Positions 1 to 64,000 of a stretch of DNA of 64,000 bases are shown one piece after another. The first letter of the stretch is position 1. Every line of letters begins with the position of its first letter. The notes under the pieces are model-generated. The model was not told the origin of the DNA. It did not search any database and worked only from the letters and a program-made list of their open reading frames with translations. Made by a program: the position numbers and the translations under genes. The stretch spans positions 186,001-250,000 of the forward strand of contig JOAZ01000001.1 in the NCBI GenBank assembly GCA_000720535.1, written 5' to 3'. Source of the DNA: Streptomyces halstedii (GTDB taxonomy: Bacteria > Actinomycetota > Actinomycetes > Streptomycetales > Streptomycetaceae).

Positions 1-206
1 TGATCGGTATGGGCTGGCATGCATGCCGTGCATGCGCTCGGGCCCCGTCCGGATGGCTCGAACCGACCGGTGGACAGCAGTCGTAACACCATCCGTGTTG
101 TGTTTTTTCGTAGTGTCCAATTCATTGACGGCGTGTAAACCCAATGGCTACTGTGCATGCCAGCCACAGGGTGCGGTTCACCCCAGACGGACACGTGAGG
201 GCAGAC
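1..206 (+). promoter_or_regulatory. Upstream region and candidate promoter of the catabolic operon
   Basis: This leader has a sigma-70-like pair: TTGACG at 125-130 and TACTGT at 149-154, with 18 nt between them. It would start transcription near 160 and leave about 45 nt before the ATG at 207. A perfect 12-bp palindrome, GGCATGCATGCC, lies at 16-27 and the related word GTGCATGC follows it, which could be a regulator site. The hexamers are read by eye. No regulator gene for this operon is visible in the window. Confidence 0.4.
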
Positions 207-1181
207 ATGAGCGTCGAGAGCAAGACTGTGAACACCGTTCTGGGGCCGGTTCCGGCCGACGATCTGGGTGTCGTCTCGGTCCATGAGGCGCTGCTGTCGG
301 TGGTGCCGGGAGCCGAGCACGCCTTCGACATCACCATCGACCGCGCGGACGTCTTCGGGACACTCGCCGCGAAACTGAAGGACTTCCGCGCCCACGGCGG
401 CGGCACCCTCGTGGACAGCACCGGCATGTTCCACGGCCGGGACGTCCCGCTGTACGAGGCACTCTCCCGCACGACCGGTGTGCACATCGTCGCCTCGACG
501 GGACAGGGGCCCGAGGAGATGCTCGGCGGCTACTTCCTCACACCGCAGACCAACCCGCCGACCCCGTGGCCGGCCGAGAAGTTCGCGGGCCTCTTCACCG
601 ACGAGGTCACCCAGGGCATGGTGGTCCCCCGTGTGGAGCGCCGCGGCGCCGCCGGCCTGGTGGCCACCACGGCGACGCGCACCGGCATGACCCCGACCGA
701 CGAGAGCCTGTTCCGCGGAGCGGCCCGTACCGCCCTCGCCACCGGCGTCCCGGTGTCCATCCGGTACGGGAGCGACGCCGTCCACGACCTCGGCGTCGTC
801 CTGGACGAGAAGGTGCCGGCCCACCGCGTCGTCGTCGGCGGACTCGACCGCAGGGACGCCGTCGCCGCCGGCGCGCCCCTGGAGACCGCCCGCCGCGGCG
901 CCTGTGTCGCGCTCGACCACGTCGGCACCGAGGACGAGGCCCACCTCACGGACGACGAGCGTGTCGCCCTCGTCGCCGAGCTCGTCGCGGCAGGCTTCGG
1001 GAACCGGGTCCTGCTCTCCTGCGGCGCGACGGGCGTGGCCAAGGGCCACGCCGGACACGACCTGCCGTACAGCTACGTCCTGACCACCTTCGTCCCGCTG
1101 CTGAAAGCCCGGGGCGTCAGCGACGCGGACATCCGGCGGATGCTCGTGGACAACCCGCGCGACCTGCTGTCGGCGCCCTGA
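207..1181 (+). CDS. Phosphotriesterase-family protein, predicted metal-free pseudoenzyme
   Basis: This 324-residue amidohydrolase-fold protein aligns along its whole length with the next gene product and shares runs such as NTVLGP, GGGT and GVHIVA. The family uses a binuclear metal site (HxH, a carboxylated Lys, two His and an Asp). Here HEH has become HEA (H26 kept, A28), the Lys is A153, the two His are R186 and G212, and the Asp is G273. At most one ligand survives, so hydrolysis by the usual mechanism is unlikely. I chose ATG 207 because GTGAGG precedes it and the in-frame ATG at 144 lies against the promoter -10. It may serve as a partner or regulator of the active paralogue; that role is inference. 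Confidence 0.8.
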   Translation: MSVESKTVNTVLGPVPADDLGVVSVHEALLSVVPGAEHAFDITIDRADVFGTLAAKLKDFRAHGGGTLVDSTGMFHGRDVPLYEALSRTTGVHIVASTGQGPEEMLGGYFLTPQTNPPTPWPAEKFAGLFTDEVTQGMVVPRVERRGAAGLVATTATRTGMTPTDESLFRGAARTALATGVPVSIRYGSDAVHDLGVVLDEKVPAHRVVVGGLDRRDAVAAGAPLETARRGACVALDHVGTEDEAHLTDDERVALVAELVAAGFGNRVLLSCGATGVAKGHAGHDLPYSYVLTTFVPLLKARGVSDADIRRMLVDNPRDLLSAP

Positions 1182-1221
1182 GCGGGCCGGAGCGAACGAC
1201 CATCAAGTCTCTTACTCGAAG

Positions 1222-2184
1222 GTGAGTGTTGTGTCGAGAGTGAACACGGTCCTGGGGCCGATCCCCGCCGAGGAGCTGGGCCTCGTGGCCATCCACGAGC
1301 ACATCGGCTACGGCATGCCCGGCTCCGAGCTGGACACGCAGTGGTGGAAGTCTCCCGAGCGGCGCTACGAGGAGACGGTCCCGAAACTGCGCCAATTCCA
1401 CGAGCACGGCGGCGGTACGTTCGTCGACGCCACCGGGATCTGCAACGGCCGCGACGTCGACCACTACAAGTCGCTGTCCGCGAAGACGGGCGTCCACATC
1501 GTCGCCTGCACCGGCTTCGTCGGGGGCGACACCGCCCTGCCGCACTTCGCCCGGGCGAGCGTGGACTACCTGACCCGGCAGTTCGTCCACGAGATCACGG
1601 TCGGCATCGGCGACACCAAGAGCCTCGCCGGAGTCATCAAGGTCGGGGTCAGCCGCGGCGGCCGTATGACCGACCTGGACAAGCGCATCTACCGCGCCGC
1701 GGCCCGCGCCGCACTCGGCACGGGGGCGCCGATCCTGACGCACCTCGCGATCGACGCGGAGAACGCCATCGCGATCTTCGCCGAGGAGGGACTCCCCCTG
1801 GACCGCGTCCTGTTCGGACACGTGGACGACGGGGTGAACGCCGACAAGACGCGTGACGTCTGGATCGCGGAGCAGGGCGGCCGCATCGGCTTCGACACCT
1901 TCGGCTACGAGACCGAACTGCCCGATCCGCCCTTCTGGGCCCGCCCGCGCAAGGAGCGGCTGGACCACTTCCTCCGGTTCGTCGGCGGCGGCCGGCTGCA
2001 CCAGGTCCTCGCCTCCGCCGACGCCAACTGCAGCCCGCTGGGCTGGCCGGGCGTGAAGGGACACACCGTCAACTACATCTTCGACGACCTCATCCCGGAC
2101 CTCCGCGACGCCGGCCTCGACGAGGCCGCGATCAAGACGATCTTCGTCGACAACCCCGCCGGCTTCCTGACCCTCCAGAAGTAG
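1222..2184 (+). CDS. Phosphotriesterase-family metal-dependent hydrolase
   Basis: This 320-residue member of the phosphotriesterase/lactonase branch of the amidohydrolase superfamily keeps every metal ligand: H25 and H27 (HEH), K140 in GVIKVG, H174 in LTHLA, H200 in FGHVDD and D267 in SADANC. It should hydrolyse a lactone, ester or phosphoester; the substrate cannot be read from sequence. It follows its inactive paralogue by 40 nt and precedes the flavin monooxygenase by 11 nt, so they form one operon. GTG 1222 gives the longest product. GTG 1231 is an equally good start, since the purine-rich GAAGGTGAG at 1218-1226 would serve as its ribosome site. Confidence 0.85.
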   Translation: MSVVSRVNTVLGPIPAEELGLVAIHEHIGYGMPGSELDTQWWKSPERRYEETVPKLRQFHEHGGGTFVDATGICNGRDVDHYKSLSAKTGVHIVACTGFVGGDTALPHFARASVDYLTRQFVHEITVGIGDTKSLAGVIKVGVSRGGRMTDLDKRIYRAAARAALGTGAPILTHLAIDAENAIAIFAEEGLPLDRVLFGHVDDGVNADKTRDVWIAEQGGRIGFDTFGYETELPDPPFWARPRKERLDHFLRFVGGGRLHQVLASADANCSPLGWPGVKGHTVNYIFDDLIPDLRDAGLDEAAIKTIFVDNPAGFLTLQK

Positions 2185-2195
2185 AGAGAACCACC

Positions 2196-3311
2196 ATGCA
2201 ACTCTCGGAACTGAAGAACCTGAAGATCGCCGTCGTGGGGGCGGGGTACGGCGGCGCCGCGGCGGCCAAGGCTCTCAGCCTGCTCGGTGCCGACGTGAAC
2301 GTCTACGAGCAGGCGAGCAGGATCGGCGAGGTCGGCGCCGGCATCGGCCTGCGGCCCTCCACCATGAACCGCTTCCGTGAGTGGGGGATCTTCGACGAGA
2401 TCGCGAAGGTGAGCTCGCCGAGCGAGTACTTCGAGATCCTCACACCCACCGGCGAGCCGATCATGAAGGAGGAGTGGCCCGCCTCCGGCGAACAGACCCA
2501 CACCCATCTGATCCACCGCGGTGACTTCATCGACGCTCTCCTCGGCGTCCTCCCCGAGGACATGGTGCACCTCGGTCACAAGCTGGAGAAGATCCAGGAC
2601 AAGGGCGGCAGCTCCGTCCTCACCTTCGCCAACGGCGTGTCCGTCGAGGCCGACCTGGTCGTCGGGGGCGACGGCATCAAGTCGGTGGTGCGCCGGGAGC
2701 TGTTCGACGACCGGGGTCCGGTGTTCTCGGGCGAGCACGCCTACCGCACGGTGATCTCCACGGACGACGCCTACGGCATGGTCGTGGACGACAACCTGCG
2801 CATGTACATAGGCCGCGGCACGAAGATCTACCTGCTGCCGCTGCGCCACCGCGACCAGGTGTCGTTCGACATCACCGCCCTGTGCCCGGACAGCACCTGG
2901 GCGCCCGAGGTCACCAAGGACGACCTCCTGGCGACGGTGGAGGGCTTCGACGAGCGCCTCGTGAACATCACGCGCGACCTCGACATGGACACCGTGAACG
3001 TGCGCGCCGTCTACGACATCGACCCCGTCGGAATCTGGCACACGGACTCCGTCGTCCTCGTGGGCGACGCGGCCCACTCGATGCTGCACCACCAGGGCCA
3101 GGGCGCGAACTCGGCCATCGAGGACGCCGGGGCGCTCGCCGACGCCCTGAGGGAGGCGGACTCCGTGAAGGAGGCGCTCGCCCTGTTCCAGGCCACCCGC
3201 AAGCCGGTGACCGACGCGTTGCAGCGTATCTCCCGGCAGGGCTGGACCGAGGAGGAGATCCACGAGGTCTTCCCCGGTCAGAAGCCCGCGGCCGCCGCCA
3301 CGAAGGAGTGA
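2196..3311 (+). CDS. Group A FAD-dependent monooxygenase (salicylate hydroxylase-like)
   Basis: This 371-residue single-component aromatic-type hydroxylase has three diagnostic motifs. They are the N-terminal Rossmann fingerprint VVGAGYGG (FAD ADP site), the GGDGIKS motif that contacts both FAD and NAD(P)H, and the C-terminal FAD motif GDAAHSMLHHQGQG. The family reduces FAD with NAD(P)H and hydroxylates or oxidatively decarboxylates aromatic rings. It sits between a phosphotriesterase-like hydrolase and an esterase with 5-11 nt gaps, which suggests a degradative pathway in which ring oxidation follows or precedes ester or lactone cleavage. Substrate unknown. The C-terminus ends in a short Ala/Lys tail. 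Confidence 0.85.
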   Translation: MQLSELKNLKIAVVGAGYGGAAAAKALSLLGADVNVYEQASRIGEVGAGIGLRPSTMNRFREWGIFDEIAKVSSPSEYFEILTPTGEPIMKEEWPASGEQTHTHLIHRGDFIDALLGVLPEDMVHLGHKLEKIQDKGGSSVLTFANGVSVEADLVVGGDGIKSVVRRELFDDRGPVFSGEHAYRTVISTDDAYGMVVDDNLRMYIGRGTKIYLLPLRHRDQVSFDITALCPDSTWAPEVTKDDLLATVEGFDERLVNITRDLDMDTVNVRAVYDIDPVGIWHTDSVVLVGDAAHSMLHHQGQGANSAIEDAGALADALREADSVKEALALFQATRKPVTDALQRISRQGWTEEEIHEVFPGQKPAAAATKE

Positions 3312-3316
3312 CCGTC

Positions 3317-4240
3317 ATGCCCCTGCACCCCGAGATCGCCAAGGCCCTGGCCGGCCTGCCAGCCGCGCCCGAGGGCCCCCTCGACCCGGTCGCCATGCGC
3401 GCCGGTGACGAGGCGCACGTCGCTCCCCCCGAGGAGCGCCTGCCGCTGCACTCCGTCGAGGACGTGACCGCGCGCACGGCGTCGGGCGAGGTTCCGGTAC
3501 GGGTCTACACCCCGGCCGAGGCCGACAGCTACGGCCTGCTGGTCTACTTCCACGGCGGCGCGTTCTTCCTCGGCAGCCTGGAGACGCACGACCACGTCGC
3601 GCGCTCCCTGGCCGCGGAGACGGGCCTCAGGGTCGTCTCCGCCGGCTACCGACTGGCCCCCGAGGCGGCCTTCCCCGCCGGTCTCGACGACTGCTACGCG
3701 GTCGTGCGCTGGGCCGCCGGGGACGGCGCGGGCCTGGCGTGGGACGGCACCACCCTCGCCGTCGCCGGTGACAGCTCCGGCGGCAACTTCGCCGCCGCGG
3801 TGGCCGCCACGGCACACGACGACGGCTTCGACCGGATCACGCACCAGATCCTCTACTACCCCTCGCTCGACCTGGACTTCGACGTCGACCGCTACGCGTC
3901 GCTGCGGGAGAACGCGGTGGGGTACGGCCTGGAGACGGCGGGGCTGAAGCCCTTCAACGCCTTCTACCTCGGCAGCGGCGCCGACCCCGCCGACCCGCTC
4001 GTCTCACCGGTCAAGCGGGCCGACCTCACCGGGCTGCCGCGGGCCCTCGTCGTCACCGGCGAGCTCGACCCGCTGCGCGACGAGGGCGAGCTCTACGGCC
4101 GGCTGCTGCGGGAGGCCGGAGTGGAGACGACGGTGAGCCGGTACGAGGGCGCCGGCCACGGATTCGTCCAGCACTTCTCCTGGATCCCGGAGTACGGCCG
4201 GGTCTTCGAGGAGACGCGCGACTTCCTCACCCGGCGCTGA
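3317..4240 (+). CDS. Alpha/beta-hydrolase esterase, hormone-sensitive lipase family
   Basis: This 307-residue cytoplasmic esterase belongs to the HSL (family IV) group. The oxyanion-hole motif FHGGAF is near residue 80, the nucleophile elbow GDSSGG near residue 155, and the Asp and His of the triad lie in GELDPLRDE and GAGHGF near the C-terminus. There is no signal peptide. The start ATG 3317 has an ideal GAAGGAGTGA upstream that also contains the stop of the monooxygenase gene, so the two are probably translationally coupled. It likely hydrolyses a small carboxylic ester in the same catabolic route. Confidence 0.88.
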   Translation: MPLHPEIAKALAGLPAAPEGPLDPVAMRAGDEAHVAPPEERLPLHSVEDVTARTASGEVPVRVYTPAEADSYGLLVYFHGGAFFLGSLETHDHVARSLAAETGLRVVSAGYRLAPEAAFPAGLDDCYAVVRWAAGDGAGLAWDGTTLAVAGDSSGGNFAAAVAATAHDDGFDRITHQILYYPSLDLDFDVDRYASLRENAVGYGLETAGLKPFNAFYLGSGADPADPLVSPVKRADLTGLPRALVVTGELDPLRDEGELYGRLLREAGVETTVSRYEGAGHGFVQHFSWIPEYGRVFEETRDFLTRR

Positions 4241-4277
4241 ACCACCCGGCCCCGCGTACGAGTTCGGAAAGAGAGCC

Positions 4278-5222
4278 ATGACGCACGCAGTCACCGTCCA
4301 TCCCCTGGTCTCGCCGTGGGGCCGGTTCGGCCTCTACAGCTTCTTCATCGACGCCCCCGAGCCGGCCGTCGTCGACACCGGGATCGCCTCCTCGCCCGCC
4401 GAAGGGATGGCTCCCGCGCTGGAGGCCATCGGCCGCCGTATCGAGGACGTGCGGTGGATCCTGCTGACGCACGGCCACATCGACCACATCGGCGGGGCAC
4501 ACGCCCTGTGGGAGCTCACCGGCCGACGCGCCCAGGTGGTGATCCACGAGGCCGACGCCCCGATGCTGCGCTCGCGGCGGGCCCACGTGGAGGAGTACCT
4601 CGCCGGACGGGGCCGGTACCTCGGCCAGGCCGGGGGAGAGGCGCGCGTGACGGCCGCCACCGACGCCGTCATCTCCGGCGAGATGGAACCCACCATGCTC
4701 GTCAAGGGCGGTGAGACACTCCACCTCGGCGGCGACGTCACCGTCTCGGTGCACTCGATCCCGGGCCACACGCCGGGTTCGGTCGCCTACTCCATCGACG
4801 GCCGGCGCTCGGTGTTCGTCGGCGACGCGGTACAGGTGCACGGGGCCGCCAACGGCTTCCCCGGCTACACGGACCCGGCGGCCTACCGCTCCAGCCTGGA
4901 GTACGTACGCGACGAGCTGCGCCCGGAGCGCCTGTACCTCGGGCACCCGTACCGCCGCGCCGACGGCACGCCGTACGGGGTCGAACTCGACGGCGCACAG
5001 GCACGGGAAGCCCTCACCCAGAGCCTGGCCGCCGAGAGCGGTGTCGGCGCGGCGGCCCGCGGCTGCCTGCGGGCCGGCCTGCGGGAGACGGACTCGCCGT
5101 ACTCCCCGTTCGCCCCCGCCGCCGAGGAGCTCGGCTACAGCGGCGACCCCACGCTCGAACCCTCGCCGTTCTTCACCTCGATGCACGGCTACCGCACCCA
5201 CCACCACGACCAGAACGCATGA
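4278..5222 (+). CDS. Metallo-beta-lactamase-fold hydrolase
   Basis: This 314-residue MBL-fold protein carries the signature LTHGHIDHIGG (HxHxDH, near residues 68-77) and a later zinc ligand in PGHTPGS. The family includes N-acyl lactonases, glyoxalase II-like thioesterases and other zinc hydrolases, so the exact reaction is open. There is no signal peptide. It lies 37 nt after the esterase and 18 nt before the CocE-type hydrolase on the same strand, making it the fifth gene of the operon. GAAAGAGAG precedes the ATG. A lactone- or thioester-opening step in the pathway is plausible. Confidence 0.85.
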   Translation: MTHAVTVHPLVSPWGRFGLYSFFIDAPEPAVVDTGIASSPAEGMAPALEAIGRRIEDVRWILLTHGHIDHIGGAHALWELTGRRAQVVIHEADAPMLRSRRAHVEEYLAGRGRYLGQAGGEARVTAATDAVISGEMEPTMLVKGGETLHLGGDVTVSVHSIPGHTPGSVAYSIDGRRSVFVGDAVQVHGAANGFPGYTDPAAYRSSLEYVRDELRPERLYLGHPYRRADGTPYGVELDGAQAREALTQSLAAESGVGAAARGCLRAGLRETDSPYSPFAPAAEELGYSGDPTLEPSPFFTSMHGYRTHHHDQNA

Positions 5223-5240
5223 CACAGGAGCGTCGGACTC

Positions 5241-7019
5241 ATGACTGACTTTCATACGATCCGGGCGGGCGAGCGGACGATCGCCGTCCGCAAGGACCTC
5301 CGCGTGCCCATGCGGGACGGCGTCGAACTCGCCGTGGACACCTACGAGGGCCCGGACGCCAAGCCGCGGCCGGCCCTGATCGCGATGAGCGCCTACGGCA
5401 AGGAACTCCAGGCCCTCGCCCTCACCACGCCGCCGCAGCGACGGCCCAGCCCCATGTGGGACGGCTGCATCGAGGCCGGCGACATCGCGCGCGTCGTCGA
5501 CGAGGACTACGTGCACGTCATCGGCGACATGCGCGGAACCGGTGACTCCGGCGGCGTCATGATCGGCAACTACAACTTCGGCGGCGTCTCCCAGGGCCAG
5601 GACCTGTACGACCTCGTCGAGTGGGTCGCCGCGCAACCGTGGTGCGACGGCAACGTCGGCATGATCGGCATCTCCTACTTCGGCTCCATGCAGGTGCTCG
5701 CCGCCGCCGAACGGCCCCCGCACCTGAAGGCGATCTTCGTCAGCGGCGGCCACTACGACTTCTACGAGACCACCTACCACGGCGGCGTCATGTGGTTCAT
5801 GCCGCGCGCCGCCCGGGAGGGCCGGGGCGGCGACTCCGGCATCGCGCACACGAACGTCAAGTCCCGTATGCAGGAGGTCCACTCCCCCGAGGAGCTGAAG
5901 AAGCTCGTCGACGAGCGGCTGAACGATCCGGACGTGGCGGCCTGGCCGAACCTCGTCCATGTGCTCACGTACCCGAAGAACCGCGAGTTCTGGTTCGACA
6001 TCGTGATGAACCCCCTCGACGGCGCCTGGTACCAGGAGCGCAACCCGATCACGCTGGCCGAGAACATCGACATCCCCGTCTACCTGCAGATCGACCAGGG
6101 ACGCGGCTGGACCCTCGACGGCCACATCGAGCTCTTCGACGTACTGAAGGGGCCCAAGAAGCTGGAGATCGGCTCCTATCCGCCGATGCAGTCGCGCCCC
6201 TGGGTCGAAGAGCACGACACGATGTTCCGCTGGTACGAGTACTGGCTGAAGGGCATCGACAACGGCATCATGGACGAACCGGCCGTCAGCACCTTCGTGG
6301 AGGGGACGCGCGAGGTGGTCACCTCGGCGCAGTGGCCGCCGAAGGAGATCGAGTACAGGTCGCTCTACCTGCGCCCGCGGGGCAAGCTCTCCTTCGAGCC
6401 CGAGCCCCTGGGGGCCGAGTACGCGGCCCCGGACGGCTTCTACCAGGCACCGCTCACCGTCACCGACGAGGTGCGGATGCTGAGCTGGAGCACCGGGCCG
6501 TTCGAGGCGCCCACCGAGCTGATCGGCACCGGCGCGGCGCACCTGTTCGCCGAGATCGACCAGACCGACACCAACTTCATCCTGCGCCTGTGGGACGAGA
6601 CCCCCGGCGGCTCCCGGCAGTTGATCACCAGCGGCTACCTCAAGGCCTCCCACCGCGAACTCGACGAGGAGCGCACCACCGAGGGCAACCCCTACCACCC
6701 GCACACCCGCGCGGTGCCCGTGGAGCCCGGGAAGACGGAGGAGTACGTGCTGCGGCTCTACCCGTTCGCCGCCACCTTCCAGCCCGGTCATCGCCTGGTG
6801 GTGGAGTTGTCGAACAACGAACCGCTGGCCGACGCGCACAACGCGCTGCTGCCGCCGGACGCCTTCCACCTGCCGGTGGGCCGCCCCGTCACCCACAAGA
6901 TCTACCGGGACGCGGCACACCCCTCCCGCCTGGTGCTGCCCTTCACGACGACGGCGGCGGCGGACGCGCGGTCGAGGCCGTCCGCGACGCCCAGGACCGG
7001 GCCGAGCGGAGGCCGATGA
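5241..7019 (+). CDS. CocE/NonD-family hydrolase (X-Pro dipeptidyl-peptidase fold)
   Basis: This 592-residue hydrolase has an N-terminal alpha/beta domain with the nucleophile motif GISYFG near residue 148 and the conserved RGTGDSGG upstream. A C-terminal jelly-roll domain starts around residue 365, after the EYWLKGID stretch. This architecture is that of bacterial cocaine esterase, alpha-amino-acid ester hydrolases and S15 peptidases, which cleave esters or amides. No secretion signal is seen. It is the last gene of the operon, and a strong hairpin follows 75 nt later. Its presence means the cluster encodes five different hydrolase folds, suggesting stepwise deconstruction of an ester- or lactone-rich compound. 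Confidence 0.85.
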   Translation: MTDFHTIRAGERTIAVRKDLRVPMRDGVELAVDTYEGPDAKPRPALIAMSAYGKELQALALTTPPQRRPSPMWDGCIEAGDIARVVDEDYVHVIGDMRGTGDSGGVMIGNYNFGGVSQGQDLYDLVEWVAAQPWCDGNVGMIGISYFGSMQVLAAAERPPHLKAIFVSGGHYDFYETTYHGGVMWFMPRAAREGRGGDSGIAHTNVKSRMQEVHSPEELKKLVDERLNDPDVAAWPNLVHVLTYPKNREFWFDIVMNPLDGAWYQERNPITLAENIDIPVYLQIDQGRGWTLDGHIELFDVLKGPKKLEIGSYPPMQSRPWVEEHDTMFRWYEYWLKGIDNGIMDEPAVSTFVEGTREVVTSAQWPPKEIEYRSLYLRPRGKLSFEPEPLGAEYAAPDGFYQAPLTVTDEVRMLSWSTGPFEAPTELIGTGAAHLFAEIDQTDTNFILRLWDETPGGSRQLITSGYLKASHRELDEERTTEGNPYHPHTRAVPVEPGKTEEYVLRLYPFAATFQPGHRLVVELSNNEPLADAHNALLPPDAFHLPVGRPVTHKIYRDAAHPSRLVLPFTTTAAADARSRPSATPRTGPSGGR

Positions 7020-7093
7020 CGTCCTGACCGAGCTGAGGGACGGTGATGCGGAGATCTTGGACCGTCCGAGGTGACCGAGGCCGGGCTGTGGGA

Positions 7094-7123
7094 AGAGGGC
7101 GATGCCGGACGGCGTCGCCCTCT
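7094..7123 (+). terminator. Hairpin terminator after the catabolic operon
   Basis: AGAGGGCGA (7094-7102) pairs perfectly with TCGCCCTCT (7115-7123). The intervening bases extend the stem through GCCG/CGGC with one T-G wobble and a 2-nt loop. There is no U-tract, as is usual in actinomycetes. It separates the hydrolase operon from the transporter-sulfatase operon. Confidence 0.7.
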
Positions 7124-7186
7124 GGGTGTGCCGCCCGAGAACTGGCCGGTGCCTGGCGGTCGCCAAGGCATGGACGGCCAGTGGTC

Positions 7187-7235
7187 TGGTCAATCGTCCA
7201 AGACGATTGACCACCCAGGGGGTGCCACTTAAACT
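7187..7235 (+). promoter_or_regulatory. TetR-type operator overlapping the transporter-operon promoter
   Basis: A perfect inverted repeat with 12-bp arms (7187-7198 and 7202-7213) around a 3-nt centre forms a 27-bp operator. Its right arm ends in TTGACC (7208-7213), which is spaced 16 nt from TAAACT (7230-7235), so the -35 box lies inside the operator. The half-site and centre, CCAAGACGATTGACC, recur near the dipeptidase promoter and the tetR/glucosidase promoter. Occupation by a repressor would block RNA polymerase. The nearby TetR gene (13415-14017) is the obvious candidate. Confidence 0.7.
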
Positions 7236-7264
7236 CCCGGGACCATCCGGATCAGGAGGCGCAG

Positions 7265-8536
7265 GTGACCGCACCGCCCGAGGACCGGACGGGACCCCAG
7301 GAACCGGTCGGCCCGGCAGAGGACCCCTCGGTGCCCCGGACGCCCGTCACACCGGCGTGGCTGTGGCTGTTCGCCCTCGCCTGGCTCGGGTTCTGGCTGC
7401 TGGTGATGCTGCCCAGCCAGGTCATGCTCGCCCAGTTGGCCCGCGATCTCGATCCCGGCAGGAAGGTCCGTCTGGCCAGCACGTTCCAGGGCGTCATGCT
7501 GGTCGCCATCGTGCTGGCGGTCCCGCTCGCGGGCTTCCTCTGCGACCGCACCCGACTCGCCTGGGGCCGCCGACGCGCATGGGCGCTGGGCGGGTTCACC
7601 CTCGCCGCACTCGCCTTCGCCCTCGTCGGGCAGTCCGACTCGGTGCCGGTGGTGTGCGGGCTGCTCGTGCTCGTCGCGTTCGGACAGGCAGGCGTGCTCG
7701 TGGCCCTGAGCGCGATGATCGCCGATCAGGTACCCGTGAACCAGCGCGGCCGCGCGTCGGCGGCCTTCGGCGCGCCCCAGGTGGTCGCCCTCGCCGGTGG
7801 CATGGCGCTGGTCACCGAGGTCATCCACGACGTGTCCACCGCGTGGTGGGTGATCGCCGTTCTCGCCCTGGCCTGCTGCCTGCCCTTCCTGCTCGGCGTC
7901 GGCGAACCGGCGCCGCCCGCGCGGACCAGACCGGTCGGGGGCCTGCTGCACAACCTGACACCGCCGCGCCCCCGTCGGGCCCCGGACTACTACTGGGCCA
8001 TGTCCACGAGGGTGCTGATCAACGCCGGCAATCTGGTCGGCACGGCGTACCTGCTCTACTACGTCGGCGACGCGCTCCACCGCCCCGACCCGGAGGGCGC
8101 GGCGCTCACCCTCACCCTCGTCTACCTGGTGTTCTGCCTGGTCGCGACGTACGCCGCGGGGCTGATATCGGACCGCAGACCGCGTCGTAAGCCGCTCGTG
8201 CTCGCCGGCGCGGCGTTCCAGATCGCCGCGGCGCTGAGCCTGGCGGTCTCGCCGACGTGGGAGACGGCCCTGCTGGCCGCGGCCCTCCTCGGCGTCGGGT
8301 ACGGCACGTTCCTCTCCGTCGACCAGGTGCTGACCACCGAGGTCCTGCCCGACGAGCGCACCCGCGCCCGCGACCTCGGCCTGGTCAACGCCGCCCAGAA
8401 CCTGCCGATCGCTCCCATGGTCGGCTTCGCCGTACTCACCCTCACCAACGAGAACTACCGTGCCCTCTACGCCGCCAGCGCACTGATCGTGCTGCTCGGG
8501 GCCTGGTCGGTGACGCGAATAAGGTCGGTGTCCTGA
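7265..8536 (+). CDS. MFS/GPH-type membrane transporter
   Basis: This 423-residue integral membrane protein has about 12 hydrophobic segments. The loop motif CDRTRLAWGRRRAW between TM2 and TM3 resembles the DRT-GRR signature of glycoside-pentoside-hexuronide cation symporters, and a second version (SDRRPRRKP) follows in the second half. It probably imports a glycoside or another sulfated or glycosylated substrate, in keeping with the sulfatase and beta-glucosidase nearby. The GTG start at 7265 has a strong AGGAGG at 7254-7259. It is first in the operon and is followed 1 nt later by the sulfatase. Confidence 0.8.
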   Translation: MTAPPEDRTGPQEPVGPAEDPSVPRTPVTPAWLWLFALAWLGFWLLVMLPSQVMLAQLARDLDPGRKVRLASTFQGVMLVAIVLAVPLAGFLCDRTRLAWGRRRAWALGGFTLAALAFALVGQSDSVPVVCGLLVLVAFGQAGVLVALSAMIADQVPVNQRGRASAAFGAPQVVALAGGMALVTEVIHDVSTAWWVIAVLALACCLPFLLGVGEPAPPARTRPVGGLLHNLTPPRPRRAPDYYWAMSTRVLINAGNLVGTAYLLYYVGDALHRPDPEGAALTLTLVYLVFCLVATYAAGLISDRRPRRKPLVLAGAAFQIAAALSLAVSPTWETALLAAALLGVGYGTFLSVDQVLTTEVLPDERTRARDLGLVNAAQNLPIAPMVGFAVLTLTNENYRALYAASALIVLLGAWSVTRIRSVS

Positions 8537-8537
8537 C

Positions 8538-10313
8538 ATGCGTGCCATCTTCGTACTCTTCGACACACTCAATCGGCGGTTCCTGCCACCGTACGGCGCG
8601 AACGACGTCATCGCCCCGCACTTCGCCGACCTCGCCGAGCGCAGCGTCACCTTCGACAACGCCTACGGCGGCTCGATGCCCTGCATGCCGGCCCGCCGTG
8701 AACTGCACACCGGCCGGCACAACTTCCTGCACCGGGGCTGGGGCCCACTGGAGCCGTTCGACGACTCGATGCCGGAACTGCTCACCCGCTCGGGGGTCTA
8801 CACGCACCTGGTGACCGACCACCAGCACTACTGGGCCGACGGCGGGGCGACCTACCATCCGCGGTTCCGGACATTCGAGTTCTTCCGGGGCCAGGAGGGC
8901 GACGAGTGGAAGGGACACGTCGCCGACCCGCCGGTGGCCGGGGGGTCGGCCCCGACGGTGACGAACGGGGAACTGCGCCGCCAGGACCGGGTGAACCGCC
9001 TCTACATGACCACCGAGGCCGAGCACCCGCAGACCCACACCTTCGACGCGGGGCTGCACTTCATCCGCACCAACGCCGACGAGGACGACTGGTTCCTCCA
9101 GATCGAGACCTTCGACCCGCACGAGCCCTTCTTCACCTACGACGACTACCGCAAGCTCTACGACACGGGGTACGACGGTCCCGAGCTGGACTGGCCCGAC
9201 TACGTGCGGGTCTCCGAGCCGCGGGAGACCGTCGACCACGTCCGGTCCCTCTACTCGGCGCTGCTCACCATGTGCGACCGCAGCCTCGGCCGGGTGCTGG
9301 CCGCCATGGACGAGCACGACATGTGGGACGACACGATGCTCATCGTGGGCACCGACCACGGCTTCCTGCTCGGGGAGCACGACTGGTGGGGCAAGAACAC
9401 ACCGCCGTACTTCCAGGAGACCGTCCACCTGCCGCTGTTCGTGTGGGATCCGCGTTCGCGCCGGAGCGGTGAGCGACGCACCTCGCTGGTGCAGACCATC
9501 GACCTCGCCCCGACCCTGCTCGACTTCTTCGGCCGGCCCGTGGCCCCGGACATGCGGGGAGTCCCGCTCGGGGACACCGTCGAGTCCGACGTACCGGTCC
9601 GCGAGGCCGGGCTGTTCGGCATCTTCGGGGGGCACGTCAACGTCACCGACGGCCGCTGGGTCTATCTGCGCGCTCCGGCGCGACCCGGCAACCAGCCGCT
9701 CGCGGAATACACGCTGATGCCCACCCTCATGCGCGGCCGGATGCCGGTCGAGGCCCTGCGTGAGGCCACTCTCGTCCCGCCGTTCGGGTTCACCAAGGAC
9801 GTGTCGCCGCTGCGGGTGCCCGGCACCACGTACACCGACCCCTATTCCTTCGGTTCGATGCTCTTCGACCTCGACGCCGACCCAGGACAGCTGCACCCGG
9901 TCGTCGACGACGGTCAGGAGCTGCGGATGGCCACCCTGATGCGCGACCTGATGGTGGCCGAGGAGGCGCCGGCCGAGCAGTTCGAACGGATGGGACTGCC
10001 GGCGACCGGACCGCTGACGTCCCAGCACCTGCTGTGCCGTGAGCAGGGCGGTCAGGTGGAGACCAGCCGCCTACGGCCGTTGCGGGCCGCGGACTTCCCC
10101 CGTTCCCGGATCGACGTGACCACTCCGATCTCGGTGCTGCTGGCGGAGCCCGGTGCGGTCGCGGTCCTGCGCGCCCACCTGGGCGACCTCGTCGACGGTC
10201 CGCTGCCCGACGAGGTACTGGAGCTGGGGCTGTTGGACGTGGCGGGTGTGGCCGTCGGCCTCGTCCCCACGGCCACGCTGCACCGGATCGCCGACGAGCT
10301 GGCCGCGCTGTGA
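8538..10313 (+). CDS. Type I sulfatase (formylglycine-dependent)
   Basis: This 591-residue alkaline-phosphatase-superfamily sulfatase carries the maturation motif CMPAR at C49, which an FGE would convert to formylglycine. Metal-binding elements are D9 near the N-terminus and GTDHGFLLGEHD around residue 270. No signal peptide is visible, so the enzyme is probably cytoplasmic and acts on an imported sulfate ester. It has a C-terminal extension of roughly 120 residues beyond the usual core. It starts 1 nt after the transporter stop and its own stop overlaps the FGE start. Substrate unknown; phosphonate hydrolases share the fold and cannot be excluded. Confidence 0.88.
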   Translation: MRAIFVLFDTLNRRFLPPYGANDVIAPHFADLAERSVTFDNAYGGSMPCMPARRELHTGRHNFLHRGWGPLEPFDDSMPELLTRSGVYTHLVTDHQHYWADGGATYHPRFRTFEFFRGQEGDEWKGHVADPPVAGGSAPTVTNGELRRQDRVNRLYMTTEAEHPQTHTFDAGLHFIRTNADEDDWFLQIETFDPHEPFFTYDDYRKLYDTGYDGPELDWPDYVRVSEPRETVDHVRSLYSALLTMCDRSLGRVLAAMDEHDMWDDTMLIVGTDHGFLLGEHDWWGKNTPPYFQETVHLPLFVWDPRSRRSGERRTSLVQTIDLAPTLLDFFGRPVAPDMRGVPLGDTVESDVPVREAGLFGIFGGHVNVTDGRWVYLRAPARPGNQPLAEYTLMPTLMRGRMPVEALREATLVPPFGFTKDVSPLRVPGTTYTDPYSFGSMLFDLDADPGQLHPVVDDGQELRMATLMRDLMVAEEAPAEQFERMGLPATGPLTSQHLLCREQGGQVETSRLRPLRAADFPRSRIDVTTPISVLLAEPGAVAVLRAHLGDLVDGPLPDEVLELGLLDVAGVAVGLVPTATLHRIADELAAL

Positions 10314-11311
10314 ACGGTCTCTGCTGCTCACCGGGCCGGCACGGTCCGGACGGAATCGGTGGCGGAAACGGGAGCGCGGGCGCGGACGGAGCGGCCGGGC
10401 CGGCCGCCGGGGCCGCCCAGGCCCCCGGTCCGCGACCCGGCGCGGAGCCGCCGTCCCACGCCGTACGGCTCCCCGGGGGCACGTTCCGGATGGGCAGTGA
10501 CGAGGGGCTGGGCCACCCCGACGACGAGGAGGGGCCGGTCCGTGCCGTGACCGTCGGCCCCTTCGCCGTCGCCACGACGACGGTCACCACCGCCCGGTGG
10601 GCGGAGTTCGTCGAGGAGACCGGGCACGTCTCCGACGCCGAGAGGTTCGGCTGGTCCCACGTCTTCCACCTGCACCTGCCGCCCGCCGTCGCGGCACGCG
10701 CCGCCCGCGTCCGGTCGGCACCGTGGTGGTGCGCGGTCCAGGGGGCGGACTGGCGGCACCCCGAAGGCCCCGGGTCCGACCTGGCCGGCCGCGACGACCA
10801 CCCGGCGGTGCACGTGTCATGGCGCGACGCCCAGGCCTGGTGCGCGTGGGCCGGCGGCCGGCTGCCGACCGAGGCGGAGTGGGAGTACGCCGCCCGCGGC
10901 GGGCTCCAGGACGCGCGCTACCCGTGGGGCGACGAACCGCGCCCGGGAGGCGAGCACCGGTGCAACATCTGGCAGGGCGGCTTCCCTTGGCGTGAGGAGA
11001 CCGCGGACGGCTGGGCCGGTACCGCCCCCGTCACGACGTACGCCCCCAACGGGTTCGGCCTCTTCCAGACCGTCGGCAACGTGTGGGAGTGGTGTGCCGA
11101 CCGCCGGCACGGAGGCCGGGTGATCAAGGGGGGCTCGTTCCTCTGCCACGACGCCTGGTGCAACCGCTACCGCGTCGCCGCGCGCTCGGCCAACGAGGAG
11201 GACGCCTCGGCGGCCAACGCCGGTTTCCGGTGCGTCTGGGACCCGCCGGGCCCAGACGCCACCGGAAGCGGCACTCACCGCGCGTGGACGGCCACCTCCC
11301 ACACGGAGTAG
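10310..11311 (+). CDS. Formylglycine-generating enzyme (SUMF1/FGE family)
   Basis: This is the copper-dependent oxidase that converts the sulfatase active-site Cys to formylglycine. The FGE core begins near residue 50 (GGTFRMGS), and the paired active-site cysteines C279 and C284 lie in FLCHDAWCNRYR, as in characterised aerobic FGEs. The tail RYRVAARSANEEDASAANAGFR is also family-typical. The first 50 residues are an odd Gly/Ala/Pro-rich extension. The GTG start overlaps the sulfatase stop (GTGA), so enzyme and activator are translationally coupled. The last 37 nt overlap the end of the convergent dipeptidase-like gene. Confidence 0.92.
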   Translation: MNGLCCSPGRHGPDGIGGGNGSAGADGAAGPAAGAAQAPGPRPGAEPPSHAVRLPGGTFRMGSDEGLGHPDDEEGPVRAVTVGPFAVATTTVTTARWAEFVEETGHVSDAERFGWSHVFHLHLPPAVAARAARVRSAPWWCAVQGADWRHPEGPGSDLAGRDDHPAVHVSWRDAQAWCAWAGGRLPTEAEWEYAARGGLQDARYPWGDEPRPGGEHRCNIWQGGFPWREETADGWAGTAPVTTYAPNGFGLFQTVGNVWEWCADRRHGGRVIKGGSFLCHDAWCNRYRVAARSANEEDASAANAGFRCVWDPPGPDATGSGTHRAWTATSHTE

Positions 11312-13326
11312 CCGTAGCGCGTGGCCCGGTCGGTGCCGTGCACCCGCACATGGCGCGCGGTCGTCGGGGTGAACCGGGCGGTCTCGATCCCGCCGCGGCC
11401 CGACGTGGTCTGCCACACCGTGCGCCAGGTCCGGTTGTCGTCGGACACCTCGATGCGGTAGGCGGCGGCGTGGGCCGCCTCCCAGTCCACCACCACGCTG
11501 CCGACGCTCTGGACGCCGCGCAGGTCCACCGACCACCACTGGTCGTCGCTCCAGTCGCTGGCCCACCGGGTGGTGGTGTCGTCGTCGAGGGCGCGCCCGG
11601 GCCGGTAGCTGGTGAGGACGGAGAACTCGCTGCTGCTCGCCGACGCGGCACCGCCCCGGGCCAGGTCCACCGGCCGGTCCCACGCGCCGGTCGCGTTCCA
11701 CGTGTCCAGGTAGGACTGCGCCCCGTGCAGCAGTTCGCCGACGAGACGGTCGCCTCCGAGCCGGTGTACGTCCTCCACCCAGTCCGGTACCAGCCCGACG
11801 TGGGCGCCGCCGTCGGTGTTGACGTCCCACACCCGCTCGCCCGTGCGCTGACGGTCCACCAGCGGCCCGTCCGGGTAGGAGCGGAACGGGTAGGTGACCT
11901 TGTCCGGAGCGTCGGACCCGCGGGGCGCCGGGTGGCTGCCCAGCCCGTTGAAGTCGGTGCCGTAGCCCAGCCCGACGCCGTACTTCTCGCGCAGGTCCGC
12001 GGTTGCCGCGGCCTCCTCGACGAACGCGTCCGAGTCCAGGTCGTAGGAGCCGACGAAGCCGCCCAGCCGGTAGAGCCGCTCGGTCCATGTGCGGTCCATC
12101 CAGCTGTGACTGGAGATCACACCGGGGTATCCCACCGACTCCATGATGTCCAACGCCCGGCCGGCGGCCTTGACGCCCATGTGGTCGACCTCGACCATCA
12201 TTCCCCGCCGCATCATGCCGTCGAGGGCGTACTCACCGAGCCGGGTCAGGCCGCGGGCGTTGCAGCGCGCGCCGTCGTCGTACGAGGGCACGCTGGTCCC
12301 GGGCGGCAGCTCCGCCTCGATCTCGGGCACCCTGGCCGAGCCGATGGGGTTGTCGTGCTGGGGACCGGTACACGTCTCGGTCTTCCAGAACGTGCCGGTG
12401 GAGAGGAACTGCCCGACGTTGATGACGGTGCCCGTCGTCCCCGGGTCGAAGCGCACCCCGCACAGCGCGTTGTCGAACTTGTGGCACAGGAACATGCTGC
12501 TCACGCCGAGCGCGTGGAGTTCGTCGAGACCGGCGTCGATGTCCGCCTTCGTGCACTGGGCGATGCCGAGCACCTGCTTGCAGCCGAACGGTTCGGAGGT
12601 CTCCACACCCAGGACCACGGCCAGCTTGCCCGCTTCGATCACCTGGCGGGCCTGCTGGGGCGACGTGACGATCCGGAACCAGCCCTGCCCCGGGCCGCCG
12701 TACATCCCGTCGACGAAGTCCTGCATCTCGTGGGTCTTCCGGGCCTGCAACCGGACGGACTCCATCTCGTCGCAGCCGCGGTCGCGGACGTAGATCGAGC
12801 AGATGACACCGTTGGACGTCAGGTCGGTGACCAGGACGCGCTGGCCGGCCCGCCAGGCGCGTTCGAGCCAGGCGTAGTAGTTCTGCTGGTGCGACATCGT
12901 GGTGGAGCTGGGCCAGTCCTTGAACGTCGGCCAGCCCACCGGGTCGTGGTGTCCGTCGGGATCGACGGTGAGGTTCTCCAGCAGCGCGCCGGCCCCGTCG
13001 GGGTAGTGCTCGGGGCAGTCCTTCAGCGCGGCGGCGACGCCGTCGGCGGAGAAGGGCTTGCCGCAGACCAACTTGCCGCCGAAGGCCTCGTTGGTCATCA
13101 GGTGGTTGTGGGTGTCGACGAAGCCGCGCACGTCGCCCTGTGCGTCGGTGCCGGTGAACGGCTCGCCGCTCACGTTGATCTCCGAGTCGGGGGCGGGCCG
13201 GTGGGCCGGCTCCCACCAGGGCCGCTCGGCGGCGCCGGCGCCGCCGGCTCCGAATCCGGAGAGAAGTAAGGCGGCGAGGAGGGACAGGACAAGGGCGGCG
13301 ATGCCGCCCGGACGCACTCTCTTCAT
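11275..13326 (-). CDS. Secreted M19-dipeptidase-like hydrolase with C-terminal F5/8 (discoidin) domain
   Basis: This 683-residue exported protein has a signal peptide in the first 33 residues (Arg/Lys start, Leu-rich core, AGA-A cleavage region). The catalytic domain resembles renal dipeptidase (M19): a DTHNH metal motif, a Glu in VLGVETSE, His in VEVDHMG and ISSHSW, and Asp in YGTDFNG. M19 enzymes usually show HxD where this has HxH. The last 140 residues form an F5/8 type C carbohydrate-binding domain, beginning after GGAASASSSEF. It may act on a cell-surface or extracellular substrate. Its promoter carries the TetR-like element. Its 3' end overlaps the FGE gene by 37 nt. Confidence 0.8.
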   Translation of the reverse strand: MKRVRPGGIAALVLSLLAALLLSGFGAGGAGAAERPWWEPAHRPAPDSEINVSGEPFTGTDAQGDVRGFVDTHNHLMTNEAFGGKLVCGKPFSADGVAAALKDCPEHYPDGAGALLENLTVDPDGHHDPVGWPTFKDWPSSTTMSHQQNYYAWLERAWRAGQRVLVTDLTSNGVICSIYVRDRGCDEMESVRLQARKTHEMQDFVDGMYGGPGQGWFRIVTSPQQARQVIEAGKLAVVLGVETSEPFGCKQVLGIAQCTKADIDAGLDELHALGVSSMFLCHKFDNALCGVRFDPGTTGTVINVGQFLSTGTFWKTETCTGPQHDNPIGSARVPEIEAELPPGTSVPSYDDGARCNARGLTRLGEYALDGMMRRGMMVEVDHMGVKAAGRALDIMESVGYPGVISSHSWMDRTWTERLYRLGGFVGSYDLDSDAFVEEAAATADLREKYGVGLGYGTDFNGLGSHPAPRGSDAPDKVTYPFRSYPDGPLVDRQRTGERVWDVNTDGGAHVGLVPDWVEDVHRLGGDRLVGELLHGAQSYLDTWNATGAWDRPVDLARGGAASASSSEFSVLTSYRPGRALDDDTTTRWASDWSDDQWWSVDLRGVQSVGSVVVDWEAAHAAAYRIEVSDDNRTWRTVWQTTSGRGGIETARFTPTTARHVRVHGTDRATRYGYSVWEVAVHAR

Positions 13327-13364
13327 GGGATCTCCCGAGGCGTGGCGTGGGTCGCACCCTAAAG

Positions 13365-13391
13365 TTGGTCAAGCGTCCTGGTCAAGAGTCC
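13365..13391 (-). promoter_or_regulatory. TetR-like operator at the dipeptidase promoter
   Basis: Read on the minus strand, the site contains CCAGGACGCTTGACC, matching the half-site and centre of the operator at 7187-7213 at 13 of 15 positions. A second TTGACC lies upstream within the same element, giving an 11-bp direct repeat (GGTCAAGnGTC) at 13-bp spacing on the plus strand. The element overlaps the expected -35 region of the dipeptidase gene, whose ATG is 39 nt downstream. Confidence 0.55.
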
Positions 13392-13414
13392 CGGATGGGT
13401 CGCGGGCGGATGGA

Positions 13415-14017
13415 TCAGGCTCGGCGGGCCAGCCCCGCCACGTGCAGGGCGACGAGATCGAGGGCCTCGCCGGCCGCGGCCGCGTTCCCCTCGTTGAGAT
13501 AGAGCAGCGTCACTCCGTCGAGCACCGCCGTGACGTAGCGTGCCAGTACCGGAACCGGCGCATCCCACTCCAGTCGCTTCCCCTCGGCGTCGGTGAGCGC
13601 CTCGATGAGGCGGGTGTTGGCCGCGAGGTAGGTCTGGTACTGCCGTTCCGCGACGACGGCGAGGCCGGACTGCCGCGCCGCGTACTGCGTCAGTTCGTAG
13701 GTGAGGCGGTGTTCGTCCGGCTCCTCGACCACGTGCTGCCAGTAGGCGCGCATTCCGCGACGCAGCCGCTCCTCCAGCTCGCCTTCGCCCACCACCTCCG
13801 ACAGGGCGCGCTCCAGGGTGTGGCCGGTGATGACCTCGATGACCTCGCCCAGCAACTCCTCCTTGGAGCGGAAGCAGTAGTGGAAGGAGCCCAGTGGCAT
13901 GTCGGCCTCGGCCACGATGGCGCGGGTGGTGGCGGCCGAGACGCCCTCCCGGACCATGACCGCGATCGCGGCGTCGACCAGCCGTTCGCGTCGTTCGCCG
14001 GCCGCCATACGGCTCAT
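13415..14017 (-). CDS. TetR/AcrR-family transcriptional regulator
   Basis: This 200-residue protein has an N-terminal helix-turn-helix at about residues 10-55 (RRERLVDAAIAVM through MPLGSFHYCFRSKEELL), typical of TetR repressors. It is followed by an all-helical ligand and dimer domain. I chose ATG 14017, preceded on its strand by GAGGAGTGG, because upstream in-frame sequence runs into the divergent promoter. It lies between two copies of the shared operator and close to the third, so it probably represses itself, the beta-glucosidase, the secreted dipeptidase and the transporter-sulfatase-FGE operon. The inducer is unknown, perhaps a substrate of those enzymes. Confidence 0.85.
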   Translation of the reverse strand: MSRMAAGERRERLVDAAIAVMVREGVSAATTRAIVAEADMPLGSFHYCFRSKEELLGEVIEVITGHTLERALSEVVGEGELEERLRRGMRAYWQHVVEEPDEHRLTYELTQYAARQSGLAVVAERQYQTYLAANTRLIEALTDAEGKRLEWDAPVPVLARYVTAVLDGVTLLYLNEGNAAAAGEALDLVALHVAGLARRA

Positions 14018-14327
14018 GAGTCCACTCCTCGCTCGTGCCCGGCGGTCACGGGTACGACCGTCCGCGTCGGGGACATTGTCCTCCACGCCGTCTTGGACGT
14101 ACGACCAAGACGCTTGACCTGCCGGTGGGCTGCTGCCATAGTCGCGCCAGCGCCCGCCCGCCCGTTCACCGGGGGTCTCGACGATCACGTGCCGGGAGAG
14201 CCGTGCCCGCACCGGACGGGCCACTCCGCACCGGGTCGTGCTCGCCCCCGCCGAGGAGGTCGCCACCGTCGTCGCCGACGCGGCCGGGACCGCTCCTTTG
14301 ATCGTCAGCCCCGCGAAAGGTGAGACC
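14018..14327 (+). promoter_or_regulatory. Divergent tetR/beta-glucosidase control region with operator
   Basis: CCAAGACGCTTGACC lies at 14105-14119, 14 of 15 positions identical to the perfect operator at 7187-7213, with a weaker left half at 14095-14105. Its TTGACC (14114-14119) is followed after 17 nt by CATAGT (14137-14142), a good -35/-10 pair reading toward the glucosidase. This leaves a leader of about 180 nt before ATG 14328. The same element lies about 75-90 nt upstream of the tetR start, so autoregulation is likely. Confidence 0.65.
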
Positions 14328-15713
14328 ATGTCCGACTTCCCCCGCCTGCCCGAGGACTTCGTCCTCGGCGTGTCGACGGCGTCGTACCAGATCGAAGGCG
14401 CCGCCGCCGAGGACGGCAAGGGCCCCTCCATCTGGGACACGTTCTGCGCCGAACCCGGACGGATCAGGAACGGCGAGACCGGCGAGATGGCCTGCGACCA
14501 TTACCACCGGTCGGGGGAGGACGTCGCCCTGATGCGGGAACTGGGCGTCGACGCCTACCGTTTCTCGATCTCCTGGCCGCGTGTCATGCCCTCCGGGGCA
14601 GGCGAGGTCAACGTGGCCGGCCTGGACTTCTACGACCGGCTCGTCGACAGCCTGCTGGCCGCCGGCATCACACCGGCGGTGACCCTGTACCACTGGGACC
14701 TCCCCCAGGCGTTGCAGGACCGCGGCGGATGGGAGACGCGGGAGACGGCTCACCGGCTGGCGGACTACGCCACCGTGGTCGCCGAGCGGCTCGGCGACCG
14801 GGTCGGGATGTGGATGCCGCTCAACGAACCGGTGGTGGCGACGATGTTCGGTCACGCGGTCGGGGCGCACGCACCCGGACTGGCCCTCGGCTTCGACGCG
14901 ATGCCCGTGGCCCACCACATGCTGCTGGGCCACGGCCTGGCGGTGCAGTCGCTGCGCGCCGCCGGTGTCGGCAACATCGGCATCGCCTCCAACCACGCGC
15001 CCACATGGCCGGCGTCCGACTCCGACGCCGACCGGGAGGCTGCCGCGTCGTACGACACGCTGGTCAACTGGTTGTTCGCGGACCCGGTGCTGCGCGGCAC
15101 CTACCCCGACGAACTGCTGGCCATGCTGATGCCCGGTCACGCGGACGGCACCCTGGCCGCGGACCTGGAGATCATCTCCACGCCGCTGGACTGGTTCGGG
15201 GTGAACTACTACCAGCCGGTGCCCGTCGGCGCGCCCGGCACCGCGTCCGCGAGCTCGCCCGCTCTGGAAGGCGCCGCCCTGCCGGAGGGGCTGCCGTTCG
15301 AGCCGCGCGTCCTGGCCGGCGCACCCACGACCGACCTCGACTGGGCCGTCGTCCCCGACGGGCTGCGAGAGATCCTGAACACCTTCGCCCAGCGGTACGG
15401 CGACCGCCTGCCGCCGCTCTACGTCACCGAGAGTGGTTGCGCCTTCGACGACCGTCCGGGCCCGGACGGGGCGGTCCACGATCCACGGCGCATCGCCTAC
15501 CACCGCGACCATCTCGCCGCGGTCTCCCGCGCGATGGAGGACGGCGTCGATGTGCGCGGCTACTTCGCGTGGTCGCTCCTGGACAACTTCGAGTGGGCCC
15601 TCGGATACGGACCGCGGTTCGGGCTGGTGCACGTCGACTACGACACCCAGGTGCGCACCCCCAAGGACTCCTACCGCTGGTTCCAGAAGCACCTCGCCGC
15701 GCGACGACGGTGA
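14328..15713 (+). CDS. GH1 beta-glucosidase
   Basis: This 461-residue glycoside hydrolase family 1 enzyme has the N-terminal FVLGVSTASYQIEGA motif. The acid/base Glu is in LNEP (near residue 166), the nucleophile Glu in VTESG (near 368), and the aglycone-side FAWSLLDNFEWALGY block is near the C-terminus. No signal peptide is present, so it should cleave imported beta-glycosides in the cytoplasm. ATG 14328 is chosen because GAAAGGTGAG precedes it and homology starts there. Its promoter holds the TetR-like operator, linking it to the GPH-like transporter and sulfatase; together they could desulfate and deglycosylate one imported compound. Confidence 0.93.
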   Translation: MSDFPRLPEDFVLGVSTASYQIEGAAAEDGKGPSIWDTFCAEPGRIRNGETGEMACDHYHRSGEDVALMRELGVDAYRFSISWPRVMPSGAGEVNVAGLDFYDRLVDSLLAAGITPAVTLYHWDLPQALQDRGGWETRETAHRLADYATVVAERLGDRVGMWMPLNEPVVATMFGHAVGAHAPGLALGFDAMPVAHHMLLGHGLAVQSLRAAGVGNIGIASNHAPTWPASDSDADREAAASYDTLVNWLFADPVLRGTYPDELLAMLMPGHADGTLAADLEIISTPLDWFGVNYYQPVPVGAPGTASASSPALEGAALPEGLPFEPRVLAGAPTTDLDWAVVPDGLREILNTFAQRYGDRLPPLYVTESGCAFDDRPGPDGAVHDPRRIAYHRDHLAAVSRAMEDGVDVRGYFAWSLLDNFEWALGYGPRFGLVHVDYDTQVRTPKDSYRWFQKHLAARRR

Positions 15714-15841
15714 GGCGTGCCCACGGCCTCCCCTTCAGGTGCCGCGCCGGTCACGGCGGGTCGGTCCGGTGACCCTCGCGGGCCAGGGTCTTGTCGGACG
15801 GGCCCCGGGGGCCGCCGCCGGTCCCGGATAGAATCGTCCGT

Positions 15842-16717
15842 ATGGTCCGATCGTCCCGTGGTGAGGCGGCCCCCGGGATGTGGCGGCGGGAGGCCGGCAC
15901 CGTGGTGCGGCGGGCCGGGGTGCTTCCGGAGCCCGTGGTGGCCCCGTTCGTCATCGTCGCCGGGGGCCAGATCCCCCGCGTCCCCACGGAGTGGGCGCCG
16001 CACTCGCACCGCCTGCACGAGCTCGTCTGGGTGCGCGGGGGGACGCTGACGTCCCGGGTGGAGGACCGTCTCTTCACCGTGTCCGAGGGGCACGGGCTGT
16101 GGATGCCCGCCGGGGTGGTGCACGGGGGCCGGGCGACGGCGGGGGCGGAGTTCCGGGACGCCTTCTTCGCTCCGGACCGGACCCCGTTCGCGTTCGGGGA
16201 GCCGAAGGCGATCGAGATGACGCCGTTGCTGGAGTCGCTGCTGACCCATCTCGCCCGTACGGATCTCGACGCGGCGGCCAGGGCGCGGGCGGAGTCCGTG
16301 GTGTTCGACGTGATCCGTCCCTCGGAGCGCCAGTTCGCGTTGCAGCTGCCCGGTGACGCCCGGATCGACGCCATCGCCGAAGCCCTGCTGGACGATCCCG
16401 CCGACTGCCGCTCGCTGGAGGAGTGGGCGCGGTCGCTGGGGGTCAGCGACCGCACGATCACCCGTGCGTTCCGTCACACCACGGGTCTCTCCTTCGCGCA
16501 GTGGCGGCAGATGCTGCGCGTGCACCGGGCGCTGATGCTCCTCTCCGAGGGCTTCGACGTGATGACGGTCTCCGAGACGCTCGGCTACGCGCAGCCCAGT
16601 TCCTTCATCGCCGCCTTCCGCCGGGTCATGGGAACCACGCCGGGCGCGTTCTTCGACGCGGCCGACGACAGCTCCGGGAATGTCCGGAATCCCGTATCGC
16701 GTGTCCAGAACTCCTGA
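15842..16717 (+). CDS. AraC-family transcriptional regulator with cupin sensor
   Basis: This 291-residue regulator has an N-terminal cupin-like domain (PHSHRLHELVWVRGG through GLWMPAGVVH). The C-terminal pair of helix-turn-helix motifs runs from SLEEWARSLGVSDRTITRAF to SETLGYAQPSSFIAAFRRVMG. It lies 166 nt upstream of the siderophore ABC operon on the same strand, so it may control iron uptake in response to a ferric siderophore or another small ligand. That assignment is from position only. ATG 15842 gives a normal-length product; the open frame extends slightly upstream without a better ribosome site. Confidence 0.85.
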   Translation: MVRSSRGEAAPGMWRREAGTVVRRAGVLPEPVVAPFVIVAGGQIPRVPTEWAPHSHRLHELVWVRGGTLTSRVEDRLFTVSEGHGLWMPAGVVHGGRATAGAEFRDAFFAPDRTPFAFGEPKAIEMTPLLESLLTHLARTDLDAAARARAESVVFDVIRPSERQFALQLPGDARIDAIAEALLDDPADCRSLEEWARSLGVSDRTITRAFRHTTGLSFAQWRQMLRVHRALMLLSEGFDVMTVSETLGYAQPSSFIAAFRRVMGTTPGAFFDAADDSSGNVRNPVSRVQNS

Positions 16718-16754
16718 TTGTCGACATCGCAAGCGGAATATAACCTTCTCGGAG

Positions 16755-16773
16755 TTAGGTGACCCTTAGTTGA
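16755..16773 (+). promoter_or_regulatory. Possible iron box upstream of the siderophore ABC operon
   Basis: TTAGGTGACCCTTAGTTGA matches 12 of 19 positions of the DmdR/IdeR-type consensus TTAGGTTAGGCTAACCTAA. It lies in a locally AT-richer stretch 111 nt before the ATPase gene. The left half is good and the right half is poor. Iron repression of the downstream importer would make sense, but this match is weak. Confidence 0.3.
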
Positions 16774-16883
16774 TGCTCGCCGCGAACGGTGCTGTCCGTG
16801 CGCGGGGGAGTGTGGGGCCCGGTCCGTGAGGGCCGGGCGGAGGGCGCCGCAGTCCTTGCCCCTCCGACCCTCCGGACCCATCG

Positions 16884-17747
16884 ATGTTCACAAGCCCCTT
16901 CCGGCCCGCCGGTCATGTCGCGGCCGGCCCCGCCGCCCCGGCGACCGCCCTCAACGGGCACGACCTGGTGCTGCGGTACGGCGGCCGGCCGGTCGTCCAC
17001 GGCGTCTCCGTCGCCCTGGAACCCGGCCGCGCGACCGCCCTGGTGGGGCCGAACGGCAGTGGCAAGTCCACGCTGCTGCGGGCGCTTTCCCGGCTGCACC
17101 GGGTCGACGGCGGCCGGGTGACGCTGGGCGCCTCCGAGGAGCGGTCCGAGCGTGACGCGGCCCTGCTCAGCCCCCGCCAGTTCGCCCGCGAGGTCACGCT
17201 GTTCTCCCAGTCGAGGCCCGCGCCGCAAGGGCTGACGGTCGCCGAGGTCGTGGCGTTCGGACGCCACCCCTACCGGCGCGGCTTCTCCGGCCCGACCGCC
17301 GAGGACCGGACCGCCGTCGACCGCGCCATGGGCGTCACCGGCGTACGGGACATGGCCGGCCGGCCGGTCGGTGAACTCTCCGGCGGGGAGATGCAGCGTG
17401 TCTGGCTCGCGGCCTGCCTGGCCCAGGAGACCGGTGTCGTGCTGCTGGACGAGCCGACCAACCACCTTGACCTGCGCTACCAGATCGAGACGCTCGACCT
17501 GGTGCGCGATCTCGTCGAGGACCACGGCATCGCGGTCGGGATCGTGCTGCACGACCTCGACCACGCCTCCCGTGTCGCGGACACGCTGGTCCTGATGTGC
17601 TCCGGCCGCGTACACGCGGTGGGAACGCCCGCCGACGTCCTCACCGCCGAGAACATCGGCGAGGTCTACGACATCCGGGTCGAGGTCGGCGTCGATCCCC
17701 GCACGGGGCGTCTCCGTATCGACCCACTGGGGCGGCACCACTCCTGA
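16884..17747 (+). CDS. Iron-siderophore ABC transporter ATP-binding protein
   Basis: This 287-residue FecE/FepC-type ATPase has Walker A GPNGSGKST, signature LSGGEMQR, Walker B VVLLDEPTNHLD and the switch His in VLHDLDHA. It powers the inner-membrane permease encoded two genes later. It is first in an operon whose next members are a lipoprotein receptor and a fused FecCD permease, the usual set for ferric siderophore or cobalamin uptake. The C-terminal 30 residues beyond the ATPase core are typical of the group. The metallophore cluster at the right of the window has its own, unrelated ABC pair. Confidence 0.92.
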   Translation: MFTSPFRPAGHVAAGPAAPATALNGHDLVLRYGGRPVVHGVSVALEPGRATALVGPNGSGKSTLLRALSRLHRVDGGRVTLGASEERSERDAALLSPRQFAREVTLFSQSRPAPQGLTVAEVVAFGRHPYRRGFSGPTAEDRTAVDRAMGVTGVRDMAGRPVGELSGGEMQRVWLAACLAQETGVVLLDEPTNHLDLRYQIETLDLVRDLVEDHGIAVGIVLHDLDHASRVADTLVLMCSGRVHAVGTPADVLTAENIGEVYDIRVEVGVDPRTGRLRIDPLGRHHS

Positions 17748-17923
17748 CACGGCACATCCCCGCTCCGGCGAACCGCGTCCGCTCCGGCGAACCGCCTCCG
17801 AACCGCCTCCGAGCCGTGTTCGGACCGCGTCCGGTCCGGTCCGCGTCGCCTCGCACTTCGCACCATCGAACCTCGCAACGTATCGCACCGTATCGCTGCG
17901 AACCGCAAGAAAGAGGACTCTTC

Positions 17924-18991
17924 ATGAACCGTGCCCGTCGCCTGGCGGCGTCAGCCTCCACCGGGCTCGCCCTCCTCCTCGCCGCAACGGCCTGCGGCAC
18001 GACCGACGTCGACAAGACCGAGGCCGGCAGCACCCCCGCCGCGTCGCCCGCGTCGAAGAGCTGCGCCGAGGACACCACGGCCACCTCGACGAAGCCGGTC
18101 TCCTTCAAGGACGGCGTCGGCCGGCAGGTGAAGCTCGACAAGCCCGCCCAGCGGATCGCCGTCCTCGAATGGCAGCAGGTCGAGGACGCGCTGACCCTGT
18201 GCGTGACACCCACCGCTGTCTCCGACGCGAAGGGGTACAGCACCTGGGTCAGCGCCGAGAAGCTGCCCAGCGGGGTGACGGACATCGGCACACGTGAGGA
18301 GCCCGACCTCGACACCCTCTACGCGGCCAAGCCCGACCTCATCGTCGTGGAGGCGTTCGACGCCGACGACGAGACCATCGCGAAGCTGGAGAAGCGGGGC
18401 GTCCCCGTGATGGCCACCCGCGGGGCGAACCCGAAGGACCCGATCGGGAACATGCGCGAGGTGTTCAGCATGATCGGCAAGGCGACCGGGCGCACCGAGC
18501 GGGCCGACCAGGTGCTCCAGGAGTTCGACGAGCACCTCGCCACGGCGAAGAAGCAGGTCACCGACGCCGATCTGCCGACGAAGGACTTCCTGTTCTTCGA
18601 CGGCTGGCTGGAGGGGGGCAACCTCACCGTCCGTCCCTACAGTGACGGCGCCCTGTTCACCGAGATAGGCAAAGAGCTCGGCATGACCCCGGCGTGGACC
18701 AACGACGTCAACAAGGCACACGGTGACGGGGGTGTCGATCCCTCGTACGGCCTCGCGCAGACCGACGTCGAGGGTCTCACCTCGGTGGGGAACGCCAACT
18801 TCTTCTTCGCCAACGACGAAGGAGCCGGCGGGTACGTCTCGGCCCTGGAGAAGAACCCGATCTGGAAGACCATCCCGGCCGTGAAGGAAGGCCGCGCCCA
18901 CGCGTTCCCGGCACGGGTGTGGGGCGCCGGCGGTCCGCGCTCCTGCGAGCAGGCGATCGACGCGTACGTCGACGTGCTCGACAAGAAGTGA
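17924..18991 (+). CDS. Iron-siderophore ABC transporter substrate-binding lipoprotein
   Basis: This 355-residue lipoprotein has a signal peptide ending in the lipobox LAATAC, after which Cys is lipidated and anchored outside the membrane. The mature part is a FhuD/BtuF-type binding fold (QRIAVLEWQQVEDALTL, DLDTLYAAKPDLIVVE). It should deliver a ferric siderophore to the downstream permease. ATG 17924 is preceded by AAGAGGA. The 176-nt gap after the ATPase gene is full of short repeats of CGAACCGC and TCCGAACCGCC. The last four bases of the gene overlap the permease start. Confidence 0.9.
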   Translation: MNRARRLAASASTGLALLLAATACGTTDVDKTEAGSTPAASPASKSCAEDTTATSTKPVSFKDGVGRQVKLDKPAQRIAVLEWQQVEDALTLCVTPTAVSDAKGYSTWVSAEKLPSGVTDIGTREEPDLDTLYAAKPDLIVVEAFDADDETIAKLEKRGVPVMATRGANPKDPIGNMREVFSMIGKATGRTERADQVLQEFDEHLATAKKQVTDADLPTKDFLFFDGWLEGGNLTVRPYSDGALFTEIGKELGMTPAWTNDVNKAHGDGGVDPSYGLAQTDVEGLTSVGNANFFFANDEGAGGYVSALEKNPIWKTIPAVKEGRAHAFPARVWGAGGPRSCEQAIDAYVDVLDKK

Positions 18992-21231
18992 ACGCATCCC
19001 GGACATCGGCACCCGGAACGGGACCGCTGCCGCGCGACGAGCGCGGCGGCGGTCCCGCCGGGGTGCCCGGCCCCGCCGAAACGCCCGGCCCCGCAGGGGG
19101 GCACGCGCCCGCGGGGGTGCCCGCGGGCGCGGGGGCAGCCGTCGCCCCGGCCGGTGGCGGACCTGCCCGGACGGCCGGTGCCGAGCGCGGTGGCGGCCTC
19201 AGCGGGGTGGCCGTCCTGGCGCTCCTCCTCGTCGCCACCGCCCTGGTGGGCATGTGGCACCTGACGCAGGGGACGTCGGGCGTCGGCTTCGGCGACCTGG
19301 TGCGCCACCTCGCCGGGGAACGGGCGGACACCGGGGCGCCGGTCGGTGAGATCCTCACCGGCTCGCGCCTGCCGCGCCTGCTCGCGGGCGTGGCGGTGGG
19401 CATCGCCCTCGGCGCCGCCGGCGCGCTGCTCCAGTCCGTCACGCACAACGCGCTCGCCTCCCCCGACACCCTCGCGGTCACGGCCGGGGCCTACCTCACG
19501 CTCACGCTCGTCGCGGCCTTCGGCCTCACCGTCCCGCTGTGGGCGTCGGGCGCCGTCGCCTTCGCCGGCGGACTGATGGCGGCGGCGCTCGTACTGCTCC
19601 TCGCGGGACGGGCCGCCGGCACCGCGGGCACCCGCCTCATCCTCGCCGGATCGGCGACGGCGATGGCCCTGGACGCGGCGACCGGGATGCTCCTCATCCT
19701 GTTCAAGCAGAACACGACCGGTCTCTTCGCCTGGGGCAGCGGTTCGCTGGCGCAGCTGAACATCGACGCCTCCGTACGCGCCTTCCCCCTCGTGGCCGTG
19801 GTGCTGTGCGTCGCTCTGGCGCTGTCCCGGCGACTCGACGTGATGAACCTCGGCGACGACACCGCGTCCACCCTCGGCGTGCCGATCCGGACCACCCGTG
19901 TGACCGCCGTGCTCTGCGCGGTGCTCCTGACCAGCACGGCGGTGACCCTGGCGGGCCCGATCGCGTTCGTCGGCCTCGGCGCCCCCGTCCTCGCCCGCCT
20001 GATCGCGGGGCGGGTCCGGGCGCTGCGCCGGCACCTCTTCCTGGTGCCCGCGGCCGGGCTGCTCGGCGCGCTGCTCATCCTGCTCGCGGACGCGACCCTG
20101 CGCGCGGTCCAGGGTGCGGACGGGGCCGCCTCCATCCCCACCGGTGTACCGACCGCGCTGCTCGGCTCCGTCGTGATCGTGGTCCTCGCGCTGCGGCTCC
20201 GGGACACGGGCGGGCTCCGCCGTCCCCCGCACACGCGGGTCGCCGCGCGGTCACGCCGGGCGTTCCTCCTGGTCGTGCTCGGCGCGGTGGCGCTCCTGGC
20301 CGGTGCGGTCCTGGTGGCCGTCCTGGCGGGGAGCCTCTGGCTGCGGACCGGGGACCTCGCGCTCTGGGTCCAGGGCGCCGCCCCGGACCTGATCGGGGCG
20401 GCGCTCGACGACCGGATCCCGCGTGTGGCCGCCGCGGTCCTCGCCGGAGCGGCGCTCGGACTGGCCGGATGCGTCGTGCAGAGCGCGGTACGCAACCCGC
20501 TGGCGGAACCGGGCGTGCTCGGCATCACGGCGGGCGCCGGGCTGGGTGCGGCCGGCGTCGTCACGTCCGGCCTGTCCGGCGGACGGCTCGTGCTGGTGGC
20601 CGTCGCGGTCGCGGCGGGGCTCGCCACGTTCGCGGTGATCGCCCTGCTGGCCTGGCGCGGCGGCTTCCTGCCCGACCGGTTCGTCCTGATCGGCATCGGC
20701 TGCGGGTACGGCCTCAGCTCCGTCACCACCTTCCTCCTGCTGCGCGCCGACCCGTACAACACGCCCCGGATCTTCACCTGGCTCTCCGGCACGACCTACG
20801 GCCGCACGCTGCCCGACGTCCTGCCGGTCGCGGTGGCCGTGGCGCTCGCGCTTCCCCTGCTGCTCGCCATGCGCTCCCGGCTCGACCTGCTCGCCGTCGA
20901 CGAGGACACCCCGCGCATCGTCGGCGTCAAGGTGGAACGCACCCGCTTCGCCGCACTGGCGATCGCCGCGGTGCTCGCGGCGCTCAGTGTGATCGCCGTC
21001 GGTGTCGTCGGCTTCGTGGGGCTCGTCGCCCCGCACCTCGCCCGGTCACTGGTGGGCGCCCGGCACGGCCGCGCGATCCCGGTCTCGATGCTGCTCGGCG
21101 CGCTGCTGGTGTGCGTGGCCGATGCCCTCGGCCGCACCGTCGTCGCACCGTCCCAGGTGCCGGCGGGCCTCATGATCGCCCTGGTCGGAGCCCCGTACTT
21201 CGTCTGGGTGCTCAGGCGGTCCCGCGCATGA
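18988..21231 (+). CDS. Fused FecCD-type siderophore permease
   Basis: This 747-residue membrane protein is two FecCD permease modules in one chain, as in FhuB. Module one (about residues 75-400) contains GSRLPRLLAGVAVGIALGAAG; module two (about 420-745) contains DDRIPRVAAAVLAGAALGLAG. Each has the expected 8-10 membrane segments. The GTG start overlaps the stop of the lipoprotein gene (GTGA), so synthesis is coupled. The first 65 residues are a Pro/Gly/Ala-rich cytoplasmic extension not needed for the fold. One fused chain can replace the usual permease heterodimer. Confidence 0.9.
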   Translation: MNASRTSAPGTGPLPRDERGGGPAGVPGPAETPGPAGGHAPAGVPAGAGAAVAPAGGGPARTAGAERGGGLSGVAVLALLLVATALVGMWHLTQGTSGVGFGDLVRHLAGERADTGAPVGEILTGSRLPRLLAGVAVGIALGAAGALLQSVTHNALASPDTLAVTAGAYLTLTLVAAFGLTVPLWASGAVAFAGGLMAAALVLLLAGRAAGTAGTRLILAGSATAMALDAATGMLLILFKQNTTGLFAWGSGSLAQLNIDASVRAFPLVAVVLCVALALSRRLDVMNLGDDTASTLGVPIRTTRVTAVLCAVLLTSTAVTLAGPIAFVGLGAPVLARLIAGRVRALRRHLFLVPAAGLLGALLILLADATLRAVQGADGAASIPTGVPTALLGSVVIVVLALRLRDTGGLRRPPHTRVAARSRRAFLLVVLGAVALLAGAVLVAVLAGSLWLRTGDLALWVQGAAPDLIGAALDDRIPRVAAAVLAGAALGLAGCVVQSAVRNPLAEPGVLGITAGAGLGAAGVVTSGLSGGRLVLVAVAVAAGLATFAVIALLAWRGGFLPDRFVLIGIGCGYGLSSVTTFLLLRADPYNTPRIFTWLSGTTYGRTLPDVLPVAVAVALALPLLLAMRSRLDLLAVDEDTPRIVGVKVERTRFAALAIAAVLAALSVIAVGVVGFVGLVAPHLARSLVGARHGRAIPVSMLLGALLVCVADALGRTVVAPSQVPAGLMIALVGAPYFVWVLRRSRA

Positions 21232-21252
21232 CACGGGGTGGCAGCGCGGCCG

Positions 21253-21324
21253 CGCCGACCCGTACGCCACGGGCCGCGCCGACCCGTACGGCACGGGCCG
21301 CGCGGATCGGTGCGGCACCGGCCG
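21253..21324 (+). repeat. 24-bp tandem repeat, about three copies
   Basis: Copies start at 21253, 21277 and 21301. The first two differ at one base (both contain CGCCGACCCGTACG) and the third is degenerate. The period of eight codons would encode an APTRTxRA-like repeat, but the frame that starts at ATG 21228 has no recognisable domain, so I treat the stretch as non-coding. Confidence 0.7.
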
Positions 21325-21394
21325 ACCGGGGCTCGCGGCGTGGCGGTGCCGGTCCGGGTCCGGCCGGGTCCGGGCCTCCGGCTCAGGCCCGCGA

Positions 21395-21421
21395 CCGGCC
21401 CGGACCCCGGGTCCGGGCCGG
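21395..21421 (+). terminator. Strong hairpin between permease and C39 peptidase genes
   Basis: CCGGCCCGGACC (21395-21406) and GGTCCGGGCCGG (21410-21421) form perfect 12-bp arms around a 3-nt loop. Such a hairpin could terminate or attenuate the importer transcript before the C39 peptidase gene, which begins 84 nt later. Confidence 0.55.
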
Positions 21422-21505
21422 CACCCTCACGTACCGGCGGGCGCGCCCCCGTCCCGACCCCCGCCCTCTGAGACCCGCCCTCCCAGACCCGCCTGGAGCA
21501 TCGCA

Positions 21506-22645
21506 ATGCCGTCCCCGCAGGAAACGCCCGTGAAGAGCGTCGTCGTCCCGTTCGAGCCCGAGGATCCGCCGGCCCCGCTGGGGCGGCTCGCGCGGCACGG
21601 GGTGCCGGAGCGCTGGCAGACGCTCGACCGCTCCGCCCACGCCCCTCACCTGGTGGCCGTTCCCACCGACGACGGAGAGGACTGGACCGCCGCCGCGCTC
21701 GTGACGGCACGCCCCCACACCGCCTATCTGAAGATCGTCGACGTCGTCGGAGACGTGCGGGCCGCCGTCGCGGCCGTCGTCGCGCACGCACGCGGCCGGG
21801 GGCTCGCGCAGGTCAAGTGGGAGGGATGGACGGCCCGCCCCGAGGACGCCGCCGCCGTGGGCTTCGCCCCGCTGCGTCCTCCGCTCGCGCAGGCCGAGGA
21901 CGCGGCCGGGCCCGCCACCGGGTACGTCCGCTGGCTGCACGACGGCTCGGTGGCCGAATCCCCGTACGGCTCGGTGGCCGAGCCCCCCTACTACGGGCAG
22001 ACCACGCACTTCACATGCGGCGCCGTCACCGCCTTGGTCGCGCAGGCCCACGCGGGCGCGCTGCCGGACGAGGCGCTCGACCGCCGGGCCGAGCTGACCC
22101 TGTGGCGCGACGCGACCAACCACCCCGCCTGCGAACCGGTCGGACTGGGCGTCGCCGTACGCAGGGCGTGGCCCTCCTCTCCCGTCACGGTCCACCTCGA
22201 CACGGACCGGCCCGTCCTGCTCGACCACTATCCGGAGAACGAGCGGCAGTGGCGCGCCCTGCTCCAGGACACGTCGCGTACGGAGGCGGACCGGACCGGC
22301 GTCCCGGTCGACCCCCGCCACCTGCCCCTGGCAGCGATCCGGAGCGCGATCGGCCGGCGGGAGCACGTGCTGCTCCTGGTCTCGCTCGACGGGATGCAGG
22401 GGTTCGACGTGCCGCACTGGGTGCTCTGCCACGGCGTGGTACCCGGCGCCGTGGTGATCGAGGACCCGTGGGCCAACGCCTCGACGGGGGACACCTGGGT
22501 CGACGCCCATCTGCTGCCCGTGGCCGACCCGGAGCTCGACACGATGTCGGTCCTCTCGGCGGATCGCTTCCGGGGCGCCGTGACCATCGGACCCCCGCGA
22601 CCGCACGCCCCGTCGTCCTCGTCCGCGCACGCCGAAGCCCCGTAG
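21506..22645 (+). CDS. C39-like papain-fold peptidase with GNAT-like N-terminus
   Basis: This 379-residue protein has a C-terminal C39/papain-like domain. Q165 and the nucleophile C171 are in YYGQTTHFTCG, the His is in DVPHWVLCHG and the Asp in IEDPW. Residues 1-125 resemble a degenerate GNAT acetyltransferase fold (ARGRGLAQVKWEGW, AAAVGFAPL). No signal peptide is seen. The gene follows the siderophore importer on the same strand. I infer a possible role in cleaving an imported peptide siderophore or an unrelated amide; no experimental function is known to me. A hairpin follows 24 nt after the stop. Confidence 0.75.
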   Translation: MPSPQETPVKSVVVPFEPEDPPAPLGRLARHGVPERWQTLDRSAHAPHLVAVPTDDGEDWTAAALVTARPHTAYLKIVDVVGDVRAAVAAVVAHARGRGLAQVKWEGWTARPEDAAAVGFAPLRPPLAQAEDAAGPATGYVRWLHDGSVAESPYGSVAEPPYYGQTTHFTCGAVTALVAQAHAGALPDEALDRRAELTLWRDATNHPACEPVGLGVAVRRAWPSSPVTVHLDTDRPVLLDHYPENERQWRALLQDTSRTEADRTGVPVDPRHLPLAAIRSAIGRREHVLLLVSLDGMQGFDVPHWVLCHGVVPGAVVIEDPWANASTGDTWVDAHLLPVADPELDTMSVLSADRFRGAVTIGPPRPHAPSSSSAHAEAP

Positions 22646-23031
22646 ACCCCCTGAGCCCCGCCCACCCCGGCGGCGGTGTCCGCCGCCGGAGCCCGGCTGC
22701 CGAGGACGGACGTCCTCCGTCGCCGCGAAAACGGGCCGCCGCCATGTTTCACCCGTCTGCCGACGCACGGTGCCGCGCGTGGCGGATCCGCCTCGGGCAC
22801 CGTAGCCGTAGCACCCGCCGGGGCACGCGAACGGTGCCCCGCGTGCCCACCGTCCGGTGTCCGGCCGGTGCGCGGCGCGGCGAGGTGACGCAGAGGTGGC
22901 GCAGAGGTGAGGCAGGGGAGCGATCCACAGGTGGTACGAGTGGCGGAAGGACCGGGGCACGCGGGCGGCGGCCACCCGGCTCACGTACCCACCGCCCGTG
23001 AGCCGGGCACGGCGGCCGGGCGCGTGAGCGG
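22646..23031 (+). promoter_or_regulatory. Intergenic region with three hairpins before nuoA
   Basis: There is no gene in these 386 nt. GGCGGCGG/CCGCCGCC (22669-22687) is a likely terminator for the C39 gene, and GAGGACG/CGTCCTC (22702-22717) follows it. Perfect 11-bp arms CCCGGCTCACG and CGTGAGCCGGG (22975-22985 and 22997-23007, 11-nt loop) end 24 nt before the nuoA start. That position suits an operator or a leader hairpin that controls nuo translation. Confidence 0.5.
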
Positions 23032-23382
23032 ATGAACGGCTTCACGGCCGCGCTGTCCCTGCTGGCCCTGGCCCTTCTCGTGGTCGCCGGGGTCTACGGC
23101 GCCGCCCAGGCACTGCGCGTCTCGTCCGAACCGCTGGCCGCCCGGCCGTTCGGGTCCGGGCTCGATCCCACCGAGCACGCCGTGAGCCGCTTCCACATGC
23201 GCTGGTACACGGTCACGATGCTCTTCCTCGCCTTCGACATGGAGATGGTCTTCATGTATCCGTGGACGCTCGTCATCTCGGTGATGGGCCCCGGCGCGGT
23301 GATCGAGATGTTCGTCTTCCTCGGTGTCCTGCTCACCGGAGTCGTGTACGCGTGGCGGGAGGGGGCGCTGCGATGGGCCTGA
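23032..23382 (+). CDS. nuoA: NADH-quinone oxidoreductase subunit A
   Basis: This 116-residue membrane subunit of complex I has three hydrophobic helices. The conserved loop and helix are EHAVSRFHMRWY followed by FDMEMVF, the acidic quinone-channel motif. It is first in an eight-gene operon that lacks nuoC, E, F, G and I. Its end overlaps the next gene by 10 nt. It is probably a second, non-housekeeping copy, because housekeeping operons carry all fourteen genes. Confidence 0.92.
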   Translation: MNGFTAALSLLALALLVVAGVYGAAQALRVSSEPLAARPFGSGLDPTEHAVSRFHMRWYTVTMLFLAFDMEMVFMYPWTLVISVMGPGAVIEMFVFLGVLLTGVVYAWREGALRWA

Positions 23383-24731
23383 CGCGCTTACTGGTGCGGG
23401 CGGCGGCGGCCCGGCCCCGCGTGCTGCTGGTGACGACCCCCGGCGGGACGGCCGTGCGGCTGGCCGCCGAGAGGGAGTTGCGGTGCCGGGACTGGCCGAC
23501 GGCGGCGACACCGGCGGGAGCCGACCTGATGCTGGTGGCGGGCCCCGAGTGCCGGGAGCGGTGCCGGGAGTTGGGACCGGCACTGGACCGGCTGTGGGAG
23601 GACACGCCCCGACCCCGCGTACGCCTGCGGGCGGAGACGGCCGAGGACGTGGCGGCGGCCCTCGACACGGGCCGCGCCCGGCTGGGCGCGACGGAGCACG
23701 CGCACTCCGGCGCCGGTCGCACCGGCCGTACGCACGGGCAGAGCGGGGGCACCGGCCGTACACCCGGGCAGGGCGAGGGCTCCGGCCGTACGAGGACGGC
23801 GGGTGGTGAGTGGCGCACGTCGGCGGACGGAGAGCGGCGCGCGCCGGTGGGCGGCGACACCGACGGCGGCATGGAGATGCCGGGCGGGCTGCCCATGGCC
23901 GAGGTGGGCGAGGACCGCGACGGTCTGGCCCTTGACCGTCTGCACGTATCGCTCGGGCCGTTCCTCGCCGACTGGCCGTCCGGGCTGATCGTCCACCTGG
24001 TGCTCCAGGGCGATGTCGTCCAGCGCGCCCGGCTCGGCGGCCCGTGCGGCGGCACCACCGAGCCGTTCTGGGCCCGGCCCTGGGCGCGGGCCGCCGAGGG
24101 GGAGCCGGTGCCCCTGGCCGAGGCCGCCCGGCGGCGTGCGGCGGCCCATCTGGACAGTCTGGGACGGTTGTTGGCGGTGGCGGGCTGGCCCGCCGAGGCC
24201 GTCACCGCCCGGCGGATCCGCGACGACCTGCTGGAGCGCGCGCCCGCGGAGGCCGTGCTGCCCCGGGCCCTGCGGCTCCAACGGCGCGTCGGGCGGTCAC
24301 GCACCCTGGACCGGCTGACCCGGGGCATCGGCACGCTGAGTACGGCCGACGCGCGGGCCGCGGGTGTGAGCGGTCCCGCCGCTCGGGCGGGCGGAGACGT
24401 ACCGGCCCGCTACCGGCGGTGGCTCGCGGACGCCGTGGACGACGTGCGCCGGCTGGACGGCAGGTCCCTCCTCGGTCCAACTGCCCCTGATCCCGGGGCT
24501 CTTACCGATGCCGCGGCCCCTCCCGTTCCCACCGCCCTTCTCGACCCCACGGCACAGGAGAGTCCACGGGGCCGGTGGGACGCCGGGCGGCCGCCGTCCG
24601 TCGCCCTGGCCGGGCTGCTGCCCCGGCTGCTGGAAGGCACCGAGCTGGCCGCGGCCCGGCTCGTCGTCGCCGGTCTCGACCCGGACCCGGACGAACTGGC
24701 CGCGCTGACAAGGGAGTTCACGGGTGGTTGA
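23373..24731 (+). CDS. Degenerate NuoB/NuoD-like fusion protein
   Basis: This 452-residue protein occupies the nuoB-C-D position. Residues 1-80 resemble NuoB (GADLMLVAGPECRERC, then DRLWEDTPRPR), but the adjacent Cys pair and the other Cys ligands of cluster N2 are absent. Residues from about 170 resemble the start of NuoD (LHVSLGPF, then LIVHLVLQGDVVQRARL), followed by a divergent helical region. A low-complexity Gly-Arg-Thr linker with tandem repeats (about 23700-23800) joins them. It may be a structural cap on the membrane arm instead of an electron-transfer subunit. ATG 23373 overlaps nuoA. Confidence 0.6.
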   Translation: MGLTRLLVRAAAARPRVLLVTTPGGTAVRLAAERELRCRDWPTAATPAGADLMLVAGPECRERCRELGPALDRLWEDTPRPRVRLRAETAEDVAAALDTGRARLGATEHAHSGAGRTGRTHGQSGGTGRTPGQGEGSGRTRTAGGEWRTSADGERRAPVGGDTDGGMEMPGGLPMAEVGEDRDGLALDRLHVSLGPFLADWPSGLIVHLVLQGDVVQRARLGGPCGGTTEPFWARPWARAAEGEPVPLAEAARRRAAAHLDSLGRLLAVAGWPAEAVTARRIRDDLLERAPAEAVLPRALRLQRRVGRSRTLDRLTRGIGTLSTADARAAGVSGPAARAGGDVPARYRRWLADAVDDVRRLDGRSLLGPTAPDPGALTDAAAPPVPTALLDPTAQESPRGRWDAGRPPSVALAGLLPRLLEGTELAAARLVVAGLDPDPDELAALTREFTGG

Positions 24732-25656
24732 GGCGGGGGCGTGGTGGACGCCGCTGGCAGCCCCGGCCCTGCTGCTCGGTCTCGCCGCGCTGGCCGTGGC
24801 CGGTGACGCGGCGCTGGACGCCAGGGGAGCCGGGCGGTCCGTCACCCCGGCCGGTGTGCTGAGGCCGTTCCTCGCCGTGCCGCGCGCCCTGGTCGAGCAG
24901 CCGCGGCGGCTCCCCGCCTCGGACCGGTGGCTGTGGCGCCTGGGGGTGGTCACCGTACCGGTGGCGGCGGTGCTGTCCACGCTGGTGATCCCGTTCGGGA
25001 ACCACGTGGCCGCCGACCTGTCGGTGGGGGTGGTGTGGTTCAACGCCATGGAGGTGATGACCTGGGCCGGGCTGTGGCTGGCCGGCTGGGGCCCGAACGC
25101 GGCGTTCTCGCTGGTCGGCGGATACCGATTCCTCGCCCAAGGGCTCGCGTACGAGCTGCCGTTGATGTTCGCGCTGATCTCGGCCGCCACCGGTGCCCGC
25201 TCCCTGCGCGTGTCCGGCGTCGCCGAGGCGCAGCACGGCCTCTGGTACGCGGTGTGGATGCCGTTCGCCTTCGCCGTCTACCTGGCCGGGGTGCTCGCCT
25301 TCAGCTTCCTGGGTCCCTTCGCCTACCCGGCCGGCCGTGACATCGCGGACGGGGTGCTCGGCGAGACCTGCGGGGTGGACCGGCTGCTCCTGCGCGCCGG
25401 GCGGTGGTTGTGGCTGGCGGCCGGTGCGGCGATGGCGGTGCCGCTGTTCCTGGGCGGCGGCGCCGGCCCCTGGCTGCCGGCCTGGGCGTGGTCGCTGGTC
25501 AAGACCCTGCTGGTGCTGGGGCTGTTGGTGTGGGTGATGCGGCGGCTGCCGGTGGTCCGCGCCGACCGGTACGTGGAGGTGGCCTGGGTGGTGCTCCTCC
25601 CGGCGGCGATCGCGCAGGCGTTGGTTCCGGCCCTCGTCGGCCTCGGTGCGGGGTGA
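24724..25656 (+). CDS. nuoH: NADH-quinone oxidoreductase subunit H
   Basis: This 310-residue NuoH has about eight membrane helices. Family motifs include EVMTWAGLWLAGWGPNAAFSLVGGYR, with the FxxxGxxR-like loop near the quinone chamber, and RADRYVEVAWVVLLP near the C-terminus. The GTG start overlaps the upstream stop. NuoH normally joins the peripheral and membrane arms; its retention while the NADH module is absent suggests that another electron donor, or none, docks here. Confidence 0.88.
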   Translation: MVEAGAWWTPLAAPALLLGLAALAVAGDAALDARGAGRSVTPAGVLRPFLAVPRALVEQPRRLPASDRWLWRLGVVTVPVAAVLSTLVIPFGNHVAADLSVGVVWFNAMEVMTWAGLWLAGWGPNAAFSLVGGYRFLAQGLAYELPLMFALISAATGARSLRVSGVAEAQHGLWYAVWMPFAFAVYLAGVLAFSFLGPFAYPAGRDIADGVLGETCGVDRLLLRAGRWLWLAAGAAMAVPLFLGGGAGPWLPAWAWSLVKTLLVLGLLVWVMRRLPVVRADRYVEVAWVVLLPAAIAQALVPALVGLGAG

Positions 25657-25667
25657 GGGAGCGTGTC

Positions 25668-26309
25668 ATGGGTGTGACGAGCGTGGTGCTGCTGTGGGTG
25701 CTGGGGGCATGCGCCCTGACCGGCGGCGTCCTGGTGTTCACGCTGAACTCGATGGCCCGGGTGACCTTCGCGCTGCTCGGGTCCCTGGTGTGCGTCGGCG
25801 GGGTGGTGACCGTGCTGGGGCTGCCGTACCTCGGCGTGGTGACCGTGCTCATGATGGTCATGGAGATGCTGATCATGGCCGTGTTCATGATCGCCTACAT
25901 GATGAATCCGGCCGGTCTGATGCCGATGTCGATGCTGCACAACACGCGCGGGGCGCTGGCCGTCAGCGGCGCGGTGTTCGGCGGGCTGGTGGCGGGCGTC
26001 TTCCTGGTCCCCTGGCCCGGCCGCACGGGCAGGCGGCCCGAGGACACCACCTTCCAGGTGGGCGCCGCGCTGATGGGGGACCAGATGCTGACCATGGTCA
26101 CGCTCGGGTTCGTCCTGCTGGCGACCATGGTCGGTACGACCGTGCTCGCCACCCGGCGTGGCCGGTACGACCGCTTCGGCGACGACCTCGACCAGCGGCC
26201 GGGCGAGGGTCCGGGCGGTGGGTCCGGCCGGCGGCCGGGCGAGGATCCGGGCGGTGGGTCCGGCCGGCGGCGGGCTGAGGGTCCGGGCGGCGGGGGAGCG
26301 GGCCGATGA
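25668..26309 (+). CDS. nuoJ: NADH-quinone oxidoreductase subunit J
   Basis: This 213-residue NuoJ has five helices, including LMMVMEMLIMAVFMIAYM, the pi-bulge helix region. The last 45 residues are an unusual hydrophilic tail made of a 12-residue repeat (GPGGGSGRRPGE and variants) encoded by a 36-bp tandem repeat at about 26208-26300. ATG 25668 has GAGGGAGCGTGT before it. The stop overlaps the nuoK start. Confidence 0.88.
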   Translation: MGVTSVVLLWVLGACALTGGVLVFTLNSMARVTFALLGSLVCVGGVVTVLGLPYLGVVTVLMMVMEMLIMAVFMIAYMMNPAGLMPMSMLHNTRGALAVSGAVFGGLVAGVFLVPWPGRTGRRPEDTTFQVGAALMGDQMLTMVTLGFVLLATMVGTTVLATRRGRYDRFGDDLDQRPGEGPGGGSGRRPGEDPGGGSGRRRAEGPGGGGAGR

Positions 26310-26611
26310 CGTTCCACCTCCTGCTGGTCCTCGCCGCGGGCCTCTTCTCGACCGGCCTGTTCGGTGCGCTCTCCCAGCAGTCCGTCGTCATGATCATGAT
26401 GGGGATCGAGCTGATGATCGGCGGTGTCGTCGTCGCCGTCGCCGACTTCTGGCACTTCCTCTCCCCGGCGGCCGGTGGCGGACAGGTGGTGATCGTGGCG
26501 GCCGTGGTGGCGATGGCGGTCGAGATGGCGATGGGGTTCGCCGTCACCACCGCCCTCTACCGGGCCCGGCGGATCGACATGACCGACCTGGCCGGGGACC
26601 TGAAGGGATGA
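26306..26611 (+). CDS. nuoK: NADH-quinone oxidoreductase subunit K
   Basis: This 101-residue antiporter-related subunit (MrpC type) has three helices. The functionally key Glu residues are present in IMMGIELMIGG and in VAMAVEMAMGFAV. Starts and stops overlap with both neighbours (ATGA), which indicates tight translational coupling within the membrane arm. Confidence 0.92.
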   Translation: MTFHLLLVLAAGLFSTGLFGALSQQSVVMIMMGIELMIGGVVVAVADFWHFLSPAAGGGQVVIVAAVVAMAVEMAMGFAVTTALYRARRIDMTDLAGDLKG

Positions 26612-28503
26612 GCGCGGTCCTCTGGCTCCTCGTCGCGCTGCCGCTGGGCGCCGGAGCCGTACTCGCCGTGACCGGGCCGCGCCTGGACCGGTGGGTTCCC
26701 GCGGCCGGTGTGACCGCGGCCGTGGCGACGCTCGGTGCGGCGGTCGCCGCCGCGCTGCTCCGCCCGACGGCCCGCGCGCCCCTGTTCGCGGGTACGGAGG
26801 CGGGGCTCGCGGTGGACGGTCTGTCCGCCGTCATGGTGGTCACCGTCGCCGCGGTCACCGCCGCCGTGCTGGCCTTCGCGGTGGGGGAGCCCGGTACCCG
26901 GGGCGACCGCGGCCGGTTCTTCGGGCTGATGCTCCTCTTCTCCGGCGCCATGCTCGTCACCGTCACCGCGACCACGCTGGGGCCGCTGCTGATGGCCTGG
27001 GAGGTGATGGGCGCCACCAGTTGGGCGCTCATCGGGTACCGGTGGCGGCAGCCCGGGAAGGCGGCGGCCGCCGATGTCGCGTTCCTGACCACCCGCGCGG
27101 CCGACCTGGGCCTCTACCTGGCGGCCGGCGCCGCCCTGGCCGGCGGTGTCACCACCCTGCGACTCGACGCGCTGCCGCGGGCGGCCTCGCCGTGGCTCCA
27201 TGTGCTCACCGCGGGCGTCGTGGTGGCCGCACTCGGCAAGTCCGCCCAACTGCCCTTCTCCTTCTGGCTGTCGAGGGCCATGCGGGGCCCCGGCGCGGTC
27301 TCCGCGCTGCTGCACTCCGCGACCATGGTCGCCGCGGGCGCCTACCTGCTGCTGCGTACGGCCCCGCTGCTGGAGACCACCGGCTGGGCCGGTCCGCTGG
27401 TCGCCTGGTCCGGCGCGGTCACCGCCCTGGCCCTGGGGCTGGTGGCGGTGGCCCAGACCGACCTGAAGCAACTGCTCGCGGCCTCCACCTCCGCCCAGGT
27501 CGGATTCATGGTGATGGCCGCGGGCAGTCACGGGGTGGCCGGGGGCACGACCCAGCTCGTCGCCCACGCCGCCACGAAATCGGGCCTGTTCCTGGCCGCC
27601 GGGGCCTGGCTCACCGCGCTCGGCACCAAGCGGCTGCCGGCCCTGCGCGGCGCGGCCCGCGTCCACCGGCCGGTCGGCGTGGCCTTCACCGTCGGCGCGC
27701 TCACTCTGGCCGGGCTGCCGCCCCTCTCGCTGTGGGCGGCCAAGGACCTCGTGCTCGCCGCCGCCCGGACCCGGGGGACCTGCCTGTACGCGGTGGGGCT
27801 CGCGGCGGCGGCCGTCGCCGCCGTCTACGGCGTCAAGGCCCTGTGGTACGTCACCCGCCCCCTCCCGCCGGATCCAGGGGCCGGATACGACACCGAGCGA
27901 CCCGGCACCCGGCGGGTGTCCCGCGCCACCCCGGCTCCGCTCCTCACCCTCACCTCGGCCGGGGCCCTGCTCGGGGTGCTGGCCCTGCCGGGGCCGGCGT
28001 CCTGGCTGCGACGGCTGGCCGGCGCCGGGGACGAACCGTCCCCCGAGGCGTGGGAGCTCGGCCTGTCGGCCGGTGTCGTCCTCGCCGCCGCCGGGGCGGC
28101 CTGGTGGTGGGCCGCCCGCCCGGCACCCGCCCGGGAAGCCGCCGTGGCGCCCGTACCGCGTGCCGTCGTGCGAGGGGCCCGGAACTGGCTGTTCCTGGAG
28201 CGGTTCGCCCGGATCGCGGTGGCCGGTCCCGTGCTGACCCTGGCCAGGGCACTGGCCGTCTTCGACGACCGCGTCATCGACGGCGCCGTACGGCGGACCG
28301 CCCGGGGCGGCCTCGCGGCGGCCAGGCTCGCCCGCCGCCTGGACGACGACGGCATCGACGCCGCCGTACGCGCGATCGCCTCCGGCGCCCGGAGCCTGGG
28401 CCGCTGGGCGCGGCGCCCGCAGACCGGACTCCTGCACCAGTACTACGCCCAGGCCGCCGTGGGCTTCGCCGCGCTCGTCCTGATCATCCTGTTGGTGAGG
28501 TAA
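26608..28503 (+). CDS. nuoL: NADH-quinone oxidoreductase subunit L
   Basis: This 631-residue proton-pumping subunit keeps the key residues: Glu in WEVMGATSWALIGY, Lys in AALGKSAQLPFSFWL, and the TDLKQLLAASTSAQVG and HAATKSGLF motifs. The C-terminal amphipathic lateral helix is seen in the long ARLARRLDDDGIDAAVRAI segment. Intact pumping residues argue that the operon is functional despite its missing NADH module. Confidence 0.92.
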   Translation: MSAVLWLLVALPLGAGAVLAVTGPRLDRWVPAAGVTAAVATLGAAVAAALLRPTARAPLFAGTEAGLAVDGLSAVMVVTVAAVTAAVLAFAVGEPGTRGDRGRFFGLMLLFSGAMLVTVTATTLGPLLMAWEVMGATSWALIGYRWRQPGKAAAADVAFLTTRAADLGLYLAAGAALAGGVTTLRLDALPRAASPWLHVLTAGVVVAALGKSAQLPFSFWLSRAMRGPGAVSALLHSATMVAAGAYLLLRTAPLLETTGWAGPLVAWSGAVTALALGLVAVAQTDLKQLLAASTSAQVGFMVMAAGSHGVAGGTTQLVAHAATKSGLFLAAGAWLTALGTKRLPALRGAARVHRPVGVAFTVGALTLAGLPPLSLWAAKDLVLAAARTRGTCLYAVGLAAAAVAAVYGVKALWYVTRPLPPDPGAGYDTERPGTRRVSRATPAPLLTLTSAGALLGVLALPGPASWLRRLAGAGDEPSPEAWELGLSAGVVLAAAGAAWWWAARPAPAREAAVAPVPRAVVRGARNWLFLERFARIAVAGPVLTLARALAVFDDRVIDGAVRRTARGGLAAARLARRLDDDGIDAAVRAIASGARSLGRWARRPQTGLLHQYYAQAAVGFAALVLIILLVR

Positions 28504-28507
28504 CCCT

Positions 28508-30013
28508 GTGCTGAGCGTCGTCACGTTCTGGCCGCTGCTGGTGTGCGCGGTGCTGCTGCTCCTGCCGCGTACCCTCCCCGACCGGGCGTACCACCGGATC
28601 TGGATCGGTGCCACCGCCGCCGAACTGGCCCTGGTCGGCGCGCTGTGGGCGGGTTTCGACACCGGCGGCGGCACGCAGTACGAGCAGCGGGCGCGCTGGA
28701 TCCCCGGCGCGGGCGTCGGCTACCACGTGGGCGTGGACGGACTGTCCCTGCCGCTGGTGGCCCTGACCAGCCTGCTGTTCCTGGCCGTCGCCGTCTTCTC
28801 GGCGCGTGAGCGGCGGCGGGTGCGGTCGTACGTCTGCCTGTTCCTCTTCCTCCAGACCGTCGGCACCGGCCTGTTCACCGCCCTCGACCTGATCCTGTTC
28901 TTCGTCTACTTCGACCTGTCGATCGTCGGCATGTTCTTCGTGATCGCCGGATGGGGCGACGGCGAACGCGCCCGTGCCGCGGCCGTGAAGTTCTTCCTCT
29001 ACACCTTCCTCGGCTCCCTCGCCCTGCTGCTCGGCTTCATCGGCCTGTACCTGGCGGCGGACCCGCACACCTTCGACATCGTCGACCTCACCCGCGGCAA
29101 CCCGCTCGCCGGACGCGGGACGTACGCGGGCCTGGTGCTGCTGGCCATCGGGGCCGGGCTGGCGGTCAAGACCCCGACCGTGCCGTTCCACACCTGGCTG
29201 CCCCCGGCGCACACCGAGGCCCCCGCGGCGGGGTCGGCGATCCTGGCCGGGGTCCTGCTGAAGATGGGCACCTACGGATTCGTGCGCGTTGCCATGCCGC
29301 TGCTGCCGGGGAGCTGGCGCCAGTACGCCCTGACGATCGCGGTCGCCGGAGCGGTGTCGGTGGTCTACGGGGCTCTGGTGGCCCTGGCGCAGACCGACTT
29401 CAAGCGGATGATCGCCTACACCTCCGTCAACCACATGGGGTACGTCGTCCTGGCCGTCGGCGCGGCCGGGACGCTCGCCGGTACGGACGCCCAGGCCCGC
29501 TCCCTCGCGGTGACCGGCGCGGTCACCCAGATGGTCAGCCACGGCCTGATCACCGGAGCCCTCTTCCTGCTCGCCGGGGTGCTCCACGACCGGGGCCGGA
29601 CCTACGCGATGGACGCCTACTCGGGTCTGGCCGCGCGCACACCGCGCTTCGCCGCGGTCACGGCCGTCGCCGCGTTCGCCGCGCTGGGCATCCCCGGCTT
29701 CTCCGGGTTCGTCGCCGAGTTCCAGATCCTCACCGGGAGCCTGGCCTCCCAGGCGGTCGCCACCGCCGTCGCCCTCACCGGCATCCTGATCACCGCCGCC
29801 CTCTTCCTGACCGCGCTGCGGCGCATGTTCTTCGGCGCCCCGCGCCTGCCGCCGACGCTTCCCGACGGTGCCCTCACGGATCTGCGAGCCACCGAGACCT
29901 GGTCCACCGGGCTGCTGCTCGCCGTCGCGCTGGTGATCGGCGTGGCACCGCGCTGGCTGCTGGACGTCGTGGAACCGGCCGGCCGCACCCTGACCGGGCT
30001 GGTCGCGCGGTGA
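28508..30013 (+). CDS. nuoM: NADH-quinone oxidoreductase subunit M
   Basis: This 501-residue antiporter-like subunit has about 14 helices. It contains LFFVYFDLSIVGMFFVIAGWG, TVPFHTWLPPAHTEAP with the Lys just before it, and TDFKRMIAYTSVNHMGY. The first motif has Asp (YFDLS) where most NuoM have Glu (FWELM), a conservative change at a proton-channel acid. The GTG start is 4 nt after nuoL. The stop overlaps nuoN. Confidence 0.92.
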   Translation: MLSVVTFWPLLVCAVLLLLPRTLPDRAYHRIWIGATAAELALVGALWAGFDTGGGTQYEQRARWIPGAGVGYHVGVDGLSLPLVALTSLLFLAVAVFSARERRRVRSYVCLFLFLQTVGTGLFTALDLILFFVYFDLSIVGMFFVIAGWGDGERARAAAVKFFLYTFLGSLALLLGFIGLYLAADPHTFDIVDLTRGNPLAGRGTYAGLVLLAIGAGLAVKTPTVPFHTWLPPAHTEAPAAGSAILAGVLLKMGTYGFVRVAMPLLPGSWRQYALTIAVAGAVSVVYGALVALAQTDFKRMIAYTSVNHMGYVVLAVGAAGTLAGTDAQARSLAVTGAVTQMVSHGLITGALFLLAGVLHDRGRTYAMDAYSGLAARTPRFAAVTAVAAFAALGIPGFSGFVAEFQILTGSLASQAVATAVALTGILITAALFLTALRRMFFGAPRLPPTLPDGALTDLRATETWSTGLLLAVALVIGVAPRWLLDVVEPAGRTLTGLVAR

Positions 30014-31431
30014 ACGAGAACCTGACCGCCCTCCTCCCCGAACTCGCCCTCCTGGGCGCCGCCGTCCTCGGCCTCCTCACCGGCTGCTGGCTGCCCCGCC
30101 GCCGCCAGTGGATCGTCGCCGTCCTCGCCGCCGTCGCCTGCGCGGCCGGACTGACCGCCACCGCCGTCACCCTCGCCACCGGACGTGAACAGACCGTCTT
30201 CTCGGGGGCGTTCGCCGTGGACACCGCCACCGGCGTCGGCCGGCTCGCCGTCCTCACGGCCCTGCCGCTGGTCATCGGCATGTCCGTGGAAACCGTACGG
30301 AACCATCCGCGCGAGACCGAGTACTGGGTACTGCTGCTGCTGTCCGGGGCGGGCACGCTCGCCCTGACCGGCGCCGACGACCTGCTGATGCTGTTCGCCG
30401 CCTACCTGCTCGCCAGTCTGCCCGCCTACGCGCTCGCCGCGTTCGCCAAGGACGCCCGCGGTACCGAGGCAGCCCTGAAGTACTACCTGATGGGTGCCCT
30501 GCTCGGCACCGTCATGCTCGGCGGCACGGCCCTCCTGTACGGCGCCGGCCACACGACCCACTACCGCGGGCTCGCCACGGCCCTGCCCCTGGCCCCCTAC
30601 GGACTCGTCGCGGTCGGGCTCATCGGTGTCCTGGCCGGTCTGCTGTTCAAGGCGGGCGCGGTACCGGCCCACTTCTGGGTACCGGACGTCACCGAGGGCG
30701 CCCCCGTGCCGGTCGCGGCCTACGTCACCACCCTCCCCAAGATCGGCGGCCTGATCGCCGGTTACCGCCTGCTCCACCAGGCACTCCCCGGCAGCGGCGT
30801 CAACTGGCCCCTGCTGCTCGCGGTCGTCGCCGCGCTCACCATGAGCCTGGGGAACCTGGCGGCGTTCTTCCAGACCTCCGTGACACGCCTGCTCGCCTAC
30901 TCCACCATCAGCCAGGTCGGCTACCTCCTCATGGCCCTGGCCGTCGCCACCCGCAGCGACCTCGCCCAGAAGGGCCTGCTGTTCTACCTGCTCGCGTACG
31001 CCGTCACCAACCTCGGCGCCTTCGCCGTCGTCGCCGGACTCCCCCGGGCCCGTGCCCTCACCGACTACCGCGGCCTCGCCGCCAGGCGCCCCGGCCTCGC
31101 GGCCGTCCTGGTGGTGTGCCTCCTCGGCCTGGTCGGCACCCCGCCCACCGGGGTCTTCCTCGGCAAGCTGGAGATCTTCAGCGCGGCCGTCGACGGGGGC
31201 TTCACCTGGCTCGCCGTCCTGGCGGTCGCCAACACCGTCGCCTCGCTCTTCTACTACCTGCGCTGGCTCGGCCCCCTGTTCGCCACCGCCGGTGCGGCGC
31301 CCGCCGCCGCACACGCCGTACGGGGACGTACGGCCGCCGCCACCGCCTGCACGGCGGCGGCCCTCTCCCTGGCACTCGGCATCGGGGGGAGCGCCGTCCT
31401 CACACTCGCCGGGGGACCGCTGCTGCCGTGA
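30010..31431 (+). CDS. nuoN: NADH-quinone oxidoreductase subunit N
   Basis: This 473-residue third antiporter-like subunit has LLMLFAAYLLASLPAYALAAF, with Leu-Phe-Ala in place of the usual acidic position, KAGAVPAHFWVPDVTEGAP, and TSVTRLLAYSTISQVGYLLM. The GTG start overlaps the nuoM stop. It is the last gene of the operon and faces the convergent antiporter gene across 39 nt. Together with nuoH and K it could form a pump module driven by an unidentified electron input. Confidence 0.92.
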   Translation: MNENLTALLPELALLGAAVLGLLTGCWLPRRRQWIVAVLAAVACAAGLTATAVTLATGREQTVFSGAFAVDTATGVGRLAVLTALPLVIGMSVETVRNHPRETEYWVLLLLSGAGTLALTGADDLLMLFAAYLLASLPAYALAAFAKDARGTEAALKYYLMGALLGTVMLGGTALLYGAGHTTHYRGLATALPLAPYGLVAVGLIGVLAGLLFKAGAVPAHFWVPDVTEGAPVPVAAYVTTLPKIGGLIAGYRLLHQALPGSGVNWPLLLAVVAALTMSLGNLAAFFQTSVTRLLAYSTISQVGYLLMALAVATRSDLAQKGLLFYLLAYAVTNLGAFAVVAGLPRARALTDYRGLAARRPGLAAVLVVCLLGLVGTPPTGVFLGKLEIFSAAVDGGFTWLAVLAVANTVASLFYYLRWLGPLFATAGAAPAAAHAVRGRTAAATACTAAALSLALGIGGSAVLTLAGGPLLP

Positions 31432-31470
31432 GGGGGCCCGGCCGTCCCGCCGTCACACCCGCCGGTCCCC

Positions 31471-32775
31471 TCATGGCGCGGTGCCCTTGGCCGCCACCGG
31501 GCCGGGAAGCCCGGCGGCTTCCGGGGGGCCGCCGCGGCGGCGTTCGGCGCGGTCGACGAGTCCGAGCAGGGGGCCGGTCATGGCCGTGGTCGTCAGGGCC
31601 ATGATGACCAGGGCGAGGACCAGCGGCGAGGGCAGGATGCCGGCACGGTGTCCGGCTTCGAGCACGATCAGTTCGGTCAGGCCCCTGGTGTTCATCAGGG
31701 CGCCCATACGGCGTGCCGAGACGGGGGGCATGCCGGCCAGGCGGGCTCCGAGGTAGCCGCCGAGCAGCTTGCCCAGGCAGCCCAGGACGAGCGTGGCGGT
31801 GATCAGCGTCCAGGACGCGGCGGAGAAGGCGTCGATGAGCACGGTGACGCCGGTGACCACGAAGAAGACCGGCGTCAGGGTCCGCCCGGCGTGCGAGACC
31901 GCGGCCACCGGCTTGGTCCAGGGGGCCAGGGCCTCGCCGGGGATCGCCAGGCCGACCATCGCGGCACCGACGATGGCGGTCATGCCCAGGCGCTCGGTCA
32001 GCAGGGCCGTCCCCATCGCGGCGCAGCCGAGGAGTACGGCGGTGGTCCTCGGCATCCGCAGGCAGAGCCGGCGCGCCGGGGCGGTGAGCAGGCCCAGGCG
32101 CAGCAGGAGCGCGCAACCGCCGCCCGCGAGGAGGGCGAGGCCGGATCCCCAGAGACCCGAGAGGTCACCCGCGCCCAGTCCGATGGCGAGCGTGAGCATG
32201 ATCCAGCCCAGGCTGTCCATGACCACGGCGGACGCCAGGGCGAACCGCCCCTCGGTGGTGTCGCTCATGCCCCGGTCGCCGAGGATCCGGGACAGGACGG
32301 GGACTGCGGTGATGGACATGGCCACCGCGACCAGCAGGACGAAGGCGGGCAGCGGGGCGTCGCCGCGGGCCGCCGTGTCGTCGGTGAGACGGATCAGCCC
32401 CACCAGCAGCAGCCCCGTGGCGAGCGGAAGCACGAAGGCACCGCCGACCAGACCGGAGAGGGTGCGCTGCGACGGGCCGCCCGGCCCCGGCCGCAACTTG
32501 TGGGCGAGGCCCACCAGATAGAGCACGAGCCCCGTCTGGCCGACGAACTTGAGCACGCCGAGCACCGCGCCCGGCAGCAGGGCGTCGAACGAGGCCCGGT
32601 CGGACAGCGCGAGCACGAGGGGGCCGATGAGCAGCCCCACCGTGACCTCTCCGACGACCTCGGGCTGGCGCAGCCACCGGGCGGCGGCCCGTCCCGCACG
32701 GGCCAGGACCAGTACGACGGCGAGCGCCAGGATCACGTGCACGGGATGGGAAAGGAAGTTCGAGACGATGTCCAT
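31471..32775 (-). CDS. CPA2-type cation/proton antiporter
   Basis: This 434-residue protein of the KefB/NhaS3-like CPA2 family has about 12 hydrophobic helices. It opens with LRQPEVVGEVTVGLLIGP and carries the discontinuous-helix region ALASAVVMDSLGWIMLTL, with the ion-binding Asp. No C-terminal RCK/TrkA domain is present. It exchanges Na+ or K+ for protons. It is convergent with the proton-pumping nuo operon and separate from the NRPS cluster by function, although the HxlR gene lies 86 nt upstream on the same strand and could share its transcript. Confidence 0.88.
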   Translation of the reverse strand: MDIVSNFLSHPVHVILALAVVLVLARAGRAAARWLRQPEVVGEVTVGLLIGPLVLALSDRASFDALLPGAVLGVLKFVGQTGLVLYLVGLAHKLRPGPGGPSQRTLSGLVGGAFVLPLATGLLLVGLIRLTDDTAARGDAPLPAFVLLVAVAMSITAVPVLSRILGDRGMSDTTEGRFALASAVVMDSLGWIMLTLAIGLGAGDLSGLWGSGLALLAGGGCALLLRLGLLTAPARRLCLRMPRTTAVLLGCAAMGTALLTERLGMTAIVGAAMVGLAIPGEALAPWTKPVAAVSHAGRTLTPVFFVVTGVTVLIDAFSAASWTLITATLVLGCLGKLLGGYLGARLAGMPPVSARRMGALMNTRGLTELIVLEAGHRAGILPSPLVLALVIMALTTTAMTGPLLGLVDRAERRRGGPPEAAGLPGPVAAKGTAP

Positions 32776-32861
32776 GGTTGCGTGAGGCCCTTCGTGGCCG
32801 TTCTGACGCGGTCAGACGAGGTGAAGACGCTGTGGGGCCGGGCGGGTCCGTGGCGCGGGGG

Positions 32862-33407
32862 TCACCGCCGTCCCTGGATCTCCGGATAGCGGGCGGCGAT
32901 CAGCTCGCTCGCCCGGGGACCACGGGCGAAGACGAAGTCGGGGGAGTCGAGATGACGCCCCGTCAGGCGATCCACCACGACCGGGTCCGCCTCCGCGCCG
33001 GTGGCGGCGTCCACCAGCAGCAGACTGCGCTCCTCCGGGGCCAGCCGGTGATTCCCCCACGCGGCCATGACCAGGATGAGCGGGCGCAGCGCCCGGCCGC
33101 GATCGGTGGGCCGGTACGCCGGGTCGTCCGGGGACGAGGCCCCGTCCTCGGGTGCGAGGAGGTCCCTCGCCACCAGGCCCGCGATCCGGTCCGTCAGTAC
33201 GTCGGCGGGCGTCGCCAGATTCCGGCGGATCGCCGAGAAGCGGGTGTGGCCGTCGAAGACCTCGTGCAGGATCTCCAGCGTCCACCAGGGGCCGACGGCC
33301 TCGACCGTGCGTGCCAGCGGGCAGTCGGGAATCCGTGGCTTGGGGCCGGCCGGGGGCGCCGGCTCCGCGCGTTCGCCGTCCCGGGTGTTCAAGAGGTCGC
33401 TCCTCAC
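32862..33407 (-). CDS. HxlR-family winged-helix regulator
   Basis: This 181-residue DNA-binding protein has the HxlR signature: a Cys in PDCPLARTVEAVGPWWTLEIL, RFSAIRRNLATPADVLTDRIAGL (recognition region) and RPTDRGRALRPLI. Many members sense electrophiles or oxidants through that Cys. It lies directly downstream of the flavin reductase and halogenase on the minus strand and is probably the left border of the biosynthetic cluster. GTG 33407 gives the longest form. TTG 33392, which has GAGGAG at a better spacing, is an alternative start. Confidence 0.82.
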   Translation of the reverse strand: MRSDLLNTRDGERAEPAPPAGPKPRIPDCPLARTVEAVGPWWTLEILHEVFDGHTRFSAIRRNLATPADVLTDRIAGLVARDLLAPEDGASSPDDPAYRPTDRGRALRPLILVMAAWGNHRLAPEERSLLLVDAATGAEADPVVVDRLTGRHLDSPDFVFARGPRASELIAARYPEIQGRR

Positions 33408-33518
33408 CGTCAGCTCCCATGGGTCGTCGGAATCGTCTGGTACCGCCGGGCGCCCCCGGCCGGCGGCCCCCGCGTGACGGCGGGCGCCTCCGGCCGGGGG
33501 CGGACACGTCCCGGCCCC

Positions 33519-34124
33519 TCACACGGCCGCACCGCCGGCCGCCGGGCCGGTGCCGCTCGGGCCGGTGCCGGTCGGAACGGTGCCGCTCGGGCCGGGAGGG
33601 GAGGTTCGCAGCGATCCGTACCGCCGCATCCCGTACAGCAGCGGGCTCGACGGCCGGTCCGCCCGCACCTTCACCTGGAGCACCTCCCCGAAGACCACCA
33701 CGTGGTCCCCGACGGACAGCGTCTCGCTGACACGGCAGTCCGCGACCGTGTGGGCGTCCTCGACCAGGTGCGGCAGCCCGGACTCCGGTTCCCGGACCCA
33801 TTCCACCTTCTCGAACCGGTCCGGCGCGCCGGAGGCGAAGAGGGTCGCCGCGCCCTCGGCCCGGTCGTGCAGCAGGTTGACCGCGAACGCCGACACCTGG
33901 AGCAGCGCGGCCAGCGTCGGGCTCTCGGCCCGCAGGCACACCAGCAAGGTCGGCGGCCGCAGGGCGACGCTGCACATCGACGAGCAGGTCATCCCCCAGG
34001 GCTCACCGTCCGGCGCGGCGGTCGTCACGACGGTGACTCCGGCCGGGTGCGTCGTCATGAGAGAGCGGAACTCCGCCTGATCGACCGGTGCTCGCGCGAT
34101 CGTGCCGGTCACAGGGTTCGGCAT
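33519..34124 (-). CDS. Flavin reductase, partner of the halogenase
   Basis: This 201-residue protein has the flavin-reductase-like split-barrel domain: FRSLMTTHPAGVTVVTT, WGMTCSSMCSVALRPPTLLVCL and FAVNLLHD, with HTVADCRV and GDHVVVFGEV later. It would supply FADH2 to the tryptophan halogenase encoded 34 nt upstream in the same operon. The last 25 residues are a Gly/Ser/Thr/Pro repeat encoded by repeated GGTGCCGCTCGGGCC units at about 33546-33595, absent from typical partners. The ATG at 34124 has a near-perfect GAGGAGGT ribosome site. Confidence 0.88.
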   Translation of the reverse strand: MPNPVTGTIARAPVDQAEFRSLMTTHPAGVTVVTTAAPDGEPWGMTCSSMCSVALRPPTLLVCLRAESPTLAALLQVSAFAVNLLHDRAEGAATLFASGAPDRFEKVEWVREPESGLPHLVEDAHTVADCRVSETLSVGDHVVVFGEVLQVKVRADRPSSPLLYGMRRYGSLRTSPPGPSGTVPTGTGPSGTGPAAGGAAV

Positions 34125-34158
34125 GCTGTGCTACCTCCTCGCTCGGCCATGCCGCTGA

Positions 34159-35727
34159 CTACGAACGCGCCTTTTTCAGCCTCGCGACGTGGGCCAGGTA
34201 GTCCCAGTGGCTCGGCAGCCGCTCGACCAGCGAGGCGGCCTGGTCGCGGACCTGCCGCAGCTCCTTGGACGCGGCGGTGTCGTCCATCAGCGCCAGACCG
34301 GGCCGGGCACGGACGTCGAGACCGCCGAGGCCCAGGATCATCGCGGTGTAGGAGTAGGGCTCGAAGCCGTGGTAGTACGGGAACACGGTGTCCGCGTCGG
34401 GCAGTTTGACCTTCCACTGCTCGATGCGCTCGGCCAGCGCGTCGGGCACGGTGCGCGTCTTGGCGTCCTGCCAGTACGCGTTGTTGTCGCGCTTGGCGGC
34501 GATGTAATGGAGCACGAGGAACTCCCGTACGCCGTCCATGACGTTGGCCACCTGGCGGTTGTAGGACCTGCGCAGCTGGTGGTCGTCCCGGCCGCCCGGG
34601 AAGTGCTTCACCAACTGCTCGATGCCGTTCTGGATGAAGAAGATCCCCGTCGACTCCAGCGGCTCCACGAACCCGCTGGACAGGCCGATGGCCACGACGT
34701 TGTTGACCCAGGAGTTCTCGCTCCGGCCGATCCGCATCTTGATGTGATTGGCCGTCAGGTCCTCGGACCCCGGCCCCACGAACGAGCGGAGGGTGCGCTC
34801 GGCCTCGTCCGGGGTGCAGTAGTCACTGGCGTAGACGTAGCCCGTGCCGATCCGGTCGGAGAGCGGGATCGTCCAGATCCAGCCGGCGTCCTGCGCGGTG
34901 GACCTGGTGTACGGGCCCATCCCCTGGTCGGACATCTCCATCGGCACCCGCAGAGCGACCGCGCTGTCGTTCGGCAGGCTGTCCTGGTACGAGAGGAAGG
35001 GCACCTCCAGCCGCTTGTTGAGCAGCATCCCGCGGAACCCGGTGCAGTCGATGAAGAGGTCGCCCGCCAGGTCGCCGCTCTCCTTGGTGCGCACGTGCGT
35101 GACGTCGCCGCGCTCGTCCACCTCCGCGTGCACCACGTCGTCCAGCACGTGCCGGACCCCGCGGTCGGTGCCGTACCGGGTGAGGAGCTTGGCCAGCAGC
35201 GTGGCGTCGAACTGGTAGGCGTACGGGAACTGGGTGTTCTGTTCGGCCATGGTGGACCGGGACGCGTGCTCCGCCTCGTGCTCGACCGCGTCGAGCTCCA
35301 GCAGGCTGCCCTCCAACCGCCGGGGCGAGCGCTTGGCGTCGCAGAGCGCGGCGATCACCGAGCAGTCCCGGTCGTAGTCGGCGCTGGGCCGCTTGTGCAG
35401 CCACCAGTCCGCGAGGGACACGCCCTCCACGATGCGCGGCCGCTCGAAGGGGTGGTAGAAGTGGTGCCCCTCGGCCCGCCAGTTGTCGTAGCGGATCCCC
35501 AGCTTGTAGGTGGCGTGGCACTCCGGCATCCAGTCGGTCTCGGCGAGTCCGAGATACGAGAAGAAGTGCCGGATGGTGCTGAAGGACGCCTCCCCCACCC
35601 CGATCGTGGGCACGTTCTTCGATTCGACGAGCGTCACCGCGAGCTTGTCGCCGAAGGTCGCTTTCAGATACGAGGCGGTCATCCACCCCGCGGTCCCGCC
35701 GCCGACGATGACAACACTTCTGGCCAT
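34159..35727 (-). CDS. FAD-dependent tryptophan halogenase, PyrH (5-halogenase)-like
   Basis: This 522-residue flavin-dependent halogenase has the FAD fingerprint VGGGTAGWMTA, the halogenase signature GWIWTIPL, the catalytic Lys K75 (in TYKLGIRY) and the Glu in GFVEPLESTGIFF. It installs chlorine (or bromine) on free tryptophan using FADH2, O2 and halide. By memory comparison its N-terminus (VTLVES, STIRHFFSYLGL, FYHPFERPRIV) and length are closest to PyrH, a tryptophan 5-halogenase, and not to the 7-halogenases; regiochemistry is therefore a guess. ATG 35727 is preceded by GTGAGGGAA. It is followed by its flavin reductase. Confidence 0.92.
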   Translation of the reverse strand: MARSVVIVGGGTAGWMTASYLKATFGDKLAVTLVESKNVPTIGVGEASFSTIRHFFSYLGLAETDWMPECHATYKLGIRYDNWRAEGHHFYHPFERPRIVEGVSLADWWLHKRPSADYDRDCSVIAALCDAKRSPRRLEGSLLELDAVEHEAEHASRSTMAEQNTQFPYAYQFDATLLAKLLTRYGTDRGVRHVLDDVVHAEVDERGDVTHVRTKESGDLAGDLFIDCTGFRGMLLNKRLEVPFLSYQDSLPNDSAVALRVPMEMSDQGMGPYTRSTAQDAGWIWTIPLSDRIGTGYVYASDYCTPDEAERTLRSFVGPGSEDLTANHIKMRIGRSENSWVNNVVAIGLSSGFVEPLESTGIFFIQNGIEQLVKHFPGGRDDHQLRRSYNRQVANVMDGVREFLVLHYIAAKRDNNAYWQDAKTRTVPDALAERIEQWKVKLPDADTVFPYYHGFEPYSYTAMILGLGGLDVRARPGLALMDDTAASKELRQVRDQAASLVERLPSHWDYLAHVARLKKARS

Positions 35728-35779
35728 GGTTCCCTCACTTCTTCCGTGCTGACCCGACTTCAACCGTCCTGGCTCCCGG

Positions 35780-35799
35780 GGGCCCGGAGTCCCGGGCCC
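35780..35799 (-). terminator. Hairpin between aminotransferase and halogenase genes
   Basis: GGGCCCGG (35780-35787) and CCGGGCCC (35792-35799) pair with a 4-nt loop. It follows the aminotransferase stop by about 45 nt and precedes the halogenase start by about 50 nt on the minus strand. It could end or attenuate the thioesterase-SDR-aminotransferase transcript, giving the halogenase its own expression level. Confidence 0.5.
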
Positions 35800-35844
35800 G
35801 CGAAGGAGAATGATCTGGAAGGGACGCGCCCGCGCCGTCTTCGT

Positions 35845-37167
35845 CTACCGGGAGGAATCCGCGCCCGCGTCACCGCACTCGTCGACGAACTCCAGGATCT
35901 TGCGCACCCCGGATTCGAGCGACGCCGGATCCACGCAGAACGCGACCCGGACCAGGTGCCGTGCCCAGGGCGCGAAGTCGTGGGACCGGATGCGGCCCTG
36001 CTCGTCCACGTCGGGGCGCATGGCGAAGCCGTTCCCCGGCACGACGGCGACGCCCTTGCGTGCGAGCAACTCGGTCGCGAAGGTCTCGGCGTCCAGCCCC
36101 GTCCGGGCCACGTCCAGCATCGCGTACCAGCCGCCGGCCGGAAGTTCGCTCATCAGCCCCGCGCGGACCAGCGGCGACAGCGCCACGTCCCGGTTGCGCT
36201 GCACCAGCTTCCGGTTGGTCGCCGCCGCGTCGGCCCGGGTCTCCAGCGCGGCGATCCCCGCGTACTGCACCGGGGTCGAGGTGCCGATGATGTTGGCCTC
36301 CTGCGTCACCTTCATGACGTCGGCGGCGTGGTCGTTGGCCAGGGCGACGTAGCCCAGCCGGTACCCGGTCATCGCGAAGCTCTTGGAGAAGCTGAAGACG
36401 CTGTGCACGATGCGCTCGTCGACCGGCACGTCGCGTTCGAGCGAGGCGACCGAGACGTGCTCGCCCTCGTACAGGAAGTGCTCGTACGCCTCGTCGCTGA
36501 TGACGTGCCAGCCCCGGCCGCGGGCCAGCTCCAGCAGGGCACCGATCTCGTCGCGGTCCAGGACGACACCGGTCGGGTTGGCCGGCGAGTTGATGACCAG
36601 CACCCGGGTACGCGGGGTGGCGGCGGCCGCGATCGTCGCGGGGTCGGGCCGGAAGTCGTCACCGAGCGCGTACAGCACCGGGCGGAACCCCGCGAGCACG
36701 CTCTGCTGGAGGTGGACCGGCCAGTGCAGTTCCGGCAGCAGGATCTCGGCGCCGGGCTCGGCGAGCGACTGGAGCAGGGCGGCCAGGCCCTGGCACGAGC
36801 CCGGCGAGATCAGCAGCCGGGAGACCGCGCTGTCCACCCCGTTGTCGAGGCGGAGCTTCTCCACGGCCGCCGCGCGCAGCTCGGGCAGGCCCTCCACACC
36901 GGTGTACTTGGTCTCTCCGCGCCGCACCGCGTCCACGAAGGCGTCCGCGACGTTGTCGGCGGGGTCGAAGTACGGGTCACCGACGTGCAGCTTCACCACC
37001 TCGGTACCGGACTCCTCCTCCTTCGCCTCCGCCGCGCGGAAGATGCGGTGCAGACACGAGGAGGGGATGGAACCGGCGGCGGACAAGATGTCTGAACTCA
37101 CGCTCGTACCGTCCTTGTTCTGTCGGGGTTTCCGTCGACCGTTCGTGGAGGTCGCGGGATGTGTCAT
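35845..37167 (-). CDS. PLP-dependent class I/II aminotransferase
   Basis: This 440-residue fold-type I aminotransferase has the PLP-Lys motif SFSKSFAMTGYRLGY, NSPANPTGVV and SDEAYEHFLYEG. Kynurenine aminotransferases belong to this family and cyclise their product to kynurenic-type quinolines; in thiocoraline-type pathways a similar enzyme acts on hydroxykynurenine. ATG 37167 overlaps the SDR stop (ATGA), which supports this start and gives a 22-residue basic N-terminal extension. GTG 37101 is the alternative. It is the third gene of the thioesterase-SDR-aminotransferase block. Confidence 0.85.
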   Translation of the reverse strand: MTHPATSTNGRRKPRQNKDGTSVSSDILSAAGSIPSSCLHRIFRAAEAKEEESGTEVVKLHVGDPYFDPADNVADAFVDAVRRGETKYTGVEGLPELRAAAVEKLRLDNGVDSAVSRLLISPGSCQGLAALLQSLAEPGAEILLPELHWPVHLQQSVLAGFRPVLYALGDDFRPDPATIAAAATPRTRVLVINSPANPTGVVLDRDEIGALLELARGRGWHVISDEAYEHFLYEGEHVSVASLERDVPVDERIVHSVFSFSKSFAMTGYRLGYVALANDHAADVMKVTQEANIIGTSTPVQYAGIAALETRADAAATNRKLVQRNRDVALSPLVRAGLMSELPAGGWYAMLDVARTGLDAETFATELLARKGVAVVPGNGFAMRPDVDEQGRIRSHDFAPWARHLVRVAFCVDPASLESGVRKILEFVDECGDAGADSSR

Positions 37168-37907
37168 GCCGTACGGCCGCCGTCGACGGGGATCAGCGCC
37201 CCGGTGACCCAGCCGGACACCTCCGGGTCGATCAGCAGGGACACCCATCGGCCGATCTCCGTGTCCTGGCCGAACCGCCCCATCGGGGTCGAGGCGAGGA
37301 GCCCGGCGCGCAGTTGTTCGGTGCCCGCCCCGTCGAGGCCGGTCTCGTGCCACATCGGCGTGTCCACCGGGCCGGGCATGACGGCGTTCACCCGGACGTC
37401 CGGGGCGAGTTCGCGTGCCAGCGAACGGGTGAGGCTGTTGAGGGCCGCCTTGCTCGCGCCGTAGAAGGCACGCCCCGGCATGGACAGCGCGCCGCCGACC
37501 GAGGAGATGTTGACGACGCTGCCGCGGTGGGCGCGCAACTGCGGCAGCGCGCACCGGATCAGTTCGGCCGGAGCGCGTACGTTGACGGCGAGCATCGCGT
37601 CGAACAGCGCGGGGTCGGTCGTCTCCAGCTCACCGAACCGGGCCAGCCCCGCGTTGTTGACCACCGCGTCGAGCCTGCCGAAGGCCCCGGTCGCCGCGGC
37701 GACGATCCGCCCGGCCGCGCCGGGCGCGGACACGTCCTCGGCCACCACCGTGACGGCGTCCCCGTAACGGTCCTTCAGCTCCCGCAGGGGCTCCTCGCGG
37801 CGCCCGACGACGGTCACCCCGGCGCCGGACTTCAGCACGCACTCCGTGATGCCCCGGCCGATACCGGTGGCCGCGCCGGTGATCACGACGGACTGTGCGG
37901 TACTCAT
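37164..37907 (-). CDS. Short-chain dehydrogenase/reductase
   Basis: This 247-residue classical SDR has the cofactor motif TGAATGIGRG, NNAG, and the catalytic Ser-Tyr-Lys set in NISSVGG and YGASK. The basic residues after strand two (VVGRREE) favour NADP(H). It should oxidise or reduce an alcohol or ketone, perhaps the beta-hydroxy group or a quinolone carbonyl on the way to the starter acid. Start and stop overlap both neighbours by 4 nt, so it is translationally coupled to the thioesterase upstream and the aminotransferase downstream. Confidence 0.87.
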   Translation of the reverse strand: MSTAQSVVITGAATGIGRGITECVLKSGAGVTVVGRREEPLRELKDRYGDAVTVVAEDVSAPGAAGRIVAAATGAFGRLDAVVNNAGLARFGELETTDPALFDAMLAVNVRAPAELIRCALPQLRAHRGSVVNISSVGGALSMPGRAFYGASKAALNSLTRSLARELAPDVRVNAVMPGPVDTPMWHETGLDGAGTEQLRAGLLASTPMGRFGQDTEIGRWVSLLIDPEVSGWVTGALIPVDGGRTA

Positions 37908-38671
37908 CGCAGGACCTCGCTCTCCGCGAGAACCGCGGTGATGTCGTCGATCAGCTCGGCCGGGTGGGAGAGGAACCGGAAGTGCCCGCCCGGCAGGGCC
38001 CGTACGTCGAAGCGGCCGGCGGCCACGGCGTCCCAGGCGCCGGCCCGCGCGGCGTCCACCAGCGGGTCCCCGGTGTTGTGGTAGCAGCGGATCCGGCAGT
38101 CCAGCGGCTCGGCGCCGGGCGCGGGCCGGTAGGTCTCGTGGAGCGTGATGTCGGACCGCAGGACCGGCAGCAGCAGGTCCCGCAGCTCCGGGTCGTCCGC
38201 GATCTCCGGCGCGATCCCGCCGAGGTCCCGCAGCGCCCGCCACAGCTCCTCGTCGTCCGCCCGGTGCGTGGTTCCACCGCCGGCCGCCCGGGGCGCGGGC
38301 GCGCCCGACAGGAACAGGGCGCGCGGGGGCGTGCCGAGGTCCCGCATGGCCCGTGCGGTCTCGTACGCGACCAGGGCGCCCAGGCTGTGCCCGAACAGGA
38401 CGCAGCGAGCCGGATCCAGCCGCGACAGCTCCCGCGCGACGTGTGAGCCGATCTCCGCGACGCTGCCGGCCGGCGCCTCGGCGATCCGGTCGGCGTGACC
38501 GGGATACTGCGCGGCGAGCAGCTCCATGTCCCCGGGCATCGCCGGCGACCAGGCACGATAGGTCGCCGCCGAACCACCGGAGTGCGGAAAGCAGACCAGC
38601 CGGACGGCCGGGCCCGTCACACCGCCGAGGGCCCGCAACCAGCCTCGGTCACGCGTTCGTATGGGATTCAC
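37904..38671 (-). CDS. Type II thioesterase
   Basis: This 255-residue alpha/beta hydrolase has the type II thioesterase pattern: VCFPHSGGSAATYRAW near the start, GHSLGALVAYE (nucleophile Ser) and GGHFRFLSH (catalytic His). Such proteins clear misloaded carriers; in echinomycin and thiocoraline systems a dedicated one releases beta-hydroxytryptophan from a stand-alone carrier. It begins the minus-strand block that faces the AMP ligase gene. GTG 38671 is chosen on length; GTG 38686 is equally possible, as both have only modest ribosome sites. Confidence 0.85.
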   Translation of the reverse strand: MNPIRTRDRGWLRALGGVTGPAVRLVCFPHSGGSAATYRAWSPAMPGDMELLAAQYPGHADRIAEAPAGSVAEIGSHVARELSRLDPARCVLFGHSLGALVAYETARAMRDLGTPPRALFLSGAPAPRAAGGGTTHRADDEELWRALRDLGGIAPEIADDPELRDLLLPVLRSDITLHETYRPAPGAEPLDCRIRCYHNTGDPLVDAARAGAWDAVAAGRFDVRALPGGHFRFLSHPAELIDDITAVLAESEVLR

Positions 38672-38790
38672 GCCACCGAGCTTCACCGAACCCCCGGCCC
38701 GGTCGCGGCAATCTGTCAAAGCTCTGTCGGGCTCGCCGAGGCACCAGGACTCGTGCCCGAACCTGAGGGTGTCGCACCCTAGGAGGACAC
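38672..38790 (+). promoter_or_regulatory. Divergent promoter region with palindrome next to the ribosome site
   Basis: This 119-nt region separates the minus-strand thioesterase block from the plus-strand AMP ligase. AGGGTG-TCG-CACCCT (38766-38780) is a perfect inverted repeat that abuts the ligase ribosome site AGGAGG (38781-38786). As RNA it would form a hairpin beside the start codon; as DNA it could be an operator. The word TCTGTCAA at 38712-38719 recurs at 47259-47266 in the P450/mbtH region. Confidence 0.45.
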
Positions 38791-40416
38791 ATGCTCGACG
38801 GCTTCGTGCCCTGGCCGACCGGCTTCGCCGACCGCTACCGCCGTGCCGGCTACTGGCGCGGTCTCTCCCTGCGGCAGCTGTTCGCCGACAGCGCCGCACG
38901 CCGGCCGGACAAGACCGCCGCGGTGGACGCGCACCACCGCGTCACCTACGCGGAGCTGGCCGAGGAGGCCGACCGGATCGCGTCGGGCCTGCTCGCCCTC
39001 GGCGTCCGCGGCCGCGACCGGGTGGTGGTGCACCTCCCGAACCGGATCAGCTTCCTGTCCACCCTCATCGCCCTGGCCGGCATCGGCGCCATCCCGGTCC
39101 TGGCGCTGCCCGGTCACCGCCGCGACGAGATCCTGCACCTGGCGCGCGCCTCCGAGGCGGTGGCCTACATCGGCCCCGACCGGTTCCAGGGCTTCGACTT
39201 CCGGGCGCTGGCCCGCGACGTCCGCCGGGACGCGCCCGGCCTGCGGCACGTGGTGATCGACGGCCAGGCGGAGGAGTTCACCCCGCTGTCGGAGCTGGCA
39301 CGCTCCGGCGTACGGGAACTGCCTCCCGTCGACTCGTCCGAGGTGGCGCTGCTCCTGCTGTCGGGCGGAACCACCGGTGTGCCCAAGCTGATCCCGCGCA
39401 CCCACGACGACTACGCGTACAACATCTCCGCGTGCGCCCGGGTGGTGGAGTTCGACGACAGCGGGGTCTACCTCGCCGCGAACCCCGTGCCGCACAACGC
39501 CGCGCTGGGCTGCCCCGGGGCGCTGGGGGCGGTGCTCATCGGCGGTAAGGCCGTACTCGCCGCCAACCCCAGCCCCGACCACGTCTTCCCGCTGATCCGG
39601 GACGAGGGCGTCACCCTCACCACGCTGGTGCCCGCGCTGGCCCTGCTGTGGGCGGAGGCCGCCCGCGCCACGCCGATCGACATGAGCGGCATGATCATGC
39701 AGGTGGGCAGCTCCAAGTTCGGACCGGCCGCGGCGGAGCGGGTGAGCGGGAGCCTGGGCTGCCGCATCGCGAACGTGTACGGCATCGGCGAGGGCCTGAT
39801 CACCCACACACGCCTGGACGACCCGCCGGAGGTCGTCTTCGGCACGGAGGGCAGGCCGGTGTGCCCGGACGACGAGATCAGGATCGTCGACGCCGACGAC
39901 CACGACGTCGCCGTCGGGGTCACCGGTGAACTGCTGACCCGCGGCCCGTACACCATCCGCGGCTACTTCGCGGCGCCGGAACACAACCGCCGGTCCTTCA
40001 CCGAGGACGGCTTCTACCGCTCCGGCGACCTGGCGCGGCTGACCGAGGACGGCAACGTCGTCATCGAGGGCCGGCTGAAGGACATCATCCACCACCTCGG
40101 GGAGAAGGTCTCGGCGGAGGAGGTCGAGGGACACGTCCTGACCTACCCCGGAGTCCGCGACACCGCCGTGGTCGGCGTCCCGGACGGCGACCTCGACGAA
40201 CGCGTCTGTGTGTTCGTCGTCCTCGGCGGCGGCGCGGACGACGGGGCGGCGCCGGTCACCCTGCGCTCGGTCAGGGAGCACATGCGCGCGCGGGGGCTGG
40301 CCTCCTACAAGATGCCGGACGAGGTGGTCGTCGTACCCGACCTCCCCCGCACCCCGGTGGGCAAGATCGACAAGAACGCGTTGCGGGCCTCGCGCCGCGC
40401 ACGCCAGACGGTCTGA
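38791..40416 (+). CDS. Aryl-acid AMP ligase (EntE/DhbE-type, loads the NRPS starter)
   Basis: This 541-residue adenylating enzyme has the P-loop LLLLSGGTTGVPK, the core RSGD/GRLKD region (YRSGDLARL, EGRLKDII) and the C-terminal Lys in PVGKIDKNAL. PVPHNAALG matches the PxxHN motif of aryl-acid ligases, with Asn instead of the Asp that binds alpha-amino groups, so the substrate is an aromatic acid. It would load that acid onto the ArCP at the start of the NRPS at 51955. No salicylate or dihydroxybenzoate synthase is in the window, so a tryptophan-derived quinaldic-type acid is the best guess (TioJ of thiocoraline is a precedent). Confidence 0.88.
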   Translation: MLDGFVPWPTGFADRYRRAGYWRGLSLRQLFADSAARRPDKTAAVDAHHRVTYAELAEEADRIASGLLALGVRGRDRVVVHLPNRISFLSTLIALAGIGAIPVLALPGHRRDEILHLARASEAVAYIGPDRFQGFDFRALARDVRRDAPGLRHVVIDGQAEEFTPLSELARSGVRELPPVDSSEVALLLLSGGTTGVPKLIPRTHDDYAYNISACARVVEFDDSGVYLAANPVPHNAALGCPGALGAVLIGGKAVLAANPSPDHVFPLIRDEGVTLTTLVPALALLWAEAARATPIDMSGMIMQVGSSKFGPAAAERVSGSLGCRIANVYGIGEGLITHTRLDDPPEVVFGTEGRPVCPDDEIRIVDADDHDVAVGVTGELLTRGPYTIRGYFAAPEHNRRSFTEDGFYRSGDLARLTEDGNVVIEGRLKDIIHHLGEKVSAEEVEGHVLTYPGVRDTAVVGVPDGDLDERVCVFVVLGGGADDGAAPVTLRSVREHMRARGLASYKMPDEVVVVPDLPRTPVGKIDKNALRASRRARQTV

Positions 40417-40421
40417 GAGCC

Positions 40422-40482
40422 GCCCCGAAGTCCCGTACCCCCCGCGTGGACTTCGGGGCACCGGCCCGGTACCCGTACCGGG
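40422..40482 (+). terminator. Double hairpin terminator after the AMP ligase
   Basis: Six bases after the stop, perfect 12-bp arms GCCCCGAAGTCC (40422-40433) and GGACTTCGGGGC (40448-40459) enclose a 14-nt loop. A second perfect repeat CCCGGTAC-CC-GTACCGGG (40465-40482) follows at once. Two stacked hairpins suggest efficient termination, so the PrnB-like operon at 40619 probably has its own promoter. Confidence 0.75.
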
Positions 40483-40618
40483 TCCGCACCCCCCGCCTCC
40501 CTCTTCTCCGCCTCGCGGTGCCCCGTGTCCGGCCCGGAGCCCTTCCCCGCGCCACGGCTGATTCCTGACCGTTCCGGCAGCACATGGAAACGGATCCCCA
40601 TCGGAAGAGTTGGTTCAC

Positions 40619-41737
40619 ATGCACCGCACGGCAGAGACAGACGTGAGCTCCGAGGAACACAACGAGAGCATCGGGCGGCTCGACCCCTTGCGGCTGGACG
40701 ACGACGTCCGCTCGTTACCCACGATGAACGAGGCCGGTGACGTCTCCGCGCTGGCGCGCGTCCTGCGCGGGGCGCTCCCCTCCGAAGAGAGCGTCGCCGC
40801 CTTCACGGTGCCGGAATGCCTCGCCGCCATGCGAGATCTGGGCATGTACCTCGGCAGCCTCAAACGGCACGGTGTGTCGGCCTTCGACGTCATCCCGGAG
40901 GCGACCCGTTCGTTCGAACTCCTGGGCATGCGGACCCGTATGATCCCGCGCGACACCGTGTACCACTACACGTGCTGGAATCCGGTGGGCGCACGGGAAC
41001 GGCTCTACAGCGGCCACCCCATGGAGAGACACCTCATCGACGCGGTACGCCGTTGCGTCCCGGACCTCGCCCGCGCGGTCGAGACCGGGCGCGTGCTGCG
41101 CGCCGAGGAACCCGGCAGCGCGGTGTACGCCGACGCGATGGCGTCCCTCGCCGGGCACATCACGGCGGCCGACCGGGCGATGGGCCGGGTGAACGCCGAC
41201 GTCACGCCCGAGTTCTTCGCCCTCGTCCTCAGACCGTACTTCGAGGACGTGCGCGTAGCGGGCCGAAGATACATGGGGCCGGCCGCCGCCCATGTCCCCC
41301 TCTTCCTCCTGGACCTGCTGCTCTGGGCGTCGGACCGAGGCAGCGGGCAGTACCGGGGCTTCTGCCACGAGGTCGCCCTCCAGACGCTCCCCGACTGGCA
41401 GGAGCTGTACGCGGACTGGACCACCGGGCCGTCCGTCACCTCACGGGTCGTCGCGGCGCTCGACGGCTCCACCCCGTCGTCCGGGACCGGCCACCACCTC
41501 CGGGCCGGAGCCGAGGGGCTGCGGCAGGCCCTCCGGTCGCTCACCTCGTTCCGCGGGAAGCACCTGGTGATGGCGCGCCGCGCCTACCACGCGGAGGTCA
41601 GGCTCTACGAACTGGGCAGCGGCGGCGGAAGCGTGGGGCTCCTCGAAGAGATCCTCGCCCTGACACGGCAGAACGGTGCCGTGGTCGGCCCGGCCGCCCT
41701 CCGCACGGTCCCCCGTGCGACGACACCGAAGGAGTGA
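40619..41737 (+). CDS. PrnB-like heme protein (pyrrolnitrin ring-rearrangement family)
   Basis: This 372-residue protein resembles PrnB, the heme enzyme that rearranges 7-chlorotryptophan to monodechloroaminopyrrolnitrin and is a distant relative of tryptophan and indoleamine dioxygenases. Recognisable blocks are AAMRDLGMYLGSLKRHG, WNPVGARERLYSG, RPYFEDVRVAGRRYMGP and FRGKHLVMARRAY; the His in the last block matches the proximal heme ligand. A PrnB-type protein beside a tryptophan halogenase is chemically consistent, but pairing it with a true tryptophan dioxygenase and Cy-domain NRPSs is unexpected. It starts an operon with two tailoring genes. ATG 40619 is chosen over TTG 40610 for spacing from GGAAGAG. 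Confidence 0.8.
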   Translation: MHRTAETDVSSEEHNESIGRLDPLRLDDDVRSLPTMNEAGDVSALARVLRGALPSEESVAAFTVPECLAAMRDLGMYLGSLKRHGVSAFDVIPEATRSFELLGMRTRMIPRDTVYHYTCWNPVGARERLYSGHPMERHLIDAVRRCVPDLARAVETGRVLRAEEPGSAVYADAMASLAGHITAADRAMGRVNADVTPEFFALVLRPYFEDVRVAGRRYMGPAAAHVPLFLLDLLLWASDRGSGQYRGFCHEVALQTLPDWQELYADWTTGPSVTSRVVAALDGSTPSSGTGHHLRAGAEGLRQALRSLTSFRGKHLVMARRAYHAEVRLYELGSGGGSVGLLEEILALTRQNGAVVGPAALRTVPRATTPKE

Positions 41738-41738
41738 C

Positions 41739-43049
41739 GTGCCGACGACGAAGATCACGATTGTCGGGTCCGGGATAGCCGGGCTGGCCACCGCGGTCAG
41801 CCTCCACGCGGCGGGATTCGACCGCGTCACGGTCTACGAGGCCGATCCCGCCGTCCGCTCGCTCGGGCTCGGACTCAACATCCTGCCCAACGCCGTCCGC
41901 GAGCTCGCCGAACTCGGTCTGCTGGACGAGCTGCGGCACCAGGCGGTCCGCACCCGGGAACTCGCGATGTACAACCCGCACGGAGACCTGGTGTGGCGTG
42001 AGGACCGCGGAACCCACGCCGGATACGGCTGGCCCCAGCTGTCGATATCCCGCTCGCGGCTCGTCGCGGTCCTGGCCGCGGAGGCCCGGCGGCGGCTGGG
42101 CGACGACGCCGTCGTCACCGACGCCCGGCTCGTCGGCCTGGACCACGGGCCGGGCGGACCGCGCGGCGTCTTCACGGACCGGCACGGGGCCACCCGGACC
42201 GTCGAGACGGACGTGCTCCTCTGCGCGGACGGCATCCGTTCGACCGCGCGCTCACTGCTCTACCCCGACGAGGGGCCTCCCCTGACGAACGGGACGACCC
42301 TGTACCGGGGGACCGCCTGGGCCGACGAGTTCCTGACAGGGGACTCGATGGCCGTCCTGGGGGACGACAGAAGACGGCTCGTCCTGTACCCGATCGAGAG
42401 GGACGCCGAGAAGCGCCGCGCACTGGTCAACTGGGTGGCCGCGTTCCCCGACGGCGACGGCGACGGCGGCACGCACCGGCGGCCGATGGGCGCTGCGGAC
42501 AGCCGGGAGGTCATCCTGCGCCAGTTCGGCCGGTGGTCGCCTCCGGGGACGGACCTGACGAGCCTCCTCAAGGACACCGAGGACATCCAGCGCTACCCGA
42601 TGACCGACCGGGACCCCATCCCCCGGTGGACGTTCGGGAACGTGACGCTCGTGGGTGACGCCGCCCACGCGATGTACCCCGCCGGATCGAACGGAGCCAC
42701 CCAGGCCGTCATCGACGCGCGGGTGCTCGCGTGGCACCTGGCCGCGCACCCGGACTTGGGCGAGGCCTTGCGGGCCTACGAGGCGGAACGCCGGCCGCAG
42801 ATGACCGAACTCCAGGCGAGCGCCCGGTCGATGGGGCCCGAACGGGTCATCACGCTGGCCCACCAAAGGGCCCCTGGCGGCTTCGACGACGTACGGGACG
42901 TCTTCGGCGAGGAGGAACTCGCGCGGATCTCCCATGACTTCGCCGTCACGGGCAGGTTCGACCAGGAGTGGGTCAACACGCGGCCCTCACTGACCGTCAG
43001 CCCCAGCCGTGTGCCGGTCGCACGGCCCGACTCCAGGAGTGCGGAGTGA
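41739..43049 (+). CDS. PhzS-like FAD-dependent monooxygenase
   Basis: This 436-residue group A flavin monooxygenase has GSGIAGLATAVSLHAAG (FAD site), LLCADGIRSTAR (DG motif) and GDAAHAMYPAGSNGATQA near the C-terminus. The last motif and the overall pattern are close to PhzS, which hydroxylates a phenazine carboxylate with loss of CO2. A nitrogen heteroaromatic acid such as a quinoline is a reasonable substrate here. The GTG start follows the PrnB-like stop by 1 nt, and the stop overlaps the methyltransferase start. Confidence 0.85.
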   Translation: MPTTKITIVGSGIAGLATAVSLHAAGFDRVTVYEADPAVRSLGLGLNILPNAVRELAELGLLDELRHQAVRTRELAMYNPHGDLVWREDRGTHAGYGWPQLSISRSRLVAVLAAEARRRLGDDAVVTDARLVGLDHGPGGPRGVFTDRHGATRTVETDVLLCADGIRSTARSLLYPDEGPPLTNGTTLYRGTAWADEFLTGDSMAVLGDDRRRLVLYPIERDAEKRRALVNWVAAFPDGDGDGGTHRRPMGAADSREVILRQFGRWSPPGTDLTSLLKDTEDIQRYPMTDRDPIPRWTFGNVTLVGDAAHAMYPAGSNGATQAVIDARVLAWHLAAHPDLGEALRAYEAERRPQMTELQASARSMGPERVITLAHQRAPGGFDDVRDVFGEEELARISHDFAVTGRFDQEWVNTRPSLTVSPSRVPVARPDSRSAE

Positions 43050-43924
43050 CACACCGGACCCGCCGGGACGCCGAGTCCGGGACCCCCTCCGAAGCGGCCG
43101 GGGCCGTCGAGGCCGTGAAGGAGACGAGCTTCATCACGGCCGTCATCAGGGCCATGGAGAACGACCGGCCCGACGCGTACCTGTCGGATCCCTACGCCGC
43201 CCTGTTGAGCACACCCCGGTCCAGACGGATGGCGGACGAGGCGCTGGCCGCCGGCGGCACCACGGGATCGGTGATCGTGCGGGCCCGTTTCGGTGACCTG
43301 GCGCTCGGCCGGGGGATCGCCGAGGGAATCACCCAGGTGGTCTGCCTCGCCGCGGGCAGCGACACCCGTGCCTGGCGGCTCGGACTCCCGCCCGCCACCC
43401 GCTTCTTCGAGATCGACCTGCCGGGCCAGCTGGAGGCCAAGGAGGCGCTGCTCGCCCCGGTCGAGGACCGGCTCGCCTGCCACCGTGTGTCCCTCGGCGC
43501 GGACCTCCGGAGCGACGCGTGGCCGGAGCACCTGCGAGCCGCGGGCCACGACCGGGCCGAACGCACCGTCTGGATCGTCGAGGGCCTGCTCCCGTACGTG
43601 CGGATCGAGCAGTTCACCCGGCTGATCGCGCACGTCAGGGAGAGGTCGGCACCCGGCTCGACGCTGCTGATCGACGCACCGCACACGGAGTTCTACGACG
43701 ACCCGGCCAACGAGAGGTTCCTGGCCTTCATGGAGTCCCGTGGATCCGCGTTCCGGCTCGGCCTGGACGACCTCGGAGGCTTCCTCGGCCGGCACGGCTG
43801 GCAGGCGGAGGCGTACACGCTGAGGCAGCTGTCCGCGGGCGCGTGCGCGGGGTTCCCGCCTCCGCCCGCGCGGCTCTGCCCGCCCCACGACCACCACTGG
43901 GTGGCCCGCGCGCGTCTCGCCTGA
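43046..43924 (+). CDS. SAM-dependent O-methyltransferase, leucine carboxyl methyltransferase family
   Basis: This 292-residue class I methyltransferase is of the LCMT/PPM1-like group. It has the SAM motif CLAAGSDTRAWRL, FFEIDLPGQLEAKEALL, and WIVEGLLPYV, which are diagnostic of that family. In secondary metabolism these usually methylate carboxyl or hydroxyl groups. The GTG start overlaps the monooxygenase stop (GTGA). It ends the PrnB-like operon and is followed by a strong hairpin shared with the convergent FMO gene. Confidence 0.87.
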   Translation: MTHRTRRDAESGTPSEAAGAVEAVKETSFITAVIRAMENDRPDAYLSDPYAALLSTPRSRRMADEALAAGGTTGSVIVRARFGDLALGRGIAEGITQVVCLAAGSDTRAWRLGLPPATRFFEIDLPGQLEAKEALLAPVEDRLACHRVSLGADLRSDAWPEHLRAAGHDRAERTVWIVEGLLPYVRIEQFTRLIAHVRERSAPGSTLLIDAPHTEFYDDPANERFLAFMESRGSAFRLGLDDLGGFLGRHGWQAEAYTLRQLSAGACAGFPPPPARLCPPHDHHWVARARLA

Positions 43925-43942
43925 GGGACGCCCGATCACGTG

Positions 43943-43972
43943 GGCCGGCCGCCGCGGGCGCGGCGGCCGGCC
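43943..43972. terminator. Bidirectional hairpin terminator
   Basis: Perfect 14-bp arms (43943-43956 and 43959-43972, beginning GGCCGGCCGCCGCG) are separated by only 2 nt, between convergent methyltransferase and FMO genes. Symmetry lets it work for both strands. Confidence 0.8.
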
Positions 43973-44005
43973 GTGGAGCCCGGGGGTGCCGGGCGCCGGG
44001 CGGGA

Positions 44006-45574
44006 TCAGTACGTCGGGTCCGCCTTCATCAGGCCCAGCGCGATCAGTCCGCGCGAGACCAGGCTGACCGCCATGGTCAGGACGGCCTGGGGCGGCTTGA
44101 ACGCCGTCGGCACGTTCATGATGGTCTTCCGGGCCGTCCGGGGGTCACTGTGCGGGCCGGACAGCCGGTACACGTGCGGCATCTGGGACCCGCACCACAG
44201 CTTGTAGGCCAGCCGCGGGTTCAGGAAGACGCCCGGACGCCACGGGGAGCACCCGATCACCCTCGAAAAGTCGATCATGAAGTGGTTGTAGTGCACCAGG
44301 GTCCGCAGGTCCGGGTTGCCGTGGAAGACCTCGTTCTCGTACGCCGCCTGGCGCTCGATGAGCCCCTGGAGCCGTACCCGGTCCGGCAGGCTCTTCTTGC
44401 CGCTGCACAGGAGGGCGAAGTACCGGCTCTGCATCTCGGAGCAGGCGGGCACCCCGCCGGCGGCCGGCCGCGCCCACCCGATGAAGACCACGCCGGTGCC
44501 GAGATCCGGGTGGATCATGTGCTTGTACAGGGTGCGTACGTCGGTGATGTCCGCGTCCTTGAGGATGCTGAAGTCCTCGACGTAGCCCGTGTTCAGCATG
44601 ACGGTGTCGATCTTCTCCCGCCGGCCGTCCTTGAACAGGACGTAGTCCTTGCCCAGGCGTTCGATCCCCGCGGCGTTGACCGTCAGTCTGCCGTCGACGA
44701 CCCGGTGGATGAAGGCCTCGTTCTTGGTCAGGAAGTGGTTGAAGAAGTACTTGTTCTTCGAGTTCCACTCGGCCACCGCCCTGGCGGCGCCCGTCTTGCC
44801 CCGGGTCTTGATCCGCTTCATCCCGAAGCGCATGACGGTGGTGGCGGCCGCCAGCGGAATCGAATGCAGCAGATGCGAGGTGTAGGCGTCGTTCGTGTGG
44901 GGGCCGCCTCCGGGGTACCGTTCGAGGACCGGCTGGTAGCGGCGCACCGACAGGGTGCAGGCCTCAGCCGTCTGCGCGATCTCGTTGACGACGTCCGCCG
45001 CCGTTTCCCCGATCCCCACGCAGAGGACGCGCTTGCCACGGAAGCGTGCGGCGTTGCGGTAGTGGGCCGAATGCACGATCTCGCCGGTGAAGTCCTCCTG
45101 ACCCGGGAGGTCGATGTAATTCGGCACCCGGTGCGTGCCGGTGGAAATGACCACCGAATCGAACTGATGGGCCGTCCGCGCCTTGGGGTCGTCGACCGGT
45201 GCGACCTCGACGGTGTATCCGCCGTCCTCGTTCCTCGAAATGCTCAGTACGTCGGTACGCGTGCGGACGGACGGGCCGAGACCGAATCTCTCGGCGAAGT
45301 CGAGCAGGTACTGCCGGTATTCGGCGGACGACCAGAACCGCCGCTCCTGCTTCTCCGGCGGCGGGAAACTGGAGAACGTCATCATGTAGTTGGATATGGT
45401 CAGCATCGTCGAGTCGTAGGCACCCGCCTCGTCGGGCGCGACCTCCGCGCGGAAGACCCCGCCGATCTCGGAGCCGTGCTCGAAGCAGGTCACCGTGTGG
45501 TCTTCGTCCAGCAGCTCTTTCACCGCGACCAGACCCGATGGGCCTGCACCGATGACACAGATGTTCTTTCGCAT
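44006..45574 (-). CDS. Flavin-containing monooxygenase (class B, FMO-type)
   Basis: This 522-residue two-dinucleotide-domain flavoprotein has the FAD fingerprint GAGPSG, the FMO identifying motif FTGEIVHSAHY and the NADPH fingerprint VGIGETAADV. Class B enzymes form a stable C4a-hydroperoxyflavin and oxidise N or S atoms or carry out Baeyer-Villiger reactions. A hydroxamate, N-oxide or S-oxidised group on the product could result. It lies downstream of the P450 gene on the minus strand with a 175-nt spacer rich in GGGGTG repeats. The C-terminal 60 residues are more hydrophobic than usual. Confidence 0.87.
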   Translation of the reverse strand: MRKNICVIGAGPSGLVAVKELLDEDHTVTCFEHGSEIGGVFRAEVAPDEAGAYDSTMLTISNYMMTFSSFPPPEKQERRFWSSAEYRQYLLDFAERFGLGPSVRTRTDVLSISRNEDGGYTVEVAPVDDPKARTAHQFDSVVISTGTHRVPNYIDLPGQEDFTGEIVHSAHYRNAARFRGKRVLCVGIGETAADVVNEIAQTAEACTLSVRRYQPVLERYPGGGPHTNDAYTSHLLHSIPLAAATTVMRFGMKRIKTRGKTGAARAVAEWNSKNKYFFNHFLTKNEAFIHRVVDGRLTVNAAGIERLGKDYVLFKDGRREKIDTVMLNTGYVEDFSILKDADITDVRTLYKHMIHPDLGTGVVFIGWARPAAGGVPACSEMQSRYFALLCSGKKSLPDRVRLQGLIERQAAYENEVFHGNPDLRTLVHYNHFMIDFSRVIGCSPWRPGVFLNPRLAYKLWCGSQMPHVYRLSGPHSDPRTARKTIMNVPTAFKPPQAVLTMAVSLVSRGLIALGLMKADPTY

Positions 45575-45749
45575 CGTTACCTCTCGACTTCTGGAAGTGC
45601 CTTTTCGGACCTGGAGGGTGCCGGCCGCACACGGACGCCGGGTTCGCCCGGCCGGTGAGGGAGGTGCCGCGGAGGGGTGGTGAGGACGGGACGAACGGGG
45701 TGGGTGACCGGGGCGGGGTGCCGGGGTGGTCGGCTGTCCGCCGACCGCC

Positions 45750-46961
45750 TCAGCGGCCTTCGAAGTGGACCGGCAGGCTGTCGTAACCGGTCAGGAAGTT
45801 CGAGTAGATGGGGCGCGGCGTCCCCCGCAGCTCCATCCGCGCGACGTCGGACACCAGGGCGTGCAGCAGGGCTTTGAGTTCCGCCCGGCCCAGGTGCGCG
45901 CCCAGGCAGTAGTGCGGACCGTGGCCGAACGAGAGGTGCCTGTTCGGGGAGCGGGACAGGGTGAACCGGCGCGGTTCGTCGAACACCGTCTCGTCGTTGT
46001 TCGCCGAGATGTTCCACAGGGTGACGATGTCGCCCGCGCGCACCGTGTGCCCGTGCAGCTCAAGGTCCTGAACGGCGGTGCGGGCCAGGTGGATCCCCGG
46101 TGTCGACCAGCGAATGATCTCCTCCGCCGCCGATTCGAGGGAGACCTCGCCCGTCCGCAGGGCGTGCCACTGGTCAGGGTTGTCGATCAGGGCGAGCACC
46201 GCGCAGATCGCCGAGACCCGGGAGGTCTCGTCGCCGCCGATGATCAGGCTGTAGCAGTTGACGGCGATCTCCTCGACCGTGAGCGGACGGTCGTCGAGCC
46301 GCGCGGTCGCGAGCATGCTGATGACGTCGTCGCCCGGCCGCTCCCGCCGTTCCTGGGCCAACTCCATGAAATAGAGCACGATTTCGTTGCGGGCGCCGAT
46401 CGCGTCGAGTTCCGTGCTGTCCGCGTGGCCCGACGACAGTGCCATCTTGTTCCACTGCAACAGGTCCGCGCGGTCCCCGTGCGGAATGGACAGCAGATCG
46501 CAGATCGTGTTCATCGGAATCTGCTCGGCGACCTCGGCGGCGAAGTCGAAGGTGTCCTTCCCGGTCATCGTCGATATCAGGCCGGCTGTGCGGTGCCGCA
46601 CCTTTTCGACGACCTCGCGGAGGACCCGTGGCGTGAACGCGCTGAAGAGGAGATTGCGCAACTGCCGGTGGCGCGGGCCGTCGGTGACCGCCAGCATGCT
46701 CCCGCCCGCGGAGTCGTCACCGCGCAGCACGACGTCCAGGACATTTCCCCTGGTGGAGCTCAGGGCCGCGTCATGGTAAAGGGACTGGATGTCGGCATAG
46801 CGGGAGACCACCCAGAATCCGGGATTCCGGGCGGTGGGCTCGTGCCAGTACACCGGACGCTCGGCGCGCACCGCACGCCAGAACTCGTGGACGTCGTTCT
46901 CAATGAATGTGGCCGGATCGGTGAGATCCAGGGAACAAAGGCTGAGAGCGGACTGAGTCAT
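45750..46961 (-). CDS. Cytochrome P450, candidate tryptophanyl beta-hydroxylase
   Basis: This 403-residue P450 has the heme motif SFGHGPHYCLGAHLGR, the ExxR helix EEIIRWSTP and the I-helix IIGGDETS. In the I-helix, Gly-Gly-Asp-Glu-Thr replaces the usual Ala-Gly, a pattern also seen in P450s that hydroxylate carrier-bound amino acids. Together with the stand-alone A-T protein and MbtH it is the natural candidate for beta-hydroxylation of tethered (chloro)tryptophan, as in echinomycin and thiocoraline pathways. ATG 46961 has only a short AGGAA before it. Upstream in-frame sequence is Pro/Arg-rich low-complexity and unlikely to be coding. Confidence 0.88.
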   Translation of the reverse strand: MTQSALSLCSLDLTDPATFIENDVHEFWRAVRAERPVYWHEPTARNPGFWVVSRYADIQSLYHDAALSSTRGNVLDVVLRGDDSAGGSMLAVTDGPRHRQLRNLLFSAFTPRVLREVVEKVRHRTAGLISTMTGKDTFDFAAEVAEQIPMNTICDLLSIPHGDRADLLQWNKMALSSGHADSTELDAIGARNEIVLYFMELAQERRERPGDDVISMLATARLDDRPLTVEEIAVNCYSLIIGGDETSRVSAICAVLALIDNPDQWHALRTGEVSLESAAEEIIRWSTPGIHLARTAVQDLELHGHTVRAGDIVTLWNISANNDETVFDEPRRFTLSRSPNRHLSFGHGPHYCLGAHLGRAELKALLHALVSDVARMELRGTPRPIYSNFLTGYDSLPVHFEGR

Positions 46962-47570
46962 TTCCTGATCGTGACAGGCCGGCCCTGCCCGGCGGCCGAA
47001 CTCTTGCCAGTTCCTTTCCCCCGCCTTCGGGCGGTCCGCGTCCACCGGGCGGGGCACCCCGTCCAGGGCTGTGTGCCCGGCCGGGCGGCCGGGGACGCGG
47101 GAGCGCGACAGCGGAGGGGGCGGGGGCGTGCCCGGGGGCCGGACGCCCGCACGCCGTACGGGCGGCCCGGTACCGGGCGGCGGCGGGGCGGGCGCGTGGG
47201 CGCCGGACGGGGCACGCCCACGGCGGGGCCGGGCGAGCCCGACAGGGACCGTACGAAGTCTGTCAATATGAGAAACGCATGGGCACAAATGCGGAGTGAA
47301 TCTGTCTCGATATGACCACTGACTGGTAATGTCGATAGCGCTTCCATGGGGTCGGGGCGGGGATGGAAGACGGACGGGTCGTCGTTATTCGCGACAAAGT
47401 CGAGCGGCGACCGACCGGGAATTGCGGATCCGGTGGGCTGCGATCTGGATTCCCCTGGCGTCGTGCGGCCGGTACGGCGCCGCTATTCACCGCCGGCGAA
47501 GACACGGAACGACTGCTGTTCATTACCGGGATGTTTCAGAGCATTTCAGCTCGATGAGGGGACGGTGCGC
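46962..47570. promoter_or_regulatory. Divergent P450/mbtH control region with AT-rich island
   Basis: No convincing gene lies in these 609 nt. From 46990 to 47240 the DNA is extremely GC-rich. From about 47250 to 47350 it is strikingly AT-richer than anything nearby (GTCTGTCAATATGAGAAACG and following), which marks the likely promoters for P450 and MbtH. GACAG (47241-47245) and CTGTC (47260-47264) form a short inverted repeat. TCTGTCAA at 47259 is shared with the divergent region at 38712. Confidence 0.5.
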
Positions 47571-47798
47571 ATGCCCAATCCATTCGAGGACGACAGCCGA
47601 GACTACCTGGCACTGCGGAACGACGAGGAGCAGTACTCGCTCTGGCCGCACGACGTCGCCGTGCCGGACGGGTGGCGGGTCGTGCACGGCCCGGCGTCCC
47701 GCGAGAAGGTCGTCGACTACGTCGACCGGACCTGGACGGACATGCGTCCCAAGAGCCTCCGGGACGCCATGGCCGCGAACGAGGGCGCGCCGGCGTGA
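47571..47798 (+). CDS. MbtH-family protein
   Basis: This 75-residue MbtH-like chaperone of NRPS adenylation domains begins PNPFEDD. It carries the three conserved tryptophans in SLWPH, PDGWRVV and RTWTDMRP, plus the Ser-Leu that ends the core. It binds the A8 region of adenylation domains and makes them soluble or active, most likely the stand-alone A-T protein or the cysteine modules here. ATG 47571 follows GAGGGGACGG. It is separated from the NRPS genes by the regulator and the dioxygenase. Confidence 0.95.
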   Translation: MPNPFEDDSRDYLALRNDEEQYSLWPHDVAVPDGWRVVHGPASREKVVDYVDRTWTDMRPKSLRDAMAANEGAPA

Positions 47799-48189
47799 CC
47801 GCCGGTGGGTGAGGGACCGGCCGGGCGCTCGACCTGACGACGGGTCGGGCGCCCGCGGACGAGGGCCGCGTGCGGCGGTGCCGTGCGGTCACCTCGGCCG
47901 CGACGGGCCCGCCACCGCCGAACGCCCCGGCGGCTCCACGCGGTGCCGCGACCCGCGCGGAGACATCGCGCCGAGACACCGCACAGGGCCGGACGGCGGC
48001 GGCTGACCGGACAGGAGGGACGACGGCGGTACGGGAGCGCGTGGACACGGTTCCCACGGGCCGCCATGACAGACGGAACCCGCCCGGGGCATGCACTGAG
48101 CCGGTGTCATGCCGCAGGCCGGCTGAAGAACGGTGCGGTTGAGAATCCTACTTCTCGATGTCAACGGACAAGGTTCTTGGGGGATAGCT
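47799..48189 (+). other. Intergenic stretch between mbtH and the regulator
   Basis: I see no gene in these 391 nt. The sequence is GC-rich until about 48130, then drops in GC just before the regulator start. Open frames here have no recognisable motif or ribosome site. A promoter for the regulator probably lies near 48100-48180. Confidence 0.4.
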
Positions 48190-48690
48190 GTGAAGGCAGA
48201 TGTGAAGAATCGGGTCAAATTCGTTCGCTGGCCTGCGGAAAGAGATATGCGTGAGCAATGTAAGGTCCAGGGTGATCTCTGTCTTCTGGTGGTCGAGCAC
48301 GGCGCGTCTCCGCCGGAGCAGCTGAGCCTGTACGAGGACTGGGTGCGTCCTCCGATCGTTCAGGAAGATCTCCAGGCCCGACTGCGTCAGCTCGCCCACC
48401 GTGCCGTCCTCAAGTCCAAGCCCCTGCTGGACCCGACGGGAATCCTCTACTTCAAGGATTCCTCCGTCACGCTCTCCCTGACGCAGTGCGAGATGCTGGC
48501 ACCGCTGGTGGCCCGGTACGGCCAGGTGATCTACCGGACCGAGTTGCGCGAAATCCTCGAACGCTCCGGCTCCAGCTCGTCCAGCAACGCCCTGGACCTG
48601 CACGTCATGCGGTTACGCCGACGTCTGCAACTCGTCCGGCTCGCGGTGCGGAACGTCTGGGGGCGCGGCTTCGTCCTTGAGCCCATCTGA
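48190..48690 (+). CDS. Winged-helix transcriptional regulator (OmpR/PhoB-type DNA-binding domain)
   Basis: The C-terminal 90 residues of this 166-residue protein form a Trans_reg_C winged helix (SVTLSLTQCEMLAPLVARYGQV, ALDLHVMRLRRRLQ, VWGRGFVLEP). The N-terminal 70 residues (RWPAERDMREQCKVQG, CLLVVEHGASPP) look like a reduced receiver or accessory domain without the phospho-Asp of response regulators. Small proteins of this kind recur in actinomycete NRPS clusters and are probably pathway regulators. GTG 48190 has GGGGGA at ideal spacing; GTG 48133 would add 19 residues. Confidence 0.78.
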   Translation: MKADVKNRVKFVRWPAERDMREQCKVQGDLCLLVVEHGASPPEQLSLYEDWVRPPIVQEDLQARLRQLAHRAVLKSKPLLDPTGILYFKDSSVTLSLTQCEMLAPLVARYGQVIYRTELREILERSGSSSSSNALDLHVMRLRRRLQLVRLAVRNVWGRGFVLEPI

Positions 48691-48851
48691 TCCCGTCCGG
48701 GCCCACCTGGATCCGTCCGGTCCCGTCCGAGCGGTCCGGGCCGGTCCGGGCAGGCCGCCTTCGCGACGGGCCGGGGCCGGGGATCAGCGGTCCACCGCCC
48801 GGCACGGCACCACCGGCCCCGCACGGCGGTGGAGCCGGCCGGCGGCGGCGT

Positions 48852-49571
48852 TCACGACGTCGCGACGCTGAGACCGACGTGCGCCTGACCGCGCAGCTCG
48901 CGCAGCTCCGCGAACGGAAGCGTGCAGCGGCTCAGCAGGTAGTCGGCACCCGTGCTGCCGCCGGTCCCGGCATGACTGCCCATCACCTTCGTGACCAGGC
49001 TGACGTGGCTCACCTGCCAGCGCCAGTAGCCGTTGCCGACGTCGAGCAGCGCCTCGATGATCCGGTAGTACACGTGCGCGTCGACGCCGCGCCGGGCCAG
49101 GTCGGACACGCTGTGGCCCGACCTGGCCACCCACGCGCTGAACGACTCGTACAGAGGGCCCTCGTGCTCGGCGTTGCCGATGAGGTGGGCCAGCCGGTGG
49201 AACTGCCCCGACTGCGCGCCGCTCGCCGTTCCGAGCAACTGGCGGAACAGGGCGAAGTCGCGCAGGGGCAGCCTGTCGAGTGCGGTCAACTGCGTGTGCA
49301 GAACGCCGACGAGCGCGGCGGTGCGTTGCAGGAGATCGACGATCCATTCCGCGTTGGACGTGTCGTCGGTCGTCGTGAACGCGTCCACGACGGCTTCCAG
49401 GTCAGCGATTATCTGCCGGAGCCAGAGTTCACTCGCCTGGTGCGCGATGATGAAGAACTGCTCCGACAGCACGGTGGACTTCAGAGCGTCGGAGCCGGCG
49501 GCGCGGGGCTTCTGGAGGGACAGCAAAGTATCCAGCTCAAGGTAGTTCTGGTACTTCAGTTCATGGGCCAC
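48852..49571 (-). CDS. Tryptophan 2,3-dioxygenase
   Basis: This 239-residue heme dioxygenase opens the indole ring of tryptophan (or beta-hydroxy or chloro tryptophan) to N-formylkynurenine. It shows YQNYLELDTLLSLQ at the N-terminus, the distal-pocket H44 in HQASELWLRQ, the proximal His region WRWQVSHVSLV, and the GTGGSTG substrate-ammonium loop. It is shorter than typical bacterial TDOs (about 260-290). GTG 49571 is chosen because AGAGGGA precedes it. It is divergent from the A-T gene. A kynurenine formamidase is not seen in the window. Confidence 0.92.
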   Translation of the reverse strand: MAHELKYQNYLELDTLLSLQKPRAAGSDALKSTVLSEQFFIIAHQASELWLRQIIADLEAVVDAFTTTDDTSNAEWIVDLLQRTAALVGVLHTQLTALDRLPLRDFALFRQLLGTASGAQSGQFHRLAHLIGNAEHEGPLYESFSAWVARSGHSVSDLARRGVDAHVYYRIIEALLDVGNGYWRWQVSHVSLVTKVMGSHAGTGGSTGADYLLSRCTLPFAELRELRGQAHVGLSVATS

Positions 49572-49999
49572 TTTGATTCCCTCTCTCCGTGACGAACTCG
49601 TACGTACGGCACGCCCCTTGCGCCCCTGTGGGCAGCACGGAGGGCGCTGCGTGGAACCCCCGCGCGGGAGACGATGGCCATACCGGCGACGTCGCCCCCG
49701 ATCGTTCGTGGCCTGGGGCATCCGTACGACGGCCGCGCTGAACCGGGCACCGCCACATCATGGGGCGCCCGGCGGACCCGTGAGCACCCGGAGAAAGAGT
49801 TCTTTCACGGCCCGTCCGGCCGGCCGGGCTCCATGCGATCGTCGGTGACTGTTACCCGGCGCGACGGAATTCCCGGCGCCCGTGCCGGCGAACGGTGACA
49901 CCGGTGTACGGAACTCGGGAGGAATTCGGCGGCAGCCGTTCCCGCGCACCGTAACGCGTCCTATTCGTGCCGGAACTCTGTGTCGGAGGCGGAGCGGAG
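49572..49999. promoter_or_regulatory. Divergent TDO/NRPS control region
   Basis: There is no gene in these 428 nt. GAAAGA-GT-TCTTTC (49793-49806) is a perfect palindrome embedded in an AT-richer patch and is a candidate operator. The ribosome site for the NRPS gene, GGAGGCGGAGCGGAG, lies just before 50000. Confidence 0.45.
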
Positions 50000-51796
50000 T
50001 TGAACACTGTTTCGGAGCTATTCGAGTCCGTGGTTACCGAGTCCGGTGACGCTCCGGCGGTCGTCTTCGGTGAGAGCGTCCTCGACTACGCGGAGTTGAA
50101 CGTCCGTGCCAACCGGCTCGCCCGGCGGCTGATCGCGGCGGGCGTGGGGCCGGACGCGCTGGTCGCGGTCGCCGTGCCGCGCTCGGCCCGGCTGGTCGTC
50201 GCGGTGCTCGCCGTGCTCAAGGCGGGCGGCGCCTACCTGCCGCTGGACCCGGACTATCCGGCCGAACGCCTGACGCACATGGTCGTGGACGCGCGGCCGG
50301 TCCTGCTGCTGCGGACGGACGGCGTCACCTCACTCCACCTGGACGTGCCGGAGCTGGTGCTCGACGACCCGTCCTTCGAGGCCCTGTGCGAGCGGGAGCG
50401 CGGCGACGACATCGCGGCGGGCGAGCGCACGGCACCGCTGGTCCCCGCCCATCTGATGTACGTCATCTACACCTCCGGTTCGACCGGGGTCCCCAAGGGG
50501 GTCGCGGTCAGCCACACCGGTGTGACCGATCTGGTCTCCACCCAGGTGAGGCTCTACGGGGTGGGCCGCGGCGACCGGATCCTGCAATGGGCGTCGTTCA
50601 GCTTCGACGCCTGGTTCTGGGACTTCGCCCTGGCGCTGCTGAACGGCGCGACGCTCGTGATGGCCGAGCAGCACGCCCTGATGCCGGGGGAGTCCCTGCG
50701 CGAGACCATGCTCACGTACTCCATCGACCACGCGGTCCTGCCGCCGGTGGCCCTGGGCATCACCGACAGCGAGGGGCTGCTGGTCGGCGGCACCATCACC
50801 TCCACCGGTGACGTCTGCACCCGGGCGCTGGCCGAGGAGTGGTCCAAGGGCCGGCGCCTCTACAACGCCTACGGCCCGACGGAGGTGACCGTCGGCGCGT
50901 CGATCGGCGGACCCGTCAAGGGCGTGCAGGACGAGGTGACCGTCGGGACGCCGTGGGACGGCGGCGTGGTCCACGTCCTGGACGAGCGGCTGCGGGAGTG
51001 CCCCGACGGCCAGGAGGGTGAGCTGTTCCTGGCGGGGAGCGGGGTGGTCCGCGGCTATCTGAACCGCCCGGGTCTGACCGCGTCCCGGTTCGTCGCCGAC
51101 CCGTACGGCCCGCCCGGAAGCAGGATGTACCGGTCGGGCGACCGGGGCAGGCACGAGGCGGACGGCGAGCTGTACTTCACCGGGCGGATCGACAACCAGG
51201 TGAAGATGCGGGGCTTCCGCGTCGAACTCGGCGAGATCGAGACGCGCCTGGAGAGCCACCCGGCGGTGGAGATCGTCGTCGCGGTGGTCGGCGGCCAGGA
51301 CGCCGCCACCGAGCACATCGTCGCCTACGTCAGGACGTCGGACCGACACGAGGTCACCGAGGGGCAGTTGCGGGCCCACGCGCGCGACGCGCTGCCCGAG
51401 CACATGGTGCCCACCCACGTCGTCGTGCTCGACCGGTTCCCGACGCTGCCGAACGGAAAGATCGACCGCAAGGAGCTCGCCGAGCGGGCCGTACGCGCCC
51501 CGGCCGGCGGACACGGCACACCGCCGGACCCCGCGCCGGCAGCGGGTGAGGGCGGGGCGGGCGAGGCCGCGTCGTACGAAGAGGGCCTGTGCCGCATGGT
51601 GGGGGAGATCCTCCAGGTCCCCGAAGTGACCCCGAAGGACAACTTCTTCGACCTGGGCGGCCACTCGATGCTCGCCGCGAAGCTGGCCGGCCGGATGCGC
51701 AAGGAACTCGGTGTGACGGTGCCGATGCGCTCGATGTTCGAGGCCCAGAGCCTGGCCGAGCTGGCTCAGGTCATGGAGCGGGTCAAGCGGGGCTGA
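50000..51796 (+). CDS. Stand-alone NRPS adenylation-thiolation didomain
   Basis: This 598-residue A-T protein has A3 YTSGSTGVPKG, A5 NAYGPTE, A7 YRSGDRGR, A8 GFRVELGEIE, A10 LPNGKIDRKEL and carrier Ser in FFDLGGHSMLA. By eye the pocket reads Asp-Ala-Trp at 235/236/239 and Ala-Val-Gly at 322/330/331, so an alpha-amino acid (Asp235), probably aromatic, is activated. No condensation domain is present, matching didomains that hold tryptophan for P450 beta-hydroxylation (TioK type). The TTG start at 50000 sits directly after GGAGGCGGAGCGGAG; GTG 49967 has no ribosome site. Confidence 0.88.
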   Translation: MNTVSELFESVVTESGDAPAVVFGESVLDYAELNVRANRLARRLIAAGVGPDALVAVAVPRSARLVVAVLAVLKAGGAYLPLDPDYPAERLTHMVVDARPVLLLRTDGVTSLHLDVPELVLDDPSFEALCERERGDDIAAGERTAPLVPAHLMYVIYTSGSTGVPKGVAVSHTGVTDLVSTQVRLYGVGRGDRILQWASFSFDAWFWDFALALLNGATLVMAEQHALMPGESLRETMLTYSIDHAVLPPVALGITDSEGLLVGGTITSTGDVCTRALAEEWSKGRRLYNAYGPTEVTVGASIGGPVKGVQDEVTVGTPWDGGVVHVLDERLRECPDGQEGELFLAGSGVVRGYLNRPGLTASRFVADPYGPPGSRMYRSGDRGRHEADGELYFTGRIDNQVKMRGFRVELGEIETRLESHPAVEIVVAVVGGQDAATEHIVAYVRTSDRHEVTEGQLRAHARDALPEHMVPTHVVVLDRFPTLPNGKIDRKELAERAVRAPAGGHGTPPDPAPAAGEGGAGEAASYEEGLCRMVGEILQVPEVTPKDNFFDLGGHSMLAAKLAGRMRKELGVTVPMRSMFEAQSLAELAQVMERVKRG

Positions 51797-51954
51797 CCGC
51801 GCCGTCCCTCTGCTGACCGCTGGTGCGGTGCGGCGCGCGGGCCCCGTGGCCCGCGGGCGGCGCCGTCGTTCGTCCCCTCGTTCCCGGTGATCACCCCAGA
51901 TCGCCGGGGACGGCATCCGGCCGCGGAGTCGAAATCGTGCAAGGGAGCTAGGAA

Positions 51955-54900
51955 ATGTCATCGGAGCCTGTTGACCACGGCGCGGGGTCTCCCGCCGCCA
52001 CAGACGCCACGGACGCCACGGATGCCGGGACGAGCCGCGAGGAGCTGCGCCGCGTGGTGTCCGACCTGCTGGGCATCGAGCTGACCACGACCGACGACGA
52101 CAGCAACCTCTTCGAACTCGGCCTCCAGTCCCTGGAGATGATGCGACTGGCGAACCGGCTCAGCCGCGCCGGCGGAGAGATCACCTTCTCGCAGCTGTCC
52201 GACGACCCGCGGCTGTCGGCGTGGTTCGAACTGCTCGTCCCCGTCGCGGAGGCCGAGCCGGCCCCGCGGCCCCCGGCCCCGGTGGTGGAGCACACCGACG
52301 GCACGGACCGCCCCTTCGCCCTCACGGCGGTGCAGCAGGCCTATCTGATCGGCCGCGACGACGACCAGCCGCTCGGCGGCGTCAGCTGCCACGCCTACCT
52401 GGAGTTCGACGCGGAAGGGGTCGAACCGCACCGGCTGGAGCGGGCGGTCCGCGCCCTGATCAGGCGGCACCCCATGCTGCGCGTGTCGTTCACCGACGAC
52501 GCCACCCAGCGGGTCGCGGCCGAGTCCGGGTGGCCGGGGGTGGGCGTCGAGGACCTCAGGCACCTCCCCGACGCCGAGGCGACGGCGGCGGCCCTGGCAC
52601 TCCGCGACCGGCTGTCGCACCGGCGCCTGGACGTGCGCCGCGGAGAGGTCGTCGACGTCCGGATGACCCGGCTCCCCGGCGGGGTGGACCGGATCCACCT
52701 CAACGTCGACCTGCTCGCCGCCGACCTGGCCAGCATCCGCGTCCTGCTCGCGGACCTCGCCGTCCTGTACGACGACCCCGAGGGGCTCGACGAGATCACC
52801 TACACGTTCGGCCGGTACGTCGCGGAGCAGGACGCGATCCGCGGCGCCGCACGCGAACGGGCGCGCGCCTACTGGCAGGAGAGGCTCCCGTCGCTGCCGG
52901 GCGGACCGAAGCTCCCGCTGGCCATGGACCCCGAAGCGCTCGGCGTACCGACGTTCGTCCGCCGCTCGTGCGCGCTCACGGCACAGGAGTGGCGTGTCAT
53001 CGAGCGGCGGGCGGCCGAGGCGGGCCTGACGCCCTCGGTGGTGCTCGCCACGGCGTACGCCATGGTGCTGGGCCGGTGGAGCGGGGACGAGCGCTTCCTG
53101 CTCAACCTGCCGCTGTTCGACCGCGATCTCGACGCCCACCCCCAGATCGGCCAGGTCGTGGCCGACTTCACCGGGCTGGTGCTGGTGGAGGTCGATCTGT
53201 CCGGCGACAGCTTCGCCGACCGCGCCCGCGCGATGCGCAAGCAGATGCACGAGGACATCGGCAACGCCGCCTATTCCGGGGTGGACGTGCTGCGCGACTT
53301 CGTCCGCGCCGACCAGGACACACCCCGTACCGCGCCGGTCGTGTTCGCCTGCGACCTGTCGGCCCCGCTCGTCCCGGACGCCTTCGCGGACCGCTTCGGC
53401 GAGCCGGCGTGGATGATCTCCCAGACCCCGCAGATCTGGCTCGACCACCAGGTCTACCGCACCCGCGACGACGGGGTGCTGCTGGTGTGGGACGCCGTGG
53501 ACGCGCTCTTCCCGGACGGCGTGCTGGACGCGATGATGGCGGCCTACGAGCAGGTGGTGCGGGGTCTGCTCACCGACGAGTGGGAGGCCGCGGCACCACG
53601 GATCGCGCTGCCCGCGGCCCAGGAGCGGCAGCGGGCCGCGGTCAACGCGACGGTGCGCCCGCTCACCGGGAACCTGCTCCACACGGTGTTCTTCGAGCGG
53701 GCCGGTGAGCGCGCCGGGCGGCCCGCCCTGCTGTGGGGCGAGCGGGAGGCGATGGCGCACGACGCGCTGGCGCGGGACGCCCTGGCCGTCGCCGGTGCGC
53801 TGGTGCGGCGCGGTGTCGGCCGCGGCTCGTACGTCGCGGTGACCGCCCCCAAGGGCGCCGGGCAGATCGCGGCCGTGCTCGGGGTCCTCGCCGCGGGCGC
53901 CGCCTACGTGCCCATCGGTGTGGACCAGCCGGCCGAGCGGCGTACCCGCATCCTCGAACTCAGCGGCGCCCGGCTGGTCCTGGACGGCAGCGGGCTCCTG
54001 GAGCCGTCCGAGGCCGGTGTCGAGGTCCTCGCGATCGACGCGGCGACGCGCGAGCGCCCGCTGAGCGCCCCGGTGCCCGCCGAGCCGGACGACACGGCGT
54101 ACGTGATCTTCACCTCGGGCTCGACCGGACTGCCCAAGGGCGTCGAGATCAGCCACCGCGCCGCGGTCAACACCGTCGAGGACGTCAACGAGCGCTTCGG
54201 GATCGGGCCCGAGGACCGGGTGCTGGCGGTGTCCGCGCTGGACTTCGACCTCTCGGTGTGGGACGTCTTCGGATTCCTCGGGGCGGGGGGCGGCGCCGTC
54301 CTGGTGCCGGAGTCCGGCCGGCGCGACGCCGCAGAGTGGCTGGCCCTGTGCCGCCGGCACGCGGTGACCGTGTGGAACACCGTCCCGGCCCTGCTCGACA
54401 TGGTGCTGACCGCCGCCGACGGGGCCCCCCTCCCTCCGGCGATGCGCCTGGCCCTGCTGTCCGGCGACTGGATCGGGCTCGACCTGCCCGAGCGGCTGGC
54501 CCGCGCGTCGGACGGCCGATGTCGGCTGATCGCCCTCGGCGGCGCCACCGAGGCCGCGATCTGGTCGAACGCGTACGAGGTGACGGAGGTCCCGGACGGG
54601 TGGCGGTCGATCCCTTACGGAAAGCCCCTGCGGAACCAGAAGTTCCGTGTGGTGGACAGCAGCGGGCGGGACTGCCCCGACTGGGTGCCCGGTGAACTCT
54701 GGATCGGCGGCGCCGGGGTCGCCCTCGGCTACCGGGGCGACCCCGGACTGACCGCCGCGCGCTTCCCCACGCACGACGGCGGGCGCTGGTACCGCACCGG
54801 CGACCTCGGCCGCTACCACCCCGACGGCACCCTGGAGTTCCTCGGGCGCCTCGACCACCAGGTGAAGATCAACGGCTTCCGGGTGGAGCTCGGGGAGATC

Positions 54901-56559
54901 GAGACCTGCCTCCAGGCGCATCCCGCGGTGGCGCGGGCCGTCGCCGTCCTGTTCACCGAAGGCCGCCGCGAACTGGTCGCCGCCGTGGTCGAACATACGG
55001 CGGCGGACCGGCCCCAGGAGCGTACGGACCGGGCCACCGAGGAGGACGAGCGGCACGGCGCGTTCCTGCCGCCCGCCCACGACGGCGCCGGTACCGACCC
55101 GCACGCACTCGAACACCACCTGGTGGAGGTGCTGCTGGCCGGGGTCGTCGCGCCGCTGACCGGGCCGGACGGTGCCACCGCGCCGGTCTGCGCCGAACAG
55201 CGCCCGGTGGCGGACATCTGGCTGGAGTACCTCGCACGGCGCTCCGTGCTGGCACGGGACGGCGAGGCCGCCTACCGGCACGGACCCCGCTGGGCCGAGG
55301 TCACCGCTCCGGGCCGGGACAAGGAGGTGCGTGAGGCCGCCCGGGGGACGTGTTTCGAGACCGTCGCGACCGCACTGGAGTGGGCCGGGCCGCTCTTCAC
55401 GGCGATCCTGTCCGGCGAGGCCGACGCCACCGCGCTGCTGGACGACCCCGTACTGGCGCCGGAGGCCCTCAACGACCTGATGCCCGGCACGGCCGCGTGT
55501 CTGGCAGCCGTGGCCGAGGACCTGCGGGCGCGCTGCGCCGACGCCCCGCCCCCGGCCGTCGCCGAGTGGGACGTGACGGGTGGCCGCGGCACCGCGCGGC
55601 TGCTCGGCGCGCTCGCCCCGGACACCGTCGGGTACACCCTCCTCGGCTCTTCCGCACCGGCGCTCGCCAAGGCCGGGGCGCTGCTGCGCGAGCACGGACA
55701 CCGCCCGCGGACGGCGGTCCAGGGCGCCGCCGCCCTCGCCGCGCGCCACGTGCACGCCTTCGACGCCGTCGTGGCCGACAACGCCCTGCACCGGATGGAG
55801 GACCCCGCGACGGCCGTGGCCACCATGGCCCTGCTGCTCGCGCCGGGGGGACGCCTCTACCTGAGCGAACGCACCCGTCCGACCCCCCTCGCCCTGGTGA
55901 CGGCACTGCCCCTGGAGGCGCGCGCGGGGCGGTTCGACGGCGGCCGTACCGGATCCGGCTGGCTGTACGGCGCCGACCGGTGGGCGGCGGCCTGCGCCGA
56001 GGCCGGGCTGTGCGACGTCCGGGTCCTGCGCACCGAGGCCACCGGTGAGGTCCTGCTCGTCGCGGACCGGCCCGCGACCGCCCAGGGGATCGACGGGGAC
56101 GAGCTGCGCCGGTGGACGGCGGAGCGGCTGCCCGGCCACATGGTCCCCGCCCACCTGACCGTGCTGCCCGCACTGCCGCTCAGCGGCAACGGGAAGGTCG
56201 ACCGGCGGCGGATACGGACCGTTCTCGAACAGTCCGCGGACCGGCCGCGCGACGCGGGCGAACCGCCGCGCGGCGCCACCGAGACGTTCGTCGCCGAACG
56301 GTGGACGAAGCTGCTCGGCCTGGACTCGGTGGGCCGGGACGAGAACTTCTTCCGGCTCGGCGGCGACAGCATGCTCGCGACACGCTTCATCACCGAGGTG
56401 CGCGGGGCCTGGGGCGTCGAACTGCCCATGCGCGAGGTCATGCGCGCCCCCACCGTCGCCGGGCTGAGCGTACTGATCGACCAGCTCGGCCCCGCCGCCG
56501 ACGAGCGGCCGGCCGACGGCTGGGGCAACGGCGACGATTGCGAAGAGGGTGCGGTGTGA
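51955..56559 (+). CDS. NRPS: ArCP-Cy-A(Cys)-[MT-like]-T
   Basis: This 1534-residue PchE/HMWP2-like synthetase has an aryl carrier with Ser59 in LGLQSLEMM. A heterocyclisation domain (about 120-545) carries DxxxxD as D252-LLAA-D257. The adenylation domain pocket reads DLWNLSLIW, one change from the cysteine code DLYNLSLIWK. A methyltransferase-like domain sits between A8 and A10 (about 1040-1370), and the terminal carrier is in FFRLGGDSMLA. The MT-like domain lacks a clean SAM motif (EWDVTGGRGTARLL), so it may epimerise, as in PchE. It condenses the loaded aryl acid with Cys and cyclises it to a thiazoline. Confidence 0.93.
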   Translation: MSSEPVDHGAGSPAATDATDATDAGTSREELRRVVSDLLGIELTTTDDDSNLFELGLQSLEMMRLANRLSRAGGEITFSQLSDDPRLSAWFELLVPVAEAEPAPRPPAPVVEHTDGTDRPFALTAVQQAYLIGRDDDQPLGGVSCHAYLEFDAEGVEPHRLERAVRALIRRHPMLRVSFTDDATQRVAAESGWPGVGVEDLRHLPDAEATAAALALRDRLSHRRLDVRRGEVVDVRMTRLPGGVDRIHLNVDLLAADLASIRVLLADLAVLYDDPEGLDEITYTFGRYVAEQDAIRGAARERARAYWQERLPSLPGGPKLPLAMDPEALGVPTFVRRSCALTAQEWRVIERRAAEAGLTPSVVLATAYAMVLGRWSGDERFLLNLPLFDRDLDAHPQIGQVVADFTGLVLVEVDLSGDSFADRARAMRKQMHEDIGNAAYSGVDVLRDFVRADQDTPRTAPVVFACDLSAPLVPDAFADRFGEPAWMISQTPQIWLDHQVYRTRDDGVLLVWDAVDALFPDGVLDAMMAAYEQVVRGLLTDEWEAAAPRIALPAAQERQRAAVNATVRPLTGNLLHTVFFERAGERAGRPALLWGEREAMAHDALARDALAVAGALVRRGVGRGSYVAVTAPKGAGQIAAVLGVLAAGAAYVPIGVDQPAERRTRILELSGARLVLDGSGLLEPSEAGVEVLAIDAATRERPLSAPVPAEPDDTAYVIFTSGSTGLPKGVEISHRAAVNTVEDVNERFGIGPEDRVLAVSALDFDLSVWDVFGFLGAGGGAVLVPESGRRDAAEWLALCRRHAVTVWNTVPALLDMVLTAADGAPLPPAMRLALLSGDWIGLDLPERLARASDGRCRLIALGGATEAAIWSNAYEVTEVPDGWRSIPYGKPLRNQKFRVVDSSGRDCPDWVPGELWIGGAGVALGYRGDPGLTAARFPTHDGGRWYRTGDLGRYHPDGTLEFLGRLDHQVKINGFRVELGEIETCLQAHPAVARAVAVLFTEGRRELVAAVVEHTAADRPQERTDRATEEDERHGAFLPPAHDGAGTDPHALEHHLVEVLLAGVVAPLTGPDGATAPVCAEQRPVADIWLEYLARRSVLARDGEAAYRHGPRWAEVTAPGRDKEVREAARGTCFETVATALEWAGPLFTAILSGEADATALLDDPVLAPEALNDLMPGTAACLAAVAEDLRARCADAPPPAVAEWDVTGGRGTARLLGALAPDTVGYTLLGSSAPALAKAGALLREHGHRPRTAVQGAAALAARHVHAFDAVVADNALHRMEDPATAVATMALLLAPGGRLYLSERTRPTPLALVTALPLEARAGRFDGGRTGSGWLYGADRWAAACAEAGLCDVRVLRTEATGEVLLVADRPATAQGIDGDELRRWTAERLPGHMVPAHLTVLPALPLSGNGKVDRRRIRTVLEQSADRPRDAGEPPRGATETFVAERWTKLLGLDSVGRDENFFRLGGDSMLATRFITEVRGAWGVELPMREVMRAPTVAGLSVLIDQLGPAADERPADGWGNGDDCEEGAV

Positions 56560-59500
56560 ACGCCAACGACCTGCTCGAAGAGTTCCGGAGCGCCGGTGTC
56601 CGCCTGTGGCGCGAGGGGGAGCAACTGCGCTTCCGCGCCCCCCGCGGCGTGATGACCGAGGAGCGTCTGGCGGAACTGCGCCGTGGCAAGGCGGAGTTGC
56701 TGGCGGCCCTCGCCCACACCGCCGGGGGCCCGGAGCCGGAGGGGCCGCACGCCGACCCGGTGTGGCAGTCCCGGCCCGGGGAGCGCGAAGAGCCCTTCCC
56801 GCTGACCGACATCCAGTCGGCCTACCTGTTCGGCCGCAACCCGGCCTTCGACTACGGCGGCGTCTCCTGCCACGTCTACCTGGAGTTCGAGTATCCGGCG
56901 GACCTCGACCCGGACCGGCTGCGACGGGCCTGGGACGGCCTGGTGGAGCGCCACGAGACCCTGCGGACCGTCATCTCCTCCGACGGCACCCAGCGCGTCC
57001 TGCCCGCCCCGGCGGACACCCGCATCGAGGTCGCCGACCTCCGCACGGCGCCCGGTGACACGGTCGAGAAGGCGATCGACGGCGTGCGGGACGAGCTGAG
57101 CCACGCGGTGCACCCGGCGGACGAGCGCCCCATGCACGAGCTGCGCCTGACCCTGGCCGGCACGCGCAGTGTGCTGCACGTGTCGGTGGACTTCATGGCG
57201 CTGGACTGGCTCAGCATGCAGCGGGTGCTCACCGAGCTGGACCTCCGCTACGCGCGGCCGGACTGCGAACTCCCGCCGGTGGACGCCACGTTCCGCGACT
57301 ACGTGCTCGCCGAGCGCCGGCTGCGGGAGAGCGGCCGGTACGCCCGCGACCGCGCGTACTGGTGGGACCGCCTCGACGGGCTGCCCGGCGCCCCGGCGCT
57401 GCCGCTGCGCGACGACCACGACCCCGCGACCGCGCCGCCGCGCTTCCGCCGTCTGACGGCCACGCTGGACGACCGCGTGTGGCGGTCGCTGAAGGCGCGC
57501 GCCGCCGGACACGGCGTCACACCGGCCAACGCGGTGCTGGCGGCGTACGCGGAGACGATCGGCCGCTGGAGCGGCACCGAACGCTTCTGCCTCGGGCTGC
57601 CCGTGCTCAACCGGATGCCGCTGCACCCGCACGTGGACCGGCTGCTCGGCGACTTCACCTCGCTGAGCCTGCTCGCGGTCGAACCCGAGGGCAGGGCGTC
57701 CTTCGCCGAACGGGCCCGCGCCCTGGGCGAGCGGGTCTTCGACGACCTCGACCACCGGCTGTACAGCGGGGTGGAGGTGCTGCGCGAACTCACCCGGCGC
57801 CGGGGGCGCGAAGCGGCGGCGGTACTCCCGGTGGTGTTCACCGGCAGCATCGGCGTGGTGGGCGGCACGGTGTCGGCGGCGGGCCGCAAGGCCCGGCCGG
57901 TGTACGGCATCAGCCAGACCCCGCAGGTGTGGATCGACTGCCAGGTCGGCGACCAGTACGGCGGCCTCGACATGAACTGGGACGTACGGGACGGCGTCTT
58001 CGCCGACGGCGTGGTGGACGACATGTTCCACGCCTTCGAGGGGCTGCTGCACCGGCTGGCCGAGGACGACGGGCCATGGGCGGCGGTGGAGCCGCAGCCC
58101 CTGCCGGACGACCAGCGCGCCCGGCGGACGGAGGCGAACGCCACGGCGGCGCCGGTGCCGGACGGCCTGCTGCACGACCCGCTCGTGGCCTACGCCCGCG
58201 CCTTCCCGGACCGGACCGCCGTGATCGACCCGGCGGGAACGCTCACCTACGGGCAGTGGCTCGGGCGCGCGGCCGGGGTCGCCGAACGGCTGCGGGCCGC
58301 CGGGCTGCGCCCCGGTGACTTCGTCGGCGTCCTCGTCGACAAGAGCCGGGAGCAGGCCGTCGGGGTGCTCGGGGTGCTCCTCGCGGGCGGGGTGTACGTC
58401 CCGGTCGACCTCGGCCAGCCCGCGGTCCGCCGGGACCGGATCCTCACCGGCAGCGGCACCCGGTTCGCGGTCGTCGCCGGTGACGCGACCGCCGCGCCGC
58501 CCGGCGTCCGGGCGGTGGACGTGACCGGGGTGGAGCCGGTCACGGAGGACGGGACGACCGCCGTTGCGCCGGTGGCACCCGGGGAACTCGCCTACGTCAT
58601 GCACACCTCGGGTTCGACCGGGGTGCCCAAGGGGGTGATGATCACCCATCAGGCCGCCGCCAACACGGTGCACGACATCAACCTGCGCTTCGGCGTCAAC
58701 GGAGCCGACCGGGTGCTGGGGCTCGCGGCGCTCAGCTTCGACCTGTCCGTCTACGACCTGTTCGGCCCGCCGGCCGTGGGTGCCGCCCTGGTGCTCCCGG
58801 ACCCGGCCCGCCGCGGCGACCCCTCGCACTGGGCCGCGACGGTGGCCGAGCACGGGGTGACGCTGTGGAACTCGGTCCCCGCGCAGCTCCACATGCTGAT
58901 GCACTACCTGGACGTCGAGCCCACCGAACTGCCCTCGCTGCGGCTGGCGTTGCTCTCCGGCGACTGGATCCCGCTGTCGCTGCCCGCGCACGCCGCACGC
59001 CACGTCCCCGGTACCGAGCTGGTCGGTCTGGGGGGAGCGACGGAGGCGGCGATCTGGTCGATCCACCACCGGATCAGGACGGTCGAGCCGCACTGGCGCA
59101 GCGTCCCGTACGGAACACCCCTGGCGAACCAGCGCTTCCACGTGCTCGACGCCGCCCTGCGCGACCGGCCCGACCTGGTCGTCGGTGAGCTGTACATCGC
59201 GGGCACCGGACTGGCGACCGGCTATCTCGGCGACCCCGGGCGGACGGCGGAGCGCTTCTTCCGGCACCCGGAGACGGGCGAGCCGCTGTACCGCACCGGC
59301 GACCTCGGCCGCTACCTGCCGAACGGCGAGATCGAGTTCTCCGGGCGCGCGGACCAGCAGATCAAGATACGCGGACACCGGATCGAACTCGGCGAGATCG
59401 AGGCGGTGCTCGGTGAACACCCGGGCGTGGACACCTGTGTGGTGCTGGCGGCGGGCGCCGACGCGTTCGAGCGGAGCCTGATCGCCTTCGTGCTGCCGCA

Positions 59501-60815
59501 CCGGGGCTCCGCACCGGCCGACGGCACGGAGCTGGCCGGATGGGTGGCCGGGCGGCTGCCCGCGCACATGGTCCCGGCACGGGTGCGGATCGTGGACACC
59601 CTGCCGCTCACCGCCAACGGGAAGGTGGACCGCAAGCGGCTGCTCGGGTCGGCGCCGGTGTCCGGCGCGCCGCGGGCCGTACGCTCCGAGCCGCCGCGGC
59701 CGGGTACCGAGCAGCGGATCGCCGCGCTGTGGGCGGAGGTCCTGGGGGGCGAACAGCCCAGCCGTGACCAGGAGTTCTTCGACGCCGGTGGCAACTCCCT
59801 GCTGGCGGCCCAGTTCGTCGGGCAGGTGCGCGAACGGGTCCCGGAGGCCGCCCGGGTCACCTTCGACGTGCTGCTGCGCGCCCTGCTCGACCGGCCCACG
59901 GTGGCCGGCCTCGCCGAGTGGCTGGGCTCCGCCGCCGCCGAGCCGGTCCGGGCGCCGGAGGCGACGGAGGCCCGGCGCTCGCCGCTGGTCCCGCTCGCCG
60001 GACAGGGCGGCGGTCCGCGAGGCGGACGGGTGCGGCTGCTCGTGCACGACGGAACGGGAACCCTGGCGGCCTACCAGGAGCTGATCACCCTGCTCGGGAC
60101 GGACGTACCGCTGGCGGGCCTCGCCCTGCCGGACGGCGGGCACCACCCCGACGTCGCCGCGGCGGACCTCGTCGACGAGCTGGCCGCCCGGTACGCGCGC
60201 GAGGTGCGGGACGCCGGGTACGACGACGTCGAGATCGTCGGCTACTGCCTCGGCGGCCCCGTCGCGCTGGAGACCGCGCGGGCCCTGGCCGAGGCGGACG
60301 TGACGGTCCGGCGGCTGACCCTCGTCTCCAGCCACCCCGTCCCGTACGCCCCGCTCGACGAACTGGTCCTGGACCACGCCTTCGCCCGCGCGGCGGGCGC
60401 CGACCCGGCCTCGCTCGGCCGGCCGGACGACGAGGCGGCGGTCGGCGAACGGTTCCGCACCCTCGGGCGGCGGGACACGGCCGAACGCCGGGCGGAGCTG
60501 TACCGGGCGGTGAGCGGCCCGGCGGGCGACGACGGGCGGACCGCGGCGGCGCACACCGCCTTCGCCCGTACGGTGGAGGCGGTCGCGGGTTACGAACCGC
60601 AGCCGTACGCGGGGGACATCACCCTCCTGCGCCCGGCCGGGCCCGCGCGGCTCGTCCCCGGACCGGCCGAGGACCCGGCCCTCTTCTGGGGCGACGCGTG
60701 CCTGGGGGAGCTGACCGTGACCGACATCCCCGGCGACCACTTCAGCTGCCTCCGGCCCCCGCACGCGGCCCGGACGGCCCAGGCGATCATCGCACCGGGG
60801 GAGGCCCGCCGATGA
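56556..60815 (+). CDS. NRPS: docking-Cy-A(Cys)-T-TE
   Basis: This 1419-residue second module starts with a TubC-type docking domain (residues 1-50, FRSAGVRLWREGEQLRFRAP). It continues with a Cy domain (about 72-500, D-FMAL-D in VDFMALDWLS) and an A domain with the full cysteine code DLYNLSLIWK. The carrier is in FFDAGGNSLLA and the thioesterase occupies about 1165-1419. The thioesterase nucleophile motif is GYCLGG with C1231 where Ser is normal; the His is in GDHFSCL. No N-methyltransferase insert is present, unlike PchF. The GTG start overlaps the previous stop. It adds a second Cys ring and releases the product. Confidence 0.93.
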   Translation: MNANDLLEEFRSAGVRLWREGEQLRFRAPRGVMTEERLAELRRGKAELLAALAHTAGGPEPEGPHADPVWQSRPGEREEPFPLTDIQSAYLFGRNPAFDYGGVSCHVYLEFEYPADLDPDRLRRAWDGLVERHETLRTVISSDGTQRVLPAPADTRIEVADLRTAPGDTVEKAIDGVRDELSHAVHPADERPMHELRLTLAGTRSVLHVSVDFMALDWLSMQRVLTELDLRYARPDCELPPVDATFRDYVLAERRLRESGRYARDRAYWWDRLDGLPGAPALPLRDDHDPATAPPRFRRLTATLDDRVWRSLKARAAGHGVTPANAVLAAYAETIGRWSGTERFCLGLPVLNRMPLHPHVDRLLGDFTSLSLLAVEPEGRASFAERARALGERVFDDLDHRLYSGVEVLRELTRRRGREAAAVLPVVFTGSIGVVGGTVSAAGRKARPVYGISQTPQVWIDCQVGDQYGGLDMNWDVRDGVFADGVVDDMFHAFEGLLHRLAEDDGPWAAVEPQPLPDDQRARRTEANATAAPVPDGLLHDPLVAYARAFPDRTAVIDPAGTLTYGQWLGRAAGVAERLRAAGLRPGDFVGVLVDKSREQAVGVLGVLLAGGVYVPVDLGQPAVRRDRILTGSGTRFAVVAGDATAAPPGVRAVDVTGVEPVTEDGTTAVAPVAPGELAYVMHTSGSTGVPKGVMITHQAAANTVHDINLRFGVNGADRVLGLAALSFDLSVYDLFGPPAVGAALVLPDPARRGDPSHWAATVAEHGVTLWNSVPAQLHMLMHYLDVEPTELPSLRLALLSGDWIPLSLPAHAARHVPGTELVGLGGATEAAIWSIHHRIRTVEPHWRSVPYGTPLANQRFHVLDAALRDRPDLVVGELYIAGTGLATGYLGDPGRTAERFFRHPETGEPLYRTGDLGRYLPNGEIEFSGRADQQIKIRGHRIELGEIEAVLGEHPGVDTCVVLAAGADAFERSLIAFVLPHRGSAPADGTELAGWVAGRLPAHMVPARVRIVDTLPLTANGKVDRKRLLGSAPVSGAPRAVRSEPPRPGTEQRIAALWAEVLGGEQPSRDQEFFDAGGNSLLAAQFVGQVRERVPEAARVTFDVLLRALLDRPTVAGLAEWLGSAAAEPVRAPEATEARRSPLVPLAGQGGGPRGGRVRLLVHDGTGTLAAYQELITLLGTDVPLAGLALPDGGHHPDVAAADLVDELAARYAREVRDAGYDDVEIVGYCLGGPVALETARALAEADVTVRRLTLVSSHPVPYAPLDELVLDHAFARAAGADPASLGRPDDEAAVGERFRTLGRRDTAERRAELYRAVSGPAGDDGRTAAAHTAFARTVEAVAGYEPQPYAGDITLLRPAGPARLVPGPAEDPALFWGDACLGELTVTDIPGDHFSCLRPPHAARTAQAIIAPGEARR

Positions 60816-61936
60816 CGCGCGCGACACCGGGCCCGACGCGCGTCGTGGTGTGCGGCACGCGGTTCGGGCAGGTCTACCTCTCGGCCCTGGCCCGTGCCGA
60901 GCCCGGACGCTTCGAGCTCGCCGGCATCCTGGCCCAGGGCAGCGCCCGCTCGGTGGAGCTCGCCGCGCGGTACGGCGTCCCGCTCTACGACAAGGTCGGG
61001 CAACTGCCCGACGACGTCGACGCGGCCTGTGTCGTGGTGTCCACCGCCGTCGGCGGCGGGCGGGGCGCCGAGCTGGCGCGCGCCCTGCTCGAACGCGGCG
61101 TCCACGTGATGCAGGAGCACCCGGTGCACCCGGACGAACTGGCGGACTGCCTGCGGACGGCGCGCCGGACCGGGACCCAGTACATGGTGAACACGTTCTA
61201 TCCGCACCTGGAGCCCGTCCGGCGGTTCACCTCGGCCGCCCGCCGGCTCGTGCGGCTGCGCACGCCGGTGTTCGTCGACGCGATGTGCGCGGTGCAGGTC
61301 TCCTTCGACCTGCTGGACATCCTGGCCGGGATCTTCGACGGGCTGCGGCCCTGGTCGCTGTCCCCGGTCACCGGCGGCGCGGGCCGCCCGCTGGTCGCGG
61401 TGGAGGGGCAGGTCGCGGGCGTCCCGCTGACGCTGCGGGTGGAGAACCGCATGCAGGCCGGGGACGACAGCACCAGCCTGCTGCTGCACCGGATCACCGT
61501 CGGCACCGACGCGGGCAACCTCATGCTGGCCAACACCCACGGCCCGGTGATCTGGAGCCCGGTGCTGCGCATGCCTTCGGGCGCCACGGGGCAGTTCCTC
61601 CCCGGCGCCCCGGACACGGAGGAGCTGTGGCCGCACGGTCTCGGTACCACCGGCGCCTATGTGGGCGCGGCCGGGACGCCGACCTGGGCGGCCGCGATGC
61701 GTGAGGTGTGGGCGGACGGTGTGCTGGCCGCCCTGGAGGAGCTGCGGGAGCGCGCCGCCACGGGCGCGGACCCGCTGCGCGGCAGCCAGCGCCCGCTGGC
61801 CGTCGCCCGTGCGTGGAAGGAGCTGACCGAGGCGCTGGGCTATCCGGAGGTGGCCGAACCGGAGGCGGGGGACCCGCTGACGGTGGAGGATCTGACGGGT
61901 GGAGCGGGCCCGGGACGAACGGAGGAGGGCGCTTGA
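60812..61936 (+). CDS. Thiazolinyl imine reductase (PchG/Irp3-like)
   Basis: This 374-residue Gfo/Idh/MocA-like NADPH reductase has VVVCGTRFGQVYLSAL at the nucleotide site, VVVSTAVGGG, GVHVMQEHPVHPDEL and YMVNTFYPHL, a pattern specific to the yersiniabactin/pyochelin imine reductases. It reduces a carrier-bound thiazoline to a thiazolidine. With two Cy modules it most likely acts on the second ring. ATG 60812 overlaps the NRPS stop, so it is co-translated with the assembly line. A short AT-richer gap follows before the ABC genes. Confidence 0.93.
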   Translation: MTRATPGPTRVVVCGTRFGQVYLSALARAEPGRFELAGILAQGSARSVELAARYGVPLYDKVGQLPDDVDAACVVVSTAVGGGRGAELARALLERGVHVMQEHPVHPDELADCLRTARRTGTQYMVNTFYPHLEPVRRFTSAARRLVRLRTPVFVDAMCAVQVSFDLLDILAGIFDGLRPWSLSPVTGGAGRPLVAVEGQVAGVPLTLRVENRMQAGDDSTSLLLHRITVGTDAGNLMLANTHGPVIWSPVLRMPSGATGQFLPGAPDTEELWPHGLGTTGAYVGAAGTPTWAAAMREVWADGVLAALEELRERAATGADPLRGSQRPLAVARAWKELTEALGYPEVAEPEAGDPLTVEDLTGGAGPGRTEEGA

Positions 61937-62020
61937 CAACGGCGCCCGTTGGTGGTGGCTCATCAGGCCCGTCCGGGGTACAGTAATTTTCGTACGCGTT
62001 TCTAAAAGGATGGGAGAGCG

Positions 62021-63859
62021 ATGAGTGCGATCGATCCCGCTGTGGCGAGGGAGCGGTCCACGCCGTTACCGGACGCCGGTTCAGCAGCGGAACAGGGTAT
62101 GGGCCGACTGCTGCGCCCCTACATCTGGAAATTCGCGGCCGTGGTGGTCCTCCAGGTGGTCGGTGCCGTGGCGGGACTGGCACCGCTGCTGGCGGTGGTC
62201 GAGCTGGGGCGGACCCTGCTGGCCTCGGGACCGGTCGATCGCGATCATGTGTGGCTCGTCGTGATCCTGGGGGCCGTCGGTCTCTTCGTCCGGCTGGTGT
62301 TCACGGCCGCGTCGTCCGGGATCGGGCACATCGTCGACGGCCAGGTGCAGCTGGCGTTCCGCCGGCAGCTGGCCGCCCGGCTGGGGCGCGTACCGATCGG
62401 CTGGTTCTCCCGGCGCCGGACCGGCGAGCTGGCCAAGGTGGTGGGGGAGGACGTGGGTGCCGTGCACCCGTTCATCGCCCACACCCCCGGCGAGCTCGTC
62501 TCCGCGTTCGTGGTCCCGCTGGTCTCGCTGGTCTATCTGTTCACCATCGACTGGCGGCTCACGCTGATCACGCTCGTACCCGTGGTGCTGGCCATCGCCC
62601 TCGTCCCCCTGATGATGACCCCGACCCGGCTGCGTGAGCAGGAGGAGTTCGACACGGCCATGGGCCGGATCTCCAGCTCCGTGGTCGAGTTCGTGCAGGG
62701 CATCGCGGTCGTCAAGGCGTTCGGCAGCTCCGGGCGCGCGCACCGCAAGTTCCTCACCGCCACCGACGACTTCGTGGGCACCTTCTACCGCTGGGTGCAC
62801 GGCATCTCCCGGATCGCCGCCGGGATGCAGCTGGTGCTGTCGCCGCCGTTCGTCCTGCTGGTCGTGCTGATCGGCGGCACCGGCCTGATCACCAACGGTG
62901 GTCTGGACCCGGCCGACCTGCTGCCCTTCCTGCTTCTCGGTCTCGGCCTGACCGCCCCGGTGGCGGCCCTGGGCCACGGCTTCGACGAGATGCAGGCCGC
63001 CGGGCGCGCCGTCGGCCGGATCCGCGAGGTGCTCGGGGTGGAGTCGCTGCCCGAGCCCGCGCACCCGGGCGTCCCCGAGGGACACCGGGTGGAGCTGCGT
63101 GACGTCCGCTTCGGCTACGAGGACGACCACGAGGTCCTGCGCGGGATCGACCTGGTCCTGGAGCCGGGCACGGTCACCGCCGTCGTGGGCCCGTCGGGAA
63201 GCGGCAAGTCCACGCTCGTCCAGCTGCTGCCGCGGTTCTTCGACCCGACCCAGGGCTCGGTGCGCCTGGGCGGCGTCGACCTGCGCGAACTCGGCAGCGG
63301 CGAGCTCTACCGGATGGTCTCCTTCGTCTTCCAGGACGTCCGGCTGCTGCGCGCGTCGATCGCGGACAACATCGCGCTGGCCGTCCCGCACGCCGACCTC
63401 GACGACGTGGTGCGGGCCGCACGGCTCGCGAACATCCACGACCGCATCCTCGAACTGCCGCGCGGCTACGAGTCGGTGGTCGGTGAGGACGCCGGGCTGT
63501 CCGGCGGTGAGGCGCAGCGGATCTCGATCGCCCGCGCGCTGCTCGCCGACACCCCCGTCCTCGTGCTCGACGAGGCGACGGCCTTCGCGGACCCGCACAC
63601 CGAACAGGCGGTCCGTCAGGCCCTGGCGACGCTGGAGGGCGACCGGACCGTCCTGGTCATCGCCCACCGGCTGGAGACGATCAAGGACGCCGACACGGTC
63701 GTGATGCTGGAGGACGGGGCGGTCGCCGAGCGCGGCTCCCCCACCGAACTGCTCGCGCGGGACGGGAAGTTCGCCGCGTTCTGGCAAGCCCAGCGATCCG
63801 CGGTCGCCGACGAGGCCGAAGCCCGCGGTGGCGTACTGCAAGGAGACGAGCCCCGATGA
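62021..63859 (+). CDS. ABC half-transporter, YbtP/IrtA-like (siderophore uptake)
   Basis: This 612-residue fused membrane-ATPase protein has six helices in about residues 35-310. The ATPase domain has Walker A GPSGSGKST, signature LSGGEAQR, Walker B VLVLDEATAFADP and switch His in IAHRLE. The Ala-Phe-Ala in the D-loop is typical of YbtP/Q and IrtA/B, which have an exporter fold but import ferric siderophores. No SIP-type flavin domain is present, unlike mycobacterial IrtA. ATG 62021 follows GGGAGAG. It pairs with the partial gene that overlaps its stop. Confidence 0.9.
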   Translation: MSAIDPAVARERSTPLPDAGSAAEQGMGRLLRPYIWKFAAVVVLQVVGAVAGLAPLLAVVELGRTLLASGPVDRDHVWLVVILGAVGLFVRLVFTAASSGIGHIVDGQVQLAFRRQLAARLGRVPIGWFSRRRTGELAKVVGEDVGAVHPFIAHTPGELVSAFVVPLVSLVYLFTIDWRLTLITLVPVVLAIALVPLMMTPTRLREQEEFDTAMGRISSSVVEFVQGIAVVKAFGSSGRAHRKFLTATDDFVGTFYRWVHGISRIAAGMQLVLSPPFVLLVVLIGGTGLITNGGLDPADLLPFLLLGLGLTAPVAALGHGFDEMQAAGRAVGRIREVLGVESLPEPAHPGVPEGHRVELRDVRFGYEDDHEVLRGIDLVLEPGTVTAVVGPSGSGKSTLVQLLPRFFDPTQGSVRLGGVDLRELGSGELYRMVSFVFQDVRLLRASIADNIALAVPHADLDDVVRAARLANIHDRILELPRGYESVVGEDAGLSGGEAQRISIARALLADTPVLVLDEATAFADPHTEQAVRQALATLEGDRTVLVIAHRLETIKDADTVVMLEDGAVAERGSPTELLARDGKFAAFWQAQRSAVADEAEARGGVLQGDEPR

Positions 63860-64000
63860 TCCGAATGCTGATGCGCGTGCTGGGACGCGAGTACGCCCAG
63901 CCGTTGCGACGCACCGTGGCCCTGATGACGACGACCGCCGTCGCCGAAGGCCTGTCCTACGCCCTGGTGGTGCCCGTCCTGCGGGCCCTGTTCGGCGACA
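63856..64000 (+). CDS. Second ABC half-transporter, YbtQ/IrtB-like (partial, 5' end only)
   Basis: Only the first 48 residues are in the window. They start MIRMLMRVLGREYAQPLRRT and continue into a hydrophobic helix (VALMTTTAVAEGLSYALVVPVL), matching the first membrane helix of a YbtQ/IrtB-type partner. The ATG overlaps the previous stop (ATGA), as expected for an obligate heterodimer. The gene runs off the right edge. Confidence 0.75.
   Translation, partial: MIRMLMRVLGREYAQPLRRTVALMTTTAVAEGLSYALVVPVLRALFGD

Follow-up and report, generated by a model that had tools for sequence, protein, structure and literature searches.

Two groups of described pathways come closest to the locus analysed here. 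With the quinoxaline and 3-hydroxyquinaldate (3HQA) pathways (thiocoraline, SW-163, echinomycin and triostin) it shares an A-T didomain with an MbtH-like protein, a P450, a type II thioesterase (TE), a tryptophan 2,3-dioxygenase (TDO) and a ligase, as well as a winged-helix gene next to mbtH and an aminotransferase and reductase like those of the 3HQA branch. With the pyochelin, yersiniabactin and watasemycin clusters, the gene sets of which are taken partly from general knowledge, it shares an aryl carrier-Cy-A(Cys)-E/MT-T protein, a Cy-A(Cys)-T-TE protein, an imine reductase, an external TE and paired ABC genes; PchF carries an N-methyltransferase. In one published account, an aminotransferase and an oxidoreductase are assigned to the 3HQA branch and the deformylation of N-formylkynurenine is described as possibly spontaneous (PMC4052310). 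Another places a winged-helix gene beside mbtH in the echinomycin cluster (qui4/qui5), the same arrangement as here (PMC3578932).

Results

The window is the whole stretch of 64,000 nucleotides of Streptomyces halstedii DNA that was analysed. Open reading frames together with Pfam and NCBIfam profiles place the left edge of the cluster at the HxlR-family regulator gene at 32862, and on the right the cluster passes the window edge (Table 1). Beyond that edge lie the second ABC subunit, which begins at window position 63856 and is nearly all outside the window, and a TE; an amidotransferase of the asparagine-synthase type occupies C1:252984-254828, and an alpha/beta hydrolase C1:261501-262433. 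The gene inventory of the initial annotation was right in essence, with profile matches to the HxlR regulator, flavin reductase, Trp halogenase, aminotransferase, SDR (37164-37907), type II TE, aryl-acid AMP ligase, P450, MbtH, winged-helix regulator, TDO and A-T didomain, and likewise to both NRPSs (carrier-Cy-A-E/MT-T and TubC-Cy-A-T-TE), the thiazolinyl imine reductase and one ABC subunit. It had omitted a PrnB-PhzS-like-methyltransferase cassette (40610-43924) and an FMO (44006-45574).

Table 1. Genes of the cluster within the window (window coordinates)
Feature	Position	Strand	Evidence
HxlR-family regulator	32862..33407	-	PF01638; 65-73% identical orthologue in four relatives
Flavin reductase, putative FADH2 supplier of the halogenase	33519..34124	-	PF01613; 70-74% in G264, G277, G191
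Flavin-dependent tryptophan halogenase	34159..35763	-	PF04820; motifs GGGTAG, WIWTIP, TYKL, LESTG
PLP aminotransferase, putative TioG-like role (beta-hydroxykynurenine to 3,4-dihydroxyquinaldate)	35845..37167 (start predicted)	-	PF00155
SDR, putative TioH-like role (reduction to 3HQA)	37164..37907	-	PF13561
Type II thioesterase, putative release of beta-hydroxy-Trp	37904..38899 (true start probably downstream)	-	PF00975
Aryl-acid AMP ligase, bicyclic (3-hydroxyquinaldate-type) pocket	38791..40416	+	TIGR02275 best NCBIfam model; pocket, tree
PrnB-like haem enzyme, cassette gene 1, outside core	40610..41737	+	PF08933, E 1e-31
PhzS-like FAD monooxygenase, cassette gene 2, outside core	41676..43049	+	PRK07538, 462.1 bits (cut-off 400)
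LCM-type SAM methyltransferase, cassette gene 3, outside core	42968..43924 (true start probably downstream)	+	PF04072; TIGR00027, 189.1 bits (cut-off 93.55)
FMO-like monooxygenase, cluster-linked	44006..45574	-	PF00743
P450, putative Qui15-like beta-hydroxylase of carrier-bound Trp	45750..46961 (start predicted)	-	PF00067
MbtH-like protein	47571..47798	+	PF03621
Winged-helix regulator adjoining mbtH	48133..48690	+	PF00486; 44% to same-placed gene of G418
Tryptophan 2,3-dioxygenase (TDO)	48852..49721 (start probably near 49571)	-	PF03301
A-T didomain, putative Trp loading	49967..51796	+	PF00501, PF00550; 80% in G017, 74% in G191
NRPS1, PchE-like: aryl carrier-Cy-A(Cys)-epimerase/MT-like-T	51955..56559	+	PF00550, PF00668, PF00501, PF08242
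NRPS2, PchF-like without MT: TubC_N-Cy-A(Cys)-T-TE	56547..60815 (start predicted)	+	Codes, Cy and TE motifs
Thiazolinyl imine reductase	60812..61936	+	TIGR01761, 355.7 bits (cut-off 188.8)
ABC transporter half, siderophore-importer-like	62021..63859	+	Best solved match IrtA, 400.1 bits

Similar clusters exist elsewhere, in four relatives and a cousin family. The relatives are other Streptomyces (G264, G277, G191 and G017) with most genes at 55-84% identity, the exceptions being TDO (26-30% in G264, G277 and G191) and the hydrolase (52-55%). Only in G264 and G277 is the cluster nearly whole, with the Trp genes, halogenase and NRPS1/2 together; in G191 and G017 it is split over contigs, with the A-T didomain next to NRPS1 in G017. 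Because the core was found again in these four genomes, sequence comparison indicates that the gene grouping is a real cluster and not a product of chance. The cousin clusters, on a plasmid of Streptomyces sp. NBC_00727 and in G369, share TDO, aminotransferase, SDR, TE, P450, A-T didomain and a 3HQA-type ligase, together with Cys-type Cy modules and an imine reductase. They differ in having more modules, a FAAL-like ligase and two extra P450s, with an O-methyltransferase in NBC_00727, and no halogenase was found in the NBC_00727 gene table or among the G369 matches.

The quinaldate toolkit claimed at the outset was recovered, comprising a Trp A-T didomain, MbtH, P450, type II TE, TDO, aminotransferase, SDR and ligase. 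In an alignment, the code of the A-T didomain, DAWVTTAVGK, stands against DAWVMTGVGK and DAWTVTGVGK in the A-T didomains of two clusters (G033 and G418) that we call quinoxaline-type from their gene content, frame sizes and gene order, and we infer that the didomain loads Trp. The P450 and the type II TE are 64-65% and 52-54% identical, respectively, to their counterparts in these two clusters. A plasmid search also returned P450 homologues of about 50% in clusters unlike the 3HQA ones (NBC_01351 and WZ-12), and the P450 alone is therefore no marker. TDO is 49-52% identical to its counterparts in G418, G369 and NBC_00727, and 31% to that of G033, which makes a span of 31-49% for the two quinoxaline-type clusters. 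The aminotransferase and oxidoreductase of the 3HQA branch are both present in the window: the former is 77-84% identical in the four relatives and 50-51% in the two cousin clusters, and the latter, the SDR, 80-82% and 53-54%. Searches with the window's genes gave no match to either in the two quinoxaline-type clusters. The alpha/beta hydrolase resembles lipases and esterases, and its relatives adjoin mbtH in G264, G277 and G191; it is a candidate for the N-formylkynurenine hydrolase of a 3HQA route.

The best NCBIfam model for the ligase is TIGR02275 (565.5 bits, under the cut-off of 723.55). Its pocket reads HNAALGCPG, compared with HNYPLSSPG in DhbE. The position of DhbE Tyr236 holds Ala, as in quinoxaline-type ligases, whereas salicylate and DHB ligases have a bulky Tyr or Phe. 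The hydroxyl-recognising Asn235 of DhbE is kept as Asn, where five ligases of the quinoxaline-type group, two of them checked by gene content, have Gln. Because Ala at the 236 position is combined with the retained Asn at 235, the pocket appears to fit 3HQA, and we regard it as the strongest evidence on the substrate. In a 24-row tree, the window ligase sits in the bicyclic-acid clade with support of 100/99. The 19 of 24 ligases with Ala or Ser at the Tyr236 position form exactly one side of this split, with five Phe rows opposite, and every one of the three long rows falls on the salicylate/DHB side. A class-wide search (296 genomes, 114 genera) returned only the ligase's own genome at E 1e-178, a threshold so strict that weaker cousins are hidden as well; at genus and class level alike, three to four candidates were scored per genome.

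Two Cys-specific heterocyclising modules and an imine reductase, as originally proposed, are borne out by the codes, the Cy motifs and the TIGR01761 match. The A codes are DLWNLSLIWK in NRPS1 and DLYNLSLIWK in NRPS2, the Cy motifs are DLLAADLAS and DFMALDWLS, respectively, and the TE of NRPS2 has GYCLGG; we take the Cy motif to be DxxxxDxxS, and the A-domain code positions and the Cys code are likewise those we assume. NRPS1 matches the PchE structure 7emy at E 4.6e-276 and has an orthologue in all four relatives (72-80%; split into pieces in two). The description of the transporters as YbtPQ-like importers held only in part. One of the two ABC genes lies in the window, and although IrtA is the best solved match of this first half, exporters (382.5 bits and lower) follow by about 18 bits, with the YbtP and YbtQ entries at 310.9 and 256.3 bits.

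The presence of a halogenase in the cluster was also confirmed. It carries intact Trp-halogenase motifs (GxGxxG, WxWxIP and the catalytic Lys), and its best solved matches are nearly tied, at 775.7 bits for the Trp-5 halogenase 8fov and 775.0 bits for the Trp-6 halogenase 5hy5. The site of chlorination may differ among strains, because the G264 and G277 halogenases are 63% identical to that of the window and the G264 enzyme is nearest, by a wide margin, to 6nsd (6nsd and 5hy5 being presumably Tar14 and SttH). No match to the flavin reductase was found on the three G017 contigs examined.

Within the cassette, the PrnB-like protein matches PrnB (2v7i) at E 1e-49 and keeps the residues aligned to His313 and Tyr321; the best solved match of the FAD monooxygenase is 2rgj/3c96, which we take to be PhzS (253.8 bits). 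The cassette, which also occurs as a stand-alone unit in other genera, could divert Trp towards another product. Whole-genome searches gave no match to the PrnB-like gene in the one-contig genome G264 or in G191, a draft, and in G277 and G017 it lies on other contigs. Copies of the FMO gene are found about 21 kb outside the cluster in G264 (82%) and adjoining the P450 in G017 (81%).

Using the DmdR/IdeR box consensus as we assume it, no iron box was found at up to 3 mismatches in the window or its right flank (L009), nor at up to 6 mismatches in 32-64 kb of the window and L009. No good iron or Zur box was present in the scanned stretches of G264, G277, the window and L009, whereas the C3 locus for a DHB-type siderophore, in the genome that holds the window, carries an iron box at 2 mismatches. 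In view of this, the term metallophore, applied initially, overstates what can be said of the role.

Discussion

These results suggest that the locus probably directs the synthesis of a (chloro-)3-hydroxyquinaldoyl bis-cysteine chelator. The genes, domains, Cys codes, Trp-type A-T code, ligase pocket and clade, and recurrence are read directly from sequence, and the biosynthetic steps are deduced from them. The halogenase would chlorinate Trp, the A-T/MbtH pair would load the chlorinated Trp, the P450 would hydroxylate it at the beta position and the type II TE would free the product. TDO and the hydrolase would then give beta-hydroxykynurenine, which the aminotransferase and SDR would convert to 3HQA, and the ligase would place this on the N-terminal carrier of NRPS1. 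Two rings would be formed by the two Cy-A(Cys) modules, with the reductase turning one thiazoline into a thiazolidine, before release of the acid by the TE and, perhaps, amidation by the neighbouring amidotransferase. The predicted product resembles demethyl-pyochelin with a chloro-hydroxyquinoline replacing the hydroxyphenyl, and should bind metals.

A siderophore cluster of the pyochelin/watasemycin type that starts from salicylate, with an unrelated cluster for Trp tailoring as its neighbour, is an improbable alternative. There is indeed an adjacent line some 16 kb to the right of the window, which comprises NRPS3 (C1:266285-270877), NRPS4 and another ligase whose pocket, HNFALACPG, is of salicylate type, and a chorismate-binding (salicylate-synthase family) gene lies at C1:308882. 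However, this is the nearest such gene, some 59 kb beyond the right-hand window edge and beside a ligase of its own, in keeping with the original statement that the cluster has no salicylate synthase. In none of the five genomes, of which three are drafts and two have the cluster on short contigs, was a chorismate-binding gene found within the cluster. Nor was one found on the contigs that bear the cluster in G277 and G191 or on those with cluster genes in G017, and in G264 (one contig) it is more than 700 kb away. The linkage of Trp genes and assembly line in the relatives also speaks against two unrelated clusters. Given this absence, and a ligase whose pocket and bicyclic clade both argue, at the level of sequence, against salicylate, we rejected a salicylate starter. 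A fused cluster that has decayed or fallen silent and makes no halogenated product is quite improbable, since the halogenase, Cy and carrier motifs are intact and the cluster is conserved in five genomes. As for a PrnB-derived aminophenylpyrrole-type acid in place of quinaldate, the PrnB-like gene does lie inside the cluster, fairly near the Trp halogenase, but the 3HQA set is present and the cassette stands alone elsewhere; its distribution in the relatives led us to reject PrnB as the starter source, and we hold this reading to be highly improbable.

The role of the product is less clear-cut. Metal chelation is likely, and there is an appreciable, if lesser, chance that the same assembly yields a chelating antibiotic, or a product regulated by redox or quinone signals, and not a metal-uptake agent. 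The lack of good iron or Zur boxes would fit this, as would the HxlR and winged-helix regulators and the presence among the nearest relatives of the starter genes of echinomycin, a bioactive (anticancer) agent and not a siderophore (PMC3578932). Against it stand the importer-like ABC gene and a thiazoline scaffold typical of siderophores, and no dedicated resistance gene was recognised among the annotated genes.

Returning to the quinaldoyl bis-cysteine chelator, no such compound or cluster was named in the titles and abstract openings among the matches listed from the open-access literature searched. The cluster may found an undescribed class of halogenated 3HQA-thiazoline-thiazolidine chelators, coupled here and in S. 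glaucescens to another thiazoline line, of salicylate type, in a single supercluster that would make two aryl-thiazoline chelators; we put this forward tentatively, as a reading about which belief and doubt are almost balanced. The relatives offer a defined strain set in which to seek a chlorinated chelator. Furthermore, the 24 ligases compared suggest a two-position signature at DhbE 235/236 (Asn-Ala, 3HQA-type; Gln-Ala, quinoxaline-type; Asn-Phe/Tyr, salicylate/DHB-type) that could serve genome mining.

If correct, the model implies that a bisintercalator starter pathway has been grafted onto a pyochelin-type line, and would connect two natural-product logics, one behind the quinaldate starters of the bisintercalators and one behind chelators of the pyochelin type. 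The halogenase has the same family and motifs as the Trp halogenases 6nsd, 5hy5 and 8fov, and the cluster would supply a natural context for Trp-5/6 halogenases, here a quinaldate-thiazoline line. Compared with pyochelin, yersiniabactin and watasemycin, the cluster has no salicylate synthase, its ligase has a bicyclic pocket and its second module is without the PchF-type N-methyltransferase. In contrast to the quinoxaline and 3HQA pathways, it combines a halogenase with a heterocyclising bis-Cys line in place of a bisintercalator NRPS, and its starter is probably loaded onto an N-terminal carrier domain and not a free carrier protein.

Gene content of the cluster and its recurrence in other Streptomyces

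The window covers bases 186001-250000 of contig C1 in a genome of 7.74 Mb; coding frames were chosen by third-position GC and verified with Pfam and NCBIfam. The initial annotation had described a hybrid cluster, running from 32862 to the window edge, in which starter genes for a quinaldate-type acid are joined to a bis-cysteine thiazoline line. The gene set it described was present by Pfam and NCBIfam, but it had left four genes unnamed: a PrnB-like gene, a PhzS-like FAD monooxygenase, an LCM methyltransferase and an FMO. Left of 32862 lie a Na/H exchanger and antiporter/NADH-dehydrogenase-like subunits; rightward, the cluster continues with a second ABC gene, a TE, an amidotransferase and an alpha/beta hydrolase.

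Features located in the window and in fetched stretches (L numbers) and contigs (C numbers)
Feature	Position	Remark
SDR	window 37164-37907	confirmed in cluster
TDO	window 48852-49721	example of mismatch, against L054:4440-5198, between clusters otherwise conserved
NRPS2 TE	window 60240-60260 region	nucleophile motif GYCLGG, Cys instead of the usual Ser; likewise in G264
Second line, pyochelin-like, carrying a salicylate-type ligase of its own	L009:16785 to L010:15267 (C1:266285-284767)	
Ligase with unusual pocket FNFTWGCPG	L078, near C1:308882-312400	adjoined by a chorismate-binding gene
C3 locus of the same genome	L081, near C3:174152	2-mismatch iron box
Cousin clusters	L083:5712-45688 (NZ_CP108982.1); L122-L124	3-hydroxyquinaldate (3HQA) toolkit joined to a longer Cys-type heterocyclising line

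A search of 392 genomes of the genus with the window ligase found matches of 76% identity or more in five, this one included, and the cluster genes were mapped on stretches fetched from the other four (G264, G277, G191 and G017). G264 carries NRPS1 and NRPS2, the imine reductase, the halogenase and flavin reductase, the A-T didomain with P450 and mbtH, both regulators, the ligase, aminotransferase and SDR, a TDO, the TE and second TE, both ABC genes and the amidotransferase. G277 shows this set too, apart from the second TE and the amidotransferase, for which its fetched stretch gave no match. In G191 the first half of the cluster runs up to a contig end, and a separate contig holds part of NRPS1 (73%). 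The cluster of G017 is spread over contigs C576 (HxlR, ligase, TE, SDR, aminotransferase, halogenase), C743 (P450 and FMO) and C959, where the A-T gene (80%) is followed directly by NRPS1 (79%), whose end (80%) lies on C1001. Across these four relatives most cluster genes are 55 to 84% identical to those of the window, the linked hydrolase (52-55%) being an exception.

The TDO looks exchanged among clusters that are conserved in other respects, because the window copy is only 26-30% identical to those of G264, G277 and G191 and 31% to that of G033, while it reaches 49-52% against G418, G369 and the NBC_00727 plasmid.

Gene content and recurrence in four relatives bear out the hybrid cluster as observed, and its interpretation is, at the level of sequence, mostly supported. 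The combination had also been put forward as one not known to be described. It does appear to be a new arrangement, but one of parts already known, common to several strains and no unique oddity.

The aryl-acid ligase pocket

The strongest evidence on the predicted substrate of the window starter is the ligase pocket. With DhbE numbering taken from the alignment, residues 234-242 are HNYPLSSPG in DhbE, HNFALACPG and HNFTLCCPG in the salicylate ligases 5wm2 and 7tyb (PchD), and HNAALGCPG in the window. We compared 24 different ligases, a non-random sample made up of the best 20 matches of the genus search, NBC_00727 and three other ligases of the window's own genome. The window pocket stood in 13 of the 24 (G343, G040, a six-row group with NBC_00727 and the five genomes with the chlorinated cluster), HNSALGCPG in one (G385) and HQAALACPG in five (G033, G418, G139, G016 and G324); the others had HNFALACPG (three), FNFTWGCPG (one) and HNFPMSSPG (one). 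A 100/99 tree split sets apart the 19 ligases with Ala or Ser at the DhbE Tyr236 position; on its other side, three rows are long enough to draw a warning from the tree tool. The full query set was mapped for G033 and G418 among the five Gln ligases and for G369 and NBC_00727 among the six-row group; mapping of G343, G040 and G260 was partial. We read the lost aromatic ring as room for what would be a second ring of the acid. The Asn, which presumably contacts the ortho-hydroxyl of the acid, would be kept where the acid carries one.

The thiazoline line and its possible metal role

NRPS1 matches PchE (7emy), and the match extends to the insertion within the A domain, an epimerase in PchE. A loose SAM-motif pattern gave one candidate in this inserted domain in the window, one at a different place in G264 and none in G277, so methyl transfer appears unlikely. 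NRPS2 is TubC-Cy-A-T-TE, lacking a methyltransferase. Both A domains carry what we take to be the Cys code, both Cy domains have DxxxxDxxS, and the imine reductase passes TIGR01761.

Such a scaffold should chelate metal, and the window ABC gene scores highest against the mycobactin importer IrtA (400 bits); plant and animal exporters follow at 382 bits or less, and YbtP/YbtQ entries reach 311 and 256. These points favour the proposed metallophore, but scans of the window for iron boxes (3 mismatches allowed) and Zur-like sites (1 allowed) found nothing, and L009, its right flank, likewise had no iron box. At looser limits (iron 6, Zur 4) the window gave none between 32 and 64 kb; weak sites were one 4-mismatch Zur-like site each in L009 and 40 kb of G264, and one 6-mismatch iron-like site in 40 kb of G277. 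The iron box of the C3 locus, which its ligase pocket and an adjacent chorismate-binding gene mark as a predicted DHB-type siderophore locus, served as control in the same scan. Contig C26, presumably coelibactin-like, gave weak sites only; the part fetched lacks the upstream region, so the Zur scan had no positive control. C26 (L011/L012) also carries NRPS, SacDH, imine reductase, P450, TE and ABC-pair genes 31-48% identical to window cluster genes, and a chorismate-binding gene.

Neighbouring line and PrnB cassette

The window is followed, about 16 kb to its right, by a second thiazoline line, which comprises NRPS3, NRPS4 and a ligase whose pocket is of the salicylate type; NRPS4 has GYCMGG at its TE nucleophile motif. 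Because an NRPS3 homologue (69%), the salicylate-type ligase (79%), P450 (84%) and FMO (81%) share one 9.4 kb contig of G017, the sequence suggests a supercluster of both lines there. The stretches fetched from G264 and G277 had no match to the second line.

The PrnB-like, PhzS-like and LCM genes make up a cassette at window 40610-43924. The PrnB-like gene is present in 10 of 100 relatives, this genome included, and accompanies the PhzS-like and LCM genes in all eight loci among the matches listed (L024-L031; Micromonospora, Verrucosispora, Nonomuraea and Streptomyces). Neighbours mostly differ, some being common to four Micromonospora-type loci, and in five of the eight the monooxygenase and methyltransferase form one open frame. 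Three of the five chlorinated-cluster genomes have the prnB-like gene: inside the cluster in the window, on another contig in G277, and in G017 on a contig with no other cluster-gene match, where adjacency across contig gaps is possible. The cassette is probably a passenger that makes a Trp-derived product of its own.

Comparison with quinoxaline-type pathways

PMC4052310 assigns an aminotransferase and an oxidoreductase to the 3HQA branch and other enzymes to the quinoxaline branch, and sandramycin-type compounds start from 3HQA (PMC9962454). The window aminotransferase and SDR are both matched in the cousins G369 and NBC_00727 (50-54%) and had no match in the G418 or G033 clusters, read as quinoxaline-type, which combine P450, TE, TDO, ligase and A-T genes with large NRPS frames. 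G033 has one long frame of 2637 codons, and its further NRPS matches extend to where the fetched stretch stops; G418 has matches to mbtH and the regulator, and that G033 stretch has none. At the code positions, the A-T reads DAWVTTAVGK in the window, while the two quinoxaline-type clusters have DAWVMTGVGK and DAWTVTGVGK. Two of the long open frames of G418, counted from stop to stop, span 2607 and 3258 codons, sizes near those of their echinomycin counterparts (2665 and 3146 aa). In the echinomycin pathway, as PMC3578932 describes it, an A-T didomain with MbtH loads L-Trp, a P450 beta-hydroxylates the carrier-bound L-Trp, and the gene table places a DNA-binding regulator next to mbtH, an arrangement that the window shares.
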